Below, piece after piece: positions 1 to 44,887 of a stretch of 44,887 bases of DNA. Under the pieces are notes generated by a model. It saw only the letters and a program-made list of their open reading frames with translations, ran no database searches and had not been told where the DNA came from. The DNA lies in the NCBI GenBank assembly GCA_028713655.1, contig JAQTNW010000027.1, forward strand, positions 1 to 44,887, read 5' to 3'. Each line of letters starts with the position of its first letter. Within the stretch, counting starts at the first letter, position 1. Source of the stretch: Candidatus Methylacidiphilales bacterium. Its GTDB lineage: Bacteria > Verrucomicrobiota > Verrucomicrobiia > Methylacidiphilales > JAAUTS01. A program made the position numbers and the translations under genes.

Positions 1-100
1 ACCATTTGGATTTTCCTTTGGAAAAATCACCGTTCTCGATCAACTCTTCCGCCTGAAGGCAAGGCAGCACACACAAGAGCAAAAAGAGGGCATATTTCAT
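1..100 (-). CDS. N-terminus of a secreted protein, truncated by the window edge
   Basis: The minus strand has an ATG at 100 that opens 33 codons running off the window. Residues 1-17 look like a Sec signal peptide: Lys2, a Leu-rich core, then a likely signal peptidase I site after LQA. The mature part begins EELIENGDFSKGKSKW. An ENGDFS...W start is common in carbohydrate-binding-like beta-sandwich domains of secreted Verrucomicrobia and Planctomycetes proteins (recollection, not tested). The Cys residues in the signal core do not make a clean lipobox. Nothing can be said about the missing C-terminal part. Confidence 0.6.
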   Translation of the reverse strand, partial: MKYALFLLLCVLPCLQAEELIENGDFSKGKSKW

Positions 101-429
101 GGTTACGAACCCTACCAATCAACCCTGCCATTTCCAGCTATTTATATGCAAGCGCAGCAGTCTGTTTACCTGCACGACAACGCAGCAATTTCAGACTAGC
201 TCTTGCATTGTCATGAATTTGTCACAAGGCTGTCGATTGTTTGACGGAGTCGCTCAGGCATCTTAACTTGGATGTTTCACCCCGCTTCTGAAAAACACCG
301 CAAAGCGTCCAAATCCAAAATGTGGCAGTCACAGGGGTGCGGCGACACCCGGGTTAACAACAAAACCGCCTGAATGAGAATTTTTTTGAATCGGAGACGC
401 CTTATTTCGAGGCGGATTTACACACACGT
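101..429. other. Intergenic region between divergent genes, two small hairpins
   Basis: No gene is supported here. It must hold the divergent promoters of the secreted protein and of the acyltransferase. Two inverted repeats are visible. One is GGGTG/CACCC at 335-350. The other is CGCCT/AGGCG at 398-414, whose right arm AGGCGG (410-415) is also the only Shine-Dalgarno-like sequence before the ATG at 430 and could alternatively pair with CCGCCT at 366-371. Control of the downstream start by pairing is possible but unproven. Confidence 0.35.
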
Positions 430-2277
430 ATGAAGCCGGCAGGGTCCCCCGGATCCGGAGAGGAGTTGCCGGTCTCTGGCAGTACATCGGGTAAATTAAT
501 CCGCCTGGATGCCCTAACGCAAAATGCGCCACTCGGACACCTGCTCAAGGCGTTCAGCGATCCGCTCGAGCGTCTTCTTTCACTGGACCGGATCAACGCC
601 ATCTATACCGCCACCCAACTGGGTTGCTCGCGCGGAAACAATTTCTTTGAAGCCTGCGTCCAGGCCATGGACCTGTCCTGCGAAATTCCGGAGGGTGATC
701 TGGACCGCATTCCACGCAAAGGGCCGGTTGTGGTGGTGGCCAATCATCCGTTCGGCGGAGCGGAGGGAATCCTGTTAGGCAAGTTGATGCTGCAAATACG
801 TCCGGACGTCAAGCTGATGGCAAATTATTTGCTGGGAAGCATGCCGGAGATGCGGCCCTGGCTGATTCCGGTGGATCCGTTTGGGCAAAATGCTTCCGCG
901 CGAAAAAACATCCGTCCGATGAAGGATGCCTTGCAATGGCTGAAACACGGGGGATTGCTGGTGGTTTTCCCGGCGGGCGAGGTTTCGCACCTGAGGCTCT
1001 CGAACCGGGGGGTGACGGATCCGCCGTGGAATGCGCATGCCGCCTCGCTCATCAGGCGCTCATGCGCCTCCGTGGTTCCAATTTACATTCACGGCCAAAA
1101 CAGTTGGTTCTTTCAGTTTTCGGGCCTGGTCCATCCGCGTCTTCGCACAGCCCTTCTGCCCCGCGAACTGGCGGGCTGCCTCCGCCATCCCATGCGGCTT
1201 CTGGTGGGCCAGTCGGTTCCTGCGCTAAAATGCGGGCGTTTCGCCGATGATGCTGCTCTAACGAGATATTTGCGTTCAGCCACCTACCTGCTGCGAAACC
1301 GCCTGCAGCGCGGCGGCGCGGGCAGGTCCAACAAGGGGAAACGAAAAATGGCCGTCATTGCGCCGGTTCCGTCACGCTTGTTGGAGGCGGAAATTGCGGG
1401 TTTGCCGGAGGGCGCGCGCCTCGCGGCCCAGGGCGAGTTTGGCGTTTATCTTGCGGAAGCATGCCGGATTCCAAACTTGTTGCGCGAGATCGGCCGATTG
1501 CGGGAAATCACATTTCGCGAGGTCGGTGAAGGTTCAGGCAAGGAGCTGGATTTGGACGAGTACGACCCGCACTACCGCCACCTGTTGCTGTGGAATGGCG
1601 GTAAAAATGAGCTGGTCGGCGCCTACCGTTTGGGCGTGGCATCCGAACTCCTGGCCCGGCGCGGCGCGCGCGGCCTGTACACCAGCACCTTGTTCCGCTT
1701 CAAAAAGCCCTTCTTGAAAAAACTGGAGTCGGCGGCCGAACTGGGCCGGTCTTTCATCCGGTCGGATTACCAGCGCAGCTATGTCGCGCTTTCCCTGCTG
1801 TGGCGCGGGATCGGGGAATTCATCGTCCGCAACCCTGCCTGCCATCTGCTATTCGGCCCGGTGAGCATCAGCCACGATTATCATCCGGTCTCGCGGCATC
1901 TGATGCTGCAATTTCTGCGGGACAAACTGCAGGACCGGGAAAGTTCCCGCCATGTCCGCGCGTCGAACCCGCCGAGGCCCGCGAGGGTTTCAGGCTTGTG
2001 CAAGCGGGATGTCAGCATGTTGATGGACAATGTGGAGGACGTTTCCGCCCTGGTGTCGTCGCTGGAGCCGGACTCCAAAGGCATCCCGGTCCTGTTACGG
2101 CATTATATCAGCATGAAAGCGGTGCTGATCAGCTTTAATGTGGACCGCAATTTTTCGGACGCGCTCGACGGATTGATGATGGCGGATTTGCGCCAATGCG
2201 ATGAGAAGCTCTTAAAACGCTTCATGGGGGAGGCCGGTTGCGAACGGTTCCGCGTCTTTCATGGATTGCAATCCTAA
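430..2277 (+). CDS. OlsF-like bifunctional acyltransferase (LPLAT + OlsB/GNAT), aminolipid synthesis
   Basis: This 615-aa protein has two domains. Residues about 95-290 are a PlsC-type lysophospholipid acyltransferase: NHPFGGAEG at 105-113 is the NHx4(D/E) catalytic motif and FPAGEVS at 180-186 is the acceptor-site motif. Residues about 335-500 match the OlsB/hemolysin GNAT family that N-acylates amino acids, with ELVGAYRL, the LGRSFI stretch near 439 and FGPVSIS near 475. This order is that of OlsF, which makes ornithine lipids by N-acylation (C-terminal domain) then O-acylation (N-terminal domain); GlsA/GlsB make glycine lipids the same way. The amino acid substrate cannot be read from the sequence. 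The last 115 residues are of unknown role. The likely site is the inner face of the cytoplasmic membrane. Confidence 0.8.
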   Translation: MKPAGSPGSGEELPVSGSTSGKLIRLDALTQNAPLGHLLKAFSDPLERLLSLDRINAIYTATQLGCSRGNNFFEACVQAMDLSCEIPEGDLDRIPRKGPVVVVANHPFGGAEGILLGKLMLQIRPDVKLMANYLLGSMPEMRPWLIPVDPFGQNASARKNIRPMKDALQWLKHGGLLVVFPAGEVSHLRLSNRGVTDPPWNAHAASLIRRSCASVVPIYIHGQNSWFFQFSGLVHPRLRTALLPRELAGCLRHPMRLLVGQSVPALKCGRFADDAALTRYLRSATYLLRNRLQRGGAGRSNKGKRKMAVIAPVPSRLLEAEIAGLPEGARLAAQGEFGVYLAEACRIPNLLREIGRLREITFREVGEGSGKELDLDEYDPHYRHLLLWNGGKNELVGAYRLGVASELLARRGARGLYTSTLFRFKKPFLKKLESAAELGRSFIRSDYQRSYVALSLLWRGIGEFIVRNPACHLLFGPVSISHDYHPVSRHLMLQFLRDKLQDRESSRHVRASNPPRPARVSGLCKRDVSMLMDNVEDVSALVSSLEPDSKGIPVLLRHYISMKAVLISFNVDRNFSDALDGLMMADLRQCDEKLLKRFMGEAGCERFRVFHGLQS

Positions 2278-2295
2278 CAGTCACGAGGTTCTGCC

Positions 2296-2414
2296 GGCTT
2301 GCGCCCGTTGAAACGCCAGGTGTGATTTCCCATGATCAGCCCCTGTAAGCAGGCTTGCGCCCGTTGAAACGCCAGGTGTGATTTCCCATGATCAGCCCCT
2401 GTAAGCAGGCTTGC
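2296..2414. repeat. 56-bp tandem duplication
   Basis: Two identical 56-bp units lie at 2296-2351 and 2352-2407, followed by the first 7 bases of a third copy (2408-2414). Each unit starts GGCTTGCGCCCGTTGAAACG. The duplication fills the gap between the acyltransferase stop (2277) and the symporter start (2434), and each copy contains an ATG (2332 and 2388) out of frame with the symporter. No coding role is apparent. It may carry part of the symporter leader or promoter. Confidence 0.9.
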
Positions 2415-2433
2415 CACCGCCCCGGCGCCTGTC

Positions 2434-4080
2434 TTGAATGGCCCGGTGCGCTACGGCCCCGATTTTCTTGTCATCGCCGCCTACTTCATCGCCATCGTGT
2501 GGGTCGGCCTTTCGTTCAGCCGCAAAAGCCGGACTGTCAGCCAGTTTTCCATCGGCGACCGCCAAATTCCCTGGTGGGCGGTGCTCGGTTCAATCCTGGC
2601 GGCTGAAATCAGCGCCGCCACATTCCTGGGCGCGCCGGGCGAGGGATACGGGCTGCGCAACTTCACCTACGCGCAACTGGCCATCGGCACTCTCCTGGCG
2701 CGGGTGATTGTCAGTTATGTCTTTATCAAGCCGTATTACGATTACCGGGTCATTTCCATTTACGAATTTTTGCATGTCCGCTTTGGCGTGCGCACCAAAA
2801 ACGCCGCCTCGGCTGTTTTTCTATTCACACGCATACTGGCCAGCGGCTCCCGCTTGTACATCGCCGCCGTGGTATTGGTGCTCGGATATGAAATGCTCAC
2901 TGGCGCCAAACCCACCTTGCGCCAGGAACTGCTGATCTACATCGGCTCCCTTGTGTTGCTCACTCTTTTCACAACTTTGTACACATCCCTGGGCGGGATC
3001 AAGGCGGTGGTCTGGACCGATGTTATTCAGGCCGCCGTTATGTTCGGCTCGCTCGCATTCGCGATCTGGATGTTGCTGAGGCATATTCCCGGCGGCTGGC
3101 ATGGGGCCTTGTCCTGTTTGAAAGCGCCCGGCGACCTTTCCGTTTTCGACACGGGGATTGATGCCACGCGCAGTTGGGGCGCAAATTTCAAATACATCCT
3201 CAAAAACGAATACACCCTGTGGGCGGCCTTTTTTGCCTCCACCTTTATTACGATGGCCACGCACGGAACCGATCAGGACATGGTCCAACGCATGTTGACG
3301 GCCAAAAATTACCATCGCAGCCGGCTCGCCGTCGTTCTCTCCGGCCTGGCCGATATTCCGCTCGTCATGGTCTTTCTTCTCGTCGGCATCCTGCTGTGGG
3401 CGTTTTACAGATTTCATCCCGATCCGAATCTCCCGGACAAAAACCCCTATATTTTCGCCTACTACATCCTGCACGAACTTCCGGTTGGCGTCAGAGGATT
3501 GTTGATTGCGGGTATTTTTGCCACGGCCATGGGTTCGCTCAGTACCGCCCTTAATGCCCTGGCCACCAGCTTTATTCAGGATTGGTACCTGCCGTATTTG
3601 AACCCCGCCGCAGATGAAACAAGCCAGGTCAGAGCCCTGCGCTGGAGCACCGTGGTATTTGCCATTGCGCTCATCGTGGTCGGCTCGCTTACGGCCCTGG
3701 TGGTGCTTACCGTCAAGGATTCCCGCATCATTCCCATCGTGCTCGGCATTTTCGCCTACACCTACGGGCCGTTGCTGGGCGTTTTTTTGGTCGGAATGCT
3801 CACCCGCAGCCGCGGCAACGAAGCCGGAAATTTGCCCGCCATGCTGTCCGGTTTTCTGGCGGTTACGTTTTTCAGCGGGCTGTATTGCAAACTGCCCTTG
3901 CTGTTTGGACGGGCGGAATGGACGCAACCGCACTGGCTGCCTGCGATCTCATTTCCCTGGTGGATCACCATCGGAACCTGCGTCACGTTTGGCATCGCCG
4001 TGCTGTTCCGCACCCCGGCCAGCCAGCAGGATCTGGCGCGGCGGCATGTTGCTTCCGCCAACCCTCCATTCCAATCCTGA
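2434..4080 (+). CDS. Sodium:solute symporter (SSS family)
   Basis: The 548-aa polytopic membrane protein has about 13 hydrophobic segments. Early SSS hallmarks are visible: FSIGDRQIPWWAVLGSILAAEISAAT in TM2 (residues about 38-63), an aromatic-rich YEFL stretch near 110, and GLLIAGIFATAMGSLSTALNALATS around 355-380, which holds the Ser/Thr residues typical of the Na2 site. It imports an organic solute with sodium across the inner membrane; the substrate could be a sugar, vitamin or carboxylate and cannot be told from sequence. The first in-frame start after the TGA at 2389 is TTG at 2434; GTG at 2446 is the alternative. It is convergent with the glycosyltransferase that ends at 4147. Confidence 0.88.
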   Translation: MNGPVRYGPDFLVIAAYFIAIVWVGLSFSRKSRTVSQFSIGDRQIPWWAVLGSILAAEISAATFLGAPGEGYGLRNFTYAQLAIGTLLARVIVSYVFIKPYYDYRVISIYEFLHVRFGVRTKNAASAVFLFTRILASGSRLYIAAVVLVLGYEMLTGAKPTLRQELLIYIGSLVLLTLFTTLYTSLGGIKAVVWTDVIQAAVMFGSLAFAIWMLLRHIPGGWHGALSCLKAPGDLSVFDTGIDATRSWGANFKYILKNEYTLWAAFFASTFITMATHGTDQDMVQRMLTAKNYHRSRLAVVLSGLADIPLVMVFLLVGILLWAFYRFHPDPNLPDKNPYIFAYYILHELPVGVRGLLIAGIFATAMGSLSTALNALATSFIQDWYLPYLNPAADETSQVRALRWSTVVFAIALIVVGSLTALVVLTVKDSRIIPIVLGIFAYTYGPLLGVFLVGMLTRSRGNEAGNLPAMLSGFLAVTFFSGLYCKLPLLFGRAEWTQPHWLPAISFPWWITIGTCVTFGIAVLFRTPASQQDLARRHVASANPPFQS

Positions 4081-4146
4081 TGTGTTGAGTAAGTTCGAGC
4101 CAAGAATCGCCTGCACCTTAAACACGAGGCAAATAAAGCTCAGCGT

Positions 4147-5817
4147 TTACCGCGGCTTCCTGCGGTTGAAACGAATGCGGTAGAGATATTTCCTTCGAAC
4201 AAACTGTTCGATTTGCTTTATAATGAAATAAGTGAATTGCACCAGCGAACGATGCTCCATCTTCAGATTTTCTTCCAATTCGTGCCAAAGCCATCGTTGC
4301 GGCGGATATCCGGAATCACTGGCCAGCGGATACGCGATTTGTTTCAAAATTCTCCTGTAAAATTCGGGCAGTCCGCTCGCGTAAGCATCCAAAATTGCCT
4401 TGTACTTTTGATAGCGACTGCCGCTTCTCCTGCATCCTGTGGGATTGTCCCGATACCAAAATAAAAATCTGGGAATAACATCCAGTTTGTAACCGCTGCG
4501 GGACAGATTGATAAAAAATTCCCAATCCTCAGCCAACAGAAGCACTTCCGGAAATCCCTGCAAAGCCAGAAAAACCTGACGCCTGACAATGCAGTTGGCA
4601 TCCCCAAAAACATCTTCCACCCAACCGGCTTCCATGGCTTGTCCCGCCGGAGTGACAACCCACGGGATTCGCAAGGGGTCCGGCCGGTCTTCAAAGGCTT
4701 TGTAAAAGCAGGTGCAACAATCGACGCCGCTCAGTTCAATCCCTTCGATAAATGATTCCAACATTTCCGGGAGGACTATATTGTCGGCATCGACAAAAAC
4801 CAAATAATCACCCTTCGCCAGGGCCGCGCCATGGTTCCGGCTGGCTCCGATTCCTTGATTTTTAGATTTGGCAATAAAGGTGTATCGAGGGGCGGGATAC
4901 TGTTCCTGCAACTCGTGAAATACACGCAGGGAAAACCCGTCCGTGCTGCCATCATCGACCACAATGACTTCAAAATTCGGGTAGGCGGATTTTTCCAAAG
5001 AAGCCAGAGTTTCCGGCAGATACCGGCCATGATTATAATGGGCAATGACGACCGAGACCAGGGGCGGGTTGAGCGCGATTTTACTCCGGATCACGTCGTG
5101 CTTATTGGTGGGAGCAGCTTGCTTTTTGAAAAGTTCCAGCCATTCCTGTTCAAGCGGGTCCAGCTCGGGGCGATTACATTTTAGGTTGGCTTGTGATTTT
5201 AAACGGTCCGTGAAAAACGGCAGTACCCGGTTGTCCGTCGGCACGGGCCATTGGTTTTCAACCATCCGACGCTTGATTTCATCGCTGCCAAATACAACCA
5301 GGTCGGCGTGTTCACAAACATAGCGTTCACACCAGGATGCCAATGCAGCCGGGATGGGCCAGCGCGGCCATGTTTCCCCCGCTTCAAGGCTTCGTTCTGA
5401 AGGGTCAAAAATGGCAAGCATCAGCAGCGTATTTTGAAAATCGCCCGCCATTCGCCTGGCTTGGACGGAACGGAATCCGATTCCGCGATGCTCTTGAAAG
5501 AGGACATGGGTATAATCCTGTTTTTTTAGAAAATCATACACCGCCAGGGATTGATTGATGAATCCCCAATACGCCTTGTCGTGGGGTTCCAGAGGCAGCC
5601 TTTCCAGCCGGACCAGATGTATTCCGGAGCTGGACAATGATCTCTCGATTGAAGCTCGAAGCCCGGCGTCCGGGCCCGTGTAAAGAACTGTTACAGAGCC
5701 AAAACGGGTCCGGCAGAGCCGGGCAAGACGCAAAAAATGCCCGCCCGCCGGATTGCAACCGGACGGTTCCTGCAGGCTGCCTGCAACCAGGCAAATTTGC
5801 GGTTCGTTTGCGTTCAC
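4147..5817 (-). CDS. Two-domain glycosyltransferase: GT4-like N-domain + GT2
   Basis: The N-terminal half resembles the acceptor half of GT4 enzymes (ICLVAGSL, then a Gly-Gly-His loop, LARLC, VTVLYTGP). The C-terminal half is a GT2 GT-A domain: VSVVIAHYN, VVDDGSTDG, a DAD at the metal site (VFVDADN) and AEDWEFF for the acceptor base. A Glu/Arg-rich helical tail ends in KQIEQFVRRKYL. It is a clear paralogue of the protein at 30715-32346, with the same domain order and tail. I place the start at GTG 5817 (VNANEPQICLV) because it lines up with the paralogue's MNPSAPQICIV. An in-frame ATG at 5964 would add 49 residues with no counterpart. It probably adds a sugar to a lipid-linked glycan in the cytoplasm. 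The usual GT4 C-terminal nucleotide-binding half is absent. Confidence 0.8.
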   Translation of the reverse strand: MNANEPQICLVAGSLQEPSGCNPAGGHFLRLARLCRTRFGSVTVLYTGPDAGLRASIERSLSSSGIHLVRLERLPLEPHDKAYWGFINQSLAVYDFLKKQDYTHVLFQEHRGIGFRSVQARRMAGDFQNTLLMLAIFDPSERSLEAGETWPRWPIPAALASWCERYVCEHADLVVFGSDEIKRRMVENQWPVPTDNRVLPFFTDRLKSQANLKCNRPELDPLEQEWLELFKKQAAPTNKHDVIRSKIALNPPLVSVVIAHYNHGRYLPETLASLEKSAYPNFEVIVVDDGSTDGFSLRVFHELQEQYPAPRYTFIAKSKNQGIGASRNHGAALAKGDYLVFVDADNIVLPEMLESFIEGIELSGVDCCTCFYKAFEDRPDPLRIPWVVTPAGQAMEAGWVEDVFGDANCIVRRQVFLALQGFPEVLLLAEDWEFFINLSRSGYKLDVIPRFLFWYRDNPTGCRRSGSRYQKYKAILDAYASGLPEFYRRILKQIAYPLASDSGYPPQRWLWHELEENLKMEHRSLVQFTYFIIKQIEQFVRRKYLYRIRFNRRKPR

Positions 5818-6029
5818 AATCAACTTGCATGATTCACACGCTTCATGGGAAATCCACCAGGTGCCTTTCTTGCCCTTAGGCCTTGGAGAAAGCACCAAGG
5901 GCATGCACGTTATAACCCGGATGCTGGGTTGCCGAGCTTTTTTGCCCGGTCTTTTTGCGCTCATTTTAATAATCAACCTGTTGGCGCTGCTGCACAACAG
6001 TGGAAAGACACACGCTGAACCTATGCGGG

Positions 6030-7136
6030 CTATTTTTTTATCTGGCTTGGGAACAGGCGGTTGCGGAGACGCAACATTGGCATTTCCAGAACCTCCGATA
6101 ACAAACAACCAACAACAAACGCGGCGGCGAAATAAGCAAGCGTAAGAATGAATGTTGAATGCCCGGCAAAGATCCGGGCAACCAACCAGTCCTTGGCAGC
6201 GAGGTGCCAGAGATAGATCGCGTAGGAATGGCGTCCCAGATAATCAGGCAGCCATGCCAGCGCCCGGCCCCAGCCCGCCGCGGGCCATGGTAAATCGGCC
6301 AATTGCGCCAAAATGATGATGCCCGAAAGATAACAACTCGTTGGAATTAAAGCCGTCACATACCAGGAATGAGGCAACCACAGTTGGGTGGCGGGCCAGA
6401 GCATCACCACCGCCAATCCCACCCAGGCAATTCTGAAACGTGCAAATATCGACAAACACTGCGGCTCGAAATCATACAGATATCGCAACAGGACCCCTGC
6501 CGCCAGACTGTCCACGCGCAGGTGCGATGGATTTAATTGCTTGAAAAAATTGAAACGCGACGGTTCCAATCCGCATTGAATCAGCCGGGCGGACAGGCAA
6601 AACACCAGAACTCCCAGCAAAATCCAAGGCAGCTTTTGCAGCTTTTCGGAATGAATTTTATTGCAGCGCAGCAACAGATAGAACATGCCGGCCAACAGCA
6701 GGTAAAAATGCACCTCGACGGCAAGGCTCCAGGTGTGCGGAAACATGGCGCGCCGGTAGCTCTGGAAAAAACAGGCTTCCCTGAAAATACGCCCCGCCAA
6801 TTTCATGCCTGACGCCTCACCGACGGCAACACTCATCACGGCTGCAACCAATACCAGAACATAAAACAATGGAAGGATCTTGAATGCGCGCCGGATCAAG
6901 AACCGCTTCCCCCGCACATTTCCCGTGGCCTTGTATTCCGCAAACAAAAGACCGGAAACCAAAAATCCGCTGAGCACGAAAAAGAAATCCACCCCGATCC
7001 AGCCCATTTCCCTGATCCAATGATAAAGCCATCCGGAAATACCCGGCAGGCTGCCGGTCAAATCCCAACTGTGGGAAAACATGACCAGCAATACCGCCAG
7101 AAATCGCAAGCTGTCAAACCATGCAAAATGTTTCAT
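6030..7136 (-). CDS. AT3-family membrane O-acyltransferase (OafA-like)
   Basis: The 368-aa protein has about ten membrane segments and the acyltransferase 3 start FDSLRFLAVLLVMFSHSWD (residues 7-25), whose H22 lies at the catalytic position. It is followed by GVDFFFVLSGFLVSGLL and RRAFKILPLFY, the conserved R-x(10)-H family pattern. HTWSLAVEVHFYLLL at about 148-162 is the other signature. Members transfer acetyl or other acyl groups to sugars on the periplasmic side. No SGNH domain is attached. It lies upstream of the fused glycosyltransferase on the same strand (stop 6030; next start 5964 or 5817), which suggests it decorates the same glycan. It ends in a run of seven A on the coding strand. 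Confidence 0.85.
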   Translation of the reverse strand: MKHFAWFDSLRFLAVLLVMFSHSWDLTGSLPGISGWLYHWIREMGWIGVDFFFVLSGFLVSGLLFAEYKATGNVRGKRFLIRRAFKILPLFYVLVLVAAVMSVAVGEASGMKLAGRIFREACFFQSYRRAMFPHTWSLAVEVHFYLLLAGMFYLLLRCNKIHSEKLQKLPWILLGVLVFCLSARLIQCGLEPSRFNFFKQLNPSHLRVDSLAAGVLLRYLYDFEPQCLSIFARFRIAWVGLAVVMLWPATQLWLPHSWYVTALIPTSCYLSGIIILAQLADLPWPAAGWGRALAWLPDYLGRHSYAIYLWHLAAKDWLVARIFAGHSTFILTLAYFAAAFVVGCLLSEVLEMPMLRLRNRLFPSQIKK

Positions 7137-7236
7137 GAATATTCCCGACCGGCATTGTCAAATACTGTGTTTTTGCGCTGTTCCTGAATCTGCGCTTGGA
7201 ATTCTTAGGATCTCCTGCGGGCAATTGCAATCGATT

Positions 7237-8622
7237 CTAGCGCCAGGTTTCCCTCCACGCTTGAAATTCTGCGGGACGAAGGCGGTAACGGGCAATGTTA
7301 CCCTCATGCAGGCTGCTTAATTCCGTCTCTACAATCTCAACAAAGCGCGGTTGGTCAGGGGCCGGAATCAAGGCGTCCGCGCTGCCTGCAATCCATTTGA
7401 CAGCGGCAGTTTTGTTTTTTCCGCCGCGCACCACCTCCGCAACCACATTGCGGATCTGTGTCCGGTACTTCAACCGGAACATGTCCGGCTCACCCAGGGA
7501 CTGGCATACGGCCGAATAGCGGGCGCACGAGCGCTCGTAGGCCCACAGAAACACGTCCCGCAAATACTCAACGCGGTTCAATTCATACACCCCGAGGATA
7601 CCGTTGACATAGTCATCCTTCGGCACATCCACAAACGAAAGCGGGCAAAGATTGCGCAGCACCAGCGGAATATTGGCCGCAAGGCGTGAAACTCGCTTAT
7701 TCACATCCTCGAACGGCTGCAGATACGGAATATGAACCATAACAAAAAATGCCTGTTCGAAGGCGTTTTGGATTTGCGCCGCTTTATCCAGCACAAGCTG
7801 GAAATGGTCTTCTATCATCTGCGGCTGCTCCAGAGGATGATAGACAGTTCCGGAAATGCCTACTGGATTGGCGCGCAACCTTCCCGCAGCGTTTGGATTT
7901 TGCAGCAGATTGTCCGCGAGCAATGCGTGCAGATTGAACAACGTATAGCGGTTGAAGCCGATTTCGTCCGCCTGTTCCGCCAGCAATTCGATTGCGGCCT
8001 TGTGGTTTAAAATCATTTGGGCTTCTTTTGCGTTCCGTCCTTCCGCGTTTTCGCCCAAAGCCAGAAGCCGTTCGGTTTCCAGCAATGAATACGTGTTGCC
8101 TTCGAGCCGACTCGAATTCCATGACAGGTCTATGAGCAGGCGATCCAGCACCTTTCGGAAATGGGTGCCCGCAGGCTGTGGCGCTCCCGTCGCCTGCCCC
8201 AGGGCTGCAAGCCTCGAAAGATGCTCCGGCAAAAGATAGGCTGAAGCATTCGGGCGGTATTTTTCCAAAAAAGAGGCCTGATACCCAATCGGACGCCGGT
8301 TTGATAATGGGCGCATTATGCTCCGGAAGATATTGCTTGCTGCGGATGAAAGCGGCAGTTCACTGCGTTTTATTTCCGCAGGTTGTTCCTTGACAGTTAA
8401 GCCGGAAGAAATTTCATTGAGGCGGTAGCGCCGCCCCCGCTGCTGTCCTTGCGGCGACAACCGGCCTTGCTTCACGAGCGCAGCTAGACGTCGCTGCAAA
8501 GTCCGCCGGGGCACCTGCCCGGACAGCAGTGCTTCAGCCTGTTCGATTGAAATGGGATCCAACACGTTCCGAAATACTTCCAGAACGGGGAGCAAATCAC
8601 TTTCCGTGATGATTTTTGGCAT
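7237..8622 (-). CDS. Fic-family protein with N-terminal winged helix and variant Fic motif
   Basis: Residues 1-70 form a winged-helix DNA-binding domain (LSGQVPRRTLQRRLAALVKQ). The Fic core follows. An inhibitory helix motif S170-x3-E174-G175 sits inside WNSSRLEGNTY, so this looks like a class II self-inhibited Fic. The active loop reads QPFEDVNKR at 302-310, where canonical Fic has HPFxxGNGR: the catalytic His is Gln and the loop ends in NKR, as in Doc. From memory this LQPFEDVNKR form recurs in a subfamily of bacterial Fic proteins. Canonical AMPylation is therefore uncertain. A C-terminal wing (residues about 400-461) is unassigned. The upstream operator array at 8634-8720 suggests autoregulation. 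Confidence 0.82.
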   Translation of the reverse strand: MPKIITESDLLPVLEVFRNVLDPISIEQAEALLSGQVPRRTLQRRLAALVKQGRLSPQGQQRGRRYRLNEISSGLTVKEQPAEIKRSELPLSSAASNIFRSIMRPLSNRRPIGYQASFLEKYRPNASAYLLPEHLSRLAALGQATGAPQPAGTHFRKVLDRLLIDLSWNSSRLEGNTYSLLETERLLALGENAEGRNAKEAQMILNHKAAIELLAEQADEIGFNRYTLFNLHALLADNLLQNPNAAGRLRANPVGISGTVYHPLEQPQMIEDHFQLVLDKAAQIQNAFEQAFFVMVHIPYLQPFEDVNKRVSRLAANIPLVLRNLCPLSFVDVPKDDYVNGILGVYELNRVEYLRDVFLWAYERSCARYSAVCQSLGEPDMFRLKYRTQIRNVVAEVVRGGKNKTAAVKWIAGSADALIPAPDQPRFVEIVETELSSLHEGNIARYRLRPAEFQAWRETWR

Positions 8623-8633
8623 TCCGCTTTATT

Positions 8634-8720
8634 ATGGCGCAAAACATAAAATACGCCATATAAATCTAATATAATGCCATAAAATTCATTTATACGCCAT
8701 ATAGATAATTTATATGGCGT
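8634..8720. promoter_or_regulatory. Operator-like array upstream of the Fic gene
   Basis: Several copies of ACGCCATATA or its core GCCAT occur in an AT-rich stretch: forward copies at 8653-8662, 8675-8681 (partial) and 8694-8703, and reverse copies at 8634-8639 (partial) and 8711-8720. The copies at 8694 and 8711 form a perfect inverted repeat with 10-bp arms and a 7-bp spacer. The GCCAT cores of the three forward copies start at 8655, 8676 and 8696, about two helical turns apart. This is what a cooperative repressor site looks like, and the winged helix of the adjacent Fic protein is the natural candidate binder. The copy nearest the gene lies 12 bp before its ATG. Confidence 0.7.
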
Positions 8721-8751
8721 GTAAATGGTGTTTTGTCGTAGTAAGTCTATT

Positions 8752-9789
8752 TTATGCGCCAAATACGTACTCAAACAGCTTGTCGTCCGTGTGGTATTCC
8801 AACACATGGCGTCGTGCGGCTACCGACATGGCATGTAGCGCGGTTTTGTCTGCCAGCGCCTGCTTGGCCACGCGCTTTAAGTCATCTCCCTCGACTCCGT
8901 AATAAAAGGCATGCACACGGTCGATCAGGGGTCGGTATCGCAAGATGCGGGGATAATTGATCAATGGGACGGCTCCAACCATGCAGGCTTCATAATGGCG
9001 ATGGCAATCCCAGCCATGCCCTTCGGGAGACCAGACAAGCCAGGAGCGCGCACATTTTTCAAGAAATTCCTTCCGGGGGATTCCCCGGCCCAGAATGATC
9101 TCCACGGCAAACCCTTCCCTGCGTAGTTCCTCCAATAATTTTACTCCGGTTTCCCGGGACATTTCGCCCTTGCAGGTTCCAATGAAGAGAATATCGATGT
9201 CCTTGGGCGAACTTGGATCGATGGATCTGGCCGCTTCGTCATATTTCAGCCCCAATGAGATGGGTTTGATTTTCGCATGATTTTTCCGGAACACTTCCGT
9301 TTTTCGGACAGCCGAGGTGTCTTCCATACGTCCGGTTGTGAACATAAAACCATTTTCGATTTTTACAGGCATTTCACGCCAGTAATATGTACGGCATTTT
9401 TTCAACAAGCCGAAAAACTGGGGTGGAATCAACGCGGGATCATCCTTTCGATCCACCACAATCAGCGGAACAGATGTTCCCTGCACCAACCCTAGGATGA
9501 TCCAGGGGCCGAAAGCGTGAAATCGTCCGCAGCAACAGCGGAGGATTTGAATAAGATTGGAGATCGCATTTCGTTCGCGCCGCCAGGGAGTACTGCAAAT
9601 GCCGTAAAAGGATGCCACGACCACATCATACTCTCCGCAGGCCAACTTTCGCTTCAACCCGCAAAAAAGGCGGAAGGTCATGTTGGTTGCGTCCGGGGCT
9701 TTTTTCCCGATCTGGTAATAATCGACTTGGGATGGGCGGATCTGCTTGAAATAAGAGCCTGCGCCGATCTCCAAAATCCGGATTTTCAT
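8752..9789 (-). CDS. Glycosyltransferase, Glyco_trans_1_2/exostosin-like family (copy 1 of 3)
   Basis: The 345-aa protein has a GT-B-like layout. Its hallmark WSPEGHGWDCHRHYEACMVG (253-272), followed by AVPLINYP, matches the nucleotide-sugar-binding end of Glyco_trans_1_2 enzymes. A second motif, PLIVVDRKDD at 108-117, is shared with the proteins at 15020-16096 and 34588-35715, so these three are paralogues. It sits 36 nt after the GT2 gene on the same strand and is probably cotranscribed with it. Donor and acceptor sugars cannot be deduced. Predicted location is cytoplasmic or membrane-peripheral. Confidence 0.75.
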   Translation of the reverse strand: MKIRILEIGAGSYFKQIRPSQVDYYQIGKKAPDATNMTFRLFCGLKRKLACGEYDVVVASFYGICSTPWRRERNAISNLIQILRCCCGRFHAFGPWIILGLVQGTSVPLIVVDRKDDPALIPPQFFGLLKKCRTYYWREMPVKIENGFMFTTGRMEDTSAVRKTEVFRKNHAKIKPISLGLKYDEAARSIDPSSPKDIDILFIGTCKGEMSRETGVKLLEELRREGFAVEIILGRGIPRKEFLEKCARSWLVWSPEGHGWDCHRHYEACMVGAVPLINYPRILRYRPLIDRVHAFYYGVEGDDLKRVAKQALADKTALHAMSVAARRHVLEYHTDDKLFEYVFGA

Positions 9790-9825
9790 CAGCTTTAAAG
9801 AATGTTAGGTCCGTTGGCGGAGTTC

Positions 9826-10656
9826 CTATCGATCAATCCAGCCCTCAGGCCATTGATGTGCGGTGATTTCCGGCGGCAGATCTGCAGTCGGAATGCGCTC
9901 CAGCCGTTCGTAGAGTAAAATATCCTTGTGCATGTAGTGGCGGGCATTTATGGCGGGCGGGTTCAGCCAGACTTCTTCAAACCAGGTTGGATCCACCTCA
10001 TGGGCATGACCCCAGTTGAGCAGCTTGGTTTTCATGCGGGCATCGTCACCCAAACTTGAACCATGATGCATCCGGATTTCTTTCGGGAAATAAACCGTCT
10101 TGGGCTTACGCCCCGTGCGCAGGTATTCCAGCCAGCGCGCAGGTTTCCACCAATTCACATTCCGGCAGTTCTCAAAAACAAACCCCCTTTTCAAAAAAAC
10201 TAGAGGCCTGTAGCCATCGCCCGGCTCCACGCCGCGCAGATTCCATTTTTTAAAGTAAAAATTTGTGGAAACGCGATAACCCGCCAGGCGTTCCTTCTGC
10301 ACACGGCGCCAAGCCTCACCCAATACCTTGCTCTCCCAGACCTCGTCGCTGTCCACAATCAGGTAATAATCCGCATCCGGCGCCTGGAAAATCGCCGCGT
10401 TGCGCAATTTGGATTCGGCTTCTTTACCGGGCAAGGCTTCGAGATCACGACGCAGTACGAAACGCAGTTTGTTGTCTGGATCGGGGAAATCGAGCAACTT
10501 GGAAACGGTTTCGTCGGGTTCGACGTATTTCCCCTTGAAATTACGATCATAGGCCGTTACCACGCAAATCGTGTCCACCACCGGATAAATGCCCGATAAA
10601 ACCGGAATCAAAAACGGTTGTTCTTTGAAAACCAACAGCACTGCGGCCAATTTCAT
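9826..10656 (-). CDS. GT2-like (GT-A fold) glycosyltransferase
   Basis: The 276-aa protein starts KLAAVLLVFKEQ and carries a DSD at 102-104 (YYLIVDSDEVWE), the metal- and nucleotide-sugar-binding motif of GT-A enzymes. It then has RGFVFENCRNVNWWKP and a histidine pair in IRMHHGSS. The start at 10656 is chosen because a strong Shine-Dalgarno AAGGAGG lies 7 nt upstream (10664-10670); the longer reading frame from 10689 would bury it. It is the first gene of a two-gene minus-strand operon with the glycosyltransferase ending at 8752. It diverges from the sulfotransferase gene. The specific sugar is unknown. Confidence 0.78.
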   Translation of the reverse strand: MKLAAVLLVFKEQPFLIPVLSGIYPVVDTICVVTAYDRNFKGKYVEPDETVSKLLDFPDPDNKLRFVLRRDLEALPGKEAESKLRNAAIFQAPDADYYLIVDSDEVWESKVLGEAWRRVQKERLAGYRVSTNFYFKKWNLRGVEPGDGYRPLVFLKRGFVFENCRNVNWWKPARWLEYLRTGRKPKTVYFPKEIRMHHGSSLGDDARMKTKLLNWGHAHEVDPTWFEEVWLNPPAINARHYMHKDILLYERLERIPTADLPPEITAHQWPEGWIDR

Positions 10657-10748
10657 GGTATCCCTCCTTCTCGAAAACAGACAGGGCACAGACTATCCTT
10701 CCAGCCGTGAAGAGCAAGGGGTTTGAGTCAGTCCTTGCGCTCTTTTGA

Positions 10749-10777
10749 GACAGAAAATTTTGCGTGCTTAATATAAT
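10749..10777 (+). promoter_or_regulatory. Possible promoter of the sulfotransferase-FkbM operon
   Basis: A perfect TATAAT lies at 10772-10777 in an AT-rich stretch of the divergent intergenic region. At 17-bp spacing the upstream hexamer is GACAGA, a poor -35 match, so the assignment rests mainly on the -10 box and on location. The predicted transcript would start near 10784 and leave a leader of about 85 nt before the ATG at 10869. Confidence 0.35.
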
Positions 10778-10868
10778 TTAAAAAAAACCGCTTGTTGACC
10801 AAAGTCGTCTTTTGTTGGGCAAAAACAACTTGATTCGCTTTTGCCCCCTTCTATGTTCCGCAGGTACA

Positions 10869-11726
10869 ATGCGAGAAACAACCGGCCATGAGACGGGATC
10901 GCCTTCGGCGCCAAAACACCCTTCCGGCGAGTCATGGGAGCCGAACAGCTTCATATACCGGCATATTTTCCATCATATTCCGAAATGCGCAGGAACAACA
11001 ATGCGCATCGCGTTTGGGGAATGGTTTGACTGCATCGAGGACTACAGGACAACACAAAGCCCGCCCGCCCCTTCCGACTTTATCCTGGATGAAAGGTTGC
11101 AAAAATTCGTCACAAACGGAGTCACTCTCCGGGACATGGCGGAGTCTTCGAGGATGGTCGTAAATGAACAGTTTGAGGAATTCATCGCGAACAGGATTGA
11201 TATTCGAAAGATGACAGACCGGCAGTTGTTATGCGGACACTTTGACCTGCCTCGCATGTATCTGCATCAGCGCTGTCCCGAAATAATCTGCAACCCGGCA
11301 TACCGGGTTGTCACGTTTGTACGCGATCCCTTACAACTTGTAATCTCGTTGTTCAAATACTGCACATCCGTGGGGGTTTTTTCCAATAACGCAAAGATTG
11401 AGGATTATCTTTTTTGCCGTGAAAATGTGCTGGCATCATACTTTCCATGCACGGAAAAAAATTACCGTAAAATTGTGGACCGCTATTTTTTTGTAGGCCT
11501 CTCTGAAAAAATCCAGGAGGGGTTTGATTGCCTGGCAACAATCCTTGACAAGCCGGGAATCGATATCAGTAAATATGGAGTCCTTAACGAATCCAGATAT
11601 GGAAACAAAATCGACATCCCAATGCAAACCCTTGCAAGGTTCAAGGAAAAGAACGCCTTGGATTATCGCATTTATGATTATTGCAAAGAACGGTTTGAGG
11701 CCATGCGCGATATGGGCCTAACTTAA
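10869..11726 (+). CDS. Sulfotransferase family protein (glycan sulfation)
   Basis: The 285-aa protein shows both PAPS-binding signatures of the Sulfotransfer_2-type family. HIPKCAGTT at 36-44 is the 5'-phosphosulfate loop with its Lys and Thr residues. FVRDPLQLVISLFKY at 150-164 is the 3'-phosphate motif, with Arg152 and Ser160. The likely reaction moves sulfate from PAPS to a sugar hydroxyl. The ATG at 10869 is preferred over a TTG at 10812 because the extra residues have no family counterpart. The next genes on the same strand are a GT-FkbM fusion and an FkbM methyltransferase, so sulfation, glycosylation and O-methylation appear linked. No PAPS-synthesis genes are in the window. Confidence 0.82.
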   Translation: MRETTGHETGSPSAPKHPSGESWEPNSFIYRHIFHHIPKCAGTTMRIAFGEWFDCIEDYRTTQSPPAPSDFILDERLQKFVTNGVTLRDMAESSRMVVNEQFEEFIANRIDIRKMTDRQLLCGHFDLPRMYLHQRCPEIICNPAYRVVTFVRDPLQLVISLFKYCTSVGVFSNNAKIEDYLFCRENVLASYFPCTEKNYRKIVDRYFFVGLSEKIQEGFDCLATILDKPGIDISKYGVLNESRYGNKIDIPMQTLARFKEKNALDYRIYDYCKERFEAMRDMGLT

Positions 11727-11798
11727 CCCGCATCGCCAGATTCGCGCGGCTAAGCGGCGGTTGCCGCGCCCATCAGGCAAGAATGAAAGAGATAGCCC

Positions 11799-13772
11799 AT
11801 GGAGAACAAGTCCAATGTATTTGAAAAAGCGGCCCGCCTGCGCAATGAATTAGCGCAAGCGTGTGATAGCATCAATCAAGTCCAGCCGATGGCGCCCGGC
11901 CTCCACGCGGTTGCCGCGGAATGTGCCGTCAGGCTTTCGCATGCCAGCGTCATCATTACTGTAAACGAAGTCAATCAACGGCATGGGACCGGGATTCTGG
12001 TCAAAAGGCTCTTTGGCCGGACTCCAAATCTCGTTTCCATCCGATCCAGAAACCATTATGGCGAGCAGCACTTTGGTGACATCGACCTGTGCCTTAACCA
12101 CACCGGTCTGTCGCGCAGGGATGTTTTCAGGAATGTAGAACAGGCGCTCAGGCAAATATCCGTGGAGAGGGTCGTGTGCGTGCCTTATTGCAGCGATTGC
12201 CTGCTTTCCGCCCTGGCCATAAAGGAAATATTCGATGTACCGCTTTGTGTGTATGTCATGGATGACCAGAATGTGCATTTCAATGGAATTCCAGACTCCC
12301 TGATGAAGGAGGCACTCGAAAAGGCGGCCTTGCGGCTTGCGATCTCGCCCGAGATGCGGGACGCATACGAGACAAAGTTCGGGCTTAAATTCTACCTGCT
12401 TCCGCCTGTTGTTGAGCCAGAACTGATCCAGGTCCAGCCTGAAACTGCCGATCCGCAAAATGATGCACCGGATGCCGGCCTGATGATCGGGAATGTGTGG
12501 AGTCCGAAGTGGCTATGCCTCCTTCGGGAGACTATCCATAAGTCGGGTACAAAGATTCATTGGTATGGCAATTCGGGGACGGCGTGGCTGGATACATACA
12601 AAAGTGAACTTGTTAACGACGGCATACTTGATTTTGGATTTGTGTCGGAAGCTGAATTAAAGCGCGTGTGCAAGCGGTACAAGTATGCCATCGTGCCTTC
12701 CGGAACGCTCGACCTGGATGATGATCGGGTCAGCATTGCCGCGCTAAGCCTTCCATCCCGGCTTCCGTTCCTTTTCTCAGTCTGCAACATTCCTGTGATT
12801 GTTTTGGGAAGCCAAAAAACGGCTGCCGCACGTTTCGTGAAGCGGTTTCATTTGGGTGTTACGTGCGATTACAACGCAACTGCTTTTCGCGAGGCGATAG
12901 AAAAGGTCTCCACTGCGGGAACACGGCAGTCAATCTGGCGCACCAAGGCGGAAAACGCGGATTTATTTTCCGCCGCCGAGGCTGGCGATTGGATTTGGAA
13001 CTCGCTTGCATTAGGCAGGGCTTGTGATGATAAATACGAAAAATTAATGCCGCGCAGCGAAAGCGATCTGGTTGGCTTTATTGAGGCACCGGCGCCGAAG
13101 GATGTATTCCGGAATTTTCAGGAAACATACCACTGCATGCAACGGCTGAGGAATGCCGGATGTGCTCCCGACTTCGTAATTGATGTTGGCGCTTCATGCG
13201 GCGTGTGGTCTGATACGGTAAAGAGAGTGTTCCCGCATGCACGCTACATTCTAATTGACCCCCTTGCCTCGAAATACCGGGACATGTCAACTTGCTATTC
13301 GGATGCGAATCCTGAGTTTGAATGGATCGAAGCCGCAGCATCAAATGGAACGGGTCAAACATCACTGCAAGTCTCACCCGATCTTTACGGAAGCTCGCTG
13401 CTTCGACCGGCTGATTTTCGATGCTATGAAAGTGTGCCTGTCGAAATTACGACGATTGACAACATCGCGTCTGCCAAAAAACTCTCGGGCCACGGCATCT
13501 TGAAAATAGATGTTCAATGCGCCGAACACATGGTGCTGGCGGGCGCCCAAAAAACCCTGGCGCAAATTGATGTGCTTGTTTTGGAGTTGTCACTTGTCAG
13601 GTACGCTAACGAGGCGAAAATATTCAAGGAGATGCTTGACCTGATCTACAGCCTGGGATTTAGATATTATGATGACGCGGGCGTCTGGCGTTCTCCTGTA
13701 AATGGAACTCTCCTGCAGAAAGATATAGTATCCGTAAGGCAGGATGTTTTTCTTTTCAGGGTGAATGACTGA
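11799..13772 (+). CDS. Fusion of GT-B glycosyltransferase-like domain with FkbM methyltransferase
   Basis: In this 657-aa protein, residues about 50-405 look like a GT-B glycosyltransferase: an opening strand VIITVNEVNQRHGTG, CVYVMDDQ, AISPEMRDAYETKFG, then IGNVWSP and HWYGNSG at the start of the second Rossmann half. Residues about 455-657 are an FkbM-type SAM methyltransferase: VIDVGASCGVWS at 460-471, the acidic IDP after strand 2, and ILKIDVQCAEHMVL with the IDxxxAE family motif. Joining both on one chain suggests a sugar is transferred and then O-methylated, or that the methyl group caps the chain. Glycosyltransferase assignment of the first half is by fold resemblance. The stop lies 2 nt before the next FkbM gene. 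Confidence 0.72.
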   Translation: MENKSNVFEKAARLRNELAQACDSINQVQPMAPGLHAVAAECAVRLSHASVIITVNEVNQRHGTGILVKRLFGRTPNLVSIRSRNHYGEQHFGDIDLCLNHTGLSRRDVFRNVEQALRQISVERVVCVPYCSDCLLSALAIKEIFDVPLCVYVMDDQNVHFNGIPDSLMKEALEKAALRLAISPEMRDAYETKFGLKFYLLPPVVEPELIQVQPETADPQNDAPDAGLMIGNVWSPKWLCLLRETIHKSGTKIHWYGNSGTAWLDTYKSELVNDGILDFGFVSEAELKRVCKRYKYAIVPSGTLDLDDDRVSIAALSLPSRLPFLFSVCNIPVIVLGSQKTAAARFVKRFHLGVTCDYNATAFREAIEKVSTAGTRQSIWRTKAENADLFSAAEAGDWIWNSLALGRACDDKYEKLMPRSESDLVGFIEAPAPKDVFRNFQETYHCMQRLRNAGCAPDFVIDVGASCGVWSDTVKRVFPHARYILIDPLASKYRDMSTCYSDANPEFEWIEAAASNGTGQTSLQVSPDLYGSSLLRPADFRCYESVPVEITTIDNIASAKKLSGHGILKIDVQCAEHMVLAGAQKTLAQIDVLVLELSLVRYANEAKIFKEMLDLIYSLGFRYYDDAGVWRSPVNGTLLQKDIVSVRQDVFLFRVND

Positions 13773-13774
13773 CC

Positions 13775-14998
13775 ATGCCTGAAACTCCATATATGTTTGC
13801 AACGCTCAAGAGAATTAAAAAACTCCGGAAACTTTTCCGCCCGGCCCTTGAATATTGGGAGGCTGTTTTAAAATATAACGGCCTGTGGTCGCACTCTGAA
13901 AACGAACTTGCACTGTTGCGTGCTGCAGCCCGGACTCTTGAATTGCAGAAGGAAACAGCGGAAGTTTTGCGTGAAATGCGCGTGCTGCAAAGCACGGTTG
14001 CCGCCCAATCCGGGACTTTACAAAAGCAGCACAGCCGGATCTTGCACACGCTCGGGCATGTCTGCCATTCGCTGGATTGGCAGGATGACGGCCCGAAGGC
14101 GATTCAGGCCTTAAGAACCGGGATGCTGAAGCTTCAGGAACAGATCGAATGCCTGCAAGGCCGCCGCAGGACAATGCCGGATGAAAACATAACGAGCGAT
14201 TATGTTCGCCATAATCCGGAACTCCGTTTGATGGCTTATCTGTACCCTGATTTGCCCAACCACACGGCAATTGATGTGGGTGCCAATATTGGCGATGTCT
14301 CGGAGCATCTCCTGAACAGTGGCTACGAAGTTTATGCAATCGAGCCCTTCACGCCCACCTTTGAGCGCCTAAGCGTGCGATTGGGAAGGCGGGAAGGTTT
14401 CCATGGGATTCAGGCCGCGCTGGGTCCCGCTGACGGAACAGGCGTACTGCACCTGGTTGAAGATATCTCTGCGGGAAAAACGCATGCCGATGAAAGCGTC
14501 TACCCAAGCCTTGTCCTGCATTCGATGCCGTCTGACCTGGTATTTTCAGGGAAGGCGGAGGTCACTGTCAGGAGCCTGGAAAGTCTGCACCTGGCTTCCC
14601 AAATTCCCGCGGATGCCAGCCTCGTTAAGATTGATACGGAGGGTTACGATATTGAAGTGATCCGTGGAATGGGGGAGCACTTTTATCCGGTTGTGATTAC
14701 GGAGTTTTGGGATCCTGAGCATACCTTTGGTAAGACTGGCGCACAGAACAGATTGGGAGACCTCGTCCGGATAATGAGCGATCGTGGTTATGCCTGGCAT
14801 GTTGTACTATTCCGCGTGGAAGGATCTAACGATGTCCGCTTTTTATGCAACTGCACGCATGTGCCACCCACATCCTGGGGCAATGTCTTCTTTTTCCGGG
14901 ATGAACACCTTTTTGAGAAGTCATCACTCTGGTGTTCAAACTGCCTCGAGCCTTACAACATCAGTGCTCCAAGCCGGCCTGTCGTGTCTCGAGACTGA
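13775..14998 (+). CDS. FkbM-family methyltransferase with N-terminal coiled coil
   Basis: The 407-aa protein begins with a basic segment and a heptad-rich helical region (residues about 42-130, ELALLRAAARTLELQKE onward) that probably forms a coiled coil. The FkbM methyltransferase domain follows: AIDVGANIGD at 165-174 binds SAM, AIEPF follows, and LVKIDTEGYDIEVIRGM carries the IDTEG family motif. FkbM enzymes in glycan loci O-methylate sugars. The gene starts 2 nt after the previous stop, so it is almost certainly cotranscribed and perhaps translationally coupled. The coiled coil could tether it to the fusion enzyme or to another partner; that is inference. A Cys-rich tail (CSNCLEP) is unassigned. 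Confidence 0.82.
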   Translation: MPETPYMFATLKRIKKLRKLFRPALEYWEAVLKYNGLWSHSENELALLRAAARTLELQKETAEVLREMRVLQSTVAAQSGTLQKQHSRILHTLGHVCHSLDWQDDGPKAIQALRTGMLKLQEQIECLQGRRRTMPDENITSDYVRHNPELRLMAYLYPDLPNHTAIDVGANIGDVSEHLLNSGYEVYAIEPFTPTFERLSVRLGRREGFHGIQAALGPADGTGVLHLVEDISAGKTHADESVYPSLVLHSMPSDLVFSGKAEVTVRSLESLHLASQIPADASLVKIDTEGYDIEVIRGMGEHFYPVVITEFWDPEHTFGKTGAQNRLGDLVRIMSDRGYAWHVVLFRVEGSNDVRFLCNCTHVPPTSWGNVFFFRDEHLFEKSSLWCSNCLEPYNISAPSRPVVSRD

Positions 14999-15019
14999 TA
15001 TTCCGGTACATTTCCCTCT

Positions 15020-16096
15020 TCAGAGCCTATAGGACTGGGCATTCAGATTTGGTTGACTCAGGTCCGCAAGAGTGGTTTCGACCACATAATTCACCAGTCG
15101 GCGGCGGCCCTTTTTCTCCAACACAAACGCGCGTGCCGCTTCGGCCATGCGCTGCAGCCGGTCCGTGTCACGCAGGGCTTCTTCCACCACTCTTTCAAAA
15201 TGGCCTTCCACATAGGAAAAATAAAAGGCATGCACATCCGGTTCCAGCGGTTCATGCGTGAGGGTGTATGGCCAGCTCAACAACGGAATGGACCCGGCAG
15301 CGGCCGCTTCATATTGGCGCCAGGTTTCCGCAGCCCAGCTTTCCACACAAACCACCAGCTTGGAACGTTGCATCGACTCGCGGTATTCTTCGTCGGATAC
15401 CTTGCCACTGTGAATGAGAACCTTGAACCGGCTCCCCAGTTTCTCGGCCTTCTCACGGATCATTTTCCGCAATGGATTGTCTCCCCCGCTCATGAACAAA
15501 TCGACGTCGCGCTCGCGCATGGGCCGGGCCGAAGGCGCAAACGTGGTTTCATCGGCGCCCTGGCTCAATGGGCGTAATTTTTCAATATGTGGTGCGACTT
15601 TTTTTTCCGTCAAATAATCCTGCAAGGGCTGGGTGGCGCGCATGCGCCAGGCCATCAATTCCCGTTTGAAATATAAGCGGCTGGCTTTCAGCAACGGCCA
15701 GTCCCATGGATAAATGTAATGGCTGTCCCGGGCATCAACAACCACGAGCGGCGTTTTGCCCCCGCCCGCGCGCGCCACCCACGGCGCCCACCACGAATCC
15801 AAACGCCTCACCTGGTAGGTCAAAAGCCGGAATGCAAGGCTGGCCGTCGTGAGCATGCCCTTGTTCCGCGGATAGGGTGATCTCATCATGGTATTGGCCA
15901 CTATCAAATCGAATTCGCCGGCAGCCACGCGCCGGGCCAGCGAAATCATCCTCGGGTATGTGGCCTGCTGGTTACGGCTTCCCTTGTTGGAAACCAGTTC
16001 CACTTCGTAATCCGGATGGCCCAGAAAGCCCTTCTCGCAAATGGTGTGAAAATCGCTCCAGCTCCAAAAAACCAACAATTTCTTTTTTCCGGCCAT
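15020..16096 (-). CDS. Glycosyltransferase, Glyco_trans_1_2/exostosin-like family (copy 2 of 3)
   Basis: The 358-aa protein has the same plan as those at 8752 and 34588: PLVVVDARDS at 116-125, the PLLKASRLYFKRELM stretch, VDLFMSGGD, then VESWAAETWRQYEAAAAG at 251-268 and SIPLLSWP. It differs from the others by CVESWAAE in place of WSPEG, so it may use another donor. AAGGA at 16103-16107 precedes the ATG at 16096 with good spacing. It is the last gene of a four-gene minus-strand operon (19527 to 15020) that otherwise holds three GT4 enzymes, with an 18-nt gap to the gene before it. Confidence 0.75.
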   Translation of the reverse strand: MAGKKKLLVFWSWSDFHTICEKGFLGHPDYEVELVSNKGSRNQQATYPRMISLARRVAAGEFDLIVANTMMRSPYPRNKGMLTTASLAFRLLTYQVRRLDSWWAPWVARAGGGKTPLVVVDARDSHYIYPWDWPLLKASRLYFKRELMAWRMRATQPLQDYLTEKKVAPHIEKLRPLSQGADETTFAPSARPMRERDVDLFMSGGDNPLRKMIREKAEKLGSRFKVLIHSGKVSDEEYRESMQRSKLVVCVESWAAETWRQYEAAAAGSIPLLSWPYTLTHEPLEPDVHAFYFSYVEGHFERVVEEALRDTDRLQRMAEAARAFVLEKKGRRRLVNYVVETTLADLSQPNLNAQSYRL

Positions 16097-16114
16097 AAAC
16101 GTCCTTCCAATGTG

Positions 16115-17293
16115 TTATCCAACGGCTTTTTTAAATACTTCGATCAACTCTTCCGCCGCGCGCTCCGCGGTCAATTCACTTGCGATCTTTTGCGATACTG
16201 CGCGCGACACCGCCAGCTCTGTTGTAATCTGCTCCTCAATGGCCGCCGCCAGCGCCATGTCATCGCCCGGCGGCACCACGCGCCCGGCGCCGCTTTCACA
16301 CACCAGCCCTGCGGCTCCCGTCGTTTCCGTCAGAATCACCGGTCTTCCCAGCACCAAGGCTTCGGCTGCGGTGCGCGAAAATTCCTCGATGCGGGAGGGG
16401 CAAACCACGACGGACGCGCGCAAGATCTCGCGCCTCACACCGTCAGCCGGAATCTTTCCCAGGCTTTCGACACGGCCTTGCAGCTCCGGGGCAGTCTTTA
16501 GTGTTTCCAATTCCTGCTGCAAGCGGTCGTCACGTTCGGTTTCTCCGCCGACCATCACAAAACTCCAGCCAGGCAGCTTTCCCGCCATCCGTTTTGCCGC
16601 CCGCAAAAAAACATCGGGCCCTTTTTTACGGTTCAACGCGCCCAAAAACAAAATGCGCTTTTCAGGGGCAATTGGTTTCGCGTCCTGGGCAGAGTCCAGA
16701 AAATTTTTCGTAAGATGATGGCGGTAATTAAAAATGCGTGCCGGTGGAGCGCCGTAATGCACGCGCATCCAGGAAGCCGTGGCTTCGGAATTGGCGCCGA
16801 CCCTGTCCGAACTGCGGAACACCCAGCCGAGGGACGAGCGATGGCGAAAATGAACACCGGATTCATCCAGCGCATAACGCAACGCGAAGACCTGTGTCAC
16901 CAGTGGAGGGAATTTTCCGCCAAGTTTCGCAATCACGCAGCACAGGCCGTCGGGTTCTTCGACCTGGGCCCAGACCACATCAAAGGGGCCGTGCTCCCCA
17001 AGCATTTGCCGGATTACCGTGGCGTCGGTCACTGCCTTGCGGTAACCGCCCCAGAATTTCACCAGTTTGTCGGGGAGCGAGCAGCTTCCCTTGCGTTTTT
17101 CCCGCGAGGTCACCCAAACCTTGAGCCCGCCGAGCTCCCGCCGTTCGGGTTTCAATCCTGCGTCCATGGATTGTGAAAGAATGGTCAAATCGACACCCGC
17201 TGCGGCCATGGCTTCCACCTGTTCGCGCAGGAACCCGCCACCCAGACGGCGCTGTTCCTCCCAAAACCAGCGTGACACCAGCAACACTTTCAC
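16115..17293 (-). CDS. GT4-family glycosyltransferase
   Basis: The 392-aa GT-B enzyme starts MKVLLVSRWFWEEQRRLGGGF, with the glycine loop of the acceptor half. The second half has ILFLGALNRKKGPDVFLRAAKRM (residues about 205-227), VMVGGETERD, and the nucleotide-sugar signature CPSRIEEFSRTAAEALVLG with GRPVILTETTGAAG, that is the EX7E motif of retaining GT4 enzymes. It is expected to work on the cytoplasmic face of the inner membrane on a lipid-linked acceptor. Its ATG overlaps the preceding stop by 4 nt (17290-17293), which means translational coupling. Confidence 0.87.
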   Translation of the reverse strand: MKVLLVSRWFWEEQRRLGGGFLREQVEAMAAAGVDLTILSQSMDAGLKPERRELGGLKVWVTSREKRKGSCSLPDKLVKFWGGYRKAVTDATVIRQMLGEHGPFDVVWAQVEEPDGLCCVIAKLGGKFPPLVTQVFALRYALDESGVHFRHRSSLGWVFRSSDRVGANSEATASWMRVHYGAPPARIFNYRHHLTKNFLDSAQDAKPIAPEKRILFLGALNRKKGPDVFLRAAKRMAGKLPGWSFVMVGGETERDDRLQQELETLKTAPELQGRVESLGKIPADGVRREILRASVVVCPSRIEEFSRTAAEALVLGRPVILTETTGAAGLVCESGAGRVVPPGDDMALAAAIEEQITTELAVSRAVSQKIASELTAERAAEELIEVFKKAVG

Positions 17294-18402
17294 GCGAACT
17301 CCTGCAAAAATTGGGCCAGGACCAGGGCCCGCGCATCCCAGCGGTAGTTCAAGGCCCAGTCGCGGGGCTCATGGCCCGCGTTGCGCGACGACAGGGCCAG
17401 AACCGCTTCCGCCAGGGCCTTCGGATCGTCCGGGGGTGCAAAGGCCACCCATGGGCCGGGACCGAGTTCCCGCAGAACTGGCAAATCGGTCGCTACAATT
17501 TTTTTATTGGCGGCCGCATATTCCAGGAATTTCATCGGAAAGGTATAGAGCGAGTTTTTTGGCTCTAGTCGATTGGGTAGCAGACCAATCGAAGCCCTGG
17601 ACAACAACGGCAGGATTTTTTTCCTGGAGAGAAAGCCGGTGAAACTGACATTGGCCGGAGCGTGCGCCGAAAGTGCGCGCACCTGTTCAGCGCTTCCGCC
17701 CACGACGGTCAGGTGATGTTCCGGCAGGTGGCGCATGGCCGCCACCGCTGTGGGCACGCCTTTCCAACCCTGAAAACTGCCGACATAGATCAATTCATTC
17801 CGATCCTGCGAATCGGATGCATCGAGGAAAAACGATTCATCGGCGCAATTGGGCGAAATGAAAACTTTTTCGGGCATTTTATAGCGCCGTTGCAGCTCAC
17901 CCAGAAGATAAGCCGAGGTCGCCACGACCGCGCGTGCCCGGCCATACACCTCCGACTCCTGCCGGCTCAGTTTGAGAAATTTTCCACAACCCTCCGGCCA
18001 CGCGTCCGCGAAAATTTCGTGCGCTTCGAAAACTGTTGGCAGATCCGGCAACGATTTCTGCAGGAATTGTGCCGCCTTGAGATGAATGGCATAGGTTGCG
18101 TCAAAATGCGCGGCGCCCGCCAGCAGGTGTTCCACTTGCCTGTAATAATGTCTGCTGGAAGTGACGGAGAAGGGGCCCAACTTCCAGCGCCGCGGCAGAC
18201 GCGTGATGGACAGGTTTTCGTGAGCGGCCAGGCCGAAAGCCTTGAACAACAGCGTATCCGATGGAAAGGCCGGTGACTCCGCAACCACCAGATCCACCCG
18301 CAGACCCGCCCGGCACAGCGAAAGGCAGCGGTTCAGGGTATGGATTTCCCGCGCCCGTTTGCCTGTGATTTCTTCGCCATAGAGATAGAGGAGTCGCAGC
18401 AT
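17290..18402 (-). CDS. GT4-family glycosyltransferase
   Basis: The 370-aa GT-B protein starts MLRLLYLYGEEITGKRAREI. The C-terminal half has LIYVGSFQGWKGVPTAVAAM, LTVVGGSAEQV and SFTGFLSRKKILPLLSRASIGLLPNRLEPKNSLYTFPMKFLEYAAANKKIVATDLP. The donor-site segment PMKFLEYAAANKKIVATD resembles the GT4 EX7E region, with the first Glu replaced and the second (LEYA) kept. It is middle gene of the operon: 9 nt after the GT4 gene that ends at 18412, and overlapping the next gene by 4 nt. The sugar is unknown. Confidence 0.85.
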   Translation of the reverse strand: MLRLLYLYGEEITGKRAREIHTLNRCLSLCRAGLRVDLVVAESPAFPSDTLLFKAFGLAAHENLSITRLPRRWKLGPFSVTSSRHYYRQVEHLLAGAAHFDATYAIHLKAAQFLQKSLPDLPTVFEAHEIFADAWPEGCGKFLKLSRQESEVYGRARAVVATSAYLLGELQRRYKMPEKVFISPNCADESFFLDASDSQDRNELIYVGSFQGWKGVPTAVAAMRHLPEHHLTVVGGSAEQVRALSAHAPANVSFTGFLSRKKILPLLSRASIGLLPNRLEPKNSLYTFPMKFLEYAAANKKIVATDLPVLRELGPGPWVAFAPPDDPKALAEAVLALSSRNAGHEPRDWALNYRWDARALVLAQFLQEFA

Positions 18403-18411
18403 AATAAAAAA

Positions 18412-19527
18412 TTAAACGTTAGAGTCGTTGATCAAATCCAAAAGCCGTTGCGCCACGGAGTCGGGTGAAAATTTTTTACGGATGCGCTCATGCCGGGCCT
18501 GGCGTCCGGCTGTGCTTCGTTTTTCAGAAAGCGCATTTTTTATGGCATCAGCCAATGCGTCCGCATCTCCATGCTGCACCACCCGGCGATCCCGCGACTC
18601 GAGCGCATCCGCCAAAGCCACCTGGTCGCTCAAGACCAGGGGCAGTCCCATCGAGGCCGCTTCCAGCGCCGCGATGGAAAACGACTCAAATCCAGCCGAT
18701 GGGAGCACATACGCATCGGACCGCTGCAACAATGCCCTGACATCTTCGCGCGCCAGCCGTCCGGGCAACCGGATGAAATCCGTCATGCCTCTTGCGGCAA
18801 TTTCCCGCCGCAACCGTTCCCGTTCCGGACCTTCGCCGGCTATGTCACAACGCACCGGGACACCCTCTTCATGAAGGCGCGCCACCGCCTCAACCAGCAC
18901 ATGGAACGCCTTCCAGCCCACCAACCGTCCTGTCGCGGCCAGTTGCGGTAGGCCGCTTTTAGATACAAACGAGTTGTCAGGTATGTAAAAATGGGAATCG
19001 ACGGGGTTGGGTATCACTACGGGCTCCACGCCAACCCGATCCCGGGCGAGCCTCGCCACGCGCGCGCTCACCGCAAATGCCGCATCCACAGCGCCGTAAA
19101 ACAGGCGGTCGCCTGCATAATAATCCTCGCCGTGAAACCCCATGGCAATTTTGCCAACCCATTTCCGGTGTTTCCAAAAGGCCGCCACCGGCCAGTCAAA
19201 GGGCTTGCTCAACAGCATGACATCCGGCGCATCGGCCCGGACGTCGTTCCGGCATTTCCATCCGAAGTGCAGCCGCTGTACAAGCCTCTGGAATCTTGTG
19301 CCCAGATCGGGGATTGAGTTGGTCTCGATGTAATCGTTGAGCCGCAATGTCAGCGTGGTTGGCTGGTGTTGGCGCCCCGGCTTGGGGCGGCCGCCGTATA
19401 AAATCACCTCATGGCCGGCGCGCTGCCAGGCTTCACCCACGGTCAGGGCAAACACCTCGATCCCGCCCACTTCCGGCGTGCCGGGCAGATCAAACGTGGC
19501 GTTGGGCAAAAAAATACCGATTTTCAT
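18412..19527 (-). CDS. GT4-family glycosyltransferase, first gene of a four-gene operon
   Basis: This 371-aa GT4 enzyme has the opening MKIGIFLPNATFDLPGTPEVGGIEVFALTVGEAW, the GGIE glycine loop, then a second Rossmann half: AATGRLVGWKAFHVLVEAV, DIAGEGPERERLRREI, and the donor motif LPSAGFESFSIAALEAASMGLPLVLSD, which contains the EX7E pair (E of FESF and E of ALEA). It is the leading cistron of the minus-strand run 19527-15020, so its promoter should lie in 19528-19666. That gap shows only an AT-rich stretch without a confident -35/-10 pair. Confidence 0.88.
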   Translation of the reverse strand: MKIGIFLPNATFDLPGTPEVGGIEVFALTVGEAWQRAGHEVILYGGRPKPGRQHQPTTLTLRLNDYIETNSIPDLGTRFQRLVQRLHFGWKCRNDVRADAPDVMLLSKPFDWPVAAFWKHRKWVGKIAMGFHGEDYYAGDRLFYGAVDAAFAVSARVARLARDRVGVEPVVIPNPVDSHFYIPDNSFVSKSGLPQLAATGRLVGWKAFHVLVEAVARLHEEGVPVRCDIAGEGPERERLRREIAARGMTDFIRLPGRLAREDVRALLQRSDAYVLPSAGFESFSIAALEAASMGLPLVLSDQVALADALESRDRRVVQHGDADALADAIKNALSEKRSTAGRQARHERIRKKFSPDSVAQRLLDLINDSNV

Positions 19528-19666
19528 CGCATGAATTTGGAGACCCCACGTTATAGGCGGGGAGTGCCTTGAGGAACACTAATAAAATCCGGGTTAAAGA
19601 TTGGCGCCACAATAGATGTGTTTTCCCATTAACCTCAATGCCTTGAACTAATTGATGACCGGTGTT

Positions 19667-20068
19667 TCATTTGAGCAAGGCGGTGAAGCCGGCCTGTTCA
19701 AAGTGTTTATCCCCGGTCAGCGCTTCGCCAATGCATTCGTCCCGCATGACCACGAAGGAAAGGCAGTCTGTCAGTGACCATTCCTTGTCTCTGCGTTGCT
19801 TAAAGAAATCCACACCGCGCTTGAACAAACGCGTCTCTGCCGGAATGATTTTAACGCGAGAATCCCTGGTGAGTGAGCAGTAGAGTGCAACAAAGTCGGC
19901 GCGGTCTTTGGGGTGGCAGTAGGCGTCGCCAAATTCGGCCAGCACCCATTCAGTGGTAACAAGGCGCAAGCGGGGATTGCGTGAGGCTTCCACTGCCGCC
20001 ACATGGCGCCTCGCGCGCGCGCCAAGCAGAGCGAGAAAATAATATGTGTCGGCAAATACCGCGGTCAT
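19667..20068 (-). CDS. PIN-domain toxin (VapC-like)
   Basis: The 133-aa protein has the four acidic residues of a PIN ribonuclease: Asp7 (VFADTYY), Glu45 (WVLAEFGD), Asp101 (SLTDCLSF) and Asp120 (ALTGDKHF). VapC toxins cleave RNA, often tRNA, in a metal-dependent way, and are neutralised by a cognate antitoxin. Its ATG overlaps the stop of the upstream antitoxin-like gene by 4 nt (20065-20068), the standard VapBC order. It sits between two glycan genes on the opposite strand to the GT9 gene at 20465, so it looks like an insertion in the glycan locus. All four catalytic residues are present, so it is probably active. Confidence 0.82.
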   Translation of the reverse strand: MTAVFADTYYFLALLGARARRHVAAVEASRNPRLRLVTTEWVLAEFGDAYCHPKDRADFVALYCSLTRDSRVKIIPAETRLFKRGVDFFKQRRDKEWSLTDCLSFVVMRDECIGEALTGDKHFEQAGFTALLK

Positions 20069-20295
20069 TTTTTCGGCGCGCCGCGACGGTAATGGCCGCG
20101 ATTGAGGGCGTAGTCGCCGGGCAGATGGTGGCGCGGCTTGGCAAGTTTGAGCGCCATCTTGAGAAAGGGAGGATCATCCGCCAGCGGCACAAGCGGCGTT
20201 ATAGCCACATCGGTGCCTTCGGCTAATTTGAGGCCTCGCGGGAGCGGTACGACGCCTTTTGTCACTTTGCTGATAAGTTTGATGGAGGCGCTCAT
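20065..20295 (-). CDS. Antitoxin of the PIN toxin (VapB-like)
   Basis: This 76-aa protein lies directly upstream of the PIN toxin with a 4-nt overlap. Residues 12-35 (KGVVPLPRGLKLAEGTDVAI) resemble the AbrB/SpoVT-type swapped-hairpin start: a Pro-Leu-Pro turn, then a Leu-Glu-Glu-Gly-like loop. The C-terminal half is basic, rich in Pro and Arg, and would wrap the toxin. Assignment rests on gene order and this partial motif. VapB partners bind DNA and repress their own operon, but no clear palindrome was found upstream. Confidence 0.65.
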   Translation of the reverse strand: MSASIKLISKVTKGVVPLPRGLKLAEGTDVAITPLVPLADDPPFLKMALKLAKPRHHLPGDYALNRGHYRRGAPKK

Positions 20296-20464
20296 GACTG
20301 CGAAGATAGCAGCTTATTCGCGGAGCTGGCAATTTCATTCTCCAGCTTGAACGTCTCGCGGAGAATGCCGACGGGCGGCAGCGCAAGAACAGGGCAATTC
20401 AATTCCAGCGATTGAATAAAACACTGTGGCATTGATGAGCAAGTGCCGGTATAGTGCGGTTTTA

Positions 20465-21496
20465 ATGCGTATCCTGGCCATACAATTAAACCAACCGGGT
20501 GACGCAGTGCTGACCACTCCGGCACTGCGCTGGCTGATGCAACAAGGGCATGAAGTTCATCTTCTGGCCCAACCTTTGGGCACTGCCTTGCTTTCCAACA
20601 TGCCAGGATTGGCTTCGGTCGAGGCTTTGCCACGCGGATCCATCAATGTTTTGCAGGATATCCGGCGCGCTTTTCGGTACCGCAGAATAGGATTCGATCA
20701 AGCCATCATTTTTTCTCAGTGTTCAGAGCGGCCCGCTCTTTGGGCCTGGCTTTCCGGGGCGCGGGAGCGCCGCGCGTGGGAATCGCTGAAAGCAAAACGA
20801 TACGGTTACTGGGGCTGGATCAACCAACGCAGGCACGGCGATCCCGATGCCGTTCATATCGTCGAGCAACATCTCTGCCTGGCCGGGGCCGATTTTCGAG
20901 AAGCCCGTAATTTTCAACTCGAGTATCAGCCACCGGTTGCCGATCGCGAGTGGGCTACAGGCTGGCTTCAACAACAGGGATTGCGTGGACGGGATTATCT
21001 CCTGTTTCACGTCGCGGCCCGCTGGCCTTCCAAATACTGGCCTGCGGCCAATGTAATCGAATTCATCAAGTCCTGCCATAGCCGTCTGGGTCTTCCCGTC
21101 GTGCTTACCACGGGAGGCGACCCGTTGGAAACGGACTTTGCCCGTGAGATCATTGCGTCCGCCAAACCCGATTTCCACCATATCGGCACACTGCAAATCA
21201 ACCAGCTCGGCGCGCTGATCCAGCAGGCGGCCCTGTTCACAGGTGTCGATACCATGCCCATGCATCTGGCGGCGGCGCTGAAAATCCCGGGTGTGGCGAT
21301 TTTTGGTCCAACCGACGACGCCATCTGGGGCCCCTGGCAGTCCAATCTGGCCGTCTTGCGCAAGGACTGCCGTTGTCTGAAGCAGGAGCGGAGAAGTTGT
21401 GGCAAGGGATTCGTCAGTGAATGCCTCGCCAGTGTGTCCGCCGGTGAGGTTTTGGATACGGCGGCGAAAAGATTGGCGCATCCCATTATTTTTTAG
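20465..21496 (+). CDS. GT9 heptosyltransferase-like glycosyltransferase
   Basis: The 343-aa protein begins MRILAIQLNQPGDAVLTTPALRWL, the GT9 opening with GDAVLTTP binding the acceptor. Its donor side has FHVAARWPSKYWP and the family signature TGVDTMPMHLAAALKIPGVAIFGPTD, followed by WGPW and a Cys-rich tail (CRCLKQERRSCGKGF) often seen in GT9 enzymes. ATG 20465 is preferred over the TTG at 20426, because it starts exactly at the first beta-strand. Related enzymes build the heptose core of LPS. It is followed by the 319-nt gap that precedes the nucleotidyltransferase gene. Confidence 0.87.
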   Translation: MRILAIQLNQPGDAVLTTPALRWLMQQGHEVHLLAQPLGTALLSNMPGLASVEALPRGSINVLQDIRRAFRYRRIGFDQAIIFSQCSERPALWAWLSGARERRAWESLKAKRYGYWGWINQRRHGDPDAVHIVEQHLCLAGADFREARNFQLEYQPPVADREWATGWLQQQGLRGRDYLLFHVAARWPSKYWPAANVIEFIKSCHSRLGLPVVLTTGGDPLETDFAREIIASAKPDFHHIGTLQINQLGALIQQAALFTGVDTMPMHLAAALKIPGVAIFGPTDDAIWGPWQSNLAVLRKDCRCLKQERRSCGKGFVSECLASVSAGEVLDTAAKRLAHPIIF

Positions 21497-21815
21497 ACTG
21501 GATTGCCGCGTCGTCCGGCCCCGCCGTCCTCCTCCTAATGAACACTTGGGGCAAGATGTCAAAGATCAGGATATTAGGCATCATGCGAATCCATCTTCCG
21601 CCGAGGCGCAGAGGGAAGACGGAAACAAACGTAAACTTGCTTCCTGTTTCTCAGCGCCCCCACCCCTTCGCGTTGGACTGACGCTTCGGCGATGCGGGTG
21701 CGCCTCCCTGCCCGCTATCGCGAGTCCGGCATAGCCGGGCGTGGCGATCCATCCCCCGACAGCAACTTGTGTTCTATCTTGCCGCTCTCGGACTGGCAGT
21801 TAAGATCGAAACTGC
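21497..21815. other. Intergenic region with a REP-like hairpin, no gene seen
   Basis: No convincing reading frame exists in these 319 nt. A GC-rich inverted repeat at 21710-21740 pairs GCCCGCTAT with ATAGCCGGGC (one bulged C) around a 12-nt loop, and resembles the REP-type palindromes scattered through many genomes. A CGAGGCGCAGAGGG motif lies at 21602-21615. This is the kind of junction expected where a small module was inserted between two heptosyltransferase genes. Confidence 0.55.
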
Positions 21816-22316
21816 ATGGAAGTCCGGAGCATTGAAACCATCGTCAAGACACTGAACGATGCAAACGTCCAGTACCTCATCGTGGGCGGGCTTGCCGTCA
21901 ATGCGCATGGGTATGAGAGGCTCACTGTAGATGTGGATTTGGTCATTGGACTCCAGCCGGAAAATATCACGCGGGCGCTCTATGCCTTGCGGTCGATCGG
22001 TTATCAAACCAGAATTCCTGTCAGCCCCGAAGAATTTGCAAATCGGGAAAATCGGGAAGCCTGGCGTAAGGACAAGCAGATGCTTGTCTTGCAACTCTGG
22101 AGTGATGCACATCTGCGTACGCCCATTGATGTATTTGTCTATGAGCCCTTTGATTTTGCCGAGGAATATGCCAAGGCAAGGAAGGAAGCTGTGTTTGCCG
22201 ATATTCAAGCCCCGGTAATATGCTATGAAACTCTCCTTGCCATGAAGCGCGAGGCTGGCCGTCCGAAGGATTTGTTGGATATTGAAGCATTGAAAAAACT
22301 GGATTCTTATCGATGA
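21816..22316 (+). CDS. Nucleotidyltransferase (AbiEii/MNT-type), toxin-like
   Basis: In this 166-aa protein, YLIVGGLAVNAHGYERLTVDVDLVIG at about 20-45 is the nucleotidyltransferase core: the GG of the GGxAV helix and the catalytic DVD pair on the next strand. The rest (IDVFVYEPFDFAEEY, PVICYETLLAMKREAGRPKDLLDIEAL) matches small family proteins related to AbiEii toxins and DUF6036-like proteins, including the KDxxDIxxL helix that ends them. Such proteins transfer nucleotides to RNA or protein targets, or serve as antitoxin partners; which applies here is unknown. It overlaps the next small gene by 4 nt (ATGA, 22313-22316). It is inserted in the GT9 operon, and its codon use looks close to its neighbours. 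Confidence 0.75.
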   Translation: MEVRSIETIVKTLNDANVQYLIVGGLAVNAHGYERLTVDVDLVIGLQPENITRALYALRSIGYQTRIPVSPEEFANRENREAWRKDKQMLVLQLWSDAHLRTPIDVFVYEPFDFAEEYAKARKEAVFADIQAPVICYETLLAMKREAGRPKDLLDIEALKKLDSYR

Positions 22317-22504
22317 CCAAGGAAGAACTCTACGCAGATCCCGGTTGGCAGTGGTGTACCTCCGAAGGAGCGGAACTTGCCACCCTTCTTATCGGCCTGA
22401 AGACGACCTTCCGTGAAAAGCTGGAATGGCTCGAGGAAGCCGAAACCCTCACGCTCCGCCTCCGCGCCAGCCGTGAGAAAAGAAACTCTAAATCGGCAAC
22501 TTGA
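22313..22504 (+). CDS. Small partner of the nucleotidyltransferase, unknown function
   Basis: The 63-aa charged protein is coupled by a 4-nt overlap to the nucleotidyltransferase. It has a Trp-rich start (DPGWQWC) and a helical middle, FREKLEWLEEAETLTLRLRA. I know no function for it; from memory, KxxWLEEAxxL proteins often follow DUF6036/AbiEii-like nucleotidyltransferases. It ends 10 nt before the next heptosyltransferase start (22515), so it could share a transcript with the GT9 genes. It may be the antitoxin or a regulatory subunit. Its small size is unusual for a HEPN or AbiEi partner and no such motifs are visible. Confidence 0.62.
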   Translation: MTKEELYADPGWQWCTSEGAELATLLIGLKTTFREKLEWLEEAETLTLRLRASREKRNSKSAT

Positions 22505-22514
22505 AACCAGAGTC

Positions 22515-23570
22515 ATGGATTTATTGTTCACGCTGGTCGATTTAGCGGCGCGCCCATTGAAGCTTTTCAGGAAAAACCCTGCTCGCGCTGCCGGTTCCGG
22601 GCTCCGCATTTTGGTGATACGCCGGAACCGGATGGGCGACATGATCTATACGCTTCCGTTGCTACACGCCATCCGGAAGCGGCATCCGACAGCGCGCCTG
22701 GCTGTTGCGTGTGATGCGGCGGGCGCGCCCATTGCAAAAGCCAGCGGATCGGTTGATGAAGTGATTGTCCTGAAACCCTCCTGGAACCGGTGGATCGGGA
22801 TTTTCAAAAATGCAGCGCGCCTGCAAGACTACGACTGCGTCATCGCGGCCAAGGGTGGTTATGACAAGCGACTGGCGGTACTCGTGCGGCTGACCAATGC
22901 TCCGCAGCGCATCGGATTTGCCAGGCAAACCGGCAGGCCCTGCCGTTTCTATGCCCATGCTGTCAACCCTCCCGAAAATCCACATGGCGAACATCAAATT
23001 GAAACACAACTGCGTTTGCTGGCGCCTCTCGGGATCCAGGACGCAACCCCTGACTTGCATCTGAACATTCCGCCAGAGTCCCGCGATCGCGCCCGCCAAA
23101 TTTTGCAGTCGCAACCCTTTTTGTCGCACCCGGGATTTGTGTTGATCAACATCAGTTGCAACCGGCCCGTAAAATTCAATGATGAAGATTATGCGGCCTT
23201 GATCGGGAGCTTGTTGAAAAACACAGATTATGCCGTTGGCATCGTCTGCGCGCCGGCAGACCGGGACAGGGCGCAGCGTGTGGTCTTGCGGGTGGGAAGA
23301 GACCGGGCCGCTGTTGCCGATACTCCAGAATCACTGGATTTAGCTGCGCTTCTGCAGCAGGCCGCATTTTTTATCACGCCCGAGGGCGGGGCGGCCCATC
23401 TTTCAGCCGCCACACAAACGCCGACACTGGTGCTGTGGTCGGGGCATTACCAGAAATGGCGTCCGCGTGGGGAACGCCATATTCTGGTTGAAGCCGTGGA
23501 TGGGGAATCCAGCATTCCCCAGGACCGAATTTTACAGGCTTTGGCTCCCATGTTTCATCACGTCCCATGA
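22515..23570 (+). CDS. GT9 heptosyltransferase-like glycosyltransferase
   Basis: The 351-aa protein opens with the core RILVIRRNRMGDMIYTLPLLHAIRKRHP, the GT9 acceptor loop with GDMIYTLP. The donor-side motif is FFITPEGGAAHLSAATQTPTLVLWSGH. The C-terminal HxxGER(H) stretch is less conserved than in the other copies. The start is ATG 22515, because a longer reading frame from 22413 would overlap the small gene. It overlaps the next heptosyltransferase by 4 nt (23567-23570), so three GT9 genes (22515-25758) form one transcription unit. Confidence 0.85.
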   Translation: MDLLFTLVDLAARPLKLFRKNPARAAGSGLRILVIRRNRMGDMIYTLPLLHAIRKRHPTARLAVACDAAGAPIAKASGSVDEVIVLKPSWNRWIGIFKNAARLQDYDCVIAAKGGYDKRLAVLVRLTNAPQRIGFARQTGRPCRFYAHAVNPPENPHGEHQIETQLRLLAPLGIQDATPDLHLNIPPESRDRARQILQSQPFLSHPGFVLINISCNRPVKFNDEDYAALIGSLLKNTDYAVGIVCAPADRDRAQRVVLRVGRDRAAVADTPESLDLAALLQQAAFFITPEGGAAHLSAATQTPTLVLWSGHYQKWRPRGERHILVEAVDGESSIPQDRILQALAPMFHHVP

Positions 23571-24676
23571 ATCTGCCCGCATTTTTGAATGAACAGGCGT
23601 ATCGGCTGGTTTTCAACCGGTTGAGCTCGCGCCGCCCGCCGCGGCCCGCTCCCATCCGGCTCGGTCCGCACAGCAAGGTGCTGGTCTTTTCCTGCGCCGG
23701 CATCGGAGATACGCTGACCGATTCGGTGGTATTCAAAGCGCTGGCGGAAACCTGGCCCGGCATCCATCTTGCGATGGTCGTGCACCGGCGCCGGCGTATG
23801 CTGGCTGATCATAATCCATGCGTAAACGCTGTTTTTACCATCGAAAAGGGGCCGTTGGCATTTTACAAATTGCACAAGAGCTTGAAACAGGCCGGACCCT
23901 GGGATGCGATCCTCCAGTTGCGCGGGAACGATCCGGAGCCGCGTTGCCAGGGTTTTTTACTCAACCCGGATGTCAGTGTCAGCATTCCGCAAATGACCCG
24001 CTATGGCCGACTCTGCGGCCATATTTTAGAACAGCCCGATTGGGAGGAAAACCACGGCGTGGTACAAACCTTGCGCATGGCTGAATACCTTGGGGCGCAC
24101 ACGACCGAACCACATCTGGCTTATCTAGTGAATCCATCAGAGCGGACGGCCCTTGAGTCTAAATTATCCGAGCTTGGACTGGATCCCGGAAAGCAGCGTA
24201 TCGTTTTTCAAATTGGCGGAGGGCGCAGGGCCTCCTGGCGCGATTGGCCGATGGAGCATTATATCAAGCTGATCCGTCTGCTTGCCGCGCGGCATGATGC
24301 AAGCTTCATCCTGCTGGGCGGGCCGGACCAAAAGAAGAAAGCATCCGCCATTCAGGAAGCTCTGGCACTGCCCTCCGTTCACAATCTGGCCGGACAGATC
24401 AATCTTGCGGGATCAGCCGCCCTGCTCCAATCCGCCGAGTGCCTTATCAGCACCGACACCGGCATCATGCATCTTGGTTTCGCGGTCGGTACGCGCGTCG
24501 TTGCCCTGATTCACTGCAACAACCCTGCCCATCGCGTCGGCCCGTATGGCTACGGTGACCGGCACCGGGTCGTCCAACTGCCGCGCCCTGTAGACTACCA
24601 TTCACCTGCTGATGCTTCCATGTCGGACATCCGCCCGGAACAGGTCTTGCAAAAAATTGAGGAGATTCTGAAATGA
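23567..24676 (+). CDS. GT9 heptosyltransferase-like glycosyltransferase
   Basis: The 369-aa protein reads HSKVLVFSCAGIGDTLTDSVVFKAL (the GIGDTLT acceptor loop), and has IVFQIGGGRRASWRDWPMEHYIKLI as donor-side start and CLISTDTGIMHLGFAVGTRVVALIH with the Asp-Thr-Gly/His signature. The family adds heptose to an LPS-like core. Overlaps both neighbours by 4 nt. It sits in the middle of three tandem GT9 genes that share little identity, which suggests they add successive residues with different acceptors rather than being recent duplicates. Confidence 0.85.
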   Translation: MNLPAFLNEQAYRLVFNRLSSRRPPRPAPIRLGPHSKVLVFSCAGIGDTLTDSVVFKALAETWPGIHLAMVVHRRRRMLADHNPCVNAVFTIEKGPLAFYKLHKSLKQAGPWDAILQLRGNDPEPRCQGFLLNPDVSVSIPQMTRYGRLCGHILEQPDWEENHGVVQTLRMAEYLGAHTTEPHLAYLVNPSERTALESKLSELGLDPGKQRIVFQIGGGRRASWRDWPMEHYIKLIRLLAARHDASFILLGGPDQKKKASAIQEALALPSVHNLAGQINLAGSAALLQSAECLISTDTGIMHLGFAVGTRVVALIHCNNPAHRVGPYGYGDRHRVVQLPRPVDYHSPADASMSDIRPEQVLQKIEEILK

Positions 24677-25758
24677 ACTTTCCCGGACTCGACCCTGCCT
24701 GGATTCTGACACACCGCTCGTTACAACATGCCGGTGTGATCCGTCCCTGGAATCTGGGGGCTTGCCGAAACGAAATCAATCGGGGGGCGAAAGTTTTGGT
24801 GGTGTCTTCCACGGCATTGGGCGACACGGTCCTGTGCACGCCCCTGTTGCGCGCGTTGTCGGAGAATCTGGGCCGCGATCATACCGGCTTTCTTGTCAAA
24901 AAGCCGTACCGAGACCTTTATGCCGCCGACGCTGCCATCGGAGAAGTTTTTACGGTTTCCGGAAAATACCGCGGCTGGTTGGAAATGCGCCGGAAAATTC
25001 TGGATGGCGGCTATCAGATCGCCCTCATTGCCAATACAACCGAACCCGATCTGATTCCGTGGCTTTGGCATTGCGGGATCCGCGGATTTCTCCGATACCG
25101 CAGCCGCTGGAGCCAATGGTCCGGGTGGTTCGCCAATATCAACATGATGCGCAAGCCCGGTGAACCCGATTACGCCACCGGCCATGCCATCGACAACAAC
25201 CTTGCCATGGCTGAAGCGCTGGGCCTTGCCGCCAATGAGCGCCGCACCCGGCTCTCGCTGCCTGATACAATTTCAGACTCCCGCCAGCCTATTATTATGA
25301 TCCATCCCGGCGCTTCGAGGCCGCGGAAGCGCTGGCCTTTGGAGCGCTGGATTTATGTGGGCAGGATGCTGCTTGATGAGCGGCCGGAAGCCCGCGTGCT
25401 CGTGACGGGATCCAAAGAGGAAGCGGCGGATGCGGCAAGGCTGGCTGAGGCGCTTGGGCCGCGTGCAACCAATCTGGCAGGCAACCTGGGCTTGATGAAA
25501 TTATTGGAACTGCAGTCGCAGGCTGCGCTGTTTCTTTCCGGCGACACCGGCCCTTATCACATGGCGGTGGCGGTGGATTGCCCAACTGTCACACTATTTG
25601 CGCCAACCGACCGCGGTTCGTCCGCCGAGGCCTGCGGCCCGAAATATTCAGATCCGAGCCGGCATGCCGTTCTGGAAATTTCATCGTTCGAAGCCGGGAT
25701 CAGCAGCATCAGAGCCGAGTCTGTTCTCGCAGAAGCCCACAGGATGTTGCGAGGTTAG
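24673..25758 (+). CDS. GT9 heptosyltransferase-like glycosyltransferase
   Basis: This 361-aa protein has AKVLVVSSTALGDTVLCTPLLRAL (the LGDTVLCTP GT9 loop), the donor-side start IIMIHPGASRPRKRWPLERWIYVG, VLVTGSKEEAADAARLAEAL and the signature ALFLSGDTGPYHMAVAVDCPTVTLFAPTD. It is last of the tandem GT9 trio and starts inside the stop of the preceding gene (24673-24676). It is convergent with the FkbM gene on the minus strand, with only 12 nt between the two stop codons. Confidence 0.87.
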   Translation: MNFPGLDPAWILTHRSLQHAGVIRPWNLGACRNEINRGAKVLVVSSTALGDTVLCTPLLRALSENLGRDHTGFLVKKPYRDLYAADAAIGEVFTVSGKYRGWLEMRRKILDGGYQIALIANTTEPDLIPWLWHCGIRGFLRYRSRWSQWSGWFANINMMRKPGEPDYATGHAIDNNLAMAEALGLAANERRTRLSLPDTISDSRQPIIMIHPGASRPRKRWPLERWIYVGRMLLDERPEARVLVTGSKEEAADAARLAEALGPRATNLAGNLGLMKLLELQSQAALFLSGDTGPYHMAVAVDCPTVTLFAPTDRGSSAEACGPKYSDPSRHAVLEISSFEAGISSIRAESVLAEAHRMLRG

Positions 25759-25770
25759 GGCATTTTTTAT

Positions 25771-26535
25771 TTAAGTTGCTGCTTCTGCCGATCGTGTTGA
25801 CCAAAGCACCGTCCCCAGAGCTGAATCAAAGGCATCTGAACCGTAAAGGCTTCCAGCGCTGACCTGCAAAATCCGGCATTTATTTTTTTGCAACCAATCC
25901 TTCATTTGCTTTCCGGACCAATACGGGGCGTGCCATTCCGCCAGCCCCAATGGGAAACTCAATATAAACTCAGTTTCATTTTCAAAAATGAATTTTTCCG
26001 CACCTTCGATATCAATTTTGATCAAATCATACGAATTTGTGCCGACAATTTCCGCCAGCGGCGCGGACGGAATCAGGATGGTTTTTCGGTTGCGCCCCCA
26101 CTCCCGATGGATTGAGGACCCGGTGGAAGTGCCACTGGCAAAAAATGGCGCCTTAGCAGACTTTGGCCCGATCAAGGCGTTTTCCACCCGCATGATCGGC
26201 TCCAGCTTATTCAAGGCAAGAAGTCTTCCGGCGTATTTACAGGACAGTGGATTCGCATCTACCAATAATGCTTCCTGCGACGTTTTGCCCAGGGCATCAT
26301 ACAACCAAAGGCTAAAATAACCTATATTGCAGCCAACATCCACCCAACGCTTTACCTCCGAAAGACTGGCAAGATTCGGTCGGTAGCATTGCTCGTAAAA
26401 AACCTCTTGAAAGGCACCGAAAGCATCCTTGGTGGGAATCAAGATCTTGAGGCGCGATGCCGTTTTGACGGCGCATTCTGCGAACGGGAATAATTTCCAT
26501 GCCAGCGATTTCAGAAGTCTTCGCGCCTTGTTCAT
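25771..26535 (-). CDS. FkbM-family methyltransferase
   Basis: The 254-aa SAM-dependent enzyme carries motif I VKRWVDVGCNIGYFSLWLYD at 61-80, ALLVDANPLSC for the ribose-binding acid, and the FkbM signature YDLIKIDIEGAEKFIF. It is expected to O-methylate a hydroxyl of a sugar or lipid-linked intermediate. It lies after the GT4 gene on the same strand (26783-26629 end), with a 93-nt gap that contains a strong inverted repeat at 26543-26571. The short KARRLLKSLAWKLFPF start is basic and amphipathic, perhaps for membrane contact. Confidence 0.82.
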   Translation of the reverse strand: MNKARRLLKSLAWKLFPFAECAVKTASRLKILIPTKDAFGAFQEVFYEQCYRPNLASLSEVKRWVDVGCNIGYFSLWLYDALGKTSQEALLVDANPLSCKYAGRLLALNKLEPIMRVENALIGPKSAKAPFFASGTSTGSSIHREWGRNRKTILIPSAPLAEIVGTNSYDLIKIDIEGAEKFIFENETEFILSFPLGLAEWHAPYWSGKQMKDWLQKNKCRILQVSAGSLYGSDAFDSALGTVLWSTRSAEAAT

Positions 26536-26542
26536 TTATCAA

Positions 26543-26571
26543 GAACATCCTACACTTCTTTAAGGATGTTC
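26543..26571. promoter_or_regulatory. 9-bp inverted repeat upstream of the FkbM gene
   Basis: GAACATCCT (26543-26551) pairs perfectly with AGGATGTTC (26563-26571) across an 11-nt loop. The centre lies about 22 bp upstream of the FkbM ATG (26535) and after the GT4 stop (26629), so it is intercistronic. It lacks a clean T tract on either strand, so an operator or a transcript-processing hairpin is more likely than a classic terminator. Confidence 0.5.
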
Positions 26572-26628
26572 AAGATATTTGGAGCGGTATTTCGCAAACA
26601 GGTGTGGTTGAATTGGTTTGCCTAATAA

Positions 26629-27783
26629 CTACCTGGTCGCCCTATTTTTGCCGATTAAAACCTGCCCGATGATGCGTTCCACGGTCTCGCACATGGCTTC
26701 ATTGGTGTGATGTTTGAGTACGGACTCCCGTCCCGCGCCGGCCAGGCTTTCGCGTAATTGCGGTTCGGCCAACAACCGTCCGATTGCATCGGCCAGTTGC
26801 GCTGCATTGCCGGGTTCCACCAGCAGGCCGGTGCTTTCATGCTGTACCACCTCGGGAATGCCGCCGATTCTTGTGCCTACCACCGGTACGCCGGTCGCCT
26901 GCGCCTGCAGAACCGCCTGGGGAATCCCCTCATGCGCCAGGGAAGGCAGGACAAAAACCGAAAGCGAGGCCATGATTTGCGGGACATCCGTACGGTGGCC
27001 TAACAATGAAAAGCAATTATGTAATCCAGCCTCCGCAACCCGCTGCCGAAGCTCGTCGCGTCCGGGCCCGTCGCCCGCAACCACGAAATGGGCGCGTTGG
27101 CCGCGCCCCCGCAGCAGGCTGGCCGCTTCGACAAAGACCGCATGCCCTTTCCAGCTCCGGATCACAGCGATCAGCCCCACCAGCGGCAGCTCCGGAGGCA
27201 GACGCAGCTCCTCATGCAGAGTACCCCGGATTCCCGGTTGGAAACGTTCCACATCCACCCCGGTTGGGATGCAGGAAACCAATGCAGGATCCAGCGACAG
27301 CCTTTCTGATAAATGCCTTGAAATCTTTTCACTTGTGGTCAAGACCCGGTCGGCCAGGGAGGAAAACGCAAGGCGGCTCAGCCAGGGATTCCGGTATTCC
27401 ACATCGATGTGCCGGGAGCGCAGCAGCACGGGCGTGCGGGCATACCTCGCAGCAATGCCACCCAGCCAGCCGTCCCGGGAGCTGTGTGTGTTGACGACAT
27501 CGATCCGGTTTTCACGCAGTTGCCGGACGAGCTTCAGTGTGGATGAGACGTAGCTGAGTCGGCGGCAATCCAGTGAAAAAACCGGGATGGAAACGGCCTC
27601 GGCTTCCGTATAAATACGGCTGATGGAAGGCGCGGCCAGCCAGACTTCATGCCCGCGCGCGCGCATGGCCTTCAGTTCCTGCAAAACGCGGATTTCCTGC
27701 CCGCCCCAACCGAGTGAACTCTCCGTATGCAGGATCCGGAAACGCCGTTCCGCCCTTGCCTTGCTGTTGCCTTGCTGTTTCAT
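26629..27783 (-). CDS. GT4-family glycosyltransferase
   Basis: The GT-B protein has RILHTESSLGWGGQEIRVLQELKAM with the WGGQE loop of the acceptor half, a central NTHSSRDGWLGG motif, SCIPTGVDVERFQPG at the linker, LIAVIRSWKGHAVFVEAASLL, FVVAGDGPGRDELRQ and the donor signature VLPSLAHEGIPQAVLQAQATGVPVVGTRIGGIPEVV. The start is ATG 27783; the GTG at 27843 would add 20 residues that sit in the divergent promoter of the ABC exporter. The second Glu of EX7E is replaced by Gln, a common variant. The enzyme is a typical polysaccharide-locus GT4. Confidence 0.85.
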   Translation of the reverse strand: MKQQGNSKARAERRFRILHTESSLGWGGQEIRVLQELKAMRARGHEVWLAAPSISRIYTEAEAVSIPVFSLDCRRLSYVSSTLKLVRQLRENRIDVVNTHSSRDGWLGGIAARYARTPVLLRSRHIDVEYRNPWLSRLAFSSLADRVLTTSEKISRHLSERLSLDPALVSCIPTGVDVERFQPGIRGTLHEELRLPPELPLVGLIAVIRSWKGHAVFVEAASLLRGRGQRAHFVVAGDGPGRDELRQRVAEAGLHNCFSLLGHRTDVPQIMASLSVFVLPSLAHEGIPQAVLQAQATGVPVVGTRIGGIPEVVQHESTGLLVEPGNAAQLADAIGRLLAEPQLRESLAGAGRESVLKHHTNEAMCETVERIIGQVLIGKNRATR

Positions 27784-27873
27784 CAATAATACCGCGCTGC
27801 CCTTATGGGGTAAAAGCTTGTCATCACCCGCGGTTTTTGGCACACCTTTTTGCCCTTTAACCGCGCTTTCACT

Positions 27874-29805
27874 ATGCCATCACGCCACGACTATCAAGCC
27901 AAACAAAAACTCACGACGATTCAGGGCGCGGTTTTTCTCTACAAAGTATGCGGCAAGTACCTGCGCCGTTACTGGTTGCGCTTTGTTTTGGGGATTCTTC
28001 TGGGCCTCAGTTTCGGCATGGTCAACGCCAGTTCCCTCTGGGTCACCAAGACGTTGGTCGATCACATGACGCCTGCCACGCCAACTGCCGCGCCTGATGC
28101 CAAAAAGCCGGTTTCACCGCCCCCTGCTACTGCGGGATTCGTTAAGCAATTGCAGTACAAAGCCAAGATCACCGGACGCCGTTATGCGAAACGGATTGAT
28201 GAAACAACCGATCATTGGATTCCTCGCGTCGGGCGTTCCGTGCAGTGGCAGGAAATTGTCGGCGGCACTCTTCTGCTGCCATTTCTTCTATTCTTGCGCG
28301 GTGGCGTCAGTTACCTCAGCAGCTATTATTTTGCCTGGGTCGGCCTGCGCGTGACCAACGACCTGCGCCTCGACGCCCTCACCAAACTGCACTCTCTTTC
28401 CCTTGATTATTTCAACAAACGCAGTACAGCGGATCTGCTCGGCCGGGTCAACAGCGACACGGGCGTTATCCGCGCATTTCTCAGCCTGGGCTTTAATGAC
28501 ATCATCAAGGAACCTTTCACTTTCTTCTGCGTATTTTCCGCCATGCTGGTTATCAACTGGAAGCTGACCCTTTTTGCCTGCACGCTCATGCCCCTCTGCT
28601 TCATCCCTATCAGCATTCTCGGGAAAAAATCGCGCAAGGCCAGCCGGGCCGACAGCCAGAAGATGATGGGCGCCGAAAACGGCTTGATCGAAGCACTCGC
28701 CAATATCCGCGTTGTGAAAAGTTTTCGTCTGGAAAGCCAGCAGAAGGAAGAATTTGCAGACGCGCTGCGGACTTCCATCAAATACGCCATGCGCAACATC
28801 AAGGCCAAGGAACTGCTCAACCCGATCATCGAAGTCATTTCCATGCTCGGCATCAGCGTCATCATCGTTTATGTGATCTCGCAGAACATTCCCATCCCCA
28901 ATCTGGCGGCATTCCTGGTGGGGTTGATTACCCTCTACAGCCCTCTTAAAAAAATCGGCGGCATCCACATTTACTTTTCCCAGGCCTCCTTTTCTGTCGA
29001 ACGCCTCTCTGAATTTTTCAGCGAAGTTCCCACCGTTGCCGAAAAACCCAATCCCGTCCTGCTGGAAAGATTTTCGCGCAACATTCGCCTCGAAAACGTG
29101 GGTTTTTCCTACGGCGACGGCATGGTCCTGCAAAACGTCTCGCTGCAGGTCCCGCGCGGAATGAAGCTCGGCATTGCCGGCGAAAGCGGCTCCGGGAAAA
29201 CAACCCTCATTAACCTGCTGCTCCGCTTCTACGACGTGACCGAGGGCCGGATTCTCGTTGACGGCCATGACGTGCGCGACCTCTCCTTCGACAGCCACCG
29301 CCGCATCATGTCGCTCGTCGGCCAGGAAGTCCTGCTTTTTAACCGCAGCATCGCCGAGAACATCGAGTTCGGCCTGCTTGGCGCCACCCGGACGCAGATC
29401 GAGGAAGCAGCCAAAGGTGCTTTCGCCCATGAGTTCATCACCCAACTGCCTCATGGCTACGACACGATCATTGGGGAACGGGGCGTTCGCCTGTCCGGAG
29501 GCCAGCGCCAACGCCTGGCCATCGCCCGCGCTTTTGTCCGCGATGCGCCCATCCTCATTCTGGATGAAGCCACTGCTTCGCTCGATTCCACGGCGGAAGC
29601 CGAAGTACAGGCCGCCATCGACCGTCTGGCGCAGGGCCGCACCGTCATCAGCATCGCCCACCGACTTTCCACACTCAAAGACTGCAACCTCATCGTCGTT
29701 TTTGACAAGGGGCGCATTATCGAACAGGGCACCATGGGTGAACTCCTCCGCGCCAAGGGCGCATTTGCCATAATGGCGGCGCGGCAGGGGATATTGGATG
29801 CCTAG
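27874..29805 (+). CDS. MsbA-like ABC exporter (fused TMD-NBD), head of a glycosyltransferase operon
   Basis: The 643-aa half-transporter has six TM helices followed by a nucleotide-binding domain: Walker A GESGSGKTT (436-444), Q-loop VGQE near 484, signature LSGGQ at 540-544, Walker B LILDE around 562 and H-loop His596. The fusion is that of lipid flippases such as MsbA. A 60-residue insertion after TM1 (MTPATPTAAPDAKKPVSPPP, then a basic helix) is unusual. The next gene starts 6 nt downstream, and the run MsbA-GT-GT-GT2 (27874-33387) is probably one transcript. It likely flips a lipid-linked glycan or lipid A core across the inner membrane. ATG 27874 is preferred over TTG 27850. Confidence 0.87.
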   Translation: MPSRHDYQAKQKLTTIQGAVFLYKVCGKYLRRYWLRFVLGILLGLSFGMVNASSLWVTKTLVDHMTPATPTAAPDAKKPVSPPPATAGFVKQLQYKAKITGRRYAKRIDETTDHWIPRVGRSVQWQEIVGGTLLLPFLLFLRGGVSYLSSYYFAWVGLRVTNDLRLDALTKLHSLSLDYFNKRSTADLLGRVNSDTGVIRAFLSLGFNDIIKEPFTFFCVFSAMLVINWKLTLFACTLMPLCFIPISILGKKSRKASRADSQKMMGAENGLIEALANIRVVKSFRLESQQKEEFADALRTSIKYAMRNIKAKELLNPIIEVISMLGISVIIVYVISQNIPIPNLAAFLVGLITLYSPLKKIGGIHIYFSQASFSVERLSEFFSEVPTVAEKPNPVLLERFSRNIRLENVGFSYGDGMVLQNVSLQVPRGMKLGIAGESGSGKTTLINLLLRFYDVTEGRILVDGHDVRDLSFDSHRRIMSLVGQEVLLFNRSIAENIEFGLLGATRTQIEEAAKGAFAHEFITQLPHGYDTIIGERGVRLSGGQRQRLAIARAFVRDAPILILDEATASLDSTAEAEVQAAIDRLAQGRTVISIAHRLSTLKDCNLIVVFDKGRIIEQGTMGELLRAKGAFAIMAARQGILDA

Positions 29806-29811
29806 CTTTCC

Positions 29812-30708
29812 ATGAGCACTACATCCAGTTGTCTGGTTTTGGGGGCTGCTGCCGGACTCAAGCCGGAGGGCTTGGACGTTTTCATCAACAGCCTGCGCAA
29901 TACCGGCTATGCAGATTCCACCGCCATCGTGGTTTATGACAGCGACCGGGAACTGGCCACATGGCTCAAATCCCGCGGAGTTTTTGTTGTTGCCGTCCCC
30001 GCCCCTGCCAGGCCGGACAATTCGTTTCCTTCTCCCAAACGCATCAGCCAGGCGGGCCGGAATCTGCCGGGTTTTTTGAGGCGGCGGCTGATTGACCCGC
30101 TGGCAGCTGCACGCCTGCATATCCGATTCTCGCGATATTTATATTTTAACCGCTTTCTCCGCCGCCACAGGGATGAATTTACCCATGTTTTTCTCGCGGA
30201 CACCCGCGACATTGTGTTTCAAGCGGATCCTTTCCCCGCTCTGCAAAGCTGTGACGGTGCCTTGTGCCTTTTTGCCGAAGATCCGATCCGGGAGCAGGAC
30301 TTTAACACGCGTTGCGTTTTGGAGTTTTATGGCGCGGGCAGTTTGAAAAGCATCGGGCAGCAGCCGGGCTTCTGCTCGGGAACCACCGGTGGAGGCACCC
30401 GGGCCGTATTGGCATATCTTGACTGCATGGCCCGTGAAATCATCTGCAAATTAAAAATTTTGCATAAATATGACTACGGCGATCAGGCGGTACACATCTG
30501 GACCGCGTGGGCTGGACGGCTGCCCAAGTATCGCGTACTCGAAAATTTCAACGGTCCGGTGGCAAATCTTGGCATTGCAGACGCGGGCCGTTTCAGATGG
30601 AATAGCCAGGGTTTAATGCTTAACGACGATGGCAGCATCATTCCCGTGCTTCATCAATACAACCGGCATCCATGCCTTGAAAGCCTGGTCGAAAAGCTTG
30701 CCGCTTGA
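29812..30708 (+). CDS. Putative GT-A-type glycosyltransferase
   Basis: This 298-aa protein has VFLADTRDIVFQADPFPAL at 126-144. The DTRD (130-133) is the metal-binding DxD-like motif of GT-A enzymes, and FLADTRDIVFQxDPF is a recurring form in bacterial and eukaryotic nucleotide-sugar transferases. The protein ends with VLHQYNRHP, a conserved His-containing motif of the same set. It begins 6 nt after the MsbA-like gene. The donor sugar is unknown. The call rests on motifs only. Confidence 0.65.
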   Translation: MSTTSSCLVLGAAAGLKPEGLDVFINSLRNTGYADSTAIVVYDSDRELATWLKSRGVFVVAVPAPARPDNSFPSPKRISQAGRNLPGFLRRRLIDPLAAARLHIRFSRYLYFNRFLRRHRDEFTHVFLADTRDIVFQADPFPALQSCDGALCLFAEDPIREQDFNTRCVLEFYGAGSLKSIGQQPGFCSGTTGGGTRAVLAYLDCMAREIICKLKILHKYDYGDQAVHIWTAWAGRLPKYRVLENFNGPVANLGIADAGRFRWNSQGLMLNDDGSIIPVLHQYNRHPCLESLVEKLAA

Positions 30709-30714
30709 ATCGTA

Positions 30715-32346
30715 ATGAACCCGTCGGCCCCTCAAATTTGCATTGTCGCCGCATCCTTGTCCGCTTCGCCCAATGACGAAGGGGCAGGCGGGCACGCATT
30801 GCAACTGGCCCGGCTTTGTCTGGAGCATTTTGGTTCTCTCACGGTTCTTTACACAGGGCCGCGCTGGGACCGGCAGCCTGGCCTTGAAAAATCACTCACA
30901 GACGCAGGAGCCCGGTTTGTTTTTCTGGAAGATGTACCGCGGGAACCCCATGAAAATGACCAATGGGGGATCATCGATCAGTCGTCGGCTGTTTGCGATT
31001 TTCTAAAAACAGAAAACCACTCCCACATCGTTTTTCAAGACCAGCGCGGACCGGGCTTCAGAGCCATCCAGGCCAGGAGGATTGCCGGAGAATTTGAAAA
31101 TTCGGTTTTGATCCTCTGCATATTGGCTCCATCGGAATATTCCCTGGAAAAACAGGAGGCATGGAGCCGGTGGCCCGTTGTCGATGCCCTGGCCGGTTGG
31201 TGTGAACGTTATGCATGCGAACACGCGGATTTTGTGGCGTTCGCCGGCACGGAAGTCAGGGATTGGGTGACGGGGCGGGAATGGGTTGTGGCCCCAAAAG
31301 CCGCCTTAATGCCCGTGCCAAGTGATTCGCTGGAGGCAAGCAGGCAAAAATGGATCGATCTCTTCTCGGAAAGGCCCCCGGCCGCGCGTTTGGAAAAAAT
31401 CCGCGCGGAAATTGCAGCCAATCCCCCCCTGGTTTCGGTTATCATCCCGTATTTCAATTACGGAAAATATCTGCCGACAGCCCTGGCTTCCATTGCCGCC
31501 TCCACCTACCCGAACTTTGAAGTTTTCGTGGTTGATGATGCCAGTACGGATGAGTTCTCGCGCAGGATTTTCCGGGAAATGCGCGAGCTCTATGACGGCC
31601 CGAAATATGCCTTTATTTCCCGGAGGGAAAATGGGGGAGTGGCAGCGGTTCGAAACCACGCCGCCGCCCTGGCCCGGGGGGAATACCTGGTGTTTTTTGA
31701 TTCGGACAACATTGCCGACCCTGGCATGTTGCAGTCCTTTGTTGAAGGGATCATCCATGGCGGGGTGGATTGCTGTACATGTTATTACAAAACTTTTTCA
31801 AACACCACGATATCCGATCCCGAAACAGCGCTGGCTTGGGTAAGCACACCCATAGGAGCGGCCCTTGAAATCGGATGGATGGAAAACGTCTGCGGTGATG
31901 CCAACAGCATTGTCAGGCGTGATGTTTTTGAAAGTATTAAGGGCTTCCGCAGCGAGTGCGAGCCCGTGGAGGATTTTGATTTTTTTCTGCGTGTTTGTTT
32001 TGCCGGGCGCAAGGTGGACGTGGTCCCCCGGTTTTTGTTCTGGTACCGTGACAACCACGGCGGCCTGCGCCACAACGCCAATCGTTACAAAAGATACCAC
32101 ACTATTTTATCCACCTACACATCCGGCCTGCCCGCTTTCCACCAGAGAATTTTCAAACAGATTGCCTATCCCCTGGCCCGCCTTGCGGGATATCCCCCGC
32201 AGCGCTGGCGCTGGCATGACCTGCCATCAGACCGAACTGGTCCGAAAGACATTTCTCCCGCCCGTTTTGCCTATTCCCTTTTGAAACAAATTGAGCAATA
32301 CGTGAGAAAGCGCTATTTCAAGCGCGCTAAAAATCAATCCGATTGA
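30715..32346 (+). CDS. Two-domain glycosyltransferase: GT4-like N-domain + GT2 (paralogue of 4147-5817)
   Basis: In this 543-aa protein, residues 1-190 look like a GT4 acceptor half (ICIVAASL, GGHALQLARLC at 25-35, LTVLYTGP). From 239 a GT2 domain follows: SVIIPYFNYG at 241-250, VVDDAST at 272-278, DSDN at 329-332 and VEDFDFFLR at 418-426. The last 60 residues include a helical stretch RYKRYHTILSTYTSGLPAFH shared with the copy at 4147. Together the two copies define one architecture: a GT4-type half-module fused to a full GT2. The half-module may bind the acceptor or another protein. The gene is the third in the MsbA operon, 6 nt after the previous stop. Confidence 0.8.
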   Translation: MNPSAPQICIVAASLSASPNDEGAGGHALQLARLCLEHFGSLTVLYTGPRWDRQPGLEKSLTDAGARFVFLEDVPREPHENDQWGIIDQSSAVCDFLKTENHSHIVFQDQRGPGFRAIQARRIAGEFENSVLILCILAPSEYSLEKQEAWSRWPVVDALAGWCERYACEHADFVAFAGTEVRDWVTGREWVVAPKAALMPVPSDSLEASRQKWIDLFSERPPAARLEKIRAEIAANPPLVSVIIPYFNYGKYLPTALASIAASTYPNFEVFVVDDASTDEFSRRIFREMRELYDGPKYAFISRRENGGVAAVRNHAAALARGEYLVFFDSDNIADPGMLQSFVEGIIHGGVDCCTCYYKTFSNTTISDPETALAWVSTPIGAALEIGWMENVCGDANSIVRRDVFESIKGFRSECEPVEDFDFFLRVCFAGRKVDVVPRFLFWYRDNHGGLRHNANRYKRYHTILSTYTSGLPAFHQRIFKQIAYPLARLAGYPPQRWRWHDLPSDRTGPKDISPARFAYSLLKQIEQYVRKRYFKRAKNQSD

Positions 32347-32349
32347 GTT

Positions 32350-33387
32350 GTGCAGCACTTTCCCGTCAGCATAATCATTCCCGCCTACAATTGTGCCGAG
32401 GCCCTTCCCGGACACATTGAGGCCATCACCCCGTTGATCCGGCAATGTGAAGAAACCCTGTTTGTTGCCAGCAAAAGCCCCGATGGCACACATGAGCTTG
32501 CGGCCCGTTTGGCGGAACATCACAGCGCGTCAATCCTCATCACCCCCCGGGGTGTTTTCAGCTCCTGGAATACAGGGGTCGGGGCCACATCGGCAAAGTA
32601 CTGCTATTTCAGTACGGTAGGCGATACGATTGCACCGGAAGGGTTGAAGCATCTGGTCGCTCTTGCGGAGTCACGCGCCGCCGATCTTGTCATCAGCCCC
32701 CCTATCACAACTAACAATAACTACAGCCACATCAAGTTGTGGCCCATTATTAAACATCACCGGATCTTCGAAAGATACGAAGGCCGCCGCATTCCCAGCG
32801 CAAAGTTGATCAGTTGGGTGTACCGTCATGCTCCGGACTGCATCATCGGATCTTCCGCCTCCGCCTTGTACCGGCGCGATTTTCTGGCCGCCCGCCCTTT
32901 CCCCACCACATTTCATAATTACGGTGATACCGCGTGGACTTTCAAAGTTTGCTCCGACGCGGCCGTGGTTTATTCAAGGAAGCCTGTGGCTCACTTCGTG
33001 GCCCATCCAGCCACACGCCATGCTCCTGATTTCAGCGATATGATCCGGCTGCAGTCGCTTTGCCTGCTGTCCGTACGTGGAAAACTTCGCCACCCCGCAA
33101 AACAATATTTGCGATCGAAAAAAAGGACCCTCTCACGGACCGGACGGCGCATGCAAAAAAAATGGTTGGAAAGCAAGGAGACGCTCAATGCCCGGAGAGG
33201 CCGCCACCCCAGGGCCTTTTGGTGGTTGAATCTGGAAACCTGGGTGATGCGCGGCAGGCGTGGCACTTATTCCATTTTGCTTTGGATTATACTGGGCCTG
33301 CAAATTACCCTGATCAAGCAATTGACGGGCGCCGGTCGTTTATACGGAGGGAGATCCAAATATCTTGGCCAGAACCAGCTTGATTAG
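32350..33387 (+). CDS. GT2-family glycosyltransferase, last gene of the MsbA operon
   Basis: The 345-aa protein starts MQHFPVSIIIPAYNCAEALPGHIEAI with the GT2 strand 1 and acceptor helix. A GDT-like site (CYFSTVGDTI) stands where other GT2 enzymes have DxD, so the metal motif is weakened. A C-terminal hydrophobic stretch (YSILLWIILGLQITLI) may be a membrane anchor. Start is GTG 32350, 3 nt after the previous stop. Its last 48 nt overlap tail-to-tail with the convergent GT2 gene (33340). Confidence 0.75.
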   Translation: MQHFPVSIIIPAYNCAEALPGHIEAITPLIRQCEETLFVASKSPDGTHELAARLAEHHSASILITPRGVFSSWNTGVGATSAKYCYFSTVGDTIAPEGLKHLVALAESRAADLVISPPITTNNNYSHIKLWPIIKHHRIFERYEGRRIPSAKLISWVYRHAPDCIIGSSASALYRRDFLAARPFPTTFHNYGDTAWTFKVCSDAAVVYSRKPVAHFVAHPATRHAPDFSDMIRLQSLCLLSVRGKLRHPAKQYLRSKKRTLSRTGRRMQKKWLESKETLNARRGRHPRAFWWLNLETWVMRGRRGTYSILLWIILGLQITLIKQLTGAGRLYGGRSKYLGQNQLD

Positions 33388-34320
33388 CATTCTAAAGCGC
33401 CAAAAAGATGTCAGTCTCTTGAGCTGGAACCCGCGCCACCACCATTGCAGTGATTTGACCAATTGTCTCCTGTTGTACAGCCGTCCGGTCACGCGATCAC
33501 AGTAAAATGCCAGAAACGCATCCTTGGAAAAATCCCTGGAAAACCTGAACGTGGCCAGGCGCACCGGCGCCACCACCCCCCCCAATTCCTCCTCAATGAG
33601 CGGAATCCGGCCCGCGATCCCGAGGTCTTCAAACAGCTTGCGGTAGATGGCCAAACCCTCCTGGTGGAAGCGCTCTCCCAAAATCGCGGATTTTGCCGCC
33701 CCATGCTTCCGAAAACTGGCCAGCACCTCCGGAATCAACGATACCTTGTCCTGTCCATACAGGGCCAGATATTTGACCCAAAGATGCCAGTCCATCATGC
33801 ACTGCAACTGTTCCTCCACCCCGCCCAAGTCGCGTACAACCGTCATGCGCCAGAATGTCGAGGGCTGACAAAAAACACCACGGCAGATGGTCTGTTCCGG
33901 ACAGGTACGCACCGGCAGCTTCAAATATACGGGATGTTCCAGATCCGGCTCCACAAATTCCATCATGCGGCCGGCCACAATGTCGGCGACGCCCTTTCTG
34001 AATTCTTCGGCAACACGGTTCAATGCCCCCGGCTGCAGGGAATCATCCGCATTGACCCAGTTGAATATTTCACCCGTGCAGCGCTGCAATCCCTTGTTGA
34101 TTGCGCTGCTTTGCCCCGCATCGGGACCGTTGATCAGATGAACCCGGAGGTCTTTTTGATAACGGTTGATGATATCCAGCGTGCCGTCCGTGCTTCCCCC
34201 ATCTACGATCCAATACTCAAAATCGCCGTAATCCTGGCTCAGTACGCTTTCAATCGTTTCAACCAAAAACGCCGAAGCCTGGTAACACGGTGTGACAATG
34301 CTTATTTTCATTACATTCAT
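33340..34320 (-). CDS. GT2-family glycosyltransferase
   Basis: The 326-aa GT-A enzyme reads ISIVTPCYQASAFLVETIESVLSQDYGDFEYWIVDGGSTDGTLDII (strand 1 and the GGSTDG loop), then a NADD site at 90-93, and QPSTFWRMTVVRDLGG. It closely resembles WfgS/WfaP-type enzymes of O-antigen loci. Start ATG 34320 is chosen because AAGAG at 34326-34330 precedes it; ATG 34344 and 34311 are alternatives. It runs convergent to and overlaps the GT2 gene that ends at 33387 by 48 nt (33340-33387). Confidence 0.85.
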   Translation of the reverse strand: MNVMKISIVTPCYQASAFLVETIESVLSQDYGDFEYWIVDGGSTDGTLDIINRYQKDLRVHLINGPDAGQSSAINKGLQRCTGEIFNWVNADDSLQPGALNRVAEEFRKGVADIVAGRMMEFVEPDLEHPVYLKLPVRTCPEQTICRGVFCQPSTFWRMTVVRDLGGVEEQLQCMMDWHLWVKYLALYGQDKVSLIPEVLASFRKHGAAKSAILGERFHQEGLAIYRKLFEDLGIAGRIPLIEEELGGVVAPVRLATFRFSRDFSKDAFLAFYCDRVTGRLYNRRQLVKSLQWWWRGFQLKRLTSFWRFRMLIKLVLAKIFGSPSV

Positions 34321-34587
34321 GCCGCTCTTCAAAGGAACTGACACTTAAACTTTGAATTTGCCACCCTAAAATAATATGGCAACCCATAACCAGTATGATT
34401 CATTTATTAATCACAGATCGCCGCTTCTCCAATCACCCGCTCAAACTCCGTTTCAAGGCATCCCAACTCCTGCGGCTTCCAATGAGTTGCAGAATGCATG
34501 AACCGGATTTACCCGGGACGGCCACTTTACACATGGCTCCGAAGTCCAATACACGAAAAATAATCTTTGATATTGTGGCGTGAGTGG

Positions 34588-35715
34588 ATGAAAATCCTCA
34601 AATTCTGGAACCCCTCTGACATGACCACACCCCCCACGACTCCAACCGCGCCGCGCGTCCTGCTGTTGTACCGCAATGCCTGCAATCTCGAAGGCATCAT
34701 CCGCACCTGGGCCAAAAATGCCGACGCTGTTTTTTGCCCGACCAAAAGGCGGGACGTCAATTTCCTCCCGGAGGGCCACATATTCAACTGGAGCCAATTC
34801 GGGCGGATCCGGGAAAATCTTGCAAAAAGGAAGTATGACCTGGTCATCTGCACCGCGGTGTCCGACAGTTGTTGGCGCTGGAACCGGTCCCCGCTCAAAA
34901 ATATTTCGCTGCTGCTGAAAATGTTCCTTAAGAATTTTCCAAGCCTCGGCATCCCGCTCCTTCTGCCGCAGATCCGCAGCAGCGGCGTTCCCCTGATTGT
35001 CCTGGATTGGGAGGACAACACCATCCTGGCCCGCAAAAACTGGCCCTTGTTGGAAGCCTGCACGTGGTATTTCAAAACCCAGTGCCCCGTCAATCCGCTC
35101 AAGGCGTTTCTTTTCCAAGACAAGCGAAACGACTGTGTCTTCAATATCTCCCGGAACAACAAGTACAAGGAGCTCGGCGCAAAAATCAGGCCCGTCTCCC
35201 TCGGCCTCGAAATTCCCGCCTATCTGGATTCCTGCCGTTCCCCGGAAAAAAAGGCCGATATTTTCTTCGCAGGCGCAGTTTACTATTCCTGGATACGCAT
35301 TCATGGAAAAAAAATGCTCGAGCAACTGGCCGGGGAAGGCTGCATCGTCGATTTACCCTCCGAAAAGCTTGACCACAAAACCTACCTCAAAAGAACCTCC
35401 GAGGCCTGGTTGATCTGGTCACCCGAAGGTGGTGAATGGGACAATGCGCGCCACTACGAATCACTTCTCATGGGCAGCGTCCCTGTCATCAATTATCCTC
35501 CCAACTGGCGCTATCGGCCGTTCGAAGACCGAAAGCACGTTTTGTATTATGACGTGGCGGGGGAACACCTGCTCACGGTGATCCGCGAGGCTCTTACAGA
35601 CAAGGACCGGCTGAGGACCATTGCACAGGCCGGGGCGGAGTTTGTCCGACAGTATCACTACCAATCCACTCTCGCTTCTTATATGGTTGATATGGGCCTC
35701 GGCAGGGAGTTATGA
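34588..35715 (+). CDS. Glycosyltransferase, Glyco_trans_1_2/exostosin-like family (copy 3 of 3)
   Basis: The 375-aa protein shares PLIVLDWEDN at 135-144, the WPLLEACTWYFKTQ stretch and WLIWSPEGGEWDNARHYESLLMGSVPVINYP (274-304) with the proteins at 8752 and 15020. Its donor motif WSPEGGEWDxxRHYE is closest to copy 1. The first 20 residues (Pro/Thr-rich) are not conserved. ATG 34588 is preferred over the TTG at 34567. The next gene, a GT9, starts 36 nt downstream and is separated by a small hairpin at 35725-35740. Confidence 0.75.
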   Translation: MKILKFWNPSDMTTPPTTPTAPRVLLLYRNACNLEGIIRTWAKNADAVFCPTKRRDVNFLPEGHIFNWSQFGRIRENLAKRKYDLVICTAVSDSCWRWNRSPLKNISLLLKMFLKNFPSLGIPLLLPQIRSSGVPLIVLDWEDNTILARKNWPLLEACTWYFKTQCPVNPLKAFLFQDKRNDCVFNISRNNKYKELGAKIRPVSLGLEIPAYLDSCRSPEKKADIFFAGAVYYSWIRIHGKKMLEQLAGEGCIVDLPSEKLDHKTYLKRTSEAWLIWSPEGGEWDNARHYESLLMGSVPVINYPPNWRYRPFEDRKHVLYYDVAGEHLLTVIREALTDKDRLRTIAQAGAEFVRQYHYQSTLASYMVDMGLGREL

Positions 35716-35724
35716 AAATTATTA

Positions 35725-35740
35725 CCGCGCACTCGCGCGG
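35725..35740. promoter_or_regulatory. Intercistronic hairpin before a GT9 gene
   Basis: CCGCGC (35725-35730) and GCGCGG (35735-35740) form a 6-bp GC stem with a 4-nt loop, ending 11 nt before the ATG at 35752. No Shine-Dalgarno is visible there, so the hairpin may affect translation of the GT9 gene or protect the upstream message. Confidence 0.4.
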
Positions 35741-35751
35741 GCCTTTCTCAT

Positions 35752-36786
35752 ATGCGCATTCTTTTCATCAAACCAAAGCATATTGGCGATTCCCTGATTT
35801 TGACGCCGGCCATTGTCGCCGTGAAAAAGGCCCATCCGGAGGCGGAGATCTGGGTGCTGGTACGCCGCAAATGCGAGGGTATATTGGCGGGCTGCCCGGA
35901 AATCGACCGCATCCTGACCATTGCGCCTGTCTATAAATCTGAGCGAAATACATGTGATTTTTGGCACGATCTGTTTCTGGCGACCCGCTTGTGGTTGACG
36001 CCTTTCGATTACGTCTTTGAATTGGGCGACGGCCATCGGGGCCGGTTGTTTGCCATGCTCTGTCGCGCCAAACGGATTTATTCGGTGAAGACAACAAGCC
36101 CCCTCAAGCCTCTGGAGCGCTTTCAATTTACGGCCTCGTCCACCTATGACTGGCAAACATGCCATCGGGTGGAAAAGGATTATTATTCAGTGTCTGAATT
36201 TCTCCCGCTCCCGCAACCCATACCGCCGTTGCGCTTTGACCGGGCGCTCACCCAGGTCTGGGAACCAGGCCGGGCCCTGCTCGATTTTGTTGTGATGCAG
36301 GTCGGCACCCGGCAGGGCTATAATTGCTGGAGCCGGGAAGGCTGGCGCGAGGTTTGCCGCGGATTATTGGAACGCCACGAGAATGTCGTCGTCGCGTGCG
36401 GACCTGTTGCACACGAAGCTGAACTGGCCGAATCGATCCAGAAGGAGCTTGGCCCGCGCGTCATCTGCACACGCGGCGAAGCGTCTTGGCCTCAGGTCGC
36501 GGACCTGCTCTACCGCGCGCGATTGTATGTCGGATTAAACACGGCGACAATGCACCTGGCGGCCGCTTGCGGTTGCCCGTGCGTTTCCCTGTTCGGCCCG
36601 ACAATTGAGGACTTCTGGTACCCCTGGCAAGTTCCCTGCCGGATCGTGACAAGCCACGGATACAAGCCGCTGCCCGATATTCAACGCCGCTACGAACAGT
36701 GTAAAAGGCGTTCCATGCAGGAAATTCATGCCAAAGATGTGATCGACGCTTGCGATGAATTGCTCGCCAACCTGCCCTCCAAATGA
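35752..36786 (+). CDS. GT9 heptosyltransferase-like glycosyltransferase (WaaQ-type)
   Basis: The 344-aa protein starts MRILFIKPKHIGDSLILTPAIVAVKKAHP with the GT9 loop HIGDSLILTP. The donor-side part has VVMQVGTRQGYNCWSREGWREV and LYVGLNTATMHLAAACGCPCVSLFGPTIEDFWYPW, the family signature with FGPT and His of MHLAAA. It is most like RfaQ/WaaQ-type heptosyltransferases. It follows the glycosyltransferase at 34588 with a 36-nt gap and is probably cotranscribed. The product likely acts on an LPS core or heptose-containing linkage. Confidence 0.87.
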   Translation: MRILFIKPKHIGDSLILTPAIVAVKKAHPEAEIWVLVRRKCEGILAGCPEIDRILTIAPVYKSERNTCDFWHDLFLATRLWLTPFDYVFELGDGHRGRLFAMLCRAKRIYSVKTTSPLKPLERFQFTASSTYDWQTCHRVEKDYYSVSEFLPLPQPIPPLRFDRALTQVWEPGRALLDFVVMQVGTRQGYNCWSREGWREVCRGLLERHENVVVACGPVAHEAELAESIQKELGPRVICTRGEASWPQVADLLYRARLYVGLNTATMHLAAACGCPCVSLFGPTIEDFWYPWQVPCRIVTSHGYKPLPDIQRRYEQCKRRSMQEIHAKDVIDACDELLANLPSK

Positions 36787-36899
36787 GAGTATCTGCGATA
36801 TTGCGCCAACTGCTTTCCCCCTCTGCATTAGCAATAATCCACATGTTGCACATGTTATGCTTGTTGCCTAAACCTTTAACCTGGATGTTGGCTTAGGTT

Positions 36900-38099
36900 A
36901 TGAAAATTGTCATCATCGGCGGCGGCATTGTCGGCCTGGCAGTGGCCTATAAGCTTCTCCAGGCCCGGCCCGGCTTGCAGTTGACCCTTTTGGAAAAGGA
37001 AGCTGATGTGGGCCGTCACCAGTCCACACACAACAGCGGCGTGTTGCATGCGGGCCTTTACTACAAGCCCGGCTCCGCCAAGGCGCGCCTCGCGGTCTCC
37101 GGCATCAAACAGATGACCCGTTTTTGCCAGGAGCACGGGATCGCCCATGAAATCTGCGGCAAAATTGTCGTGGCTGTCAATGAAGAGCAGCTTCCCCGGC
37201 TGCGCACCTTGCTGGAACGCGGCCAGACCAACGGGCTCAGCGGCTTGGCCTGGCTTTCACCTTCGCAAATCCACGATCGCGAACCCCATGCCGCCGGACT
37301 GGGCGCCGTATTGGTGCCTGAAGAAGGAATCGTGGATTATTCCGCCGTCTGCCATACCTTGAGCCGGTTGATCAAGGAAATGGGAGGGAAGGTTGAACTC
37401 AATCATTCCATAACATACATCTCCCGCCAAAATGGCACCTGGCGTCTCGAGTCTTCCGGAGCCGAACCGGTTGAGACCCCCTTTATCATCAACTGCGCGG
37501 GATTGCATTGCGACAGGGTCAGCCGGATGGCCGGCAGAAATCCAGGCAGCCGCATCATTCCCTTCCGCGGGGAATATTATGTCATCCGCCCCGAACGCGC
37601 GCATTTGGTGAATCATTTGATTTATCCGGTGCCCGATCCGACGTACCCCTTTCTCGGTGTGCATTTCACCCGGCTGATACATGGCGGCATTGAAGCGGGT
37701 CCCAATGCGGTTCTCGCACTCAAACGGGAAGGCTACAGCCGTACATCCTTTTCCCTCCGCGACAGCATCGATTCCCTGACATGGCCGGGACTTTGGCGTT
37801 TCGCAACAACCCACGCGGGAATGTGCGTCGAGGAACTTCTGCGCTCCTTCAACAAGCAACGGTTCTGCCGCTCCTTGCAGGAATTGGTGCCTGACATCCG
37901 GGAAGAAGACCTTTCCCCCGGTGGTTGCGGCGTGCGCGCGCAAGCCATGAATATCCGGGGCGATTTGCTCCAGGATTTCGAAATTGTGCAAGACGACAGC
38001 GCGCTTCACCTGCTCAATGCACCCAGCCCGGCAGCCACCGCCTCACTCGCCATTGCGGATGAACTTATCAGTCGCATTCCCTTCAAGGCTGTGTCATGA
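36900..38099 (+). CDS. lhgO: L-2-hydroxyglutarate oxidase family FAD enzyme
   Basis: The 399-aa protein is a DAO/GlpD-type flavoenzyme: dinucleotide motif VIIGGGIVGLAVAYKLL at 4-20, the FAD ribose acid LLEKE near 34, and the LhgO hallmark THNSGVLHAGLYYKPGS at 43-59. Later come FRGEYYVI and HFTRLIHGGIEAGPNAV. LhgO oxidises L-2-hydroxyglutarate to 2-oxoglutarate and feeds electrons to the respiratory chain. Related enzymes in glycan clusters may act on other 2-hydroxy acids. It overlaps the Nudix gene by 4 nt. The 113-nt upstream gap holds a TTGCAC...TTATGC-like AT stretch but no sure promoter. Confidence 0.85.
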   Translation: MKIVIIGGGIVGLAVAYKLLQARPGLQLTLLEKEADVGRHQSTHNSGVLHAGLYYKPGSAKARLAVSGIKQMTRFCQEHGIAHEICGKIVVAVNEEQLPRLRTLLERGQTNGLSGLAWLSPSQIHDREPHAAGLGAVLVPEEGIVDYSAVCHTLSRLIKEMGGKVELNHSITYISRQNGTWRLESSGAEPVETPFIINCAGLHCDRVSRMAGRNPGSRIIPFRGEYYVIRPERAHLVNHLIYPVPDPTYPFLGVHFTRLIHGGIEAGPNAVLALKREGYSRTSFSLRDSIDSLTWPGLWRFATTHAGMCVEELLRSFNKQRFCRSLQELVPDIREEDLSPGGCGVRAQAMNIRGDLLQDFEIVQDDSALHLLNAPSPAATASLAIADELISRIPFKAVS

Positions 38100-38590
38100 A
38101 TTTGTCCATGACACCGGAAGGTCTCAAAATGTTTGCGCACCACTCCGCCGTGCCCGGGACCCAAATCAAAACCGGCGTAGGGGTGGTGGTTCGTGACGAC
38201 GCGGGACGGTTCTTGATCGAAAAAAGGTCTGATTGCCGGATGTGGGGTCTTTTGGGCGGGGGAATCGATCCCGGCGAAAGCATCGCTCAAGCCGCTGTGC
38301 GCGAAGTTTTTGAGGAATCGGGGTTTCATGTGGAAATTACCGGCTTGATAGGCGTGTACAGCAGCCCCGATTGCCGCATGCTTGTTTATCCCGACAATGG
38401 CGATATCCGCCATTTGATCGATGTGGTTGTCGAAGCCCGGATCATCGGGGGCAGACTGAAGGTTTCATCCGAAAGTGAGAAAGTGGAATTTTTCACCGCC
38501 GACACGCTGCCGGACGAGGTTGAGATCATCCCGCCTGCCCGCCAGGCTCTGGCTGACGCAATCGCCGGAAGGCGTGGCATTTTGGGCTGA
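38096..38590 (+). CDS. Nudix hydrolase
   Basis: The 164-aa protein has a perfect Nudix box, GX5EX7REUXEEXGU: GGIDPGE, then SIAQAAV and REVFEESGF, at about residues 58-80. The rest is a usual Nudix fold with VRDDAGRFLIEKRSDCRMWGLLGG in front. Substrates of such proteins are nucleoside diphosphates linked to another group, for example NDP-sugars, so a role in the glycan locus or in house-cleaning is possible. It starts inside the lhgO stop codon (ATGA), so the two are translationally coupled. Confidence 0.87.
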   Translation: MNLSMTPEGLKMFAHHSAVPGTQIKTGVGVVVRDDAGRFLIEKRSDCRMWGLLGGGIDPGESIAQAAVREVFEESGFHVEITGLIGVYSSPDCRMLVYPDNGDIRHLIDVVVEARIIGGRLKVSSESEKVEFFTADTLPDEVEIIPPARQALADAIAGRRGILG

Positions 38591-38655
38591 CCCGCTTATC
38601 TCACAGGGAATTTTTCCTCTGCGTTTCCTATGCGGCCTTCCTGTAACATGAAGTT

Positions 38656-39063
38656 TTAAGCTTCTGGATTCTCCGGCTCCCAAAGCTGCAAGCCATGAAT
38701 ACCCGCAAAATCCTCCACACTGGTCGATAAAAGCTGCAACCCATGCGCCAGGCAGGTGGCGGCAATCCAGGATTGGTGCAGGCCCAGTTTCTGCTTTTTC
38801 CGCTCCAGGCCCGATACAATTTCAGCGTGCATCCGCATAGTCGCGCGGTCTATGGGAAGGATGGGAAACCGGTCCAGAACTGCCTCCACGAAGGCAAGCC
38901 TTCTGCTCCGGTCCTTCCCGGCCGACCACGCCACGGAACGCAGCAGTTCATCTGCCGTGATGATGGAAAGATAAAATTCCTCTCCCGACGGCAGGTTCGC
39001 GGGAAGACGGGTGCGATTTGCGGCGAAATCGACCAATGCGGAGGAATCAATCAGCAGGCCCAT
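38656..39063 (-). CDS. PIN-domain toxin (VapC-like) with an altered active site
   Basis: The 135-aa PIN protein has Asp6 (LLIDSSALVDF) and Glu39 (ITADELL). The third acidic position, which is Asp in xDxxIAAxxLAHG of the family, is Gln97 here (LGLHQSWIAATCLAHG; codon CAA on the minus strand). A fourth acidic residue is present as Asp118 (VEDF). A missing Asp may reduce or abolish RNase activity. It lies 33 nt downstream of the Phd-like antitoxin on the same strand. Could be an inactive relic, a substrate binder, or a toxin with shifted metal geometry. Confidence 0.8.
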   Translation of the reverse strand: MGLLIDSSALVDFAANRTRLPANLPSGEEFYLSIITADELLRSVAWSAGKDRSRRLAFVEAVLDRFPILPIDRATMRMHAEIVSGLERKKQKLGLHQSWIAATCLAHGLQLLSTSVEDFAGIHGLQLWEPENPEA

Positions 39064-39090
39064 GTAAAATTGTCCGGTTGCAGTATGAAA

Positions 39091-39106
39091 CAGAACCTAG
39101 GTTCTG
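39091..39106. promoter_or_regulatory. Perfect 16-bp palindrome at the 3' end of the antitoxin gene
   Basis: CAGAACCTAGGTTCTG is its own reverse complement. It contains the antitoxin TAG stop (39097-39099) and lies 28 nt before the toxin start, an unusual location. It could be a protein-binding site, an attenuator hairpin between antitoxin and toxin, or chance. Confidence 0.55.
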
Positions 39107-39357
39107 AGTCCGCGCTGGCTGCGGATGCGGTTGAGATCCCCCTGCAACGCCTCAAATTCCTCATCGCTCAGTCCCGGCAGGGCCGACAGGAGCGCCGGCA
39201 ACTCGCCCAGCCTGCTTCCGGCAAGTACCGGCCGGAGCTCGGCAACGGTTTTTTTGCCCCGGACCAGAAAGAAGCTTTCGCGGCGGTACGCCACGCGGTT
39301 GACGAAATCGGAAAAATTCCGGGCCGCTTCGGTGATGGAGACCTCCTGATGTTGCAT
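39097..39357 (-). CDS. Phd/YefM-type antitoxin
   Basis: The 86-aa protein starts MQHQEVSITEAARNFSDFVNRV, the Phd/YefM N-terminal fold (EARxxFSDxVNRV), followed by FFLVRGKKTVAELRPV, the strand that ends the DNA-binding half. The C-terminal half (LPGLSDEEFEALQGDLNRI) is acidic-helical and would bind the toxin. It is first gene of the pair with the PIN toxin. A promoter with a palindrome overlapping it lies at 39388-39416. Confidence 0.82.
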   Translation of the reverse strand: MQHQEVSITEAARNFSDFVNRVAYRRESFFLVRGKKTVAELRPVLAGSRLGELPALLSALPGLSDEEFEALQGDLNRIRSQRGLRT

Positions 39358-39387
39358 ATTTTATGATTTTCTGATTTACAAGGAATC

Positions 39388-39416
39388 CATATATCAGATA
39401 TAACCAAACTTGTCAA
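39388..39416 (-). promoter_or_regulatory. Promoter/operator of the Phd-VapC pair
   Basis: On the minus strand the consensus -35 TTGACA (39411-39416) is followed after exactly 17 bp by TATATG (39388-39393), a fair -10. A palindrome, TATATC-A-GATATA, at 39390-39402 overlaps the -10 and spacer, which is where a Phd-type antitoxin would sit to repress its own operon. The predicted start of transcription is near 39381, 24 nt before the ATG at 39357. Confidence 0.65.
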
Positions 39417-39425
39417 AGGCCACGT

Positions 39426-40205
39426 ATGTTTGGATTTAAACAAGATGCCCCGCCGCCACGCCGCAAAAGAAAACGCTCCAACCTGGAGTTCGATTTCCTG
39501 ACCGGCGCCCCCAGACAATCCACCCACAAAAAGAGCCAACCCCACGCCGCCTCAACACCCGAATTCACCCCCGCCCCGGAAATCGAAATCACGCGCGATT
39601 CCGCCGAAAAATCGGCGCCTCCCATTTCCCGCGAGCCCGAAATTGAGCCCGCGCCCACAGCGCAACCCGCGGAACCGCTCATCCCCCCTTTCGAAACCGT
39701 GAACACAACCCCCAACCCAAAGAGAGCACAAACCATGTCATTCTCAGAACCTTCACCGGTACGGAGCGCCCGTAGCATCGAGCGCCAGATCCACGAACAA
39801 ACAACCGTCAACAATGTCATTAACGGCGTTGCCATCGCCCTTGTTTGCGGCGTTGTGTTGCTTGCCGGCCTAGCGGGAACAGGCGGCTATGTGTTGTGGA
39901 AACAGATCCAGAATCAAAGCGCCAGCATCGCTTTGCTGGAGGATAATACCAAGGCCCGCATCGCCGACCTTCAAAAGGACCTCTCCTCGCGCCAAACCGA
40001 GCTTTCCCAAAACCTCGAGCAAACCAACCAGCGCCTGATGACCTTGACGGCCCAATTCGAAAGTTACCGGACTGAAAGCCAGCAATCCATGGCCGACCTC
40101 AAAAACAGCAACCGCAGCTTGGAACGCTCGCTTTCCGTCTATCAGAAAAAGACGAGCGACCAGGACACCGTCATTGCCATGCTCCGGGACCGCGTCCATC
40201 GCTGA
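39426..40205 (+). CDS. Membrane protein with Pro-rich cytoplasmic part and coiled coil, unknown function
   Basis: The 259-aa protein begins with a basic, Pro- and Ser-rich region (1-110), followed by one TM helix (about 131-157, VINGVAIALVCGVVLLAGLAGTGGYVLW) and a coiled coil to the end (160-259, with regular Leu/Gln heptads, LQKDLSSRQTELSQN). It is a type II-like single-pass protein with an extended helical periplasmic part. I do not recognise a family. The neighbours are the Phd antitoxin (divergent) and an unknown 172-aa gene 29 nt downstream. It may be a scaffold or envelope protein. Confidence 0.55.
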   Translation: MFGFKQDAPPPRRKRKRSNLEFDFLTGAPRQSTHKKSQPHAASTPEFTPAPEIEITRDSAEKSAPPISREPEIEPAPTAQPAEPLIPPFETVNTTPNPKRAQTMSFSEPSPVRSARSIERQIHEQTTVNNVINGVAIALVCGVVLLAGLAGTGGYVLWKQIQNQSASIALLEDNTKARIADLQKDLSSRQTELSQNLEQTNQRLMTLTAQFESYRTESQQSMADLKNSNRSLERSLSVYQKKTSDQDTVIAMLRDRVHR

Positions 40206-40234
40206 TTTCATCGCCCTCTCATTACTTCGCTGTC

Positions 40235-40753
40235 ATGACTCTGGTTGAAATGCGCCGCATGTTTTCGGAATGGAGGATCCGCATCCAGCGTATCCAGGCC
40301 ATCATCCAGCCTCCGATTTGGTCGCAGGAGGAATGGAACGAATTTTCCCGCGTCCTCGCCAACCTCGTACGCCGCTATGGCTCAACCTGGCAGCAGGATC
40401 GGACGGAATATTGGGACCTTCGCTGGGAGCTGCAGGAGGAAGGCGAGCTCGTCTGCCAGGTGGAAAAAGTCGAGGGTGAAAAACTTTCCCTGGTCGTCGC
40501 GCAATACGGCGGGTTTGCGGACGGCACGCAAAACTACATCTGGCTCTTCTGCGAGTTTAGCGAAAGCGGCCAGTTTCTCGGCGAACCCTTCTGGGTGGAA
40601 GGAAACTGGAAAGACGCTTTGGCCATGATCCTGTTGCCGCATAAGATGTCTTCCAACTTTTATCTGACCGGCGGAACCTCCTCGCCCGCCTTCCAGCAAA
40701 CCCTCCTGGGCAACGGCAACTCACAGCCCGCAAACCACGCAGCGGCAGCTTGA
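40235..40753 (+). CDS. Hypothetical protein, Trp-rich, unknown function
   Basis: The 172-aa soluble-looking protein contains no signal or TM and is rich in Trp and Glu (WSQEEWNEFSRVL, YWDLRWELQEEG, EPFWVEGNWKDALAMILLP). No family is recognised. It lies 29 nt after the coiled-coil membrane gene and may be cotranscribed. Its last 33 nt overlap the decayed toxin reading frame on the opposite strand. The C-terminal 30 residues are low-complexity (Gly, Asn, Ala). Confidence 0.55.
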   Translation: MTLVEMRRMFSEWRIRIQRIQAIIQPPIWSQEEWNEFSRVLANLVRRYGSTWQQDRTEYWDLRWELQEEGELVCQVEKVEGEKLSLVVAQYGGFADGTQNYIWLFCEFSESGQFLGEPFWVEGNWKDALAMILLPHKMSSNFYLTGGTSSPAFQQTLLGNGNSQPANHAAAA

Positions 40754-40990
40754 TCTTTGAGTAGCTCCATAAGTAAGCGGGTAACCGCGTTCGACTAGAT
40801 TCCAGGTCATGATACCCCATAAAATGCCCGCGATAGGCCAAATCACAAAATTCAACAGAATCGTTGACACACCAAACCATTCCGGATGCCTCAGATACTG
40901 CATAAGCGCAGGGCGTTTCTTGGATGCGGTTCCTGAGGTAAAGGGGAAATCACAGAGATAAATCTCCGGAAAACTAACCGATGGCGTCAT
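40721..40990 (-). pseudogene. Decayed MazF/PemK-like toxin
   Basis: The N-terminal 30 residues, EIYLCDFPFTSGTASKKRPALM, match the MazF/PemK start (an aromatic-Asp-Phe-Pro-Phe loop, then a KRRPAL-type motif). After that the reading frame turns into unrelated hydrophobic sequence (VSTILLNFVIWPIAGIL) with no MazF motifs, and family-like residues are not continued in the other frames either. It looks truncated and frameshifted. Its ATG sits 17 nt inside the upstream antitoxin frame, the usual overlap. Confidence 0.7.
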
Positions 40991-41182
40991 AAACAGCGTC
41001 TTCGGGAGCGTCGTCCTTCAAAAATTGCTGATAGGATGCAAGACGCCAGGAGTTGTCTTCCTGGTCTTCGTCCAAAAGCAGGATGACGCGCGCTTTTGCC
41101 GAAGAAGGCAAAAGCGATGCGACAGCCAGGGGATCGTCAGCGTAGCGCCATGAACTTCGGTTAAAAACTCAACGGCTTGCAT
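40974..41182 (-). pseudogene. Frameshifted MazE-like antitoxin
   Basis: From ATG 41182 the minus strand reads MQAVEFLTEVHGATLTIP, the typical start of the antitoxin set with EVHxGTLxIP. The frame then ends in nonsense. In another frame the family's second half is intact and ends at TAG 40974: DPLAVASLLPSSAKARVILL, then LDEDQEDNSWRLASYQQF and DDAPEDAVYDAIG. The region is 209 nt, so one shift is needed near 41130-41137. A 7-nt deletion between two GATCCC repeats would explain it (inference). Together with the toxin relic this is a dead mazEF-type pair. Confidence 0.75.
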
Positions 41183-41193
41183 ACCCTTAAATT

Positions 41194-41213
41194 ACCCTGA
41201 TTCCACACAGGGT
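41194..41213. promoter_or_regulatory. Inverted repeat upstream of the broken antitoxin
   Basis: ACCCTG and CAGGGT flank an 8-nt loop, 11 bp upstream of the MazE-like ATG at 41182. Its position fits a former operator of the TA pair or a weak terminator of the small-gene operon that ends at 41245. Confidence 0.35.
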
Positions 41214-41244
41214 CAAGGTTGGTTATTTCCAGTGTCCACGATCT

Positions 41245-41592
41245 TCAATGCCCGCCCTGCCCTCCACTCAGAGCATCCGAATTCACGGGGGCCTGATTGC
41301 CGGCTTCATGGGATCTGGCTGTTATGCGGCTTGCTATAAATGGGGCAAATACAATCGCGATGATGCAACCAATAGTTGCGATAAGCGGAGCCGTCCAAAT
41401 GTGAGTAGTAGTGATTATAATGGAATCCAAGGCCTTAAGTTTTTGATTTGCATCACCCGCAAAAAGATTGGTTGCCTCTTGTGAGCTGGCGGAATGCGAA
41501 TTGTAAAAAGGCAAAAGAATCCACATCAGCACAATCATTAAAATCGCCCCAACCCGAATTACGCCCGCAACCGTGGCTTGTGCTTGATTCAT
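41245..41592 (-). CDS. Small membrane protein, two TM helices, unknown function
   Basis: The 115-aa protein has two membrane helices (about residues 9-31, VAGVIRVGAILMIVLMWILLPFY, and about 68-88, PLIATIGCIIAIVFAPFIAS), a polar loop between them and a charged tail (ITARSHEAGN). No family is recognised. It comes after two small genes on the same strand (26-nt gap), so it is probably the third cistron of that run. The coding call is moderate because its composition, not homology, supports it. Confidence 0.5.
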   Translation of the reverse strand: MNQAQATVAGVIRVGAILMIVLMWILLPFYNSHSASSQEATNLFAGDANQKLKALDSIIITTTHIWTAPLIATIGCIIAIVFAPFIASRITARSHEAGNQAPVNSDALSGGQGGH

Positions 41593-41618
41593 GATTGTCG
41601 ATCCAAGCCAACCGGGTT

Positions 41619-41834
41619 TTAAGCTGCTTGAAAAACGCGCTCGATCTGCTGAGGCAGGGAAACATCCGCAAAATAATGGCGCGGGTACAAATAATCTTCA
41701 CCGCTTTCGTCCATAATCCGAACCATCCCCTCGGACGCAGCTTCCGCGTCCTCCAAGACCTCGTAAAATTTACGTTTCTCGAGGGACTCTGGAGAGCCGC
41801 CGTCGTCAATACACAGTAAAAAATGCGGTTTCAT
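41619..41834 (-). CDS. Conserved small protein (DESGEDYLYP family)
   Basis: The 71-aa protein MKPHFLLCIDDGGSPESLEKRKFYEVL ends VRIMDESGEDYLYPRHYFADVSLP. From memory this family (DESGEDYLYPxxxF, LPxxxE) is common and usually sits next to the family below. It is 3 nt from the preceding stop, so the two are cotranscribed. Function unknown; gene-pair context is compatible with a toxin-antitoxin-like or regulatory system. Confidence 0.72.
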   Translation of the reverse strand: MKPHFLLCIDDGGSPESLEKRKFYEVLEDAEAASEGMVRIMDESGEDYLYPRHYFADVSLPQQIERVFQAA

Positions 41835-41837
41835 TGG

Positions 41838-42071
41838 CTATTTCAAGAATCGTTTGATCTTTAATTTTCGACGCCCAACCCCGTGAGCCTCATACCAATG
41901 TATCTCAACCAACCGAATATTGCCACTTGGAAATTTGATCCTGGCGACGCCCTTGAATTTTCTCCATTGAGCATCTCCAAATAGTTTCTTGAGGTTTTGC
42001 AACTCACGGATTCCATGCCCAACCGCAATCGCCTCAATCCGGGCAATCTCGCCTATGACCTCAAAATCCAT
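41838..42071 (-). CDS. Conserved small protein, partner of the DESGEDYLYP gene
   Basis: The 77-aa protein MDFEVIGEIARIEAIAVGHGI continues WRKFKGVARIKFPSGNIRLVEIHWYEAHGVGRRKLKIKRFL. The EIHWYEAHGxGR motif and the basic end are those of a widespread family of small proteins of unknown function, often upstream of the gene above. The ATG at 42071 is chosen because the codon before it is TTG. The many His and Trp residues recall a small RNA- or nucleotide-binding enzyme, which is speculation. Confidence 0.72.
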   Translation of the reverse strand: MDFEVIGEIARIEAIAVGHGIRELQNLKKLFGDAQWRKFKGVARIKFPSGNIRLVEIHWYEAHGVGRRKLKIKRFLK

Positions 42072-42235
42072 CAAAGGATACTGACAAAACGTTGGAATAT
42101 TTCAAGTGGTTATCAAACCCAGTCGCTGGAGGAAAGTTGAATCGTTAGCGCAACAGCGCAATAAATGGGACAACATGATGTTCGTCCCTCCATCTACAGA
42201 TTTATCTACAGAGCTCCATGCAGAATGCGTTTTCT

Positions 42236-42299
42236 TATCTGTGTTTATCTGCGGTTAAAAAGTTCCCCTTTGCGTCTTTTGCGCTTTTTCGCGGCCAAG
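42236..42299. repeat. Intergenic element with TGCGTCTTTTGCGC and TATCTGCGG units
   Basis: The end of the 42072-42306 gap contains TATCTGTGTTTATCTGCGGTT at 42236-42256 and a TTTGCGTCTTTTGCGC unit starting at 42270. Both are built from short repeated units (TCTGTG/TCTGCG and GCGTCTTTTGCG). From memory, such CGCAAAG/AACCGCAGAT strings recur between genes in many environmental bacterial genomes with no known function. The remaining gap shows no gene. Confidence 0.5.
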
Positions 42300-42306
42300 T
42301 CGTTCT

Positions 42307-43968
42307 TTATTCCGCCTTTTTCGCCGTGTGCGACAGGATACGGATCAAGGCCGGCAGCAGTTGCTTTTTGCGCGAGACCACGCCTTTCAATTCAAACAAA
42401 TCCGCATCCAACTGCGGATATTCAATCCTGCTCTTCAGTTGCGAGTCTCCAACAACCAGCAGCAGGCTGTCATGCACCGTGATGTCCGTGATCAACAAGC
42501 AGGCCAGATCCAGACGCTTGTCCAGCAGCATTTGACGCATCGCATACTTCAACTCGTCCTTGCGCTGCCAGAAGCGCTGGTGGCCCAATTCCTCCACCTG
42601 CGACACCGCAATCCTCCACCCGTTTTCCGCATATTCCTTGCAGTCTCCATTGGCCACTTCCTGCGGGGTGAGGATTTGCAGGGGCGAACCCGCGGTGAAA
42701 AAGCCTTCGGAGAATTTTTTAAGATCCGTCTTCGCCAGTCCGCCCAGCCAATCTAACATGTCTTTATCAACACTTGTTGTGGTTGGAGAGGTAAGATTGA
42801 GCGTATCGGAAATGATTCCGGCCGAAAGCGCGAGCGCAATGGCCGACTCAGGCGCGAGTCCGTTCTGCCGGAACAATCGCGCCACCAGCGTTGAGGTGGA
42901 ACCCACGGTGTCGTTGATGTAACGAATCGGCTCGCGGGTCACGAGGTCGCCGCCCAGCCGGTGATGGTCGATGACCTCCAGAATCTCCGCATCTTCCACT
43001 CCGGTCACAGCCTGGGAAAATTCATTGTGATCCACCAGAATCAACCGGGTGCGGGGCGGATTGACCAGATCGGATTTTGAAAACACACCCGACATGCGTC
43101 CCTTGTCATCCATGACTGGAAAGAGGTCTTGATGCAGCATCTGCACCTTTTCCCTGACTTCCGCGACCAGGGTGTTCTCAGAAAATCGCGCGTATTCAAC
43201 GCTCACCGCGTCCATGACACCCTGCGCGCATTTGATCAGCAGGGTGGAACTCGCGGTGTCCAGTGGCGAAAGTATCACGCTCACACCCCTGGCTTTGGCC
43301 AATTCCAAAAGTTCGGCATCGAGTTCAAAGCCGCCGGTCACCACCAGGCAGCGGACTCCGTATTCAACCGCGGGCTTTTGTACCGTCGGCCGGTTGCCCA
43401 CCACAAGCAGCACTTGTTCCGGCGGGTGTTCCCGAAGCCGTTCTTCGAAGGACTTCGCGCTCATCGCGCCAACCGACATCAACAGTGTTTGCTTCTTCTT
43501 TTCATCCACAACATGCTGGAACCTGCCATGAAAGGCGTTGCAGATATGTTCCAGTGTGGTCGTGATTGCGCGGGCTTCATTGCCCGTGCGTGTTCCAGGC
43601 AACAAAAGGTTCAGTGTCATTTGAAAAGAAAGCAGACCGACGACTTCACCGCTGTTGCGCATGACAGGCATGCTCCGCAGGCCGTGCAAGCGCATCCGGT
43701 CAAACGCCTGGAGCAAGGACTCCTCCTCGCCTGCGCTCACAACCTCGCGGTGGCAAATCTGGCCCGCGGTCGGGCGCACATCCATCACCAGCTTGGGAGA
43801 ATCCAGTCCCGCTTGCTCCAAGGCATATAAGGTGCGTGCGTTGGGCTCGCCGCAACGCGCAGCTTCCGCCTGTGGCATTTGGGTGCGGCGCAAGAAATCC
43901 GCATACCCAATGGCCGAGCAAATCGAATCCGTGTCCGGATTCTTATGGCCGATGACGTAGGTTGGCAT
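42307..43968 (-). CDS. ppaC: CBS-domain family II (Mn-dependent) inorganic pyrophosphatase
   Basis: The 553-aa protein is a DHH-family pyrophosphatase with regulatory insertion. Motif I VIGHKNPDTDS at 5-15 (His8, Asp12, Asp14), a first CBS domain (about 62-125), a DRTGG domain (about 165-250), a second CBS domain (about 255-305), then VDHNE at 312-316 and IDHHR at 333-337, and the DHHA2 domain with SRKKQLLP at 532-539. Family II PPases hydrolyse PPi to phosphate; CBS-DRTGG members are regulated by adenine nucleotides and diadenosine polyphosphates. All catalytic residues are present. The start is ATG 43968. It diverges from the amidotransferase gene at 44071. Confidence 0.9.
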   Translation of the reverse strand: MPTYVIGHKNPDTDSICSAIGYADFLRRTQMPQAEAARCGEPNARTLYALEQAGLDSPKLVMDVRPTAGQICHREVVSAGEEESLLQAFDRMRLHGLRSMPVMRNSGEVVGLLSFQMTLNLLLPGTRTGNEARAITTTLEHICNAFHGRFQHVVDEKKKQTLLMSVGAMSAKSFEERLREHPPEQVLLVVGNRPTVQKPAVEYGVRCLVVTGGFELDAELLELAKARGVSVILSPLDTASSTLLIKCAQGVMDAVSVEYARFSENTLVAEVREKVQMLHQDLFPVMDDKGRMSGVFSKSDLVNPPRTRLILVDHNEFSQAVTGVEDAEILEVIDHHRLGGDLVTREPIRYINDTVGSTSTLVARLFRQNGLAPESAIALALSAGIISDTLNLTSPTTTSVDKDMLDWLGGLAKTDLKKFSEGFFTAGSPLQILTPQEVANGDCKEYAENGWRIAVSQVEELGHQRFWQRKDELKYAMRQMLLDKRLDLACLLITDITVHDSLLLVVGDSQLKSRIEYPQLDADLFELKGVVSRKKQLLPALIRILSHTAKKAE

Positions 43969-44070
43969 CGGCCATTAATAACCGGTTGTAACAGAGGTGC
44001 AACAGGGGAATGACAGAACCTCTGGAATCCGGCACAAGTCGTGCTACTCCTAGACAAGCACTGCATTCCC

Positions 44071-44760
44071 ATGAAACTTCACGTTTTCCAACACATCGAG
44101 CACGAAGGCCCTTCCCAGATAGCCACCTGGGCCCGCCGGAAGGGATTTGAAATCAACACAACCCGCTGGTTTGCCGGGGAAACCGAACCGGCCCTCGATG
44201 AAATCGACTGGCTGGTCGTCATGGGCGGGTTCATGAACATTTACGAACACCGGAACCATCCCTGGCTGGTAAGGGAAAAACGCTTTCTGGAGTCGGCCAT
44301 CCATGCCGGAAAAAAAGTGTTAGGTATCTGTTTGGGGGCGCAGTTGATCGCCGACGCGTTGGGCGGCAAGGTTTATCAAAACCCCGAAAAGGAAATCGGA
44401 TGGTTTCCCATCCAATGGCTGCCTTCCGCCCGCCAGATCCTTCCCGGTCTGCCTGAGTCATCCAGAGTCCTGCACTGGCATGGCGACACTTTCGATCTGC
44501 CTCCGGGCGCGCATTTATTGGCGGAAAGCCCCGCTTGCCGCAACCAGGCTTTTACATGGAAAAAACAGGCGCTGGCCTTTCAGTTCCACATTGAAGTTGC
44601 CCCCGATGTCGTGGCGGAATTCTCGGATTTCGACCGCGCCGAACTCGTTCCCGCCCGATACGTTCAAAGCGAGGCGGAAATCCTGGCCGGGGTTTATCAG
44701 TGCGGGCCGAACATGGCATTATTGCAATCCTGGCTGGACTGGCTTTATCCGGGGGTTTAG
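44071..44760 (+). CDS. Class I glutamine amidotransferase (GMP synthase-like)
   Basis: The 229-aa protein has the nucleophile elbow GICLGAQLIADALGG with Cys87, and the His-x-Glu of the triad in FQFHIEV (His173, Glu175). It has the whole-domain length of stand-alone GATase1 proteins and no synthetase domain. The family hydrolyses glutamine or processes gamma-glutamyl compounds (GuaA-like, PuuD-like); the substrate is not clear. The ATG at 44071 is preferred over an upstream TTG/CTG in the divergent region, because it starts at MKLHVFQHIEHEG, the usual beginning of the family. Confidence 0.87.
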   Translation: MKLHVFQHIEHEGPSQIATWARRKGFEINTTRWFAGETEPALDEIDWLVVMGGFMNIYEHRNHPWLVREKRFLESAIHAGKKVLGICLGAQLIADALGGKVYQNPEKEIGWFPIQWLPSARQILPGLPESSRVLHWHGDTFDLPPGAHLLAESPACRNQAFTWKKQALAFQFHIEVAPDVVAEFSDFDRAELVPARYVQSEAEILAGVYQCGPNMALLQSWLDWLYPGV

Positions 44761-44887
44761 GGGTCAACTCTCAAGAGGCTGTTGAAAAAGGGGTGTTAGG
44801 TTGCACATGGAATGCATCTGAAGGTTGCTCGACTGATTTCGATAAATAAAAGGTTCAATTGGCGCGCAAAAAAGTCGGCTGACTGTT
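44761..44887. other. 3' flanking region, no gene seen
   Basis: The final 127 nt contain no supported gene. GAGGCTGTTGAAAAAG (44775-44790) resembles ends of some insertion sequences but has no partner in the window. Confidence 0.4.

Follow-up and report, generated by a model that had tools for sequence, protein, structure and literature searches.

The window analysed here, a 44,887-nucleotide stretch of DNA from a Candidatus Methylacidiphilales bacterium (contig JAQTNW010000027.1), encodes two proteins, P0001 and P0002, in which the N-terminal half of a GT4-type glycosyltransferase precedes a full GT2 domain. We think it reasonably likely that both are GT2 enzymes of a single activity that have retained a non-catalytic half-GT4 platform from a complete GT4-GT2 fusion. 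The degrees of confidence given for this and for the other readings are not exclusive shares. The two proteins, both intact, have the following parts:

4147..5817, minus strand: P0001, half-GT4 + GT2 protein (556 aa; open frame)
5200..5817, minus strand: P0001 GT4-type N-domain, residues 1-206 (PF13579, E 3.2e-5, below cut-off)
5119..5157, minus strand: P0001 last (crossover) GT4 helix, residues 221-233, EQEWLELF; retained
4444..5070, minus strand: P0001 GT2 domain, residues 250-458 (PF00535, E 1.8e-29)
4150..4443, minus strand: P0001 basic helical C-terminal tail (alignment with P0002)
30715..32346, plus strand: P0002, half-GT4 + GT2 protein (543 aa; open frame)
30715..31329, plus strand: P0002 GT4-type N-domain, residues 1-205 (model m4b12e78e42ff, pTM 0.80)
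31333..31368, plus strand: P0002 GT4 crossover helix, residues 207-218, QKWIDLF (DSSP of the model); retained
31420..32055, plus strand: P0002 GT2 domain, residues 236-447 (PF00535, E 3.6e-29)
32056..32343, plus strand: P0002 basic helical C-terminal tail (pLDDT mostly < 50)

P0001 and P0002 are 50% identical end to end (570 bits), an alignment that rules out chance or mis-framed similarity, and they share the domain order of half-GT4, full GT2 and helical tail that a preliminary description of this DNA had proposed. As also reported there, the two share the motifs QIAYPLA, YPPQRW and KQIEQ, which are identical in the alignment, and their genes lie far apart on opposite strands. The two proteins are sisters in GT2 trees (support 100/100 and 100/99). 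The GTG start of P0001 sits within a longer open frame; its N-domain corresponds to family-model positions 2-206 and shares 50% identity with the P0002 domain that was modelled, and its EQEWLELF helix aligns with the helix that ends GT4 in complete relatives (for example, L016). The tail is amphipathic in P0002 (1.3% of shuffles as high), and an amphipathic helix is not significant in that of P0001 (7.1% of shuffles as high). Two of the 15 matches to the pair's profile in the 3.29 Mb host genome extend into the N-terminal part; in the remaining 13 (frames read for three of them), the profile covers GT2 only.

The N-terminal part is a predicted GT4 N-domain without its C-domain

Pfam identifies GT2 (PF00535) in both proteins, scoring 103.3 and 102.3 bits where the cut-off is 23.3. 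At the N-terminus the only matches are to GT4 N-domain families, all under their curated cut-offs (PF13579, E 3.2e-5 in P0001 and 0.012 in P0002), and the GT4 C-domain families PF00534 and PF13692 are without a match in P0001 or P0002 at E values up to 1, in agreement with the earlier observation that the nucleotide-binding half is missing. Family-model positions 207-370, the GT4 C-terminal nucleotide-sugar-binding domain, likewise have no counterpart in the pair. Membership of a known curated family was rejected, as NCBIfam matches fall on the GT2 part, far under cut-offs, apart from a single stray match (E 0.15). By sequence, 33 PDB sequences were matched, all on the GT2 part.

When residues 1-236 of P0002 were modelled (pTM 0.80, pLDDT 75), the top PDB alignments of the predicted fold were to GT4 N-domains, as expected for the GT4-type acceptor half that had been suggested. 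Among Foldseek's own top 1000, from which the Z list was drawn, the best score was that of SPS 6kih (Z 16.1), with BshA 3mbo at 15.9, MshA 3c48 at 15.0 and PimB' 3oka at 14.9; the 50 PDB entries listed are, judged from their titles, GT-B-fold enzymes with GT4 on top. The structure alignments begin where the N-domain does and extend to the final residues of the GT4 chain (e.g. 3mbo 2..376), and 175 of 187 residues align between the half model and 6ldq, an SPS construct of residues 27-220 and 406-426 (Z 14.4). Foldseek with the half alone gave weak E-values, with one match at or below 0.001 and many short-chain dehydrogenases listed. The fold matches of the P0002 GT2 part are GT-A enzymes (e.g. 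RmlT 8bz8, Z 21.4), and GT2-type matches crowd the results of the whole-protein fold search, which therefore says little about the N-domain. As the full-length P0002 model is of moderate confidence (pLDDT 65.6), the contact between the half and GT2 is not reliably predicted. On the basis of the model, the N-terminal part of the pair is predicted to be a GT-B-type (GT4) N-terminal Rossmann domain.

Related fusions have lost the GT4 C-domain repeatedly

Complete GT4-GT2 fusions are scattered among genomes of the source phylum and are also present in Ensifer and Enterobacteriaceae. Both GT4 Pfam halves lie above cut-off in L016, L017, L022 and two enterobacterial proteins; in L070 the C-half lies above and the N-half below. 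Searches of viral contigs yielded L070 and L072, both complete fusions, and L071, a fusion that is cut; the other proteins matched on the GT2 part only. Of two further scans, one recovered these three again and the other nothing. The genome-contig search yielded two remote GT2 loci. One family model matches the N-domain and then GT2 in complete and half forms alike, and this match, together with the GT2 trees, indicates that these two domains are of common descent in the pair and in the complete fusions. Half forms also came to light in other genomes, where the preliminary description had advised looking for the architecture, among them three of the four genomes of genus g95, one of these a single contig; the GT4 remnant of L066/L069 is even shorter. 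The class and phylum searches scored the two best candidates per genome, so more paralogues may have been missed.

In an unrooted tree of 35 members built on GT2 alone, 14 members seem intact, while the GT4 C-domain is degraded in 10 (a 'pseudo' label assigned by eye from the motif table) and absent from 11. A single origin of the half form was rejected (p-AU 1.2e-5); the best fit has six changes, at least three of them well supported, and one shared loss for the window pair and genus g95 was not rejected (p-AU 0.23). Left out of this tree were L062, L063 and L117 (other GT2 proteins), L043, L050 and L071 (truncated at contig ends) and duplicate rows for one locus; L061, the outgroup of the first GT2 tree, is absent from this second one, and named plasmid proteins such as WP_023312630.1 are not among its members. 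The N-terminal start is missing or damaged in L018 and L021. Because the same loss happened more than once among relatives, the leftover half probably has a non-catalytic job.

GT4 catalytic residues are gone and GT2 motifs are kept

The 14 complete rows have both GR...KG and the (D/E)x7E pair (for L125, read apart from the motif table), which P0001 and P0002 lack; the GT4 active-site histidine, found in all 14 complete rows except L064, is lost in both. With the donor domain and its acidic pair gone together with the conserved histidine, the half would have no GT4 activity. The GT2 part keeps its nucleotide loop (VVDDGST in P0001, VVDDAST in P0002), its DxDN motif (DADN, D343-A-D345-N, and DSDN, D329-S-D331-N, respectively) and its ED motif (EDW, E430-D431, and EDF, E419-D420), and is presumably active. 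Among positions conserved in complete relatives, 63/73 and 57/73 in GT2 are kept by the pair (78-86%); complete rows gave 0.76-0.95 in a leave-one-out control, in which the value for L053 is spoilt by a second GT2 domain. The corresponding figure for the N-domain is 23/47 (49%) for each protein.

We propose that the complete form is ancestral, a two-enzyme fusion in which a retaining GT4 (GT-B, with two Rossmann domains) precedes an inverting GT2 (GT-A). In the lineage of the window pair, the whole GT4 nucleotide-sugar-binding domain, some 155-170 residues, would have been excised from just past the linker leaving the N-domain up to a point shortly before the final GT4 helix, which would pack back onto the N-domain; given these borders and the retained helix, the remaining half probably still folds alone. 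GT2, which keeps the DxD metal site as well as the nucleotide loop and the catalytic-base motif, would perform the sole sugar transfer, and selection would keep the half as a platform that stabilises GT2 and positions it relative to the glycan, the membrane or a partner. Gene duplication after the domain loss would then have given rise to P0001 and P0002.

The half-GT4 is under constraint, and several roles can be weighed

The half-GT4 is under purifying selection, with dN/dS of 0.18-0.40 in four groups: about 0.30 for the window pair, in which synonymous change is near saturation, 0.40 for L026/L027, 0.32 for L066/L069 and 0.18-0.28 in three pairs of genus g95. The half evolves at 1.2-2.5 times the rate of GT2, slightly above the 1.0-1.9 times seen in complete pairs, and the constraint, although real, is thus not strong. 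Even in complete pairs, no part evolves faster than the GT4 C-domain, at 1.05-4.5 times the GT2 rate.

In GT-B enzymes the acceptor is generally bound by the N-domain, and the half may still bind the growing glycan for GT2 as a built-in carbohydrate-binding module, or acceptor clamp, a reading that we regard as possible but rather improbable. Purifying selection would fit it, as would G25, Q108, G114 and F115, which are kept in both proteins and are placed near the cleft. However, 29 of the 47 conserved N-domain positions are changed in one or both proteins, including the loop histidine, and among those changed in both are the loop residues T12-P13-D14, G17, N21-G22, T26, H106, W110, H137, W142 and P177, which complete relatives conserve and which are placed at the cleft as judged from strand ends, not coordinates. 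The half forms also disagree on the histidine, which is kept in L059 and lost in L026, L027 and L068. The 29 changed positions suit a structural platform at least equally. The clamp or docking role put forward in the preliminary description is possible only.

That the half is a protein-docking unit, linking GT2 with other glycosyltransferases or with a transporter, appears unlikely. What speaks for it is that P0002 stands third in a tight run of an MsbA-like ABC transporter, a 298-aa protein, P0002 and a GT2, with gaps of 3-6 bases; P0001, however, is without such neighbours. Of 12 neighbourhoods of relatives, seven of them with half forms, none contained a homologue of this ABC transporter (phmmer, E 1e-8, frames of at least 150 aa; some neighbourhoods shortened by contig ends), contrary to the suggestion that the architecture might track MsbA-like operons. 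The two are paralogues, as first described, but they do not quite flank the glycan region: past P0002 there are another four glycosyltransferase-like genes (32350-36786; one under its Pfam cut-off).

That the half is a functionless decaying remnant, or an assembly artefact, seems very improbable. It diverges faster than GT2 and keeps few conserved positions, and the still shorter remnant in L066/L069 would be in keeping with decay, but dN/dS is well below 1 in all four groups, the window holds two intact paralogues, and the same form recurs in three of four genus g95 genomes, one a single contig. Least credible of all is a separate protein giving the missing C-half in trans, for which split GT-B enzymes such as Alg13/Alg14 offer a precedent: in the host genome (95% complete; matches at E up to 0.001), all 30 PF13692 and all 32 PF00534 matches lie in frames of at least 364 aa, leaving none as a stand-alone GT4 C-half, and the GT4 histidine is lost as well. 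A very diverged GT4 C-half would escape this search.

Comparison with known systems

The closest designs are complete GT4-GT2 proteins from an Enterobacter roggenkampii plasmid (WP_023312630.1) and Klebsiella pneumoniae (WXJ00118.1), which have the same domain order as the pair, are homologous to it across the N-domain and GT2, and match the family model at 6-676 and 6-679 of 706. The enterobacterial fusions differ in having a full GT4 with GRLETRKG and ENSPYTVYE, and in length (740 aa versus 543-556 aa). Relatives carry the plain annotation 'glycosyltransferase'; for the half forms, a GT4 label would falsely imply a second activity as well as an additional sugar in the glycan. The best PDB match by sequence, chondroitin polymerase K4CP (2z86/2z87; GT2 part, E 2.1e-27), resembles the complete fusion in placing two transferases on one polypeptide but consists of two GT-A domains with no GT4 part. 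In Alg13/Alg14 one GT-B half stands on its own polypeptide, whereas the window half is fused to GT2. A bolder reading, which we hold only tentatively, is that repeated, selected loss of a Rossmann half has produced a natural 'half-GT4' of N-domain and crossover helix, now serving the fused GT2 as a module for acceptor binding or docking and amounting to a new stable domain type.

No description of the half-GT4 + GT2 architecture was found in the open-access literature, and the available parts of PMC11231755 and PMC9124407 hold no case of it. The view that it had not been described thus stands, although it appears to be an eroded complete fusion and not an isolated invention. The SPS construct 6ldq likewise combines a GT4 N-domain and last helix with no C-domain, but it is man-made for crystallisation and has no GT2 fusion. 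According to the SPS report (PMC7264703), three truncations were made and that of 6ldq alone crystallised; all three were easily purified, including one without the last helix, so the helix would not be strictly needed. The same source cites binding of UDP and UDP-glucose by the spinach SPS A-domain, which suggests that a GT4 N-domain standing alone is not necessarily inert.

The bi-domain exostosins (GT47 + GT64) already provide examples of a two-enzyme glycosyltransferase in which one partner is dead; as in the pair's family, a GT-B enzyme is fused ahead of a GT-A enzyme. In PMC9178029, the GT-B enzyme of EXTL3 is judged inactivated yet retained, although weak GlcAT-II activity was still seen in preparations, and EXTL2 has lost GT-B entirely. 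The exostosins differ from the pair in belonging to other CAZy families and to the animal Golgi, and EXTL3 retains both Rossmann subdomains; GT47 and GT64 have no Pfam match up to E 1 in P0001 or P0002, and the likeness would be an analogy of design, not homology. The authors of that study ask why the dead part of EXTL3 was not entirely lost (PMC9178029). The bacterial family presents a full series of intact, degraded, half-deleted and further eroded forms that arose more than once, which makes this question testable by domain removal or swap.

A GT4-like half ahead of a GT2 domain in two paralogous proteins

The draft genome holding the window, which is one entire contig (C27), amounts to 3.29 Mb and is 95% complete. 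The two proteins under study are encoded at:

4147-5817, minus strand: P0001, open frame of 556 aa
30715-32346, plus strand: P0002, open frame of 543 aa

As the preliminary description had it, they lie far apart on opposite strands and share one domain order. The distance is 25 kb, and an alignment running end to end gives 50% identity. In both, the N-terminal ~205 residues give a weak Pfam match to the GT4 N-domain, under the Pfam cut-offs. Behind them come a short linker, a strongly matching GT2 domain and a tail that is helical and basic. The GT2 domain has the expected motifs (motif table) and matches GT-A enzymes in structure (e.g. RmlT 8bz8, Z 21.4). When the pair's profile was compared with its own genome, 15 matches were obtained, the N-terminal part being reached by P0001 and P0002 only.

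Fold prediction agreed with the GT4-like nature proposed for this half. The model of P0002 residues 1-236 (pTM 0.80, mean pLDDT 75) alternates strands with helices, ends in helices 207-218 and 223-235 and, among Foldseek's top 1000 chains, aligns best to 6kih (sucrose-phosphate synthase, Z 16.1), 3mbo (BshA, Z 15.9), 3c48 (MshA, Z 15.0) and 3oka (PimB', Z 14.9), all of which we take to be GT4 enzymes. The 50 entries listed from the structural alignment were GT-B-fold enzymes, judged by their titles, three of them UDP-GlcNAc 2-epimerases. Because Foldseek E-values were weak and many short-chain dehydrogenases were in the list, we value the sequence link to complete relatives as independent support. 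Since the alignments cover both the start and the extreme end of the GT4 chain (residues 2 to 376 of 3mbo), helix 207-218 would, in the model, occupy the place of the GT4 last helix that packs back on the N-domain.

Most relatives are complete GT4-GT2 fusions

The search for relatives covered the 60 nearest genomes, the window's own among them, 62 of the order, 384 of the class and 387 of the phylum. Matches were found in 11/60 nearest genomes (E up to 1e-30), 11/62 and 23/384 of order and class (E up to 1e-40) and 11/387 of the phylum (E up to 1e-60); these sets overlap, and the window's genome is counted in each. In the search of the nearest 60, the six further genomes from the window genome's own family all lacked a match. 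Read frame by frame, the majority of relatives proved to carry an entire GT4 ahead of GT2, in the order N-domain, nucleotide-binding domain, last helix, GT2; this is so in 24 of 35 final-tree rows. There are further complete fusions on two IMG/VR contigs (L070, L072); their sequences resemble an enterobacterial plasmid protein by eye, and these contigs may for that reason be plasmid rather than virus. An Ensifer megaplasmid carries two different complete fusions in a row (by eye), near a UDP-glucose 6-dehydrogenase-like gene, and Klebsiella and Enterobacter records hold complete fusions with no annotation beyond 'glycosyltransferase'; a gene for polysaccharide pyruvyl transferase is nearby. 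Literature searches of open-access papers found none describing the half-GT4 + GT2 architecture.

The GT4 donor domain was lost more than once

According to the motif table, 14 final-tree rows keep both GT4 donor-site motifs, GR...KG and the acidic pair; one of these rows (L125) was read separately. Ten rows have the C-domain with one or both donor motifs lost, and 11 are without it: P0001, P0002, L026, L027, L059, L123, L124, L060, L066, L068 and L069. Deletion borders vary among these half forms. The window pair and L059/L123/L124 lack the stretch that begins directly behind the linker and stops directly before the last helix, which is retained as EQEWLELF (P0001), RQKWIDLF (P0002) and VWAQWLQEL (L059/L123/L124). 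L026/L027 and L068 are missing the last helix as well, the N-part of L060 matches the family model weakly (25 bits), and L066/L069, a more eroded form, have an N-part of ~170 residues unrecognised by that model. The L059 form is present in three of four genomes of its genus, g95, one of them a single-contig assembly.

In five relatives (L020, L023, L024, L025, L028), a two-domain GT4 ahead of GT2 has degraded donor motifs, of GPLESRKR type and without the first acidic residue. This GT4 is likely dead yet still present, perhaps a stage preceding deletion.

On the unrooted GT2 tree (35 rows), the half state requires six changes (5-6 across bootstraps). Strongly supported branches demand at least three of these, and a single clade of all half forms was rejected (p-AU 1.2e-5). 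A clade uniting the window pair and the L059 group was not rejected (p-AU 0.23), so one loss event may be common to both. P0001 and P0002 are mutual closest relatives (support 100/99), and the gene duplication therefore came after the loss. We infer that the complete form is ancestral, because the half keeps the GT4 helix in the right place and complete forms are widely spread.

Drift and constraint in the retained half

The conserved N-domain set was defined from 13 complete relatives and comprises 47 positions shared by nine or more of them. Of these, 18 are retained in both P0001 and P0002, and 29 are altered in at least one of the two, some conservatively. In a leave-one-out control, P0001 and P0002 each kept 0.49 of the conserved N-domain positions, compared with 0.45-0.94 in complete rows (9/13 at 0.73 or more; the start of L021 is damaged), 0.36-0.76 in degraded rows and 0.33-0.59 in six half rows; for GT2, half rows kept 0.78-0.86 and complete rows 0.76-0.95. 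By these fractions, conservation of the GT2 domain is on a par with that in complete forms, and the GT4 half has drifted like the degraded ones.

Pairwise dN/dS of the half was ~0.30 for the window pair (near saturation), 0.40 for L026/L027, 0.32 for L066/L069 and 0.18-0.28 for three genus g95 pairs. The non-synonymous rate of the N-part was 1.2-2.5 times that of GT2 in half forms, 1.0-1.9 times in five complete pairs and 1.2-1.7 times in three degraded pairs, with a ratio of 0.17 in a fourth (L025/L028); the GT4 C-domain is faster still, complete pairs included (1.05-4.5 times GT2). By these values the half is under constraint, weaker than that on GT2.

That the half still catalyses GT4 transfer is most unlikely, given that conserved positions including H137 are changed and that the H158A and E331A variants of sucrose-phosphate synthase are reported dead (PMC7264703); H137 may be the counterpart of H158. 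A split GT-B enzyme with its C-half in trans is very unlikely, as no stand-alone C-half was found in the 95% complete genome: matches to two GT4 C-domain families lay in frames of at least 364 aa (30/30 and 32/32).

We consider it probable that P0001 and P0002 work as GT2 enzymes whose GT4 half has been retired and kept as a platform for GT2. The complete ancestor would probably have transferred two sugars one after the other; loss of the GT4 step would then have been followed by excision of the donor domain, the leftover half being retained. That the half instead clamps the acceptor seems unlikely: the positions kept by both proteins include G25, Q108, G114 and F115, which we place near the cleft, and mostly structural-looking ones (C9, V11, L31, L45, L97, E164, Y166, E169, A171, D172, W190), but T12-P13-D14, G17, N21-G22, T26, H106, W110, H137, W142 and P177 are changed in both. 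Of the proposed acceptor half without a nucleotide-binding domain, the GT4-like fold and missing C-domain stand; the half may bind acceptor, a partner or neither.

Genomic context

P0002 stands third in a closely packed series, behind an MsbA-like ABC transporter and a 298-aa protein and before a GT2 gene (gaps of 3-6 bases), in a window rich in GT4, GT9, GT2 and FkbM-methyltransferase genes whose content would resemble lipopolysaccharide core or surface glycan loci; P0001, 25 kb off, adjoins an acyltransferase gene.

27850-29805, plus strand: MsbA-like ABC transporter, 651 aa, 432.6 bits to TIGR02203 (below the cut-off of 602)
29812-30708, plus strand: 298-aa protein between transporter and P0002, no Pfam or NCBIfam match
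32350-33387: GT2 gene, next after P0002
20426-25758 and 35752-36786: five genes of GT9 (heptosyltransferase type), of which four follow one another on the plus strand
11799-13772, plus strand: FkbM methyltransferase domain protein, domain at residues 462-623 behind ~450 residues without a family match
7237-8622, minus strand: Fic-domain protein, 461 aa, inside the glycan region

The ABC_membrane match of the exporter starts at residue 117, its N-part being longer than or diverged from the model, and by eye the stretch HVFLADTRDIVFQADPF of the 298-aa protein resembles the DxD site of GT-A enzymes. All four tested genomes of family f8, which belongs to the window genome's taxonomic order, have methane/ammonia monooxygenase genes; none were found in the window's genome, two other tested genomes or 14 control genomes.

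Whether the architecture tracks MsbA-like operons was a check proposed in the preliminary description. No homologue of the transporter appeared in 12 neighbourhoods surveyed around relatives (7 for half forms); the link is therefore local, and docking of the half to a partner, which it might have favoured, is improbable.

Comparison with known systems

For such a protein, the closest design is EXTL3, in which a GT-B domain, judged inactivated, lies ahead of an active GT-A domain; the authors of that work raise the question why the inactive part has not disappeared altogether, as in EXTL2 (PMC9178029). The natural deletion in the pair equals the cut made by hand in sucrose-phosphate synthase (residues 27-220 + 406-426), whose last helix the authors assign to the A-domain; they describe three truncations, all easy to purify, with crystals from this one only (PMC7264703). 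The structure of that construct (6ldq) aligns with the P0002 half over 175/187 residues (Z 14.4).

Follow-up and report, generated by a model that had tools for sequence, protein, structure and literature searches.

In the Phd-Doc system, a Fic-fold protein is likewise linked to self-regulated repeats, and the NKR motif of the protein described here resembles Doc; unlike this single gene, Phd-Doc comprises two genes, its antitoxin is the partner that binds DNA, and Doc has the catalytic His. The CccR protein of Yersinia pseudotuberculosis uses inverted repeats to repress its own promoter (PMC9755527), and WYL-domain regulators co-localise with diverse phage defence systems (PMC9122601). A bacterial Fic clade in which the catalytic His is replaced by Gln was catalogued in 2015 as D2, with the consensus Qx[FY]x[DE][GV]NKR; the clade description in that census leaves its function open, among proteins with functions 'yet to be identified' (Khater and Mohanty, PMC4454073).

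The window analyzed here, a stretch of 44,887 nucleotides from a Candidatus Methylacidiphilales bacterium, carries on its reverse strand a gene for a Fic protein of the Gln type (7237-8622, ATG start, 461 amino acids), identified from the list of open reading frames and Pfam. Membership of the Fic family (PF02661) is indicated by a match over residues 224-318 (E 1.7e-9) and by the fold match to FICD, and a search of NCBIfam with the protein assigned no family. The gene lies inside an envelope-polysaccharide cluster (4147-36786), most genes of which encode glycosyltransferases, heptosyltransferases, FkbM methyltransferases and an ABC transporter, a placement that is probably incidental.

An AlphaFold2 model (mean pLDDT 88.9, pTM 0.66), built from an alignment without the plasmid loci, orders the protein as a winged helix-turn-helix (wHTH; residues 1-68, 8419-8622), a disordered linker, the Fic core and, at the C-terminus, a helical domain (residues 381-459, 7246-7482). 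The predicted wHTH has helices at residues 7-18, 26-32 and 39-51, the last being the predicted recognition helix (8470-8508), followed by wing strands at 55-58 and 65-68. The winged helix noticed in a preliminary description of this DNA is thus borne out by the prediction, and a three-helix HTH with a wing, together with an operator suggested by covariation, would be in keeping with a wHTH regulator. Comparison of the model with VIA-align gave FICD (Z 25.1, rmsd 2.6 over 236 residues), SoFic (Z 21.9) and Coxiella Fic2 (Z 20.3), the two latter matches reaching into the C-terminal helical domain. On this model, the protein has the fold of the self-inhibited (class II) Fic proteins, whose motif (S/T)xxxE(G/N), N-terminal to the Fic core, is present as S170-S-R-L-E174-G175-N (8098-8115 for S170 to G175). 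No solved structure of a Gln-type Fic was recognised by sequence search, the loop motif having been read for part of the PDB matches.

The active-site loop reads Q302-P-F-E-D-V-N-K-R310 (7693-7719), with Gln in place of the catalytic His, and conforms to the D2 consensus, in a comparison made by motif and not by the published tree. Both this loop and the retained S-x3-EG inhibitory helix had been pointed out from the sequence before, and both extend to the relatives. Scanning of genome contigs with a single sequence gave no matches, whereas an alignment-based profile recovered at least 581 relatives, and 80 loci from among these were retained; tblastn matches that span 80% or more of the query are present in 26 plasmid records, and viral contigs contributed 11 relatives. 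By record title, the relatives belong to the Verrucomicrobia, Proteobacteria, Nitrospirae, Bacteroidetes and Chlamydiae, and full-length members share 45-62% identity. Their loops read QPFxD[VIGA]NKR, with some QAF or QGF. Among 135 aligned members Q302, F304, D306, N308, K309, R313, S170, E174, G175, N176, N206 and H207 never vary and R310 differs once, while the Gly of the anion loop is mostly Val. The canonical motif of AMP-transferring Fic proteins, HxFx(D/E)GN(G/K)R, is therefore not found with its His, as position 302 is Gln in 135 of 135. Part of this set was found with a pattern containing Gln; Gln is also present in members found with another pattern, with tblastn and with the profile, including QAF, QGF and QTF readings. 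Residues 206-208 (N-H-K), in the helix that follows the inhibitory motif, are near-invariant, with the N and H invariant, and a role as replacement catalytic or ligand residues is possible.

The invariant loss of the His suggests that the protein may not be an AMP transferase, as the preliminary description had also supposed. Strict conservation of D306, N308, K309, R310, R313 and E174 could on the other hand reflect a retained enzymatic activity. The protein would then be an AMPylase, another NMP transferase or a de-AMPylase that uses the Gln or, for example, the invariant H207, with its activity controlled by DNA binding, as reported for Coxiella CbFic2, which is stimulated by DNA (PMC10628234). 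Such an enzyme would account for the invariance of H207 and of all other active-site residues, and in its clade description the census also suspects that the clade is not dead (PMC4454073). We nevertheless consider it unlikely, as known Fic proteins that lose the His are inactive or have greatly reduced activity and the Gly of the anion loop is mostly replaced in the Gln-type relatives.

The intergenic region ahead of the gene (8623-8751), the putative operator and promoter region, has a G+C content of 29%, compared to 55% for the window. On the forward strand the half-site ACGCCATATA is located at 8653-8662 and 8694-8703, both by inspection and in the pattern search of the genome, and inspection adds a weaker half-site, ATGCCATAAA, at 8674-8683. 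The site at 8694-8703 forms the left arm of a palindrome, of which the right arm at 8711-8720 carries ACGCCATATA on the reverse strand and reads TATATGGCGT, its exact reverse complement. The forward GCCAT cores at 8655, 8676 and 8696 and the perfect 10-bp inverted repeat, on which the preliminary description was built, are all correctly placed. Two members can be added by inspection: a copy in the reverse orientation, TTGCGCCATA, at 8633-8642, which is forward on the gene strand, and a forward core, GCGCCAAAT, at 8756-8764, an uncertain outlying half-site at the 3' end of the upstream gene. The palindrome is also larger than described, with 20-nt arms at 8687-8706 and 8708-8727 that are 90% complementary. 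Relative to the ATG and on the gene strand, the half-sites lie at about -134(-), -98(+), -72(-), -53(-), -31(-) and -18(+); two more matches, at -211 and -190, fall within the upstream gene and may be due to chance. A simple scan found no sigma-70-type promoter at this locus. On the forward strand, opposite to that of the gene, the palindrome (8686-8728) is in addition scored as a hairpin resembling an intrinsic terminator.

Arrays of the same geometry precede the relatives. In the 230 bp upstream of the gene, the commonest 9-mer, counted de novo on both strands with one mismatch allowed, occurs on average 4.18 times in 103 relatives, compared to 2.48 in controls from the same loci and 2.25 in shuffled sequences. 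As a side observation, one control stretch outside the upstream region contains a single 9-mer 17 times in 230 bp (L123), possibly a tandem or CRISPR-like array. At least two half-sites of the recognised classes (GCGCCA, GCGACA, GTGCCA, TTGCGCxTA or the CTGCGCCA type) are present within 230 bp upstream in 95 of the 103 relatives, for a total of 456 sites and a mean of 4.8 per locus. Their spacing shows sharp peaks, at 19-21 bp for tandem, 18 and 26-27 bp for convergent and 13-15 bp for divergent pairs. These preferred spacings hold 233 of 337 adjacent pairs (69%), against 8% by random placement, in windows that were picked after inspection of the data, and the fraction is equal in two halves of the loci; the site patterns, the spacing windows and the specificity rule discussed below were all set on the first loci. 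The sites are concentrated in the final 115 bp or so ahead of the start codon. TATAAT-like words occur in the last 75 bp upstream at 47 of 97 loci and further out at 7 of 97, a weak signal in view of a difference in base composition, and at several loci a half-site runs into a -10-like word.

Repeats at a spacing of about 20 bp resemble iterons and some homologues are plasmid-borne, so that the array might belong to another regulator or to a function of a plasmid or mobile element, with the Fic gene merely adjacent. We regard this as highly improbable, since the arrays accompany the gene in several phyla, amid unrelated neighbours, and their sequence tracks the recognition helix of the Gln-type protein itself. 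An iteron or replication function was rejected, as arrays accompany the gene on chromosomes and plasmids alike.

The type of operator switches many times on a tree derived from the Fic part alone. When operator type is compared at matched Fic identity, the three best-tracking of the 461 columns are 47, 44 and 39, all within the predicted recognition helix. Y44 is found at 13 of 13 loci called as TTGCGCxTA and at none of those called as another type; N38 or a non-basic residue 39 goes with GCGACA as opposed to GCGCCA, a rule that fits 67 of 71 loci and with which, in eight independent tree pairs, 7.4 agree on average and none is opposed; and K39 together with D or N at position 47 goes with GTGCCA. 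The 38/39/44/47 rule was frozen after fitting and applied to 28 new loci, 7 of which have no callable known operator; it predicted 17 of the other 21 operators, where always guessing the commonest type gives 12 (permutation p 1.5e-5, a value that overstates independence, as these loci are mostly from the phylum of the window and some are near training loci). When blocks of 15 residues are compared, one that lies outside the helix (about 178-192) follows operator type just as closely as the block containing the helix, and relatedness therefore still contributes to the tracking. Taken together, the comparison of sequences strongly supports that the operator changes along with the recognition helix, as would be expected from self-recognition. 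The earlier proposal that the protein binds DNA and regulates its own gene, from sites some two helical turns apart, thus gains support from the array geometry of the relatives and from the helix covariation. As for its expectation that homologues would be preceded by like sequences, the geometry is shared and the core covaries with the helix, but ACGCCATATA itself is not conserved; the proposal's own refuting condition, unrelated sequences ahead of the homologues, was thus examined and did not overturn it.

Within genomes, the operator appears to be private to the gene. In the 3.29-Mb genome of the window, CGCCATA-N4-24-TATGGCG occurs only at 8695-8719, and ACGCCATATARAT, with at most one mismatch, gives three operator sites and one site elsewhere, the reversed control also giving one; the array thus stands well above chance. 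In each of the four genomes that were pattern-searched, the operator pair or palindrome is found only at the gene itself, and these patterns detected no regulon there. One genome encodes two paralogues (L167 and L178) that differ both in the recognition helix and in the repeats upstream, which would fit an avoidance of cross-talk; a further locus, L173, is a near twin of L178.

More distant Gln-type proteins of about 300-390 amino acids (YIQPFxDGNKR) with an N-terminal wHTH are preceded by arrays of other sequences (GCGGCTCA, AATCGGTCGG, ATCGTATCA, ATCGTTTCA and TTGTTGCG). A repeat score of at least 4 is reached in 15 of 16 new or distant Gln-type loci, and the exception (L160) has neither a wHTH nor an array. 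For 22 Fic proteins with His from the phylum of the window, the mean of 2.86 is near background and three reach 4 or more. Five distant loci (L117, L193, L196, L198 and L199) have TGCGGCTCA palindromes upstream, near a TATAAT word, and form a second operator family with the helix S-x-A-T-V-K-R. Further operator types (AATCGGTCGG, ATCGTATCA and AATCGTTTCA) are seen at L192, L194 and L197, at L195, L202 and L203, and at L152 and L154.

Our data suggest that the Gln-type Fic protein is very probably a DNA-binding switch on its own promoter, and we consider it likely that it is a dedicated cooperative autorepressor, with a Fic pocket that serves as a ligand sensor or has a non-canonical activity. 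The N-terminal winged helix would bind the array ahead of its own gene, with several copies of the protein positioned at the fixed distances given above for divergent, convergent and tandem pairs; the bound copies would cover the promoter and repress it, resulting in a self-limiting switch made of a single gene. The Fic domain has lost its general base and retains the Mg/phosphate residues and the inhibitory Glu, and its pocket most likely senses a nucleotide-like ligand, or performs a non-canonical reaction, altering oligomerisation or DNA binding. Comparison between relatives argues strongly for the wHTH, the conserved array and self-recognition; repression rather than activation, cooperativity and ligand sensing are inferred. 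Repression through promoter occupancy, as shown for CccR, would be the likeliest mode, given the clustering of sites near the start, the TATAAT-like words and, at several loci, the overlap of a half-site with the -10-like word.

Autoregulatory arrays also look like the operators of toxin-antitoxin systems, and the gene could encode a fused module of that kind. Its wHTH and inhibitory helix would then serve as antitoxin and repressor, and its Gln-type Fic domain as a toxin or defence effector capable of non-canonical transfer, to be released or derepressed by a trigger such as entry of a phage or plasmid. The invariant E174 would fit, as would the patchy distribution of the genes, often on plasmids or prophage-like contigs or beside HsdR, SIR2-like or AAA genes, and weak PADLOC matches to SoFic and PDC-S04. 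We find this possible but rather doubtful, since the catalytic base is invariantly lost, defence genes are absent from the neighbourhood of most loci, and no partner gene is conserved. The largest cluster of neighbours covers 9 loci and mixes HsdR and transposase-like reading frames, and the upstream neighbour has no preferred strand (46 versus 44). An adjacent antitoxin gene, as in type II systems such as FicTA and Phd-Doc, is likewise not seen, no neighbour being conserved. As named from reading of the sequences, an HsdR-like type I restriction gene begins a few bases past the fic stop codon at three loci (L029, L037, L083), and a SIR2-like (L013) or AAA/TOPRIM-like gene (L003) lies directly downstream at two others. 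At four more (L067, L100, L101, L110), the gene adjoins a common set of phage-like genes that probably belong to a Mu-like prophage.

The autorepressor reading may extend to the whole Gln-type clade as widespread single-gene switches. Ligand sensing would then have become the task of the active site, while the winged helix, by means of a short recognition code that can evolve, would read a self-operator array private to each protein, so that co-resident copies act without cross-talk; we put this forward tentatively, leaning slightly against it in so general a form. For most Gln-type proteins, the comparative evidence offers a specific role that can be tested, and part of a DNA-recognition code that relates positions 38, 39, 44 and 47 to the operator sequence. 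If correct, uses of the Fic fold would extend from enzymes to dedicated regulators, the clade would supply a natural set of orthogonal self-repressors, and the annotation 'Fic family protein', which implies AMPylation, would mislead for these genes.

Neither upstream arrays nor a role in DNA binding turned up for the Gln clade in a search of the open-access literature, with most subscription papers outside it. The upstream arrays and the covariation of operator and recognition helix are new here; the Gln clade itself has been known since 2015. We know of no self-operator array for SoFic or Coxiella CbFic2. These proteins share the class II Fic fold, the inhibitory helix and an HTH, but have the His and a C-terminal HTH (PMC10628234), whereas the wHTH of the window protein is N-terminal. 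Clade D2 shares the replacement of His by Gln, its bacterial distribution and the consensus Qx[FY]x[DE][GV]NKR; its clade description presents proteins that are usually single-domain and possibly active, and reports no winged helix or operator array (PMC4454073). Regulators of phage defence islands with a WYL domain similarly combine a wHTH with a sensor domain (PMC9122601), but the sensor is WYL instead of Fic, and Gln-type genes are only occasionally near defence genes. The closest functional precedent is CccR, which also joins a Fic domain to an N-terminal inhibitory helix and a DNA-binding domain; it differs in that its HTH is C-terminal and its catalytic His is present, in contrast to the N-terminal wHTH and absent His found here, in that it AMPylates FtsZ and is a T6SS effector, and in that its operator is a single pair of 10-bp repeats 26 bp apart (PMC9755527), where the Gln-type genes have an array.
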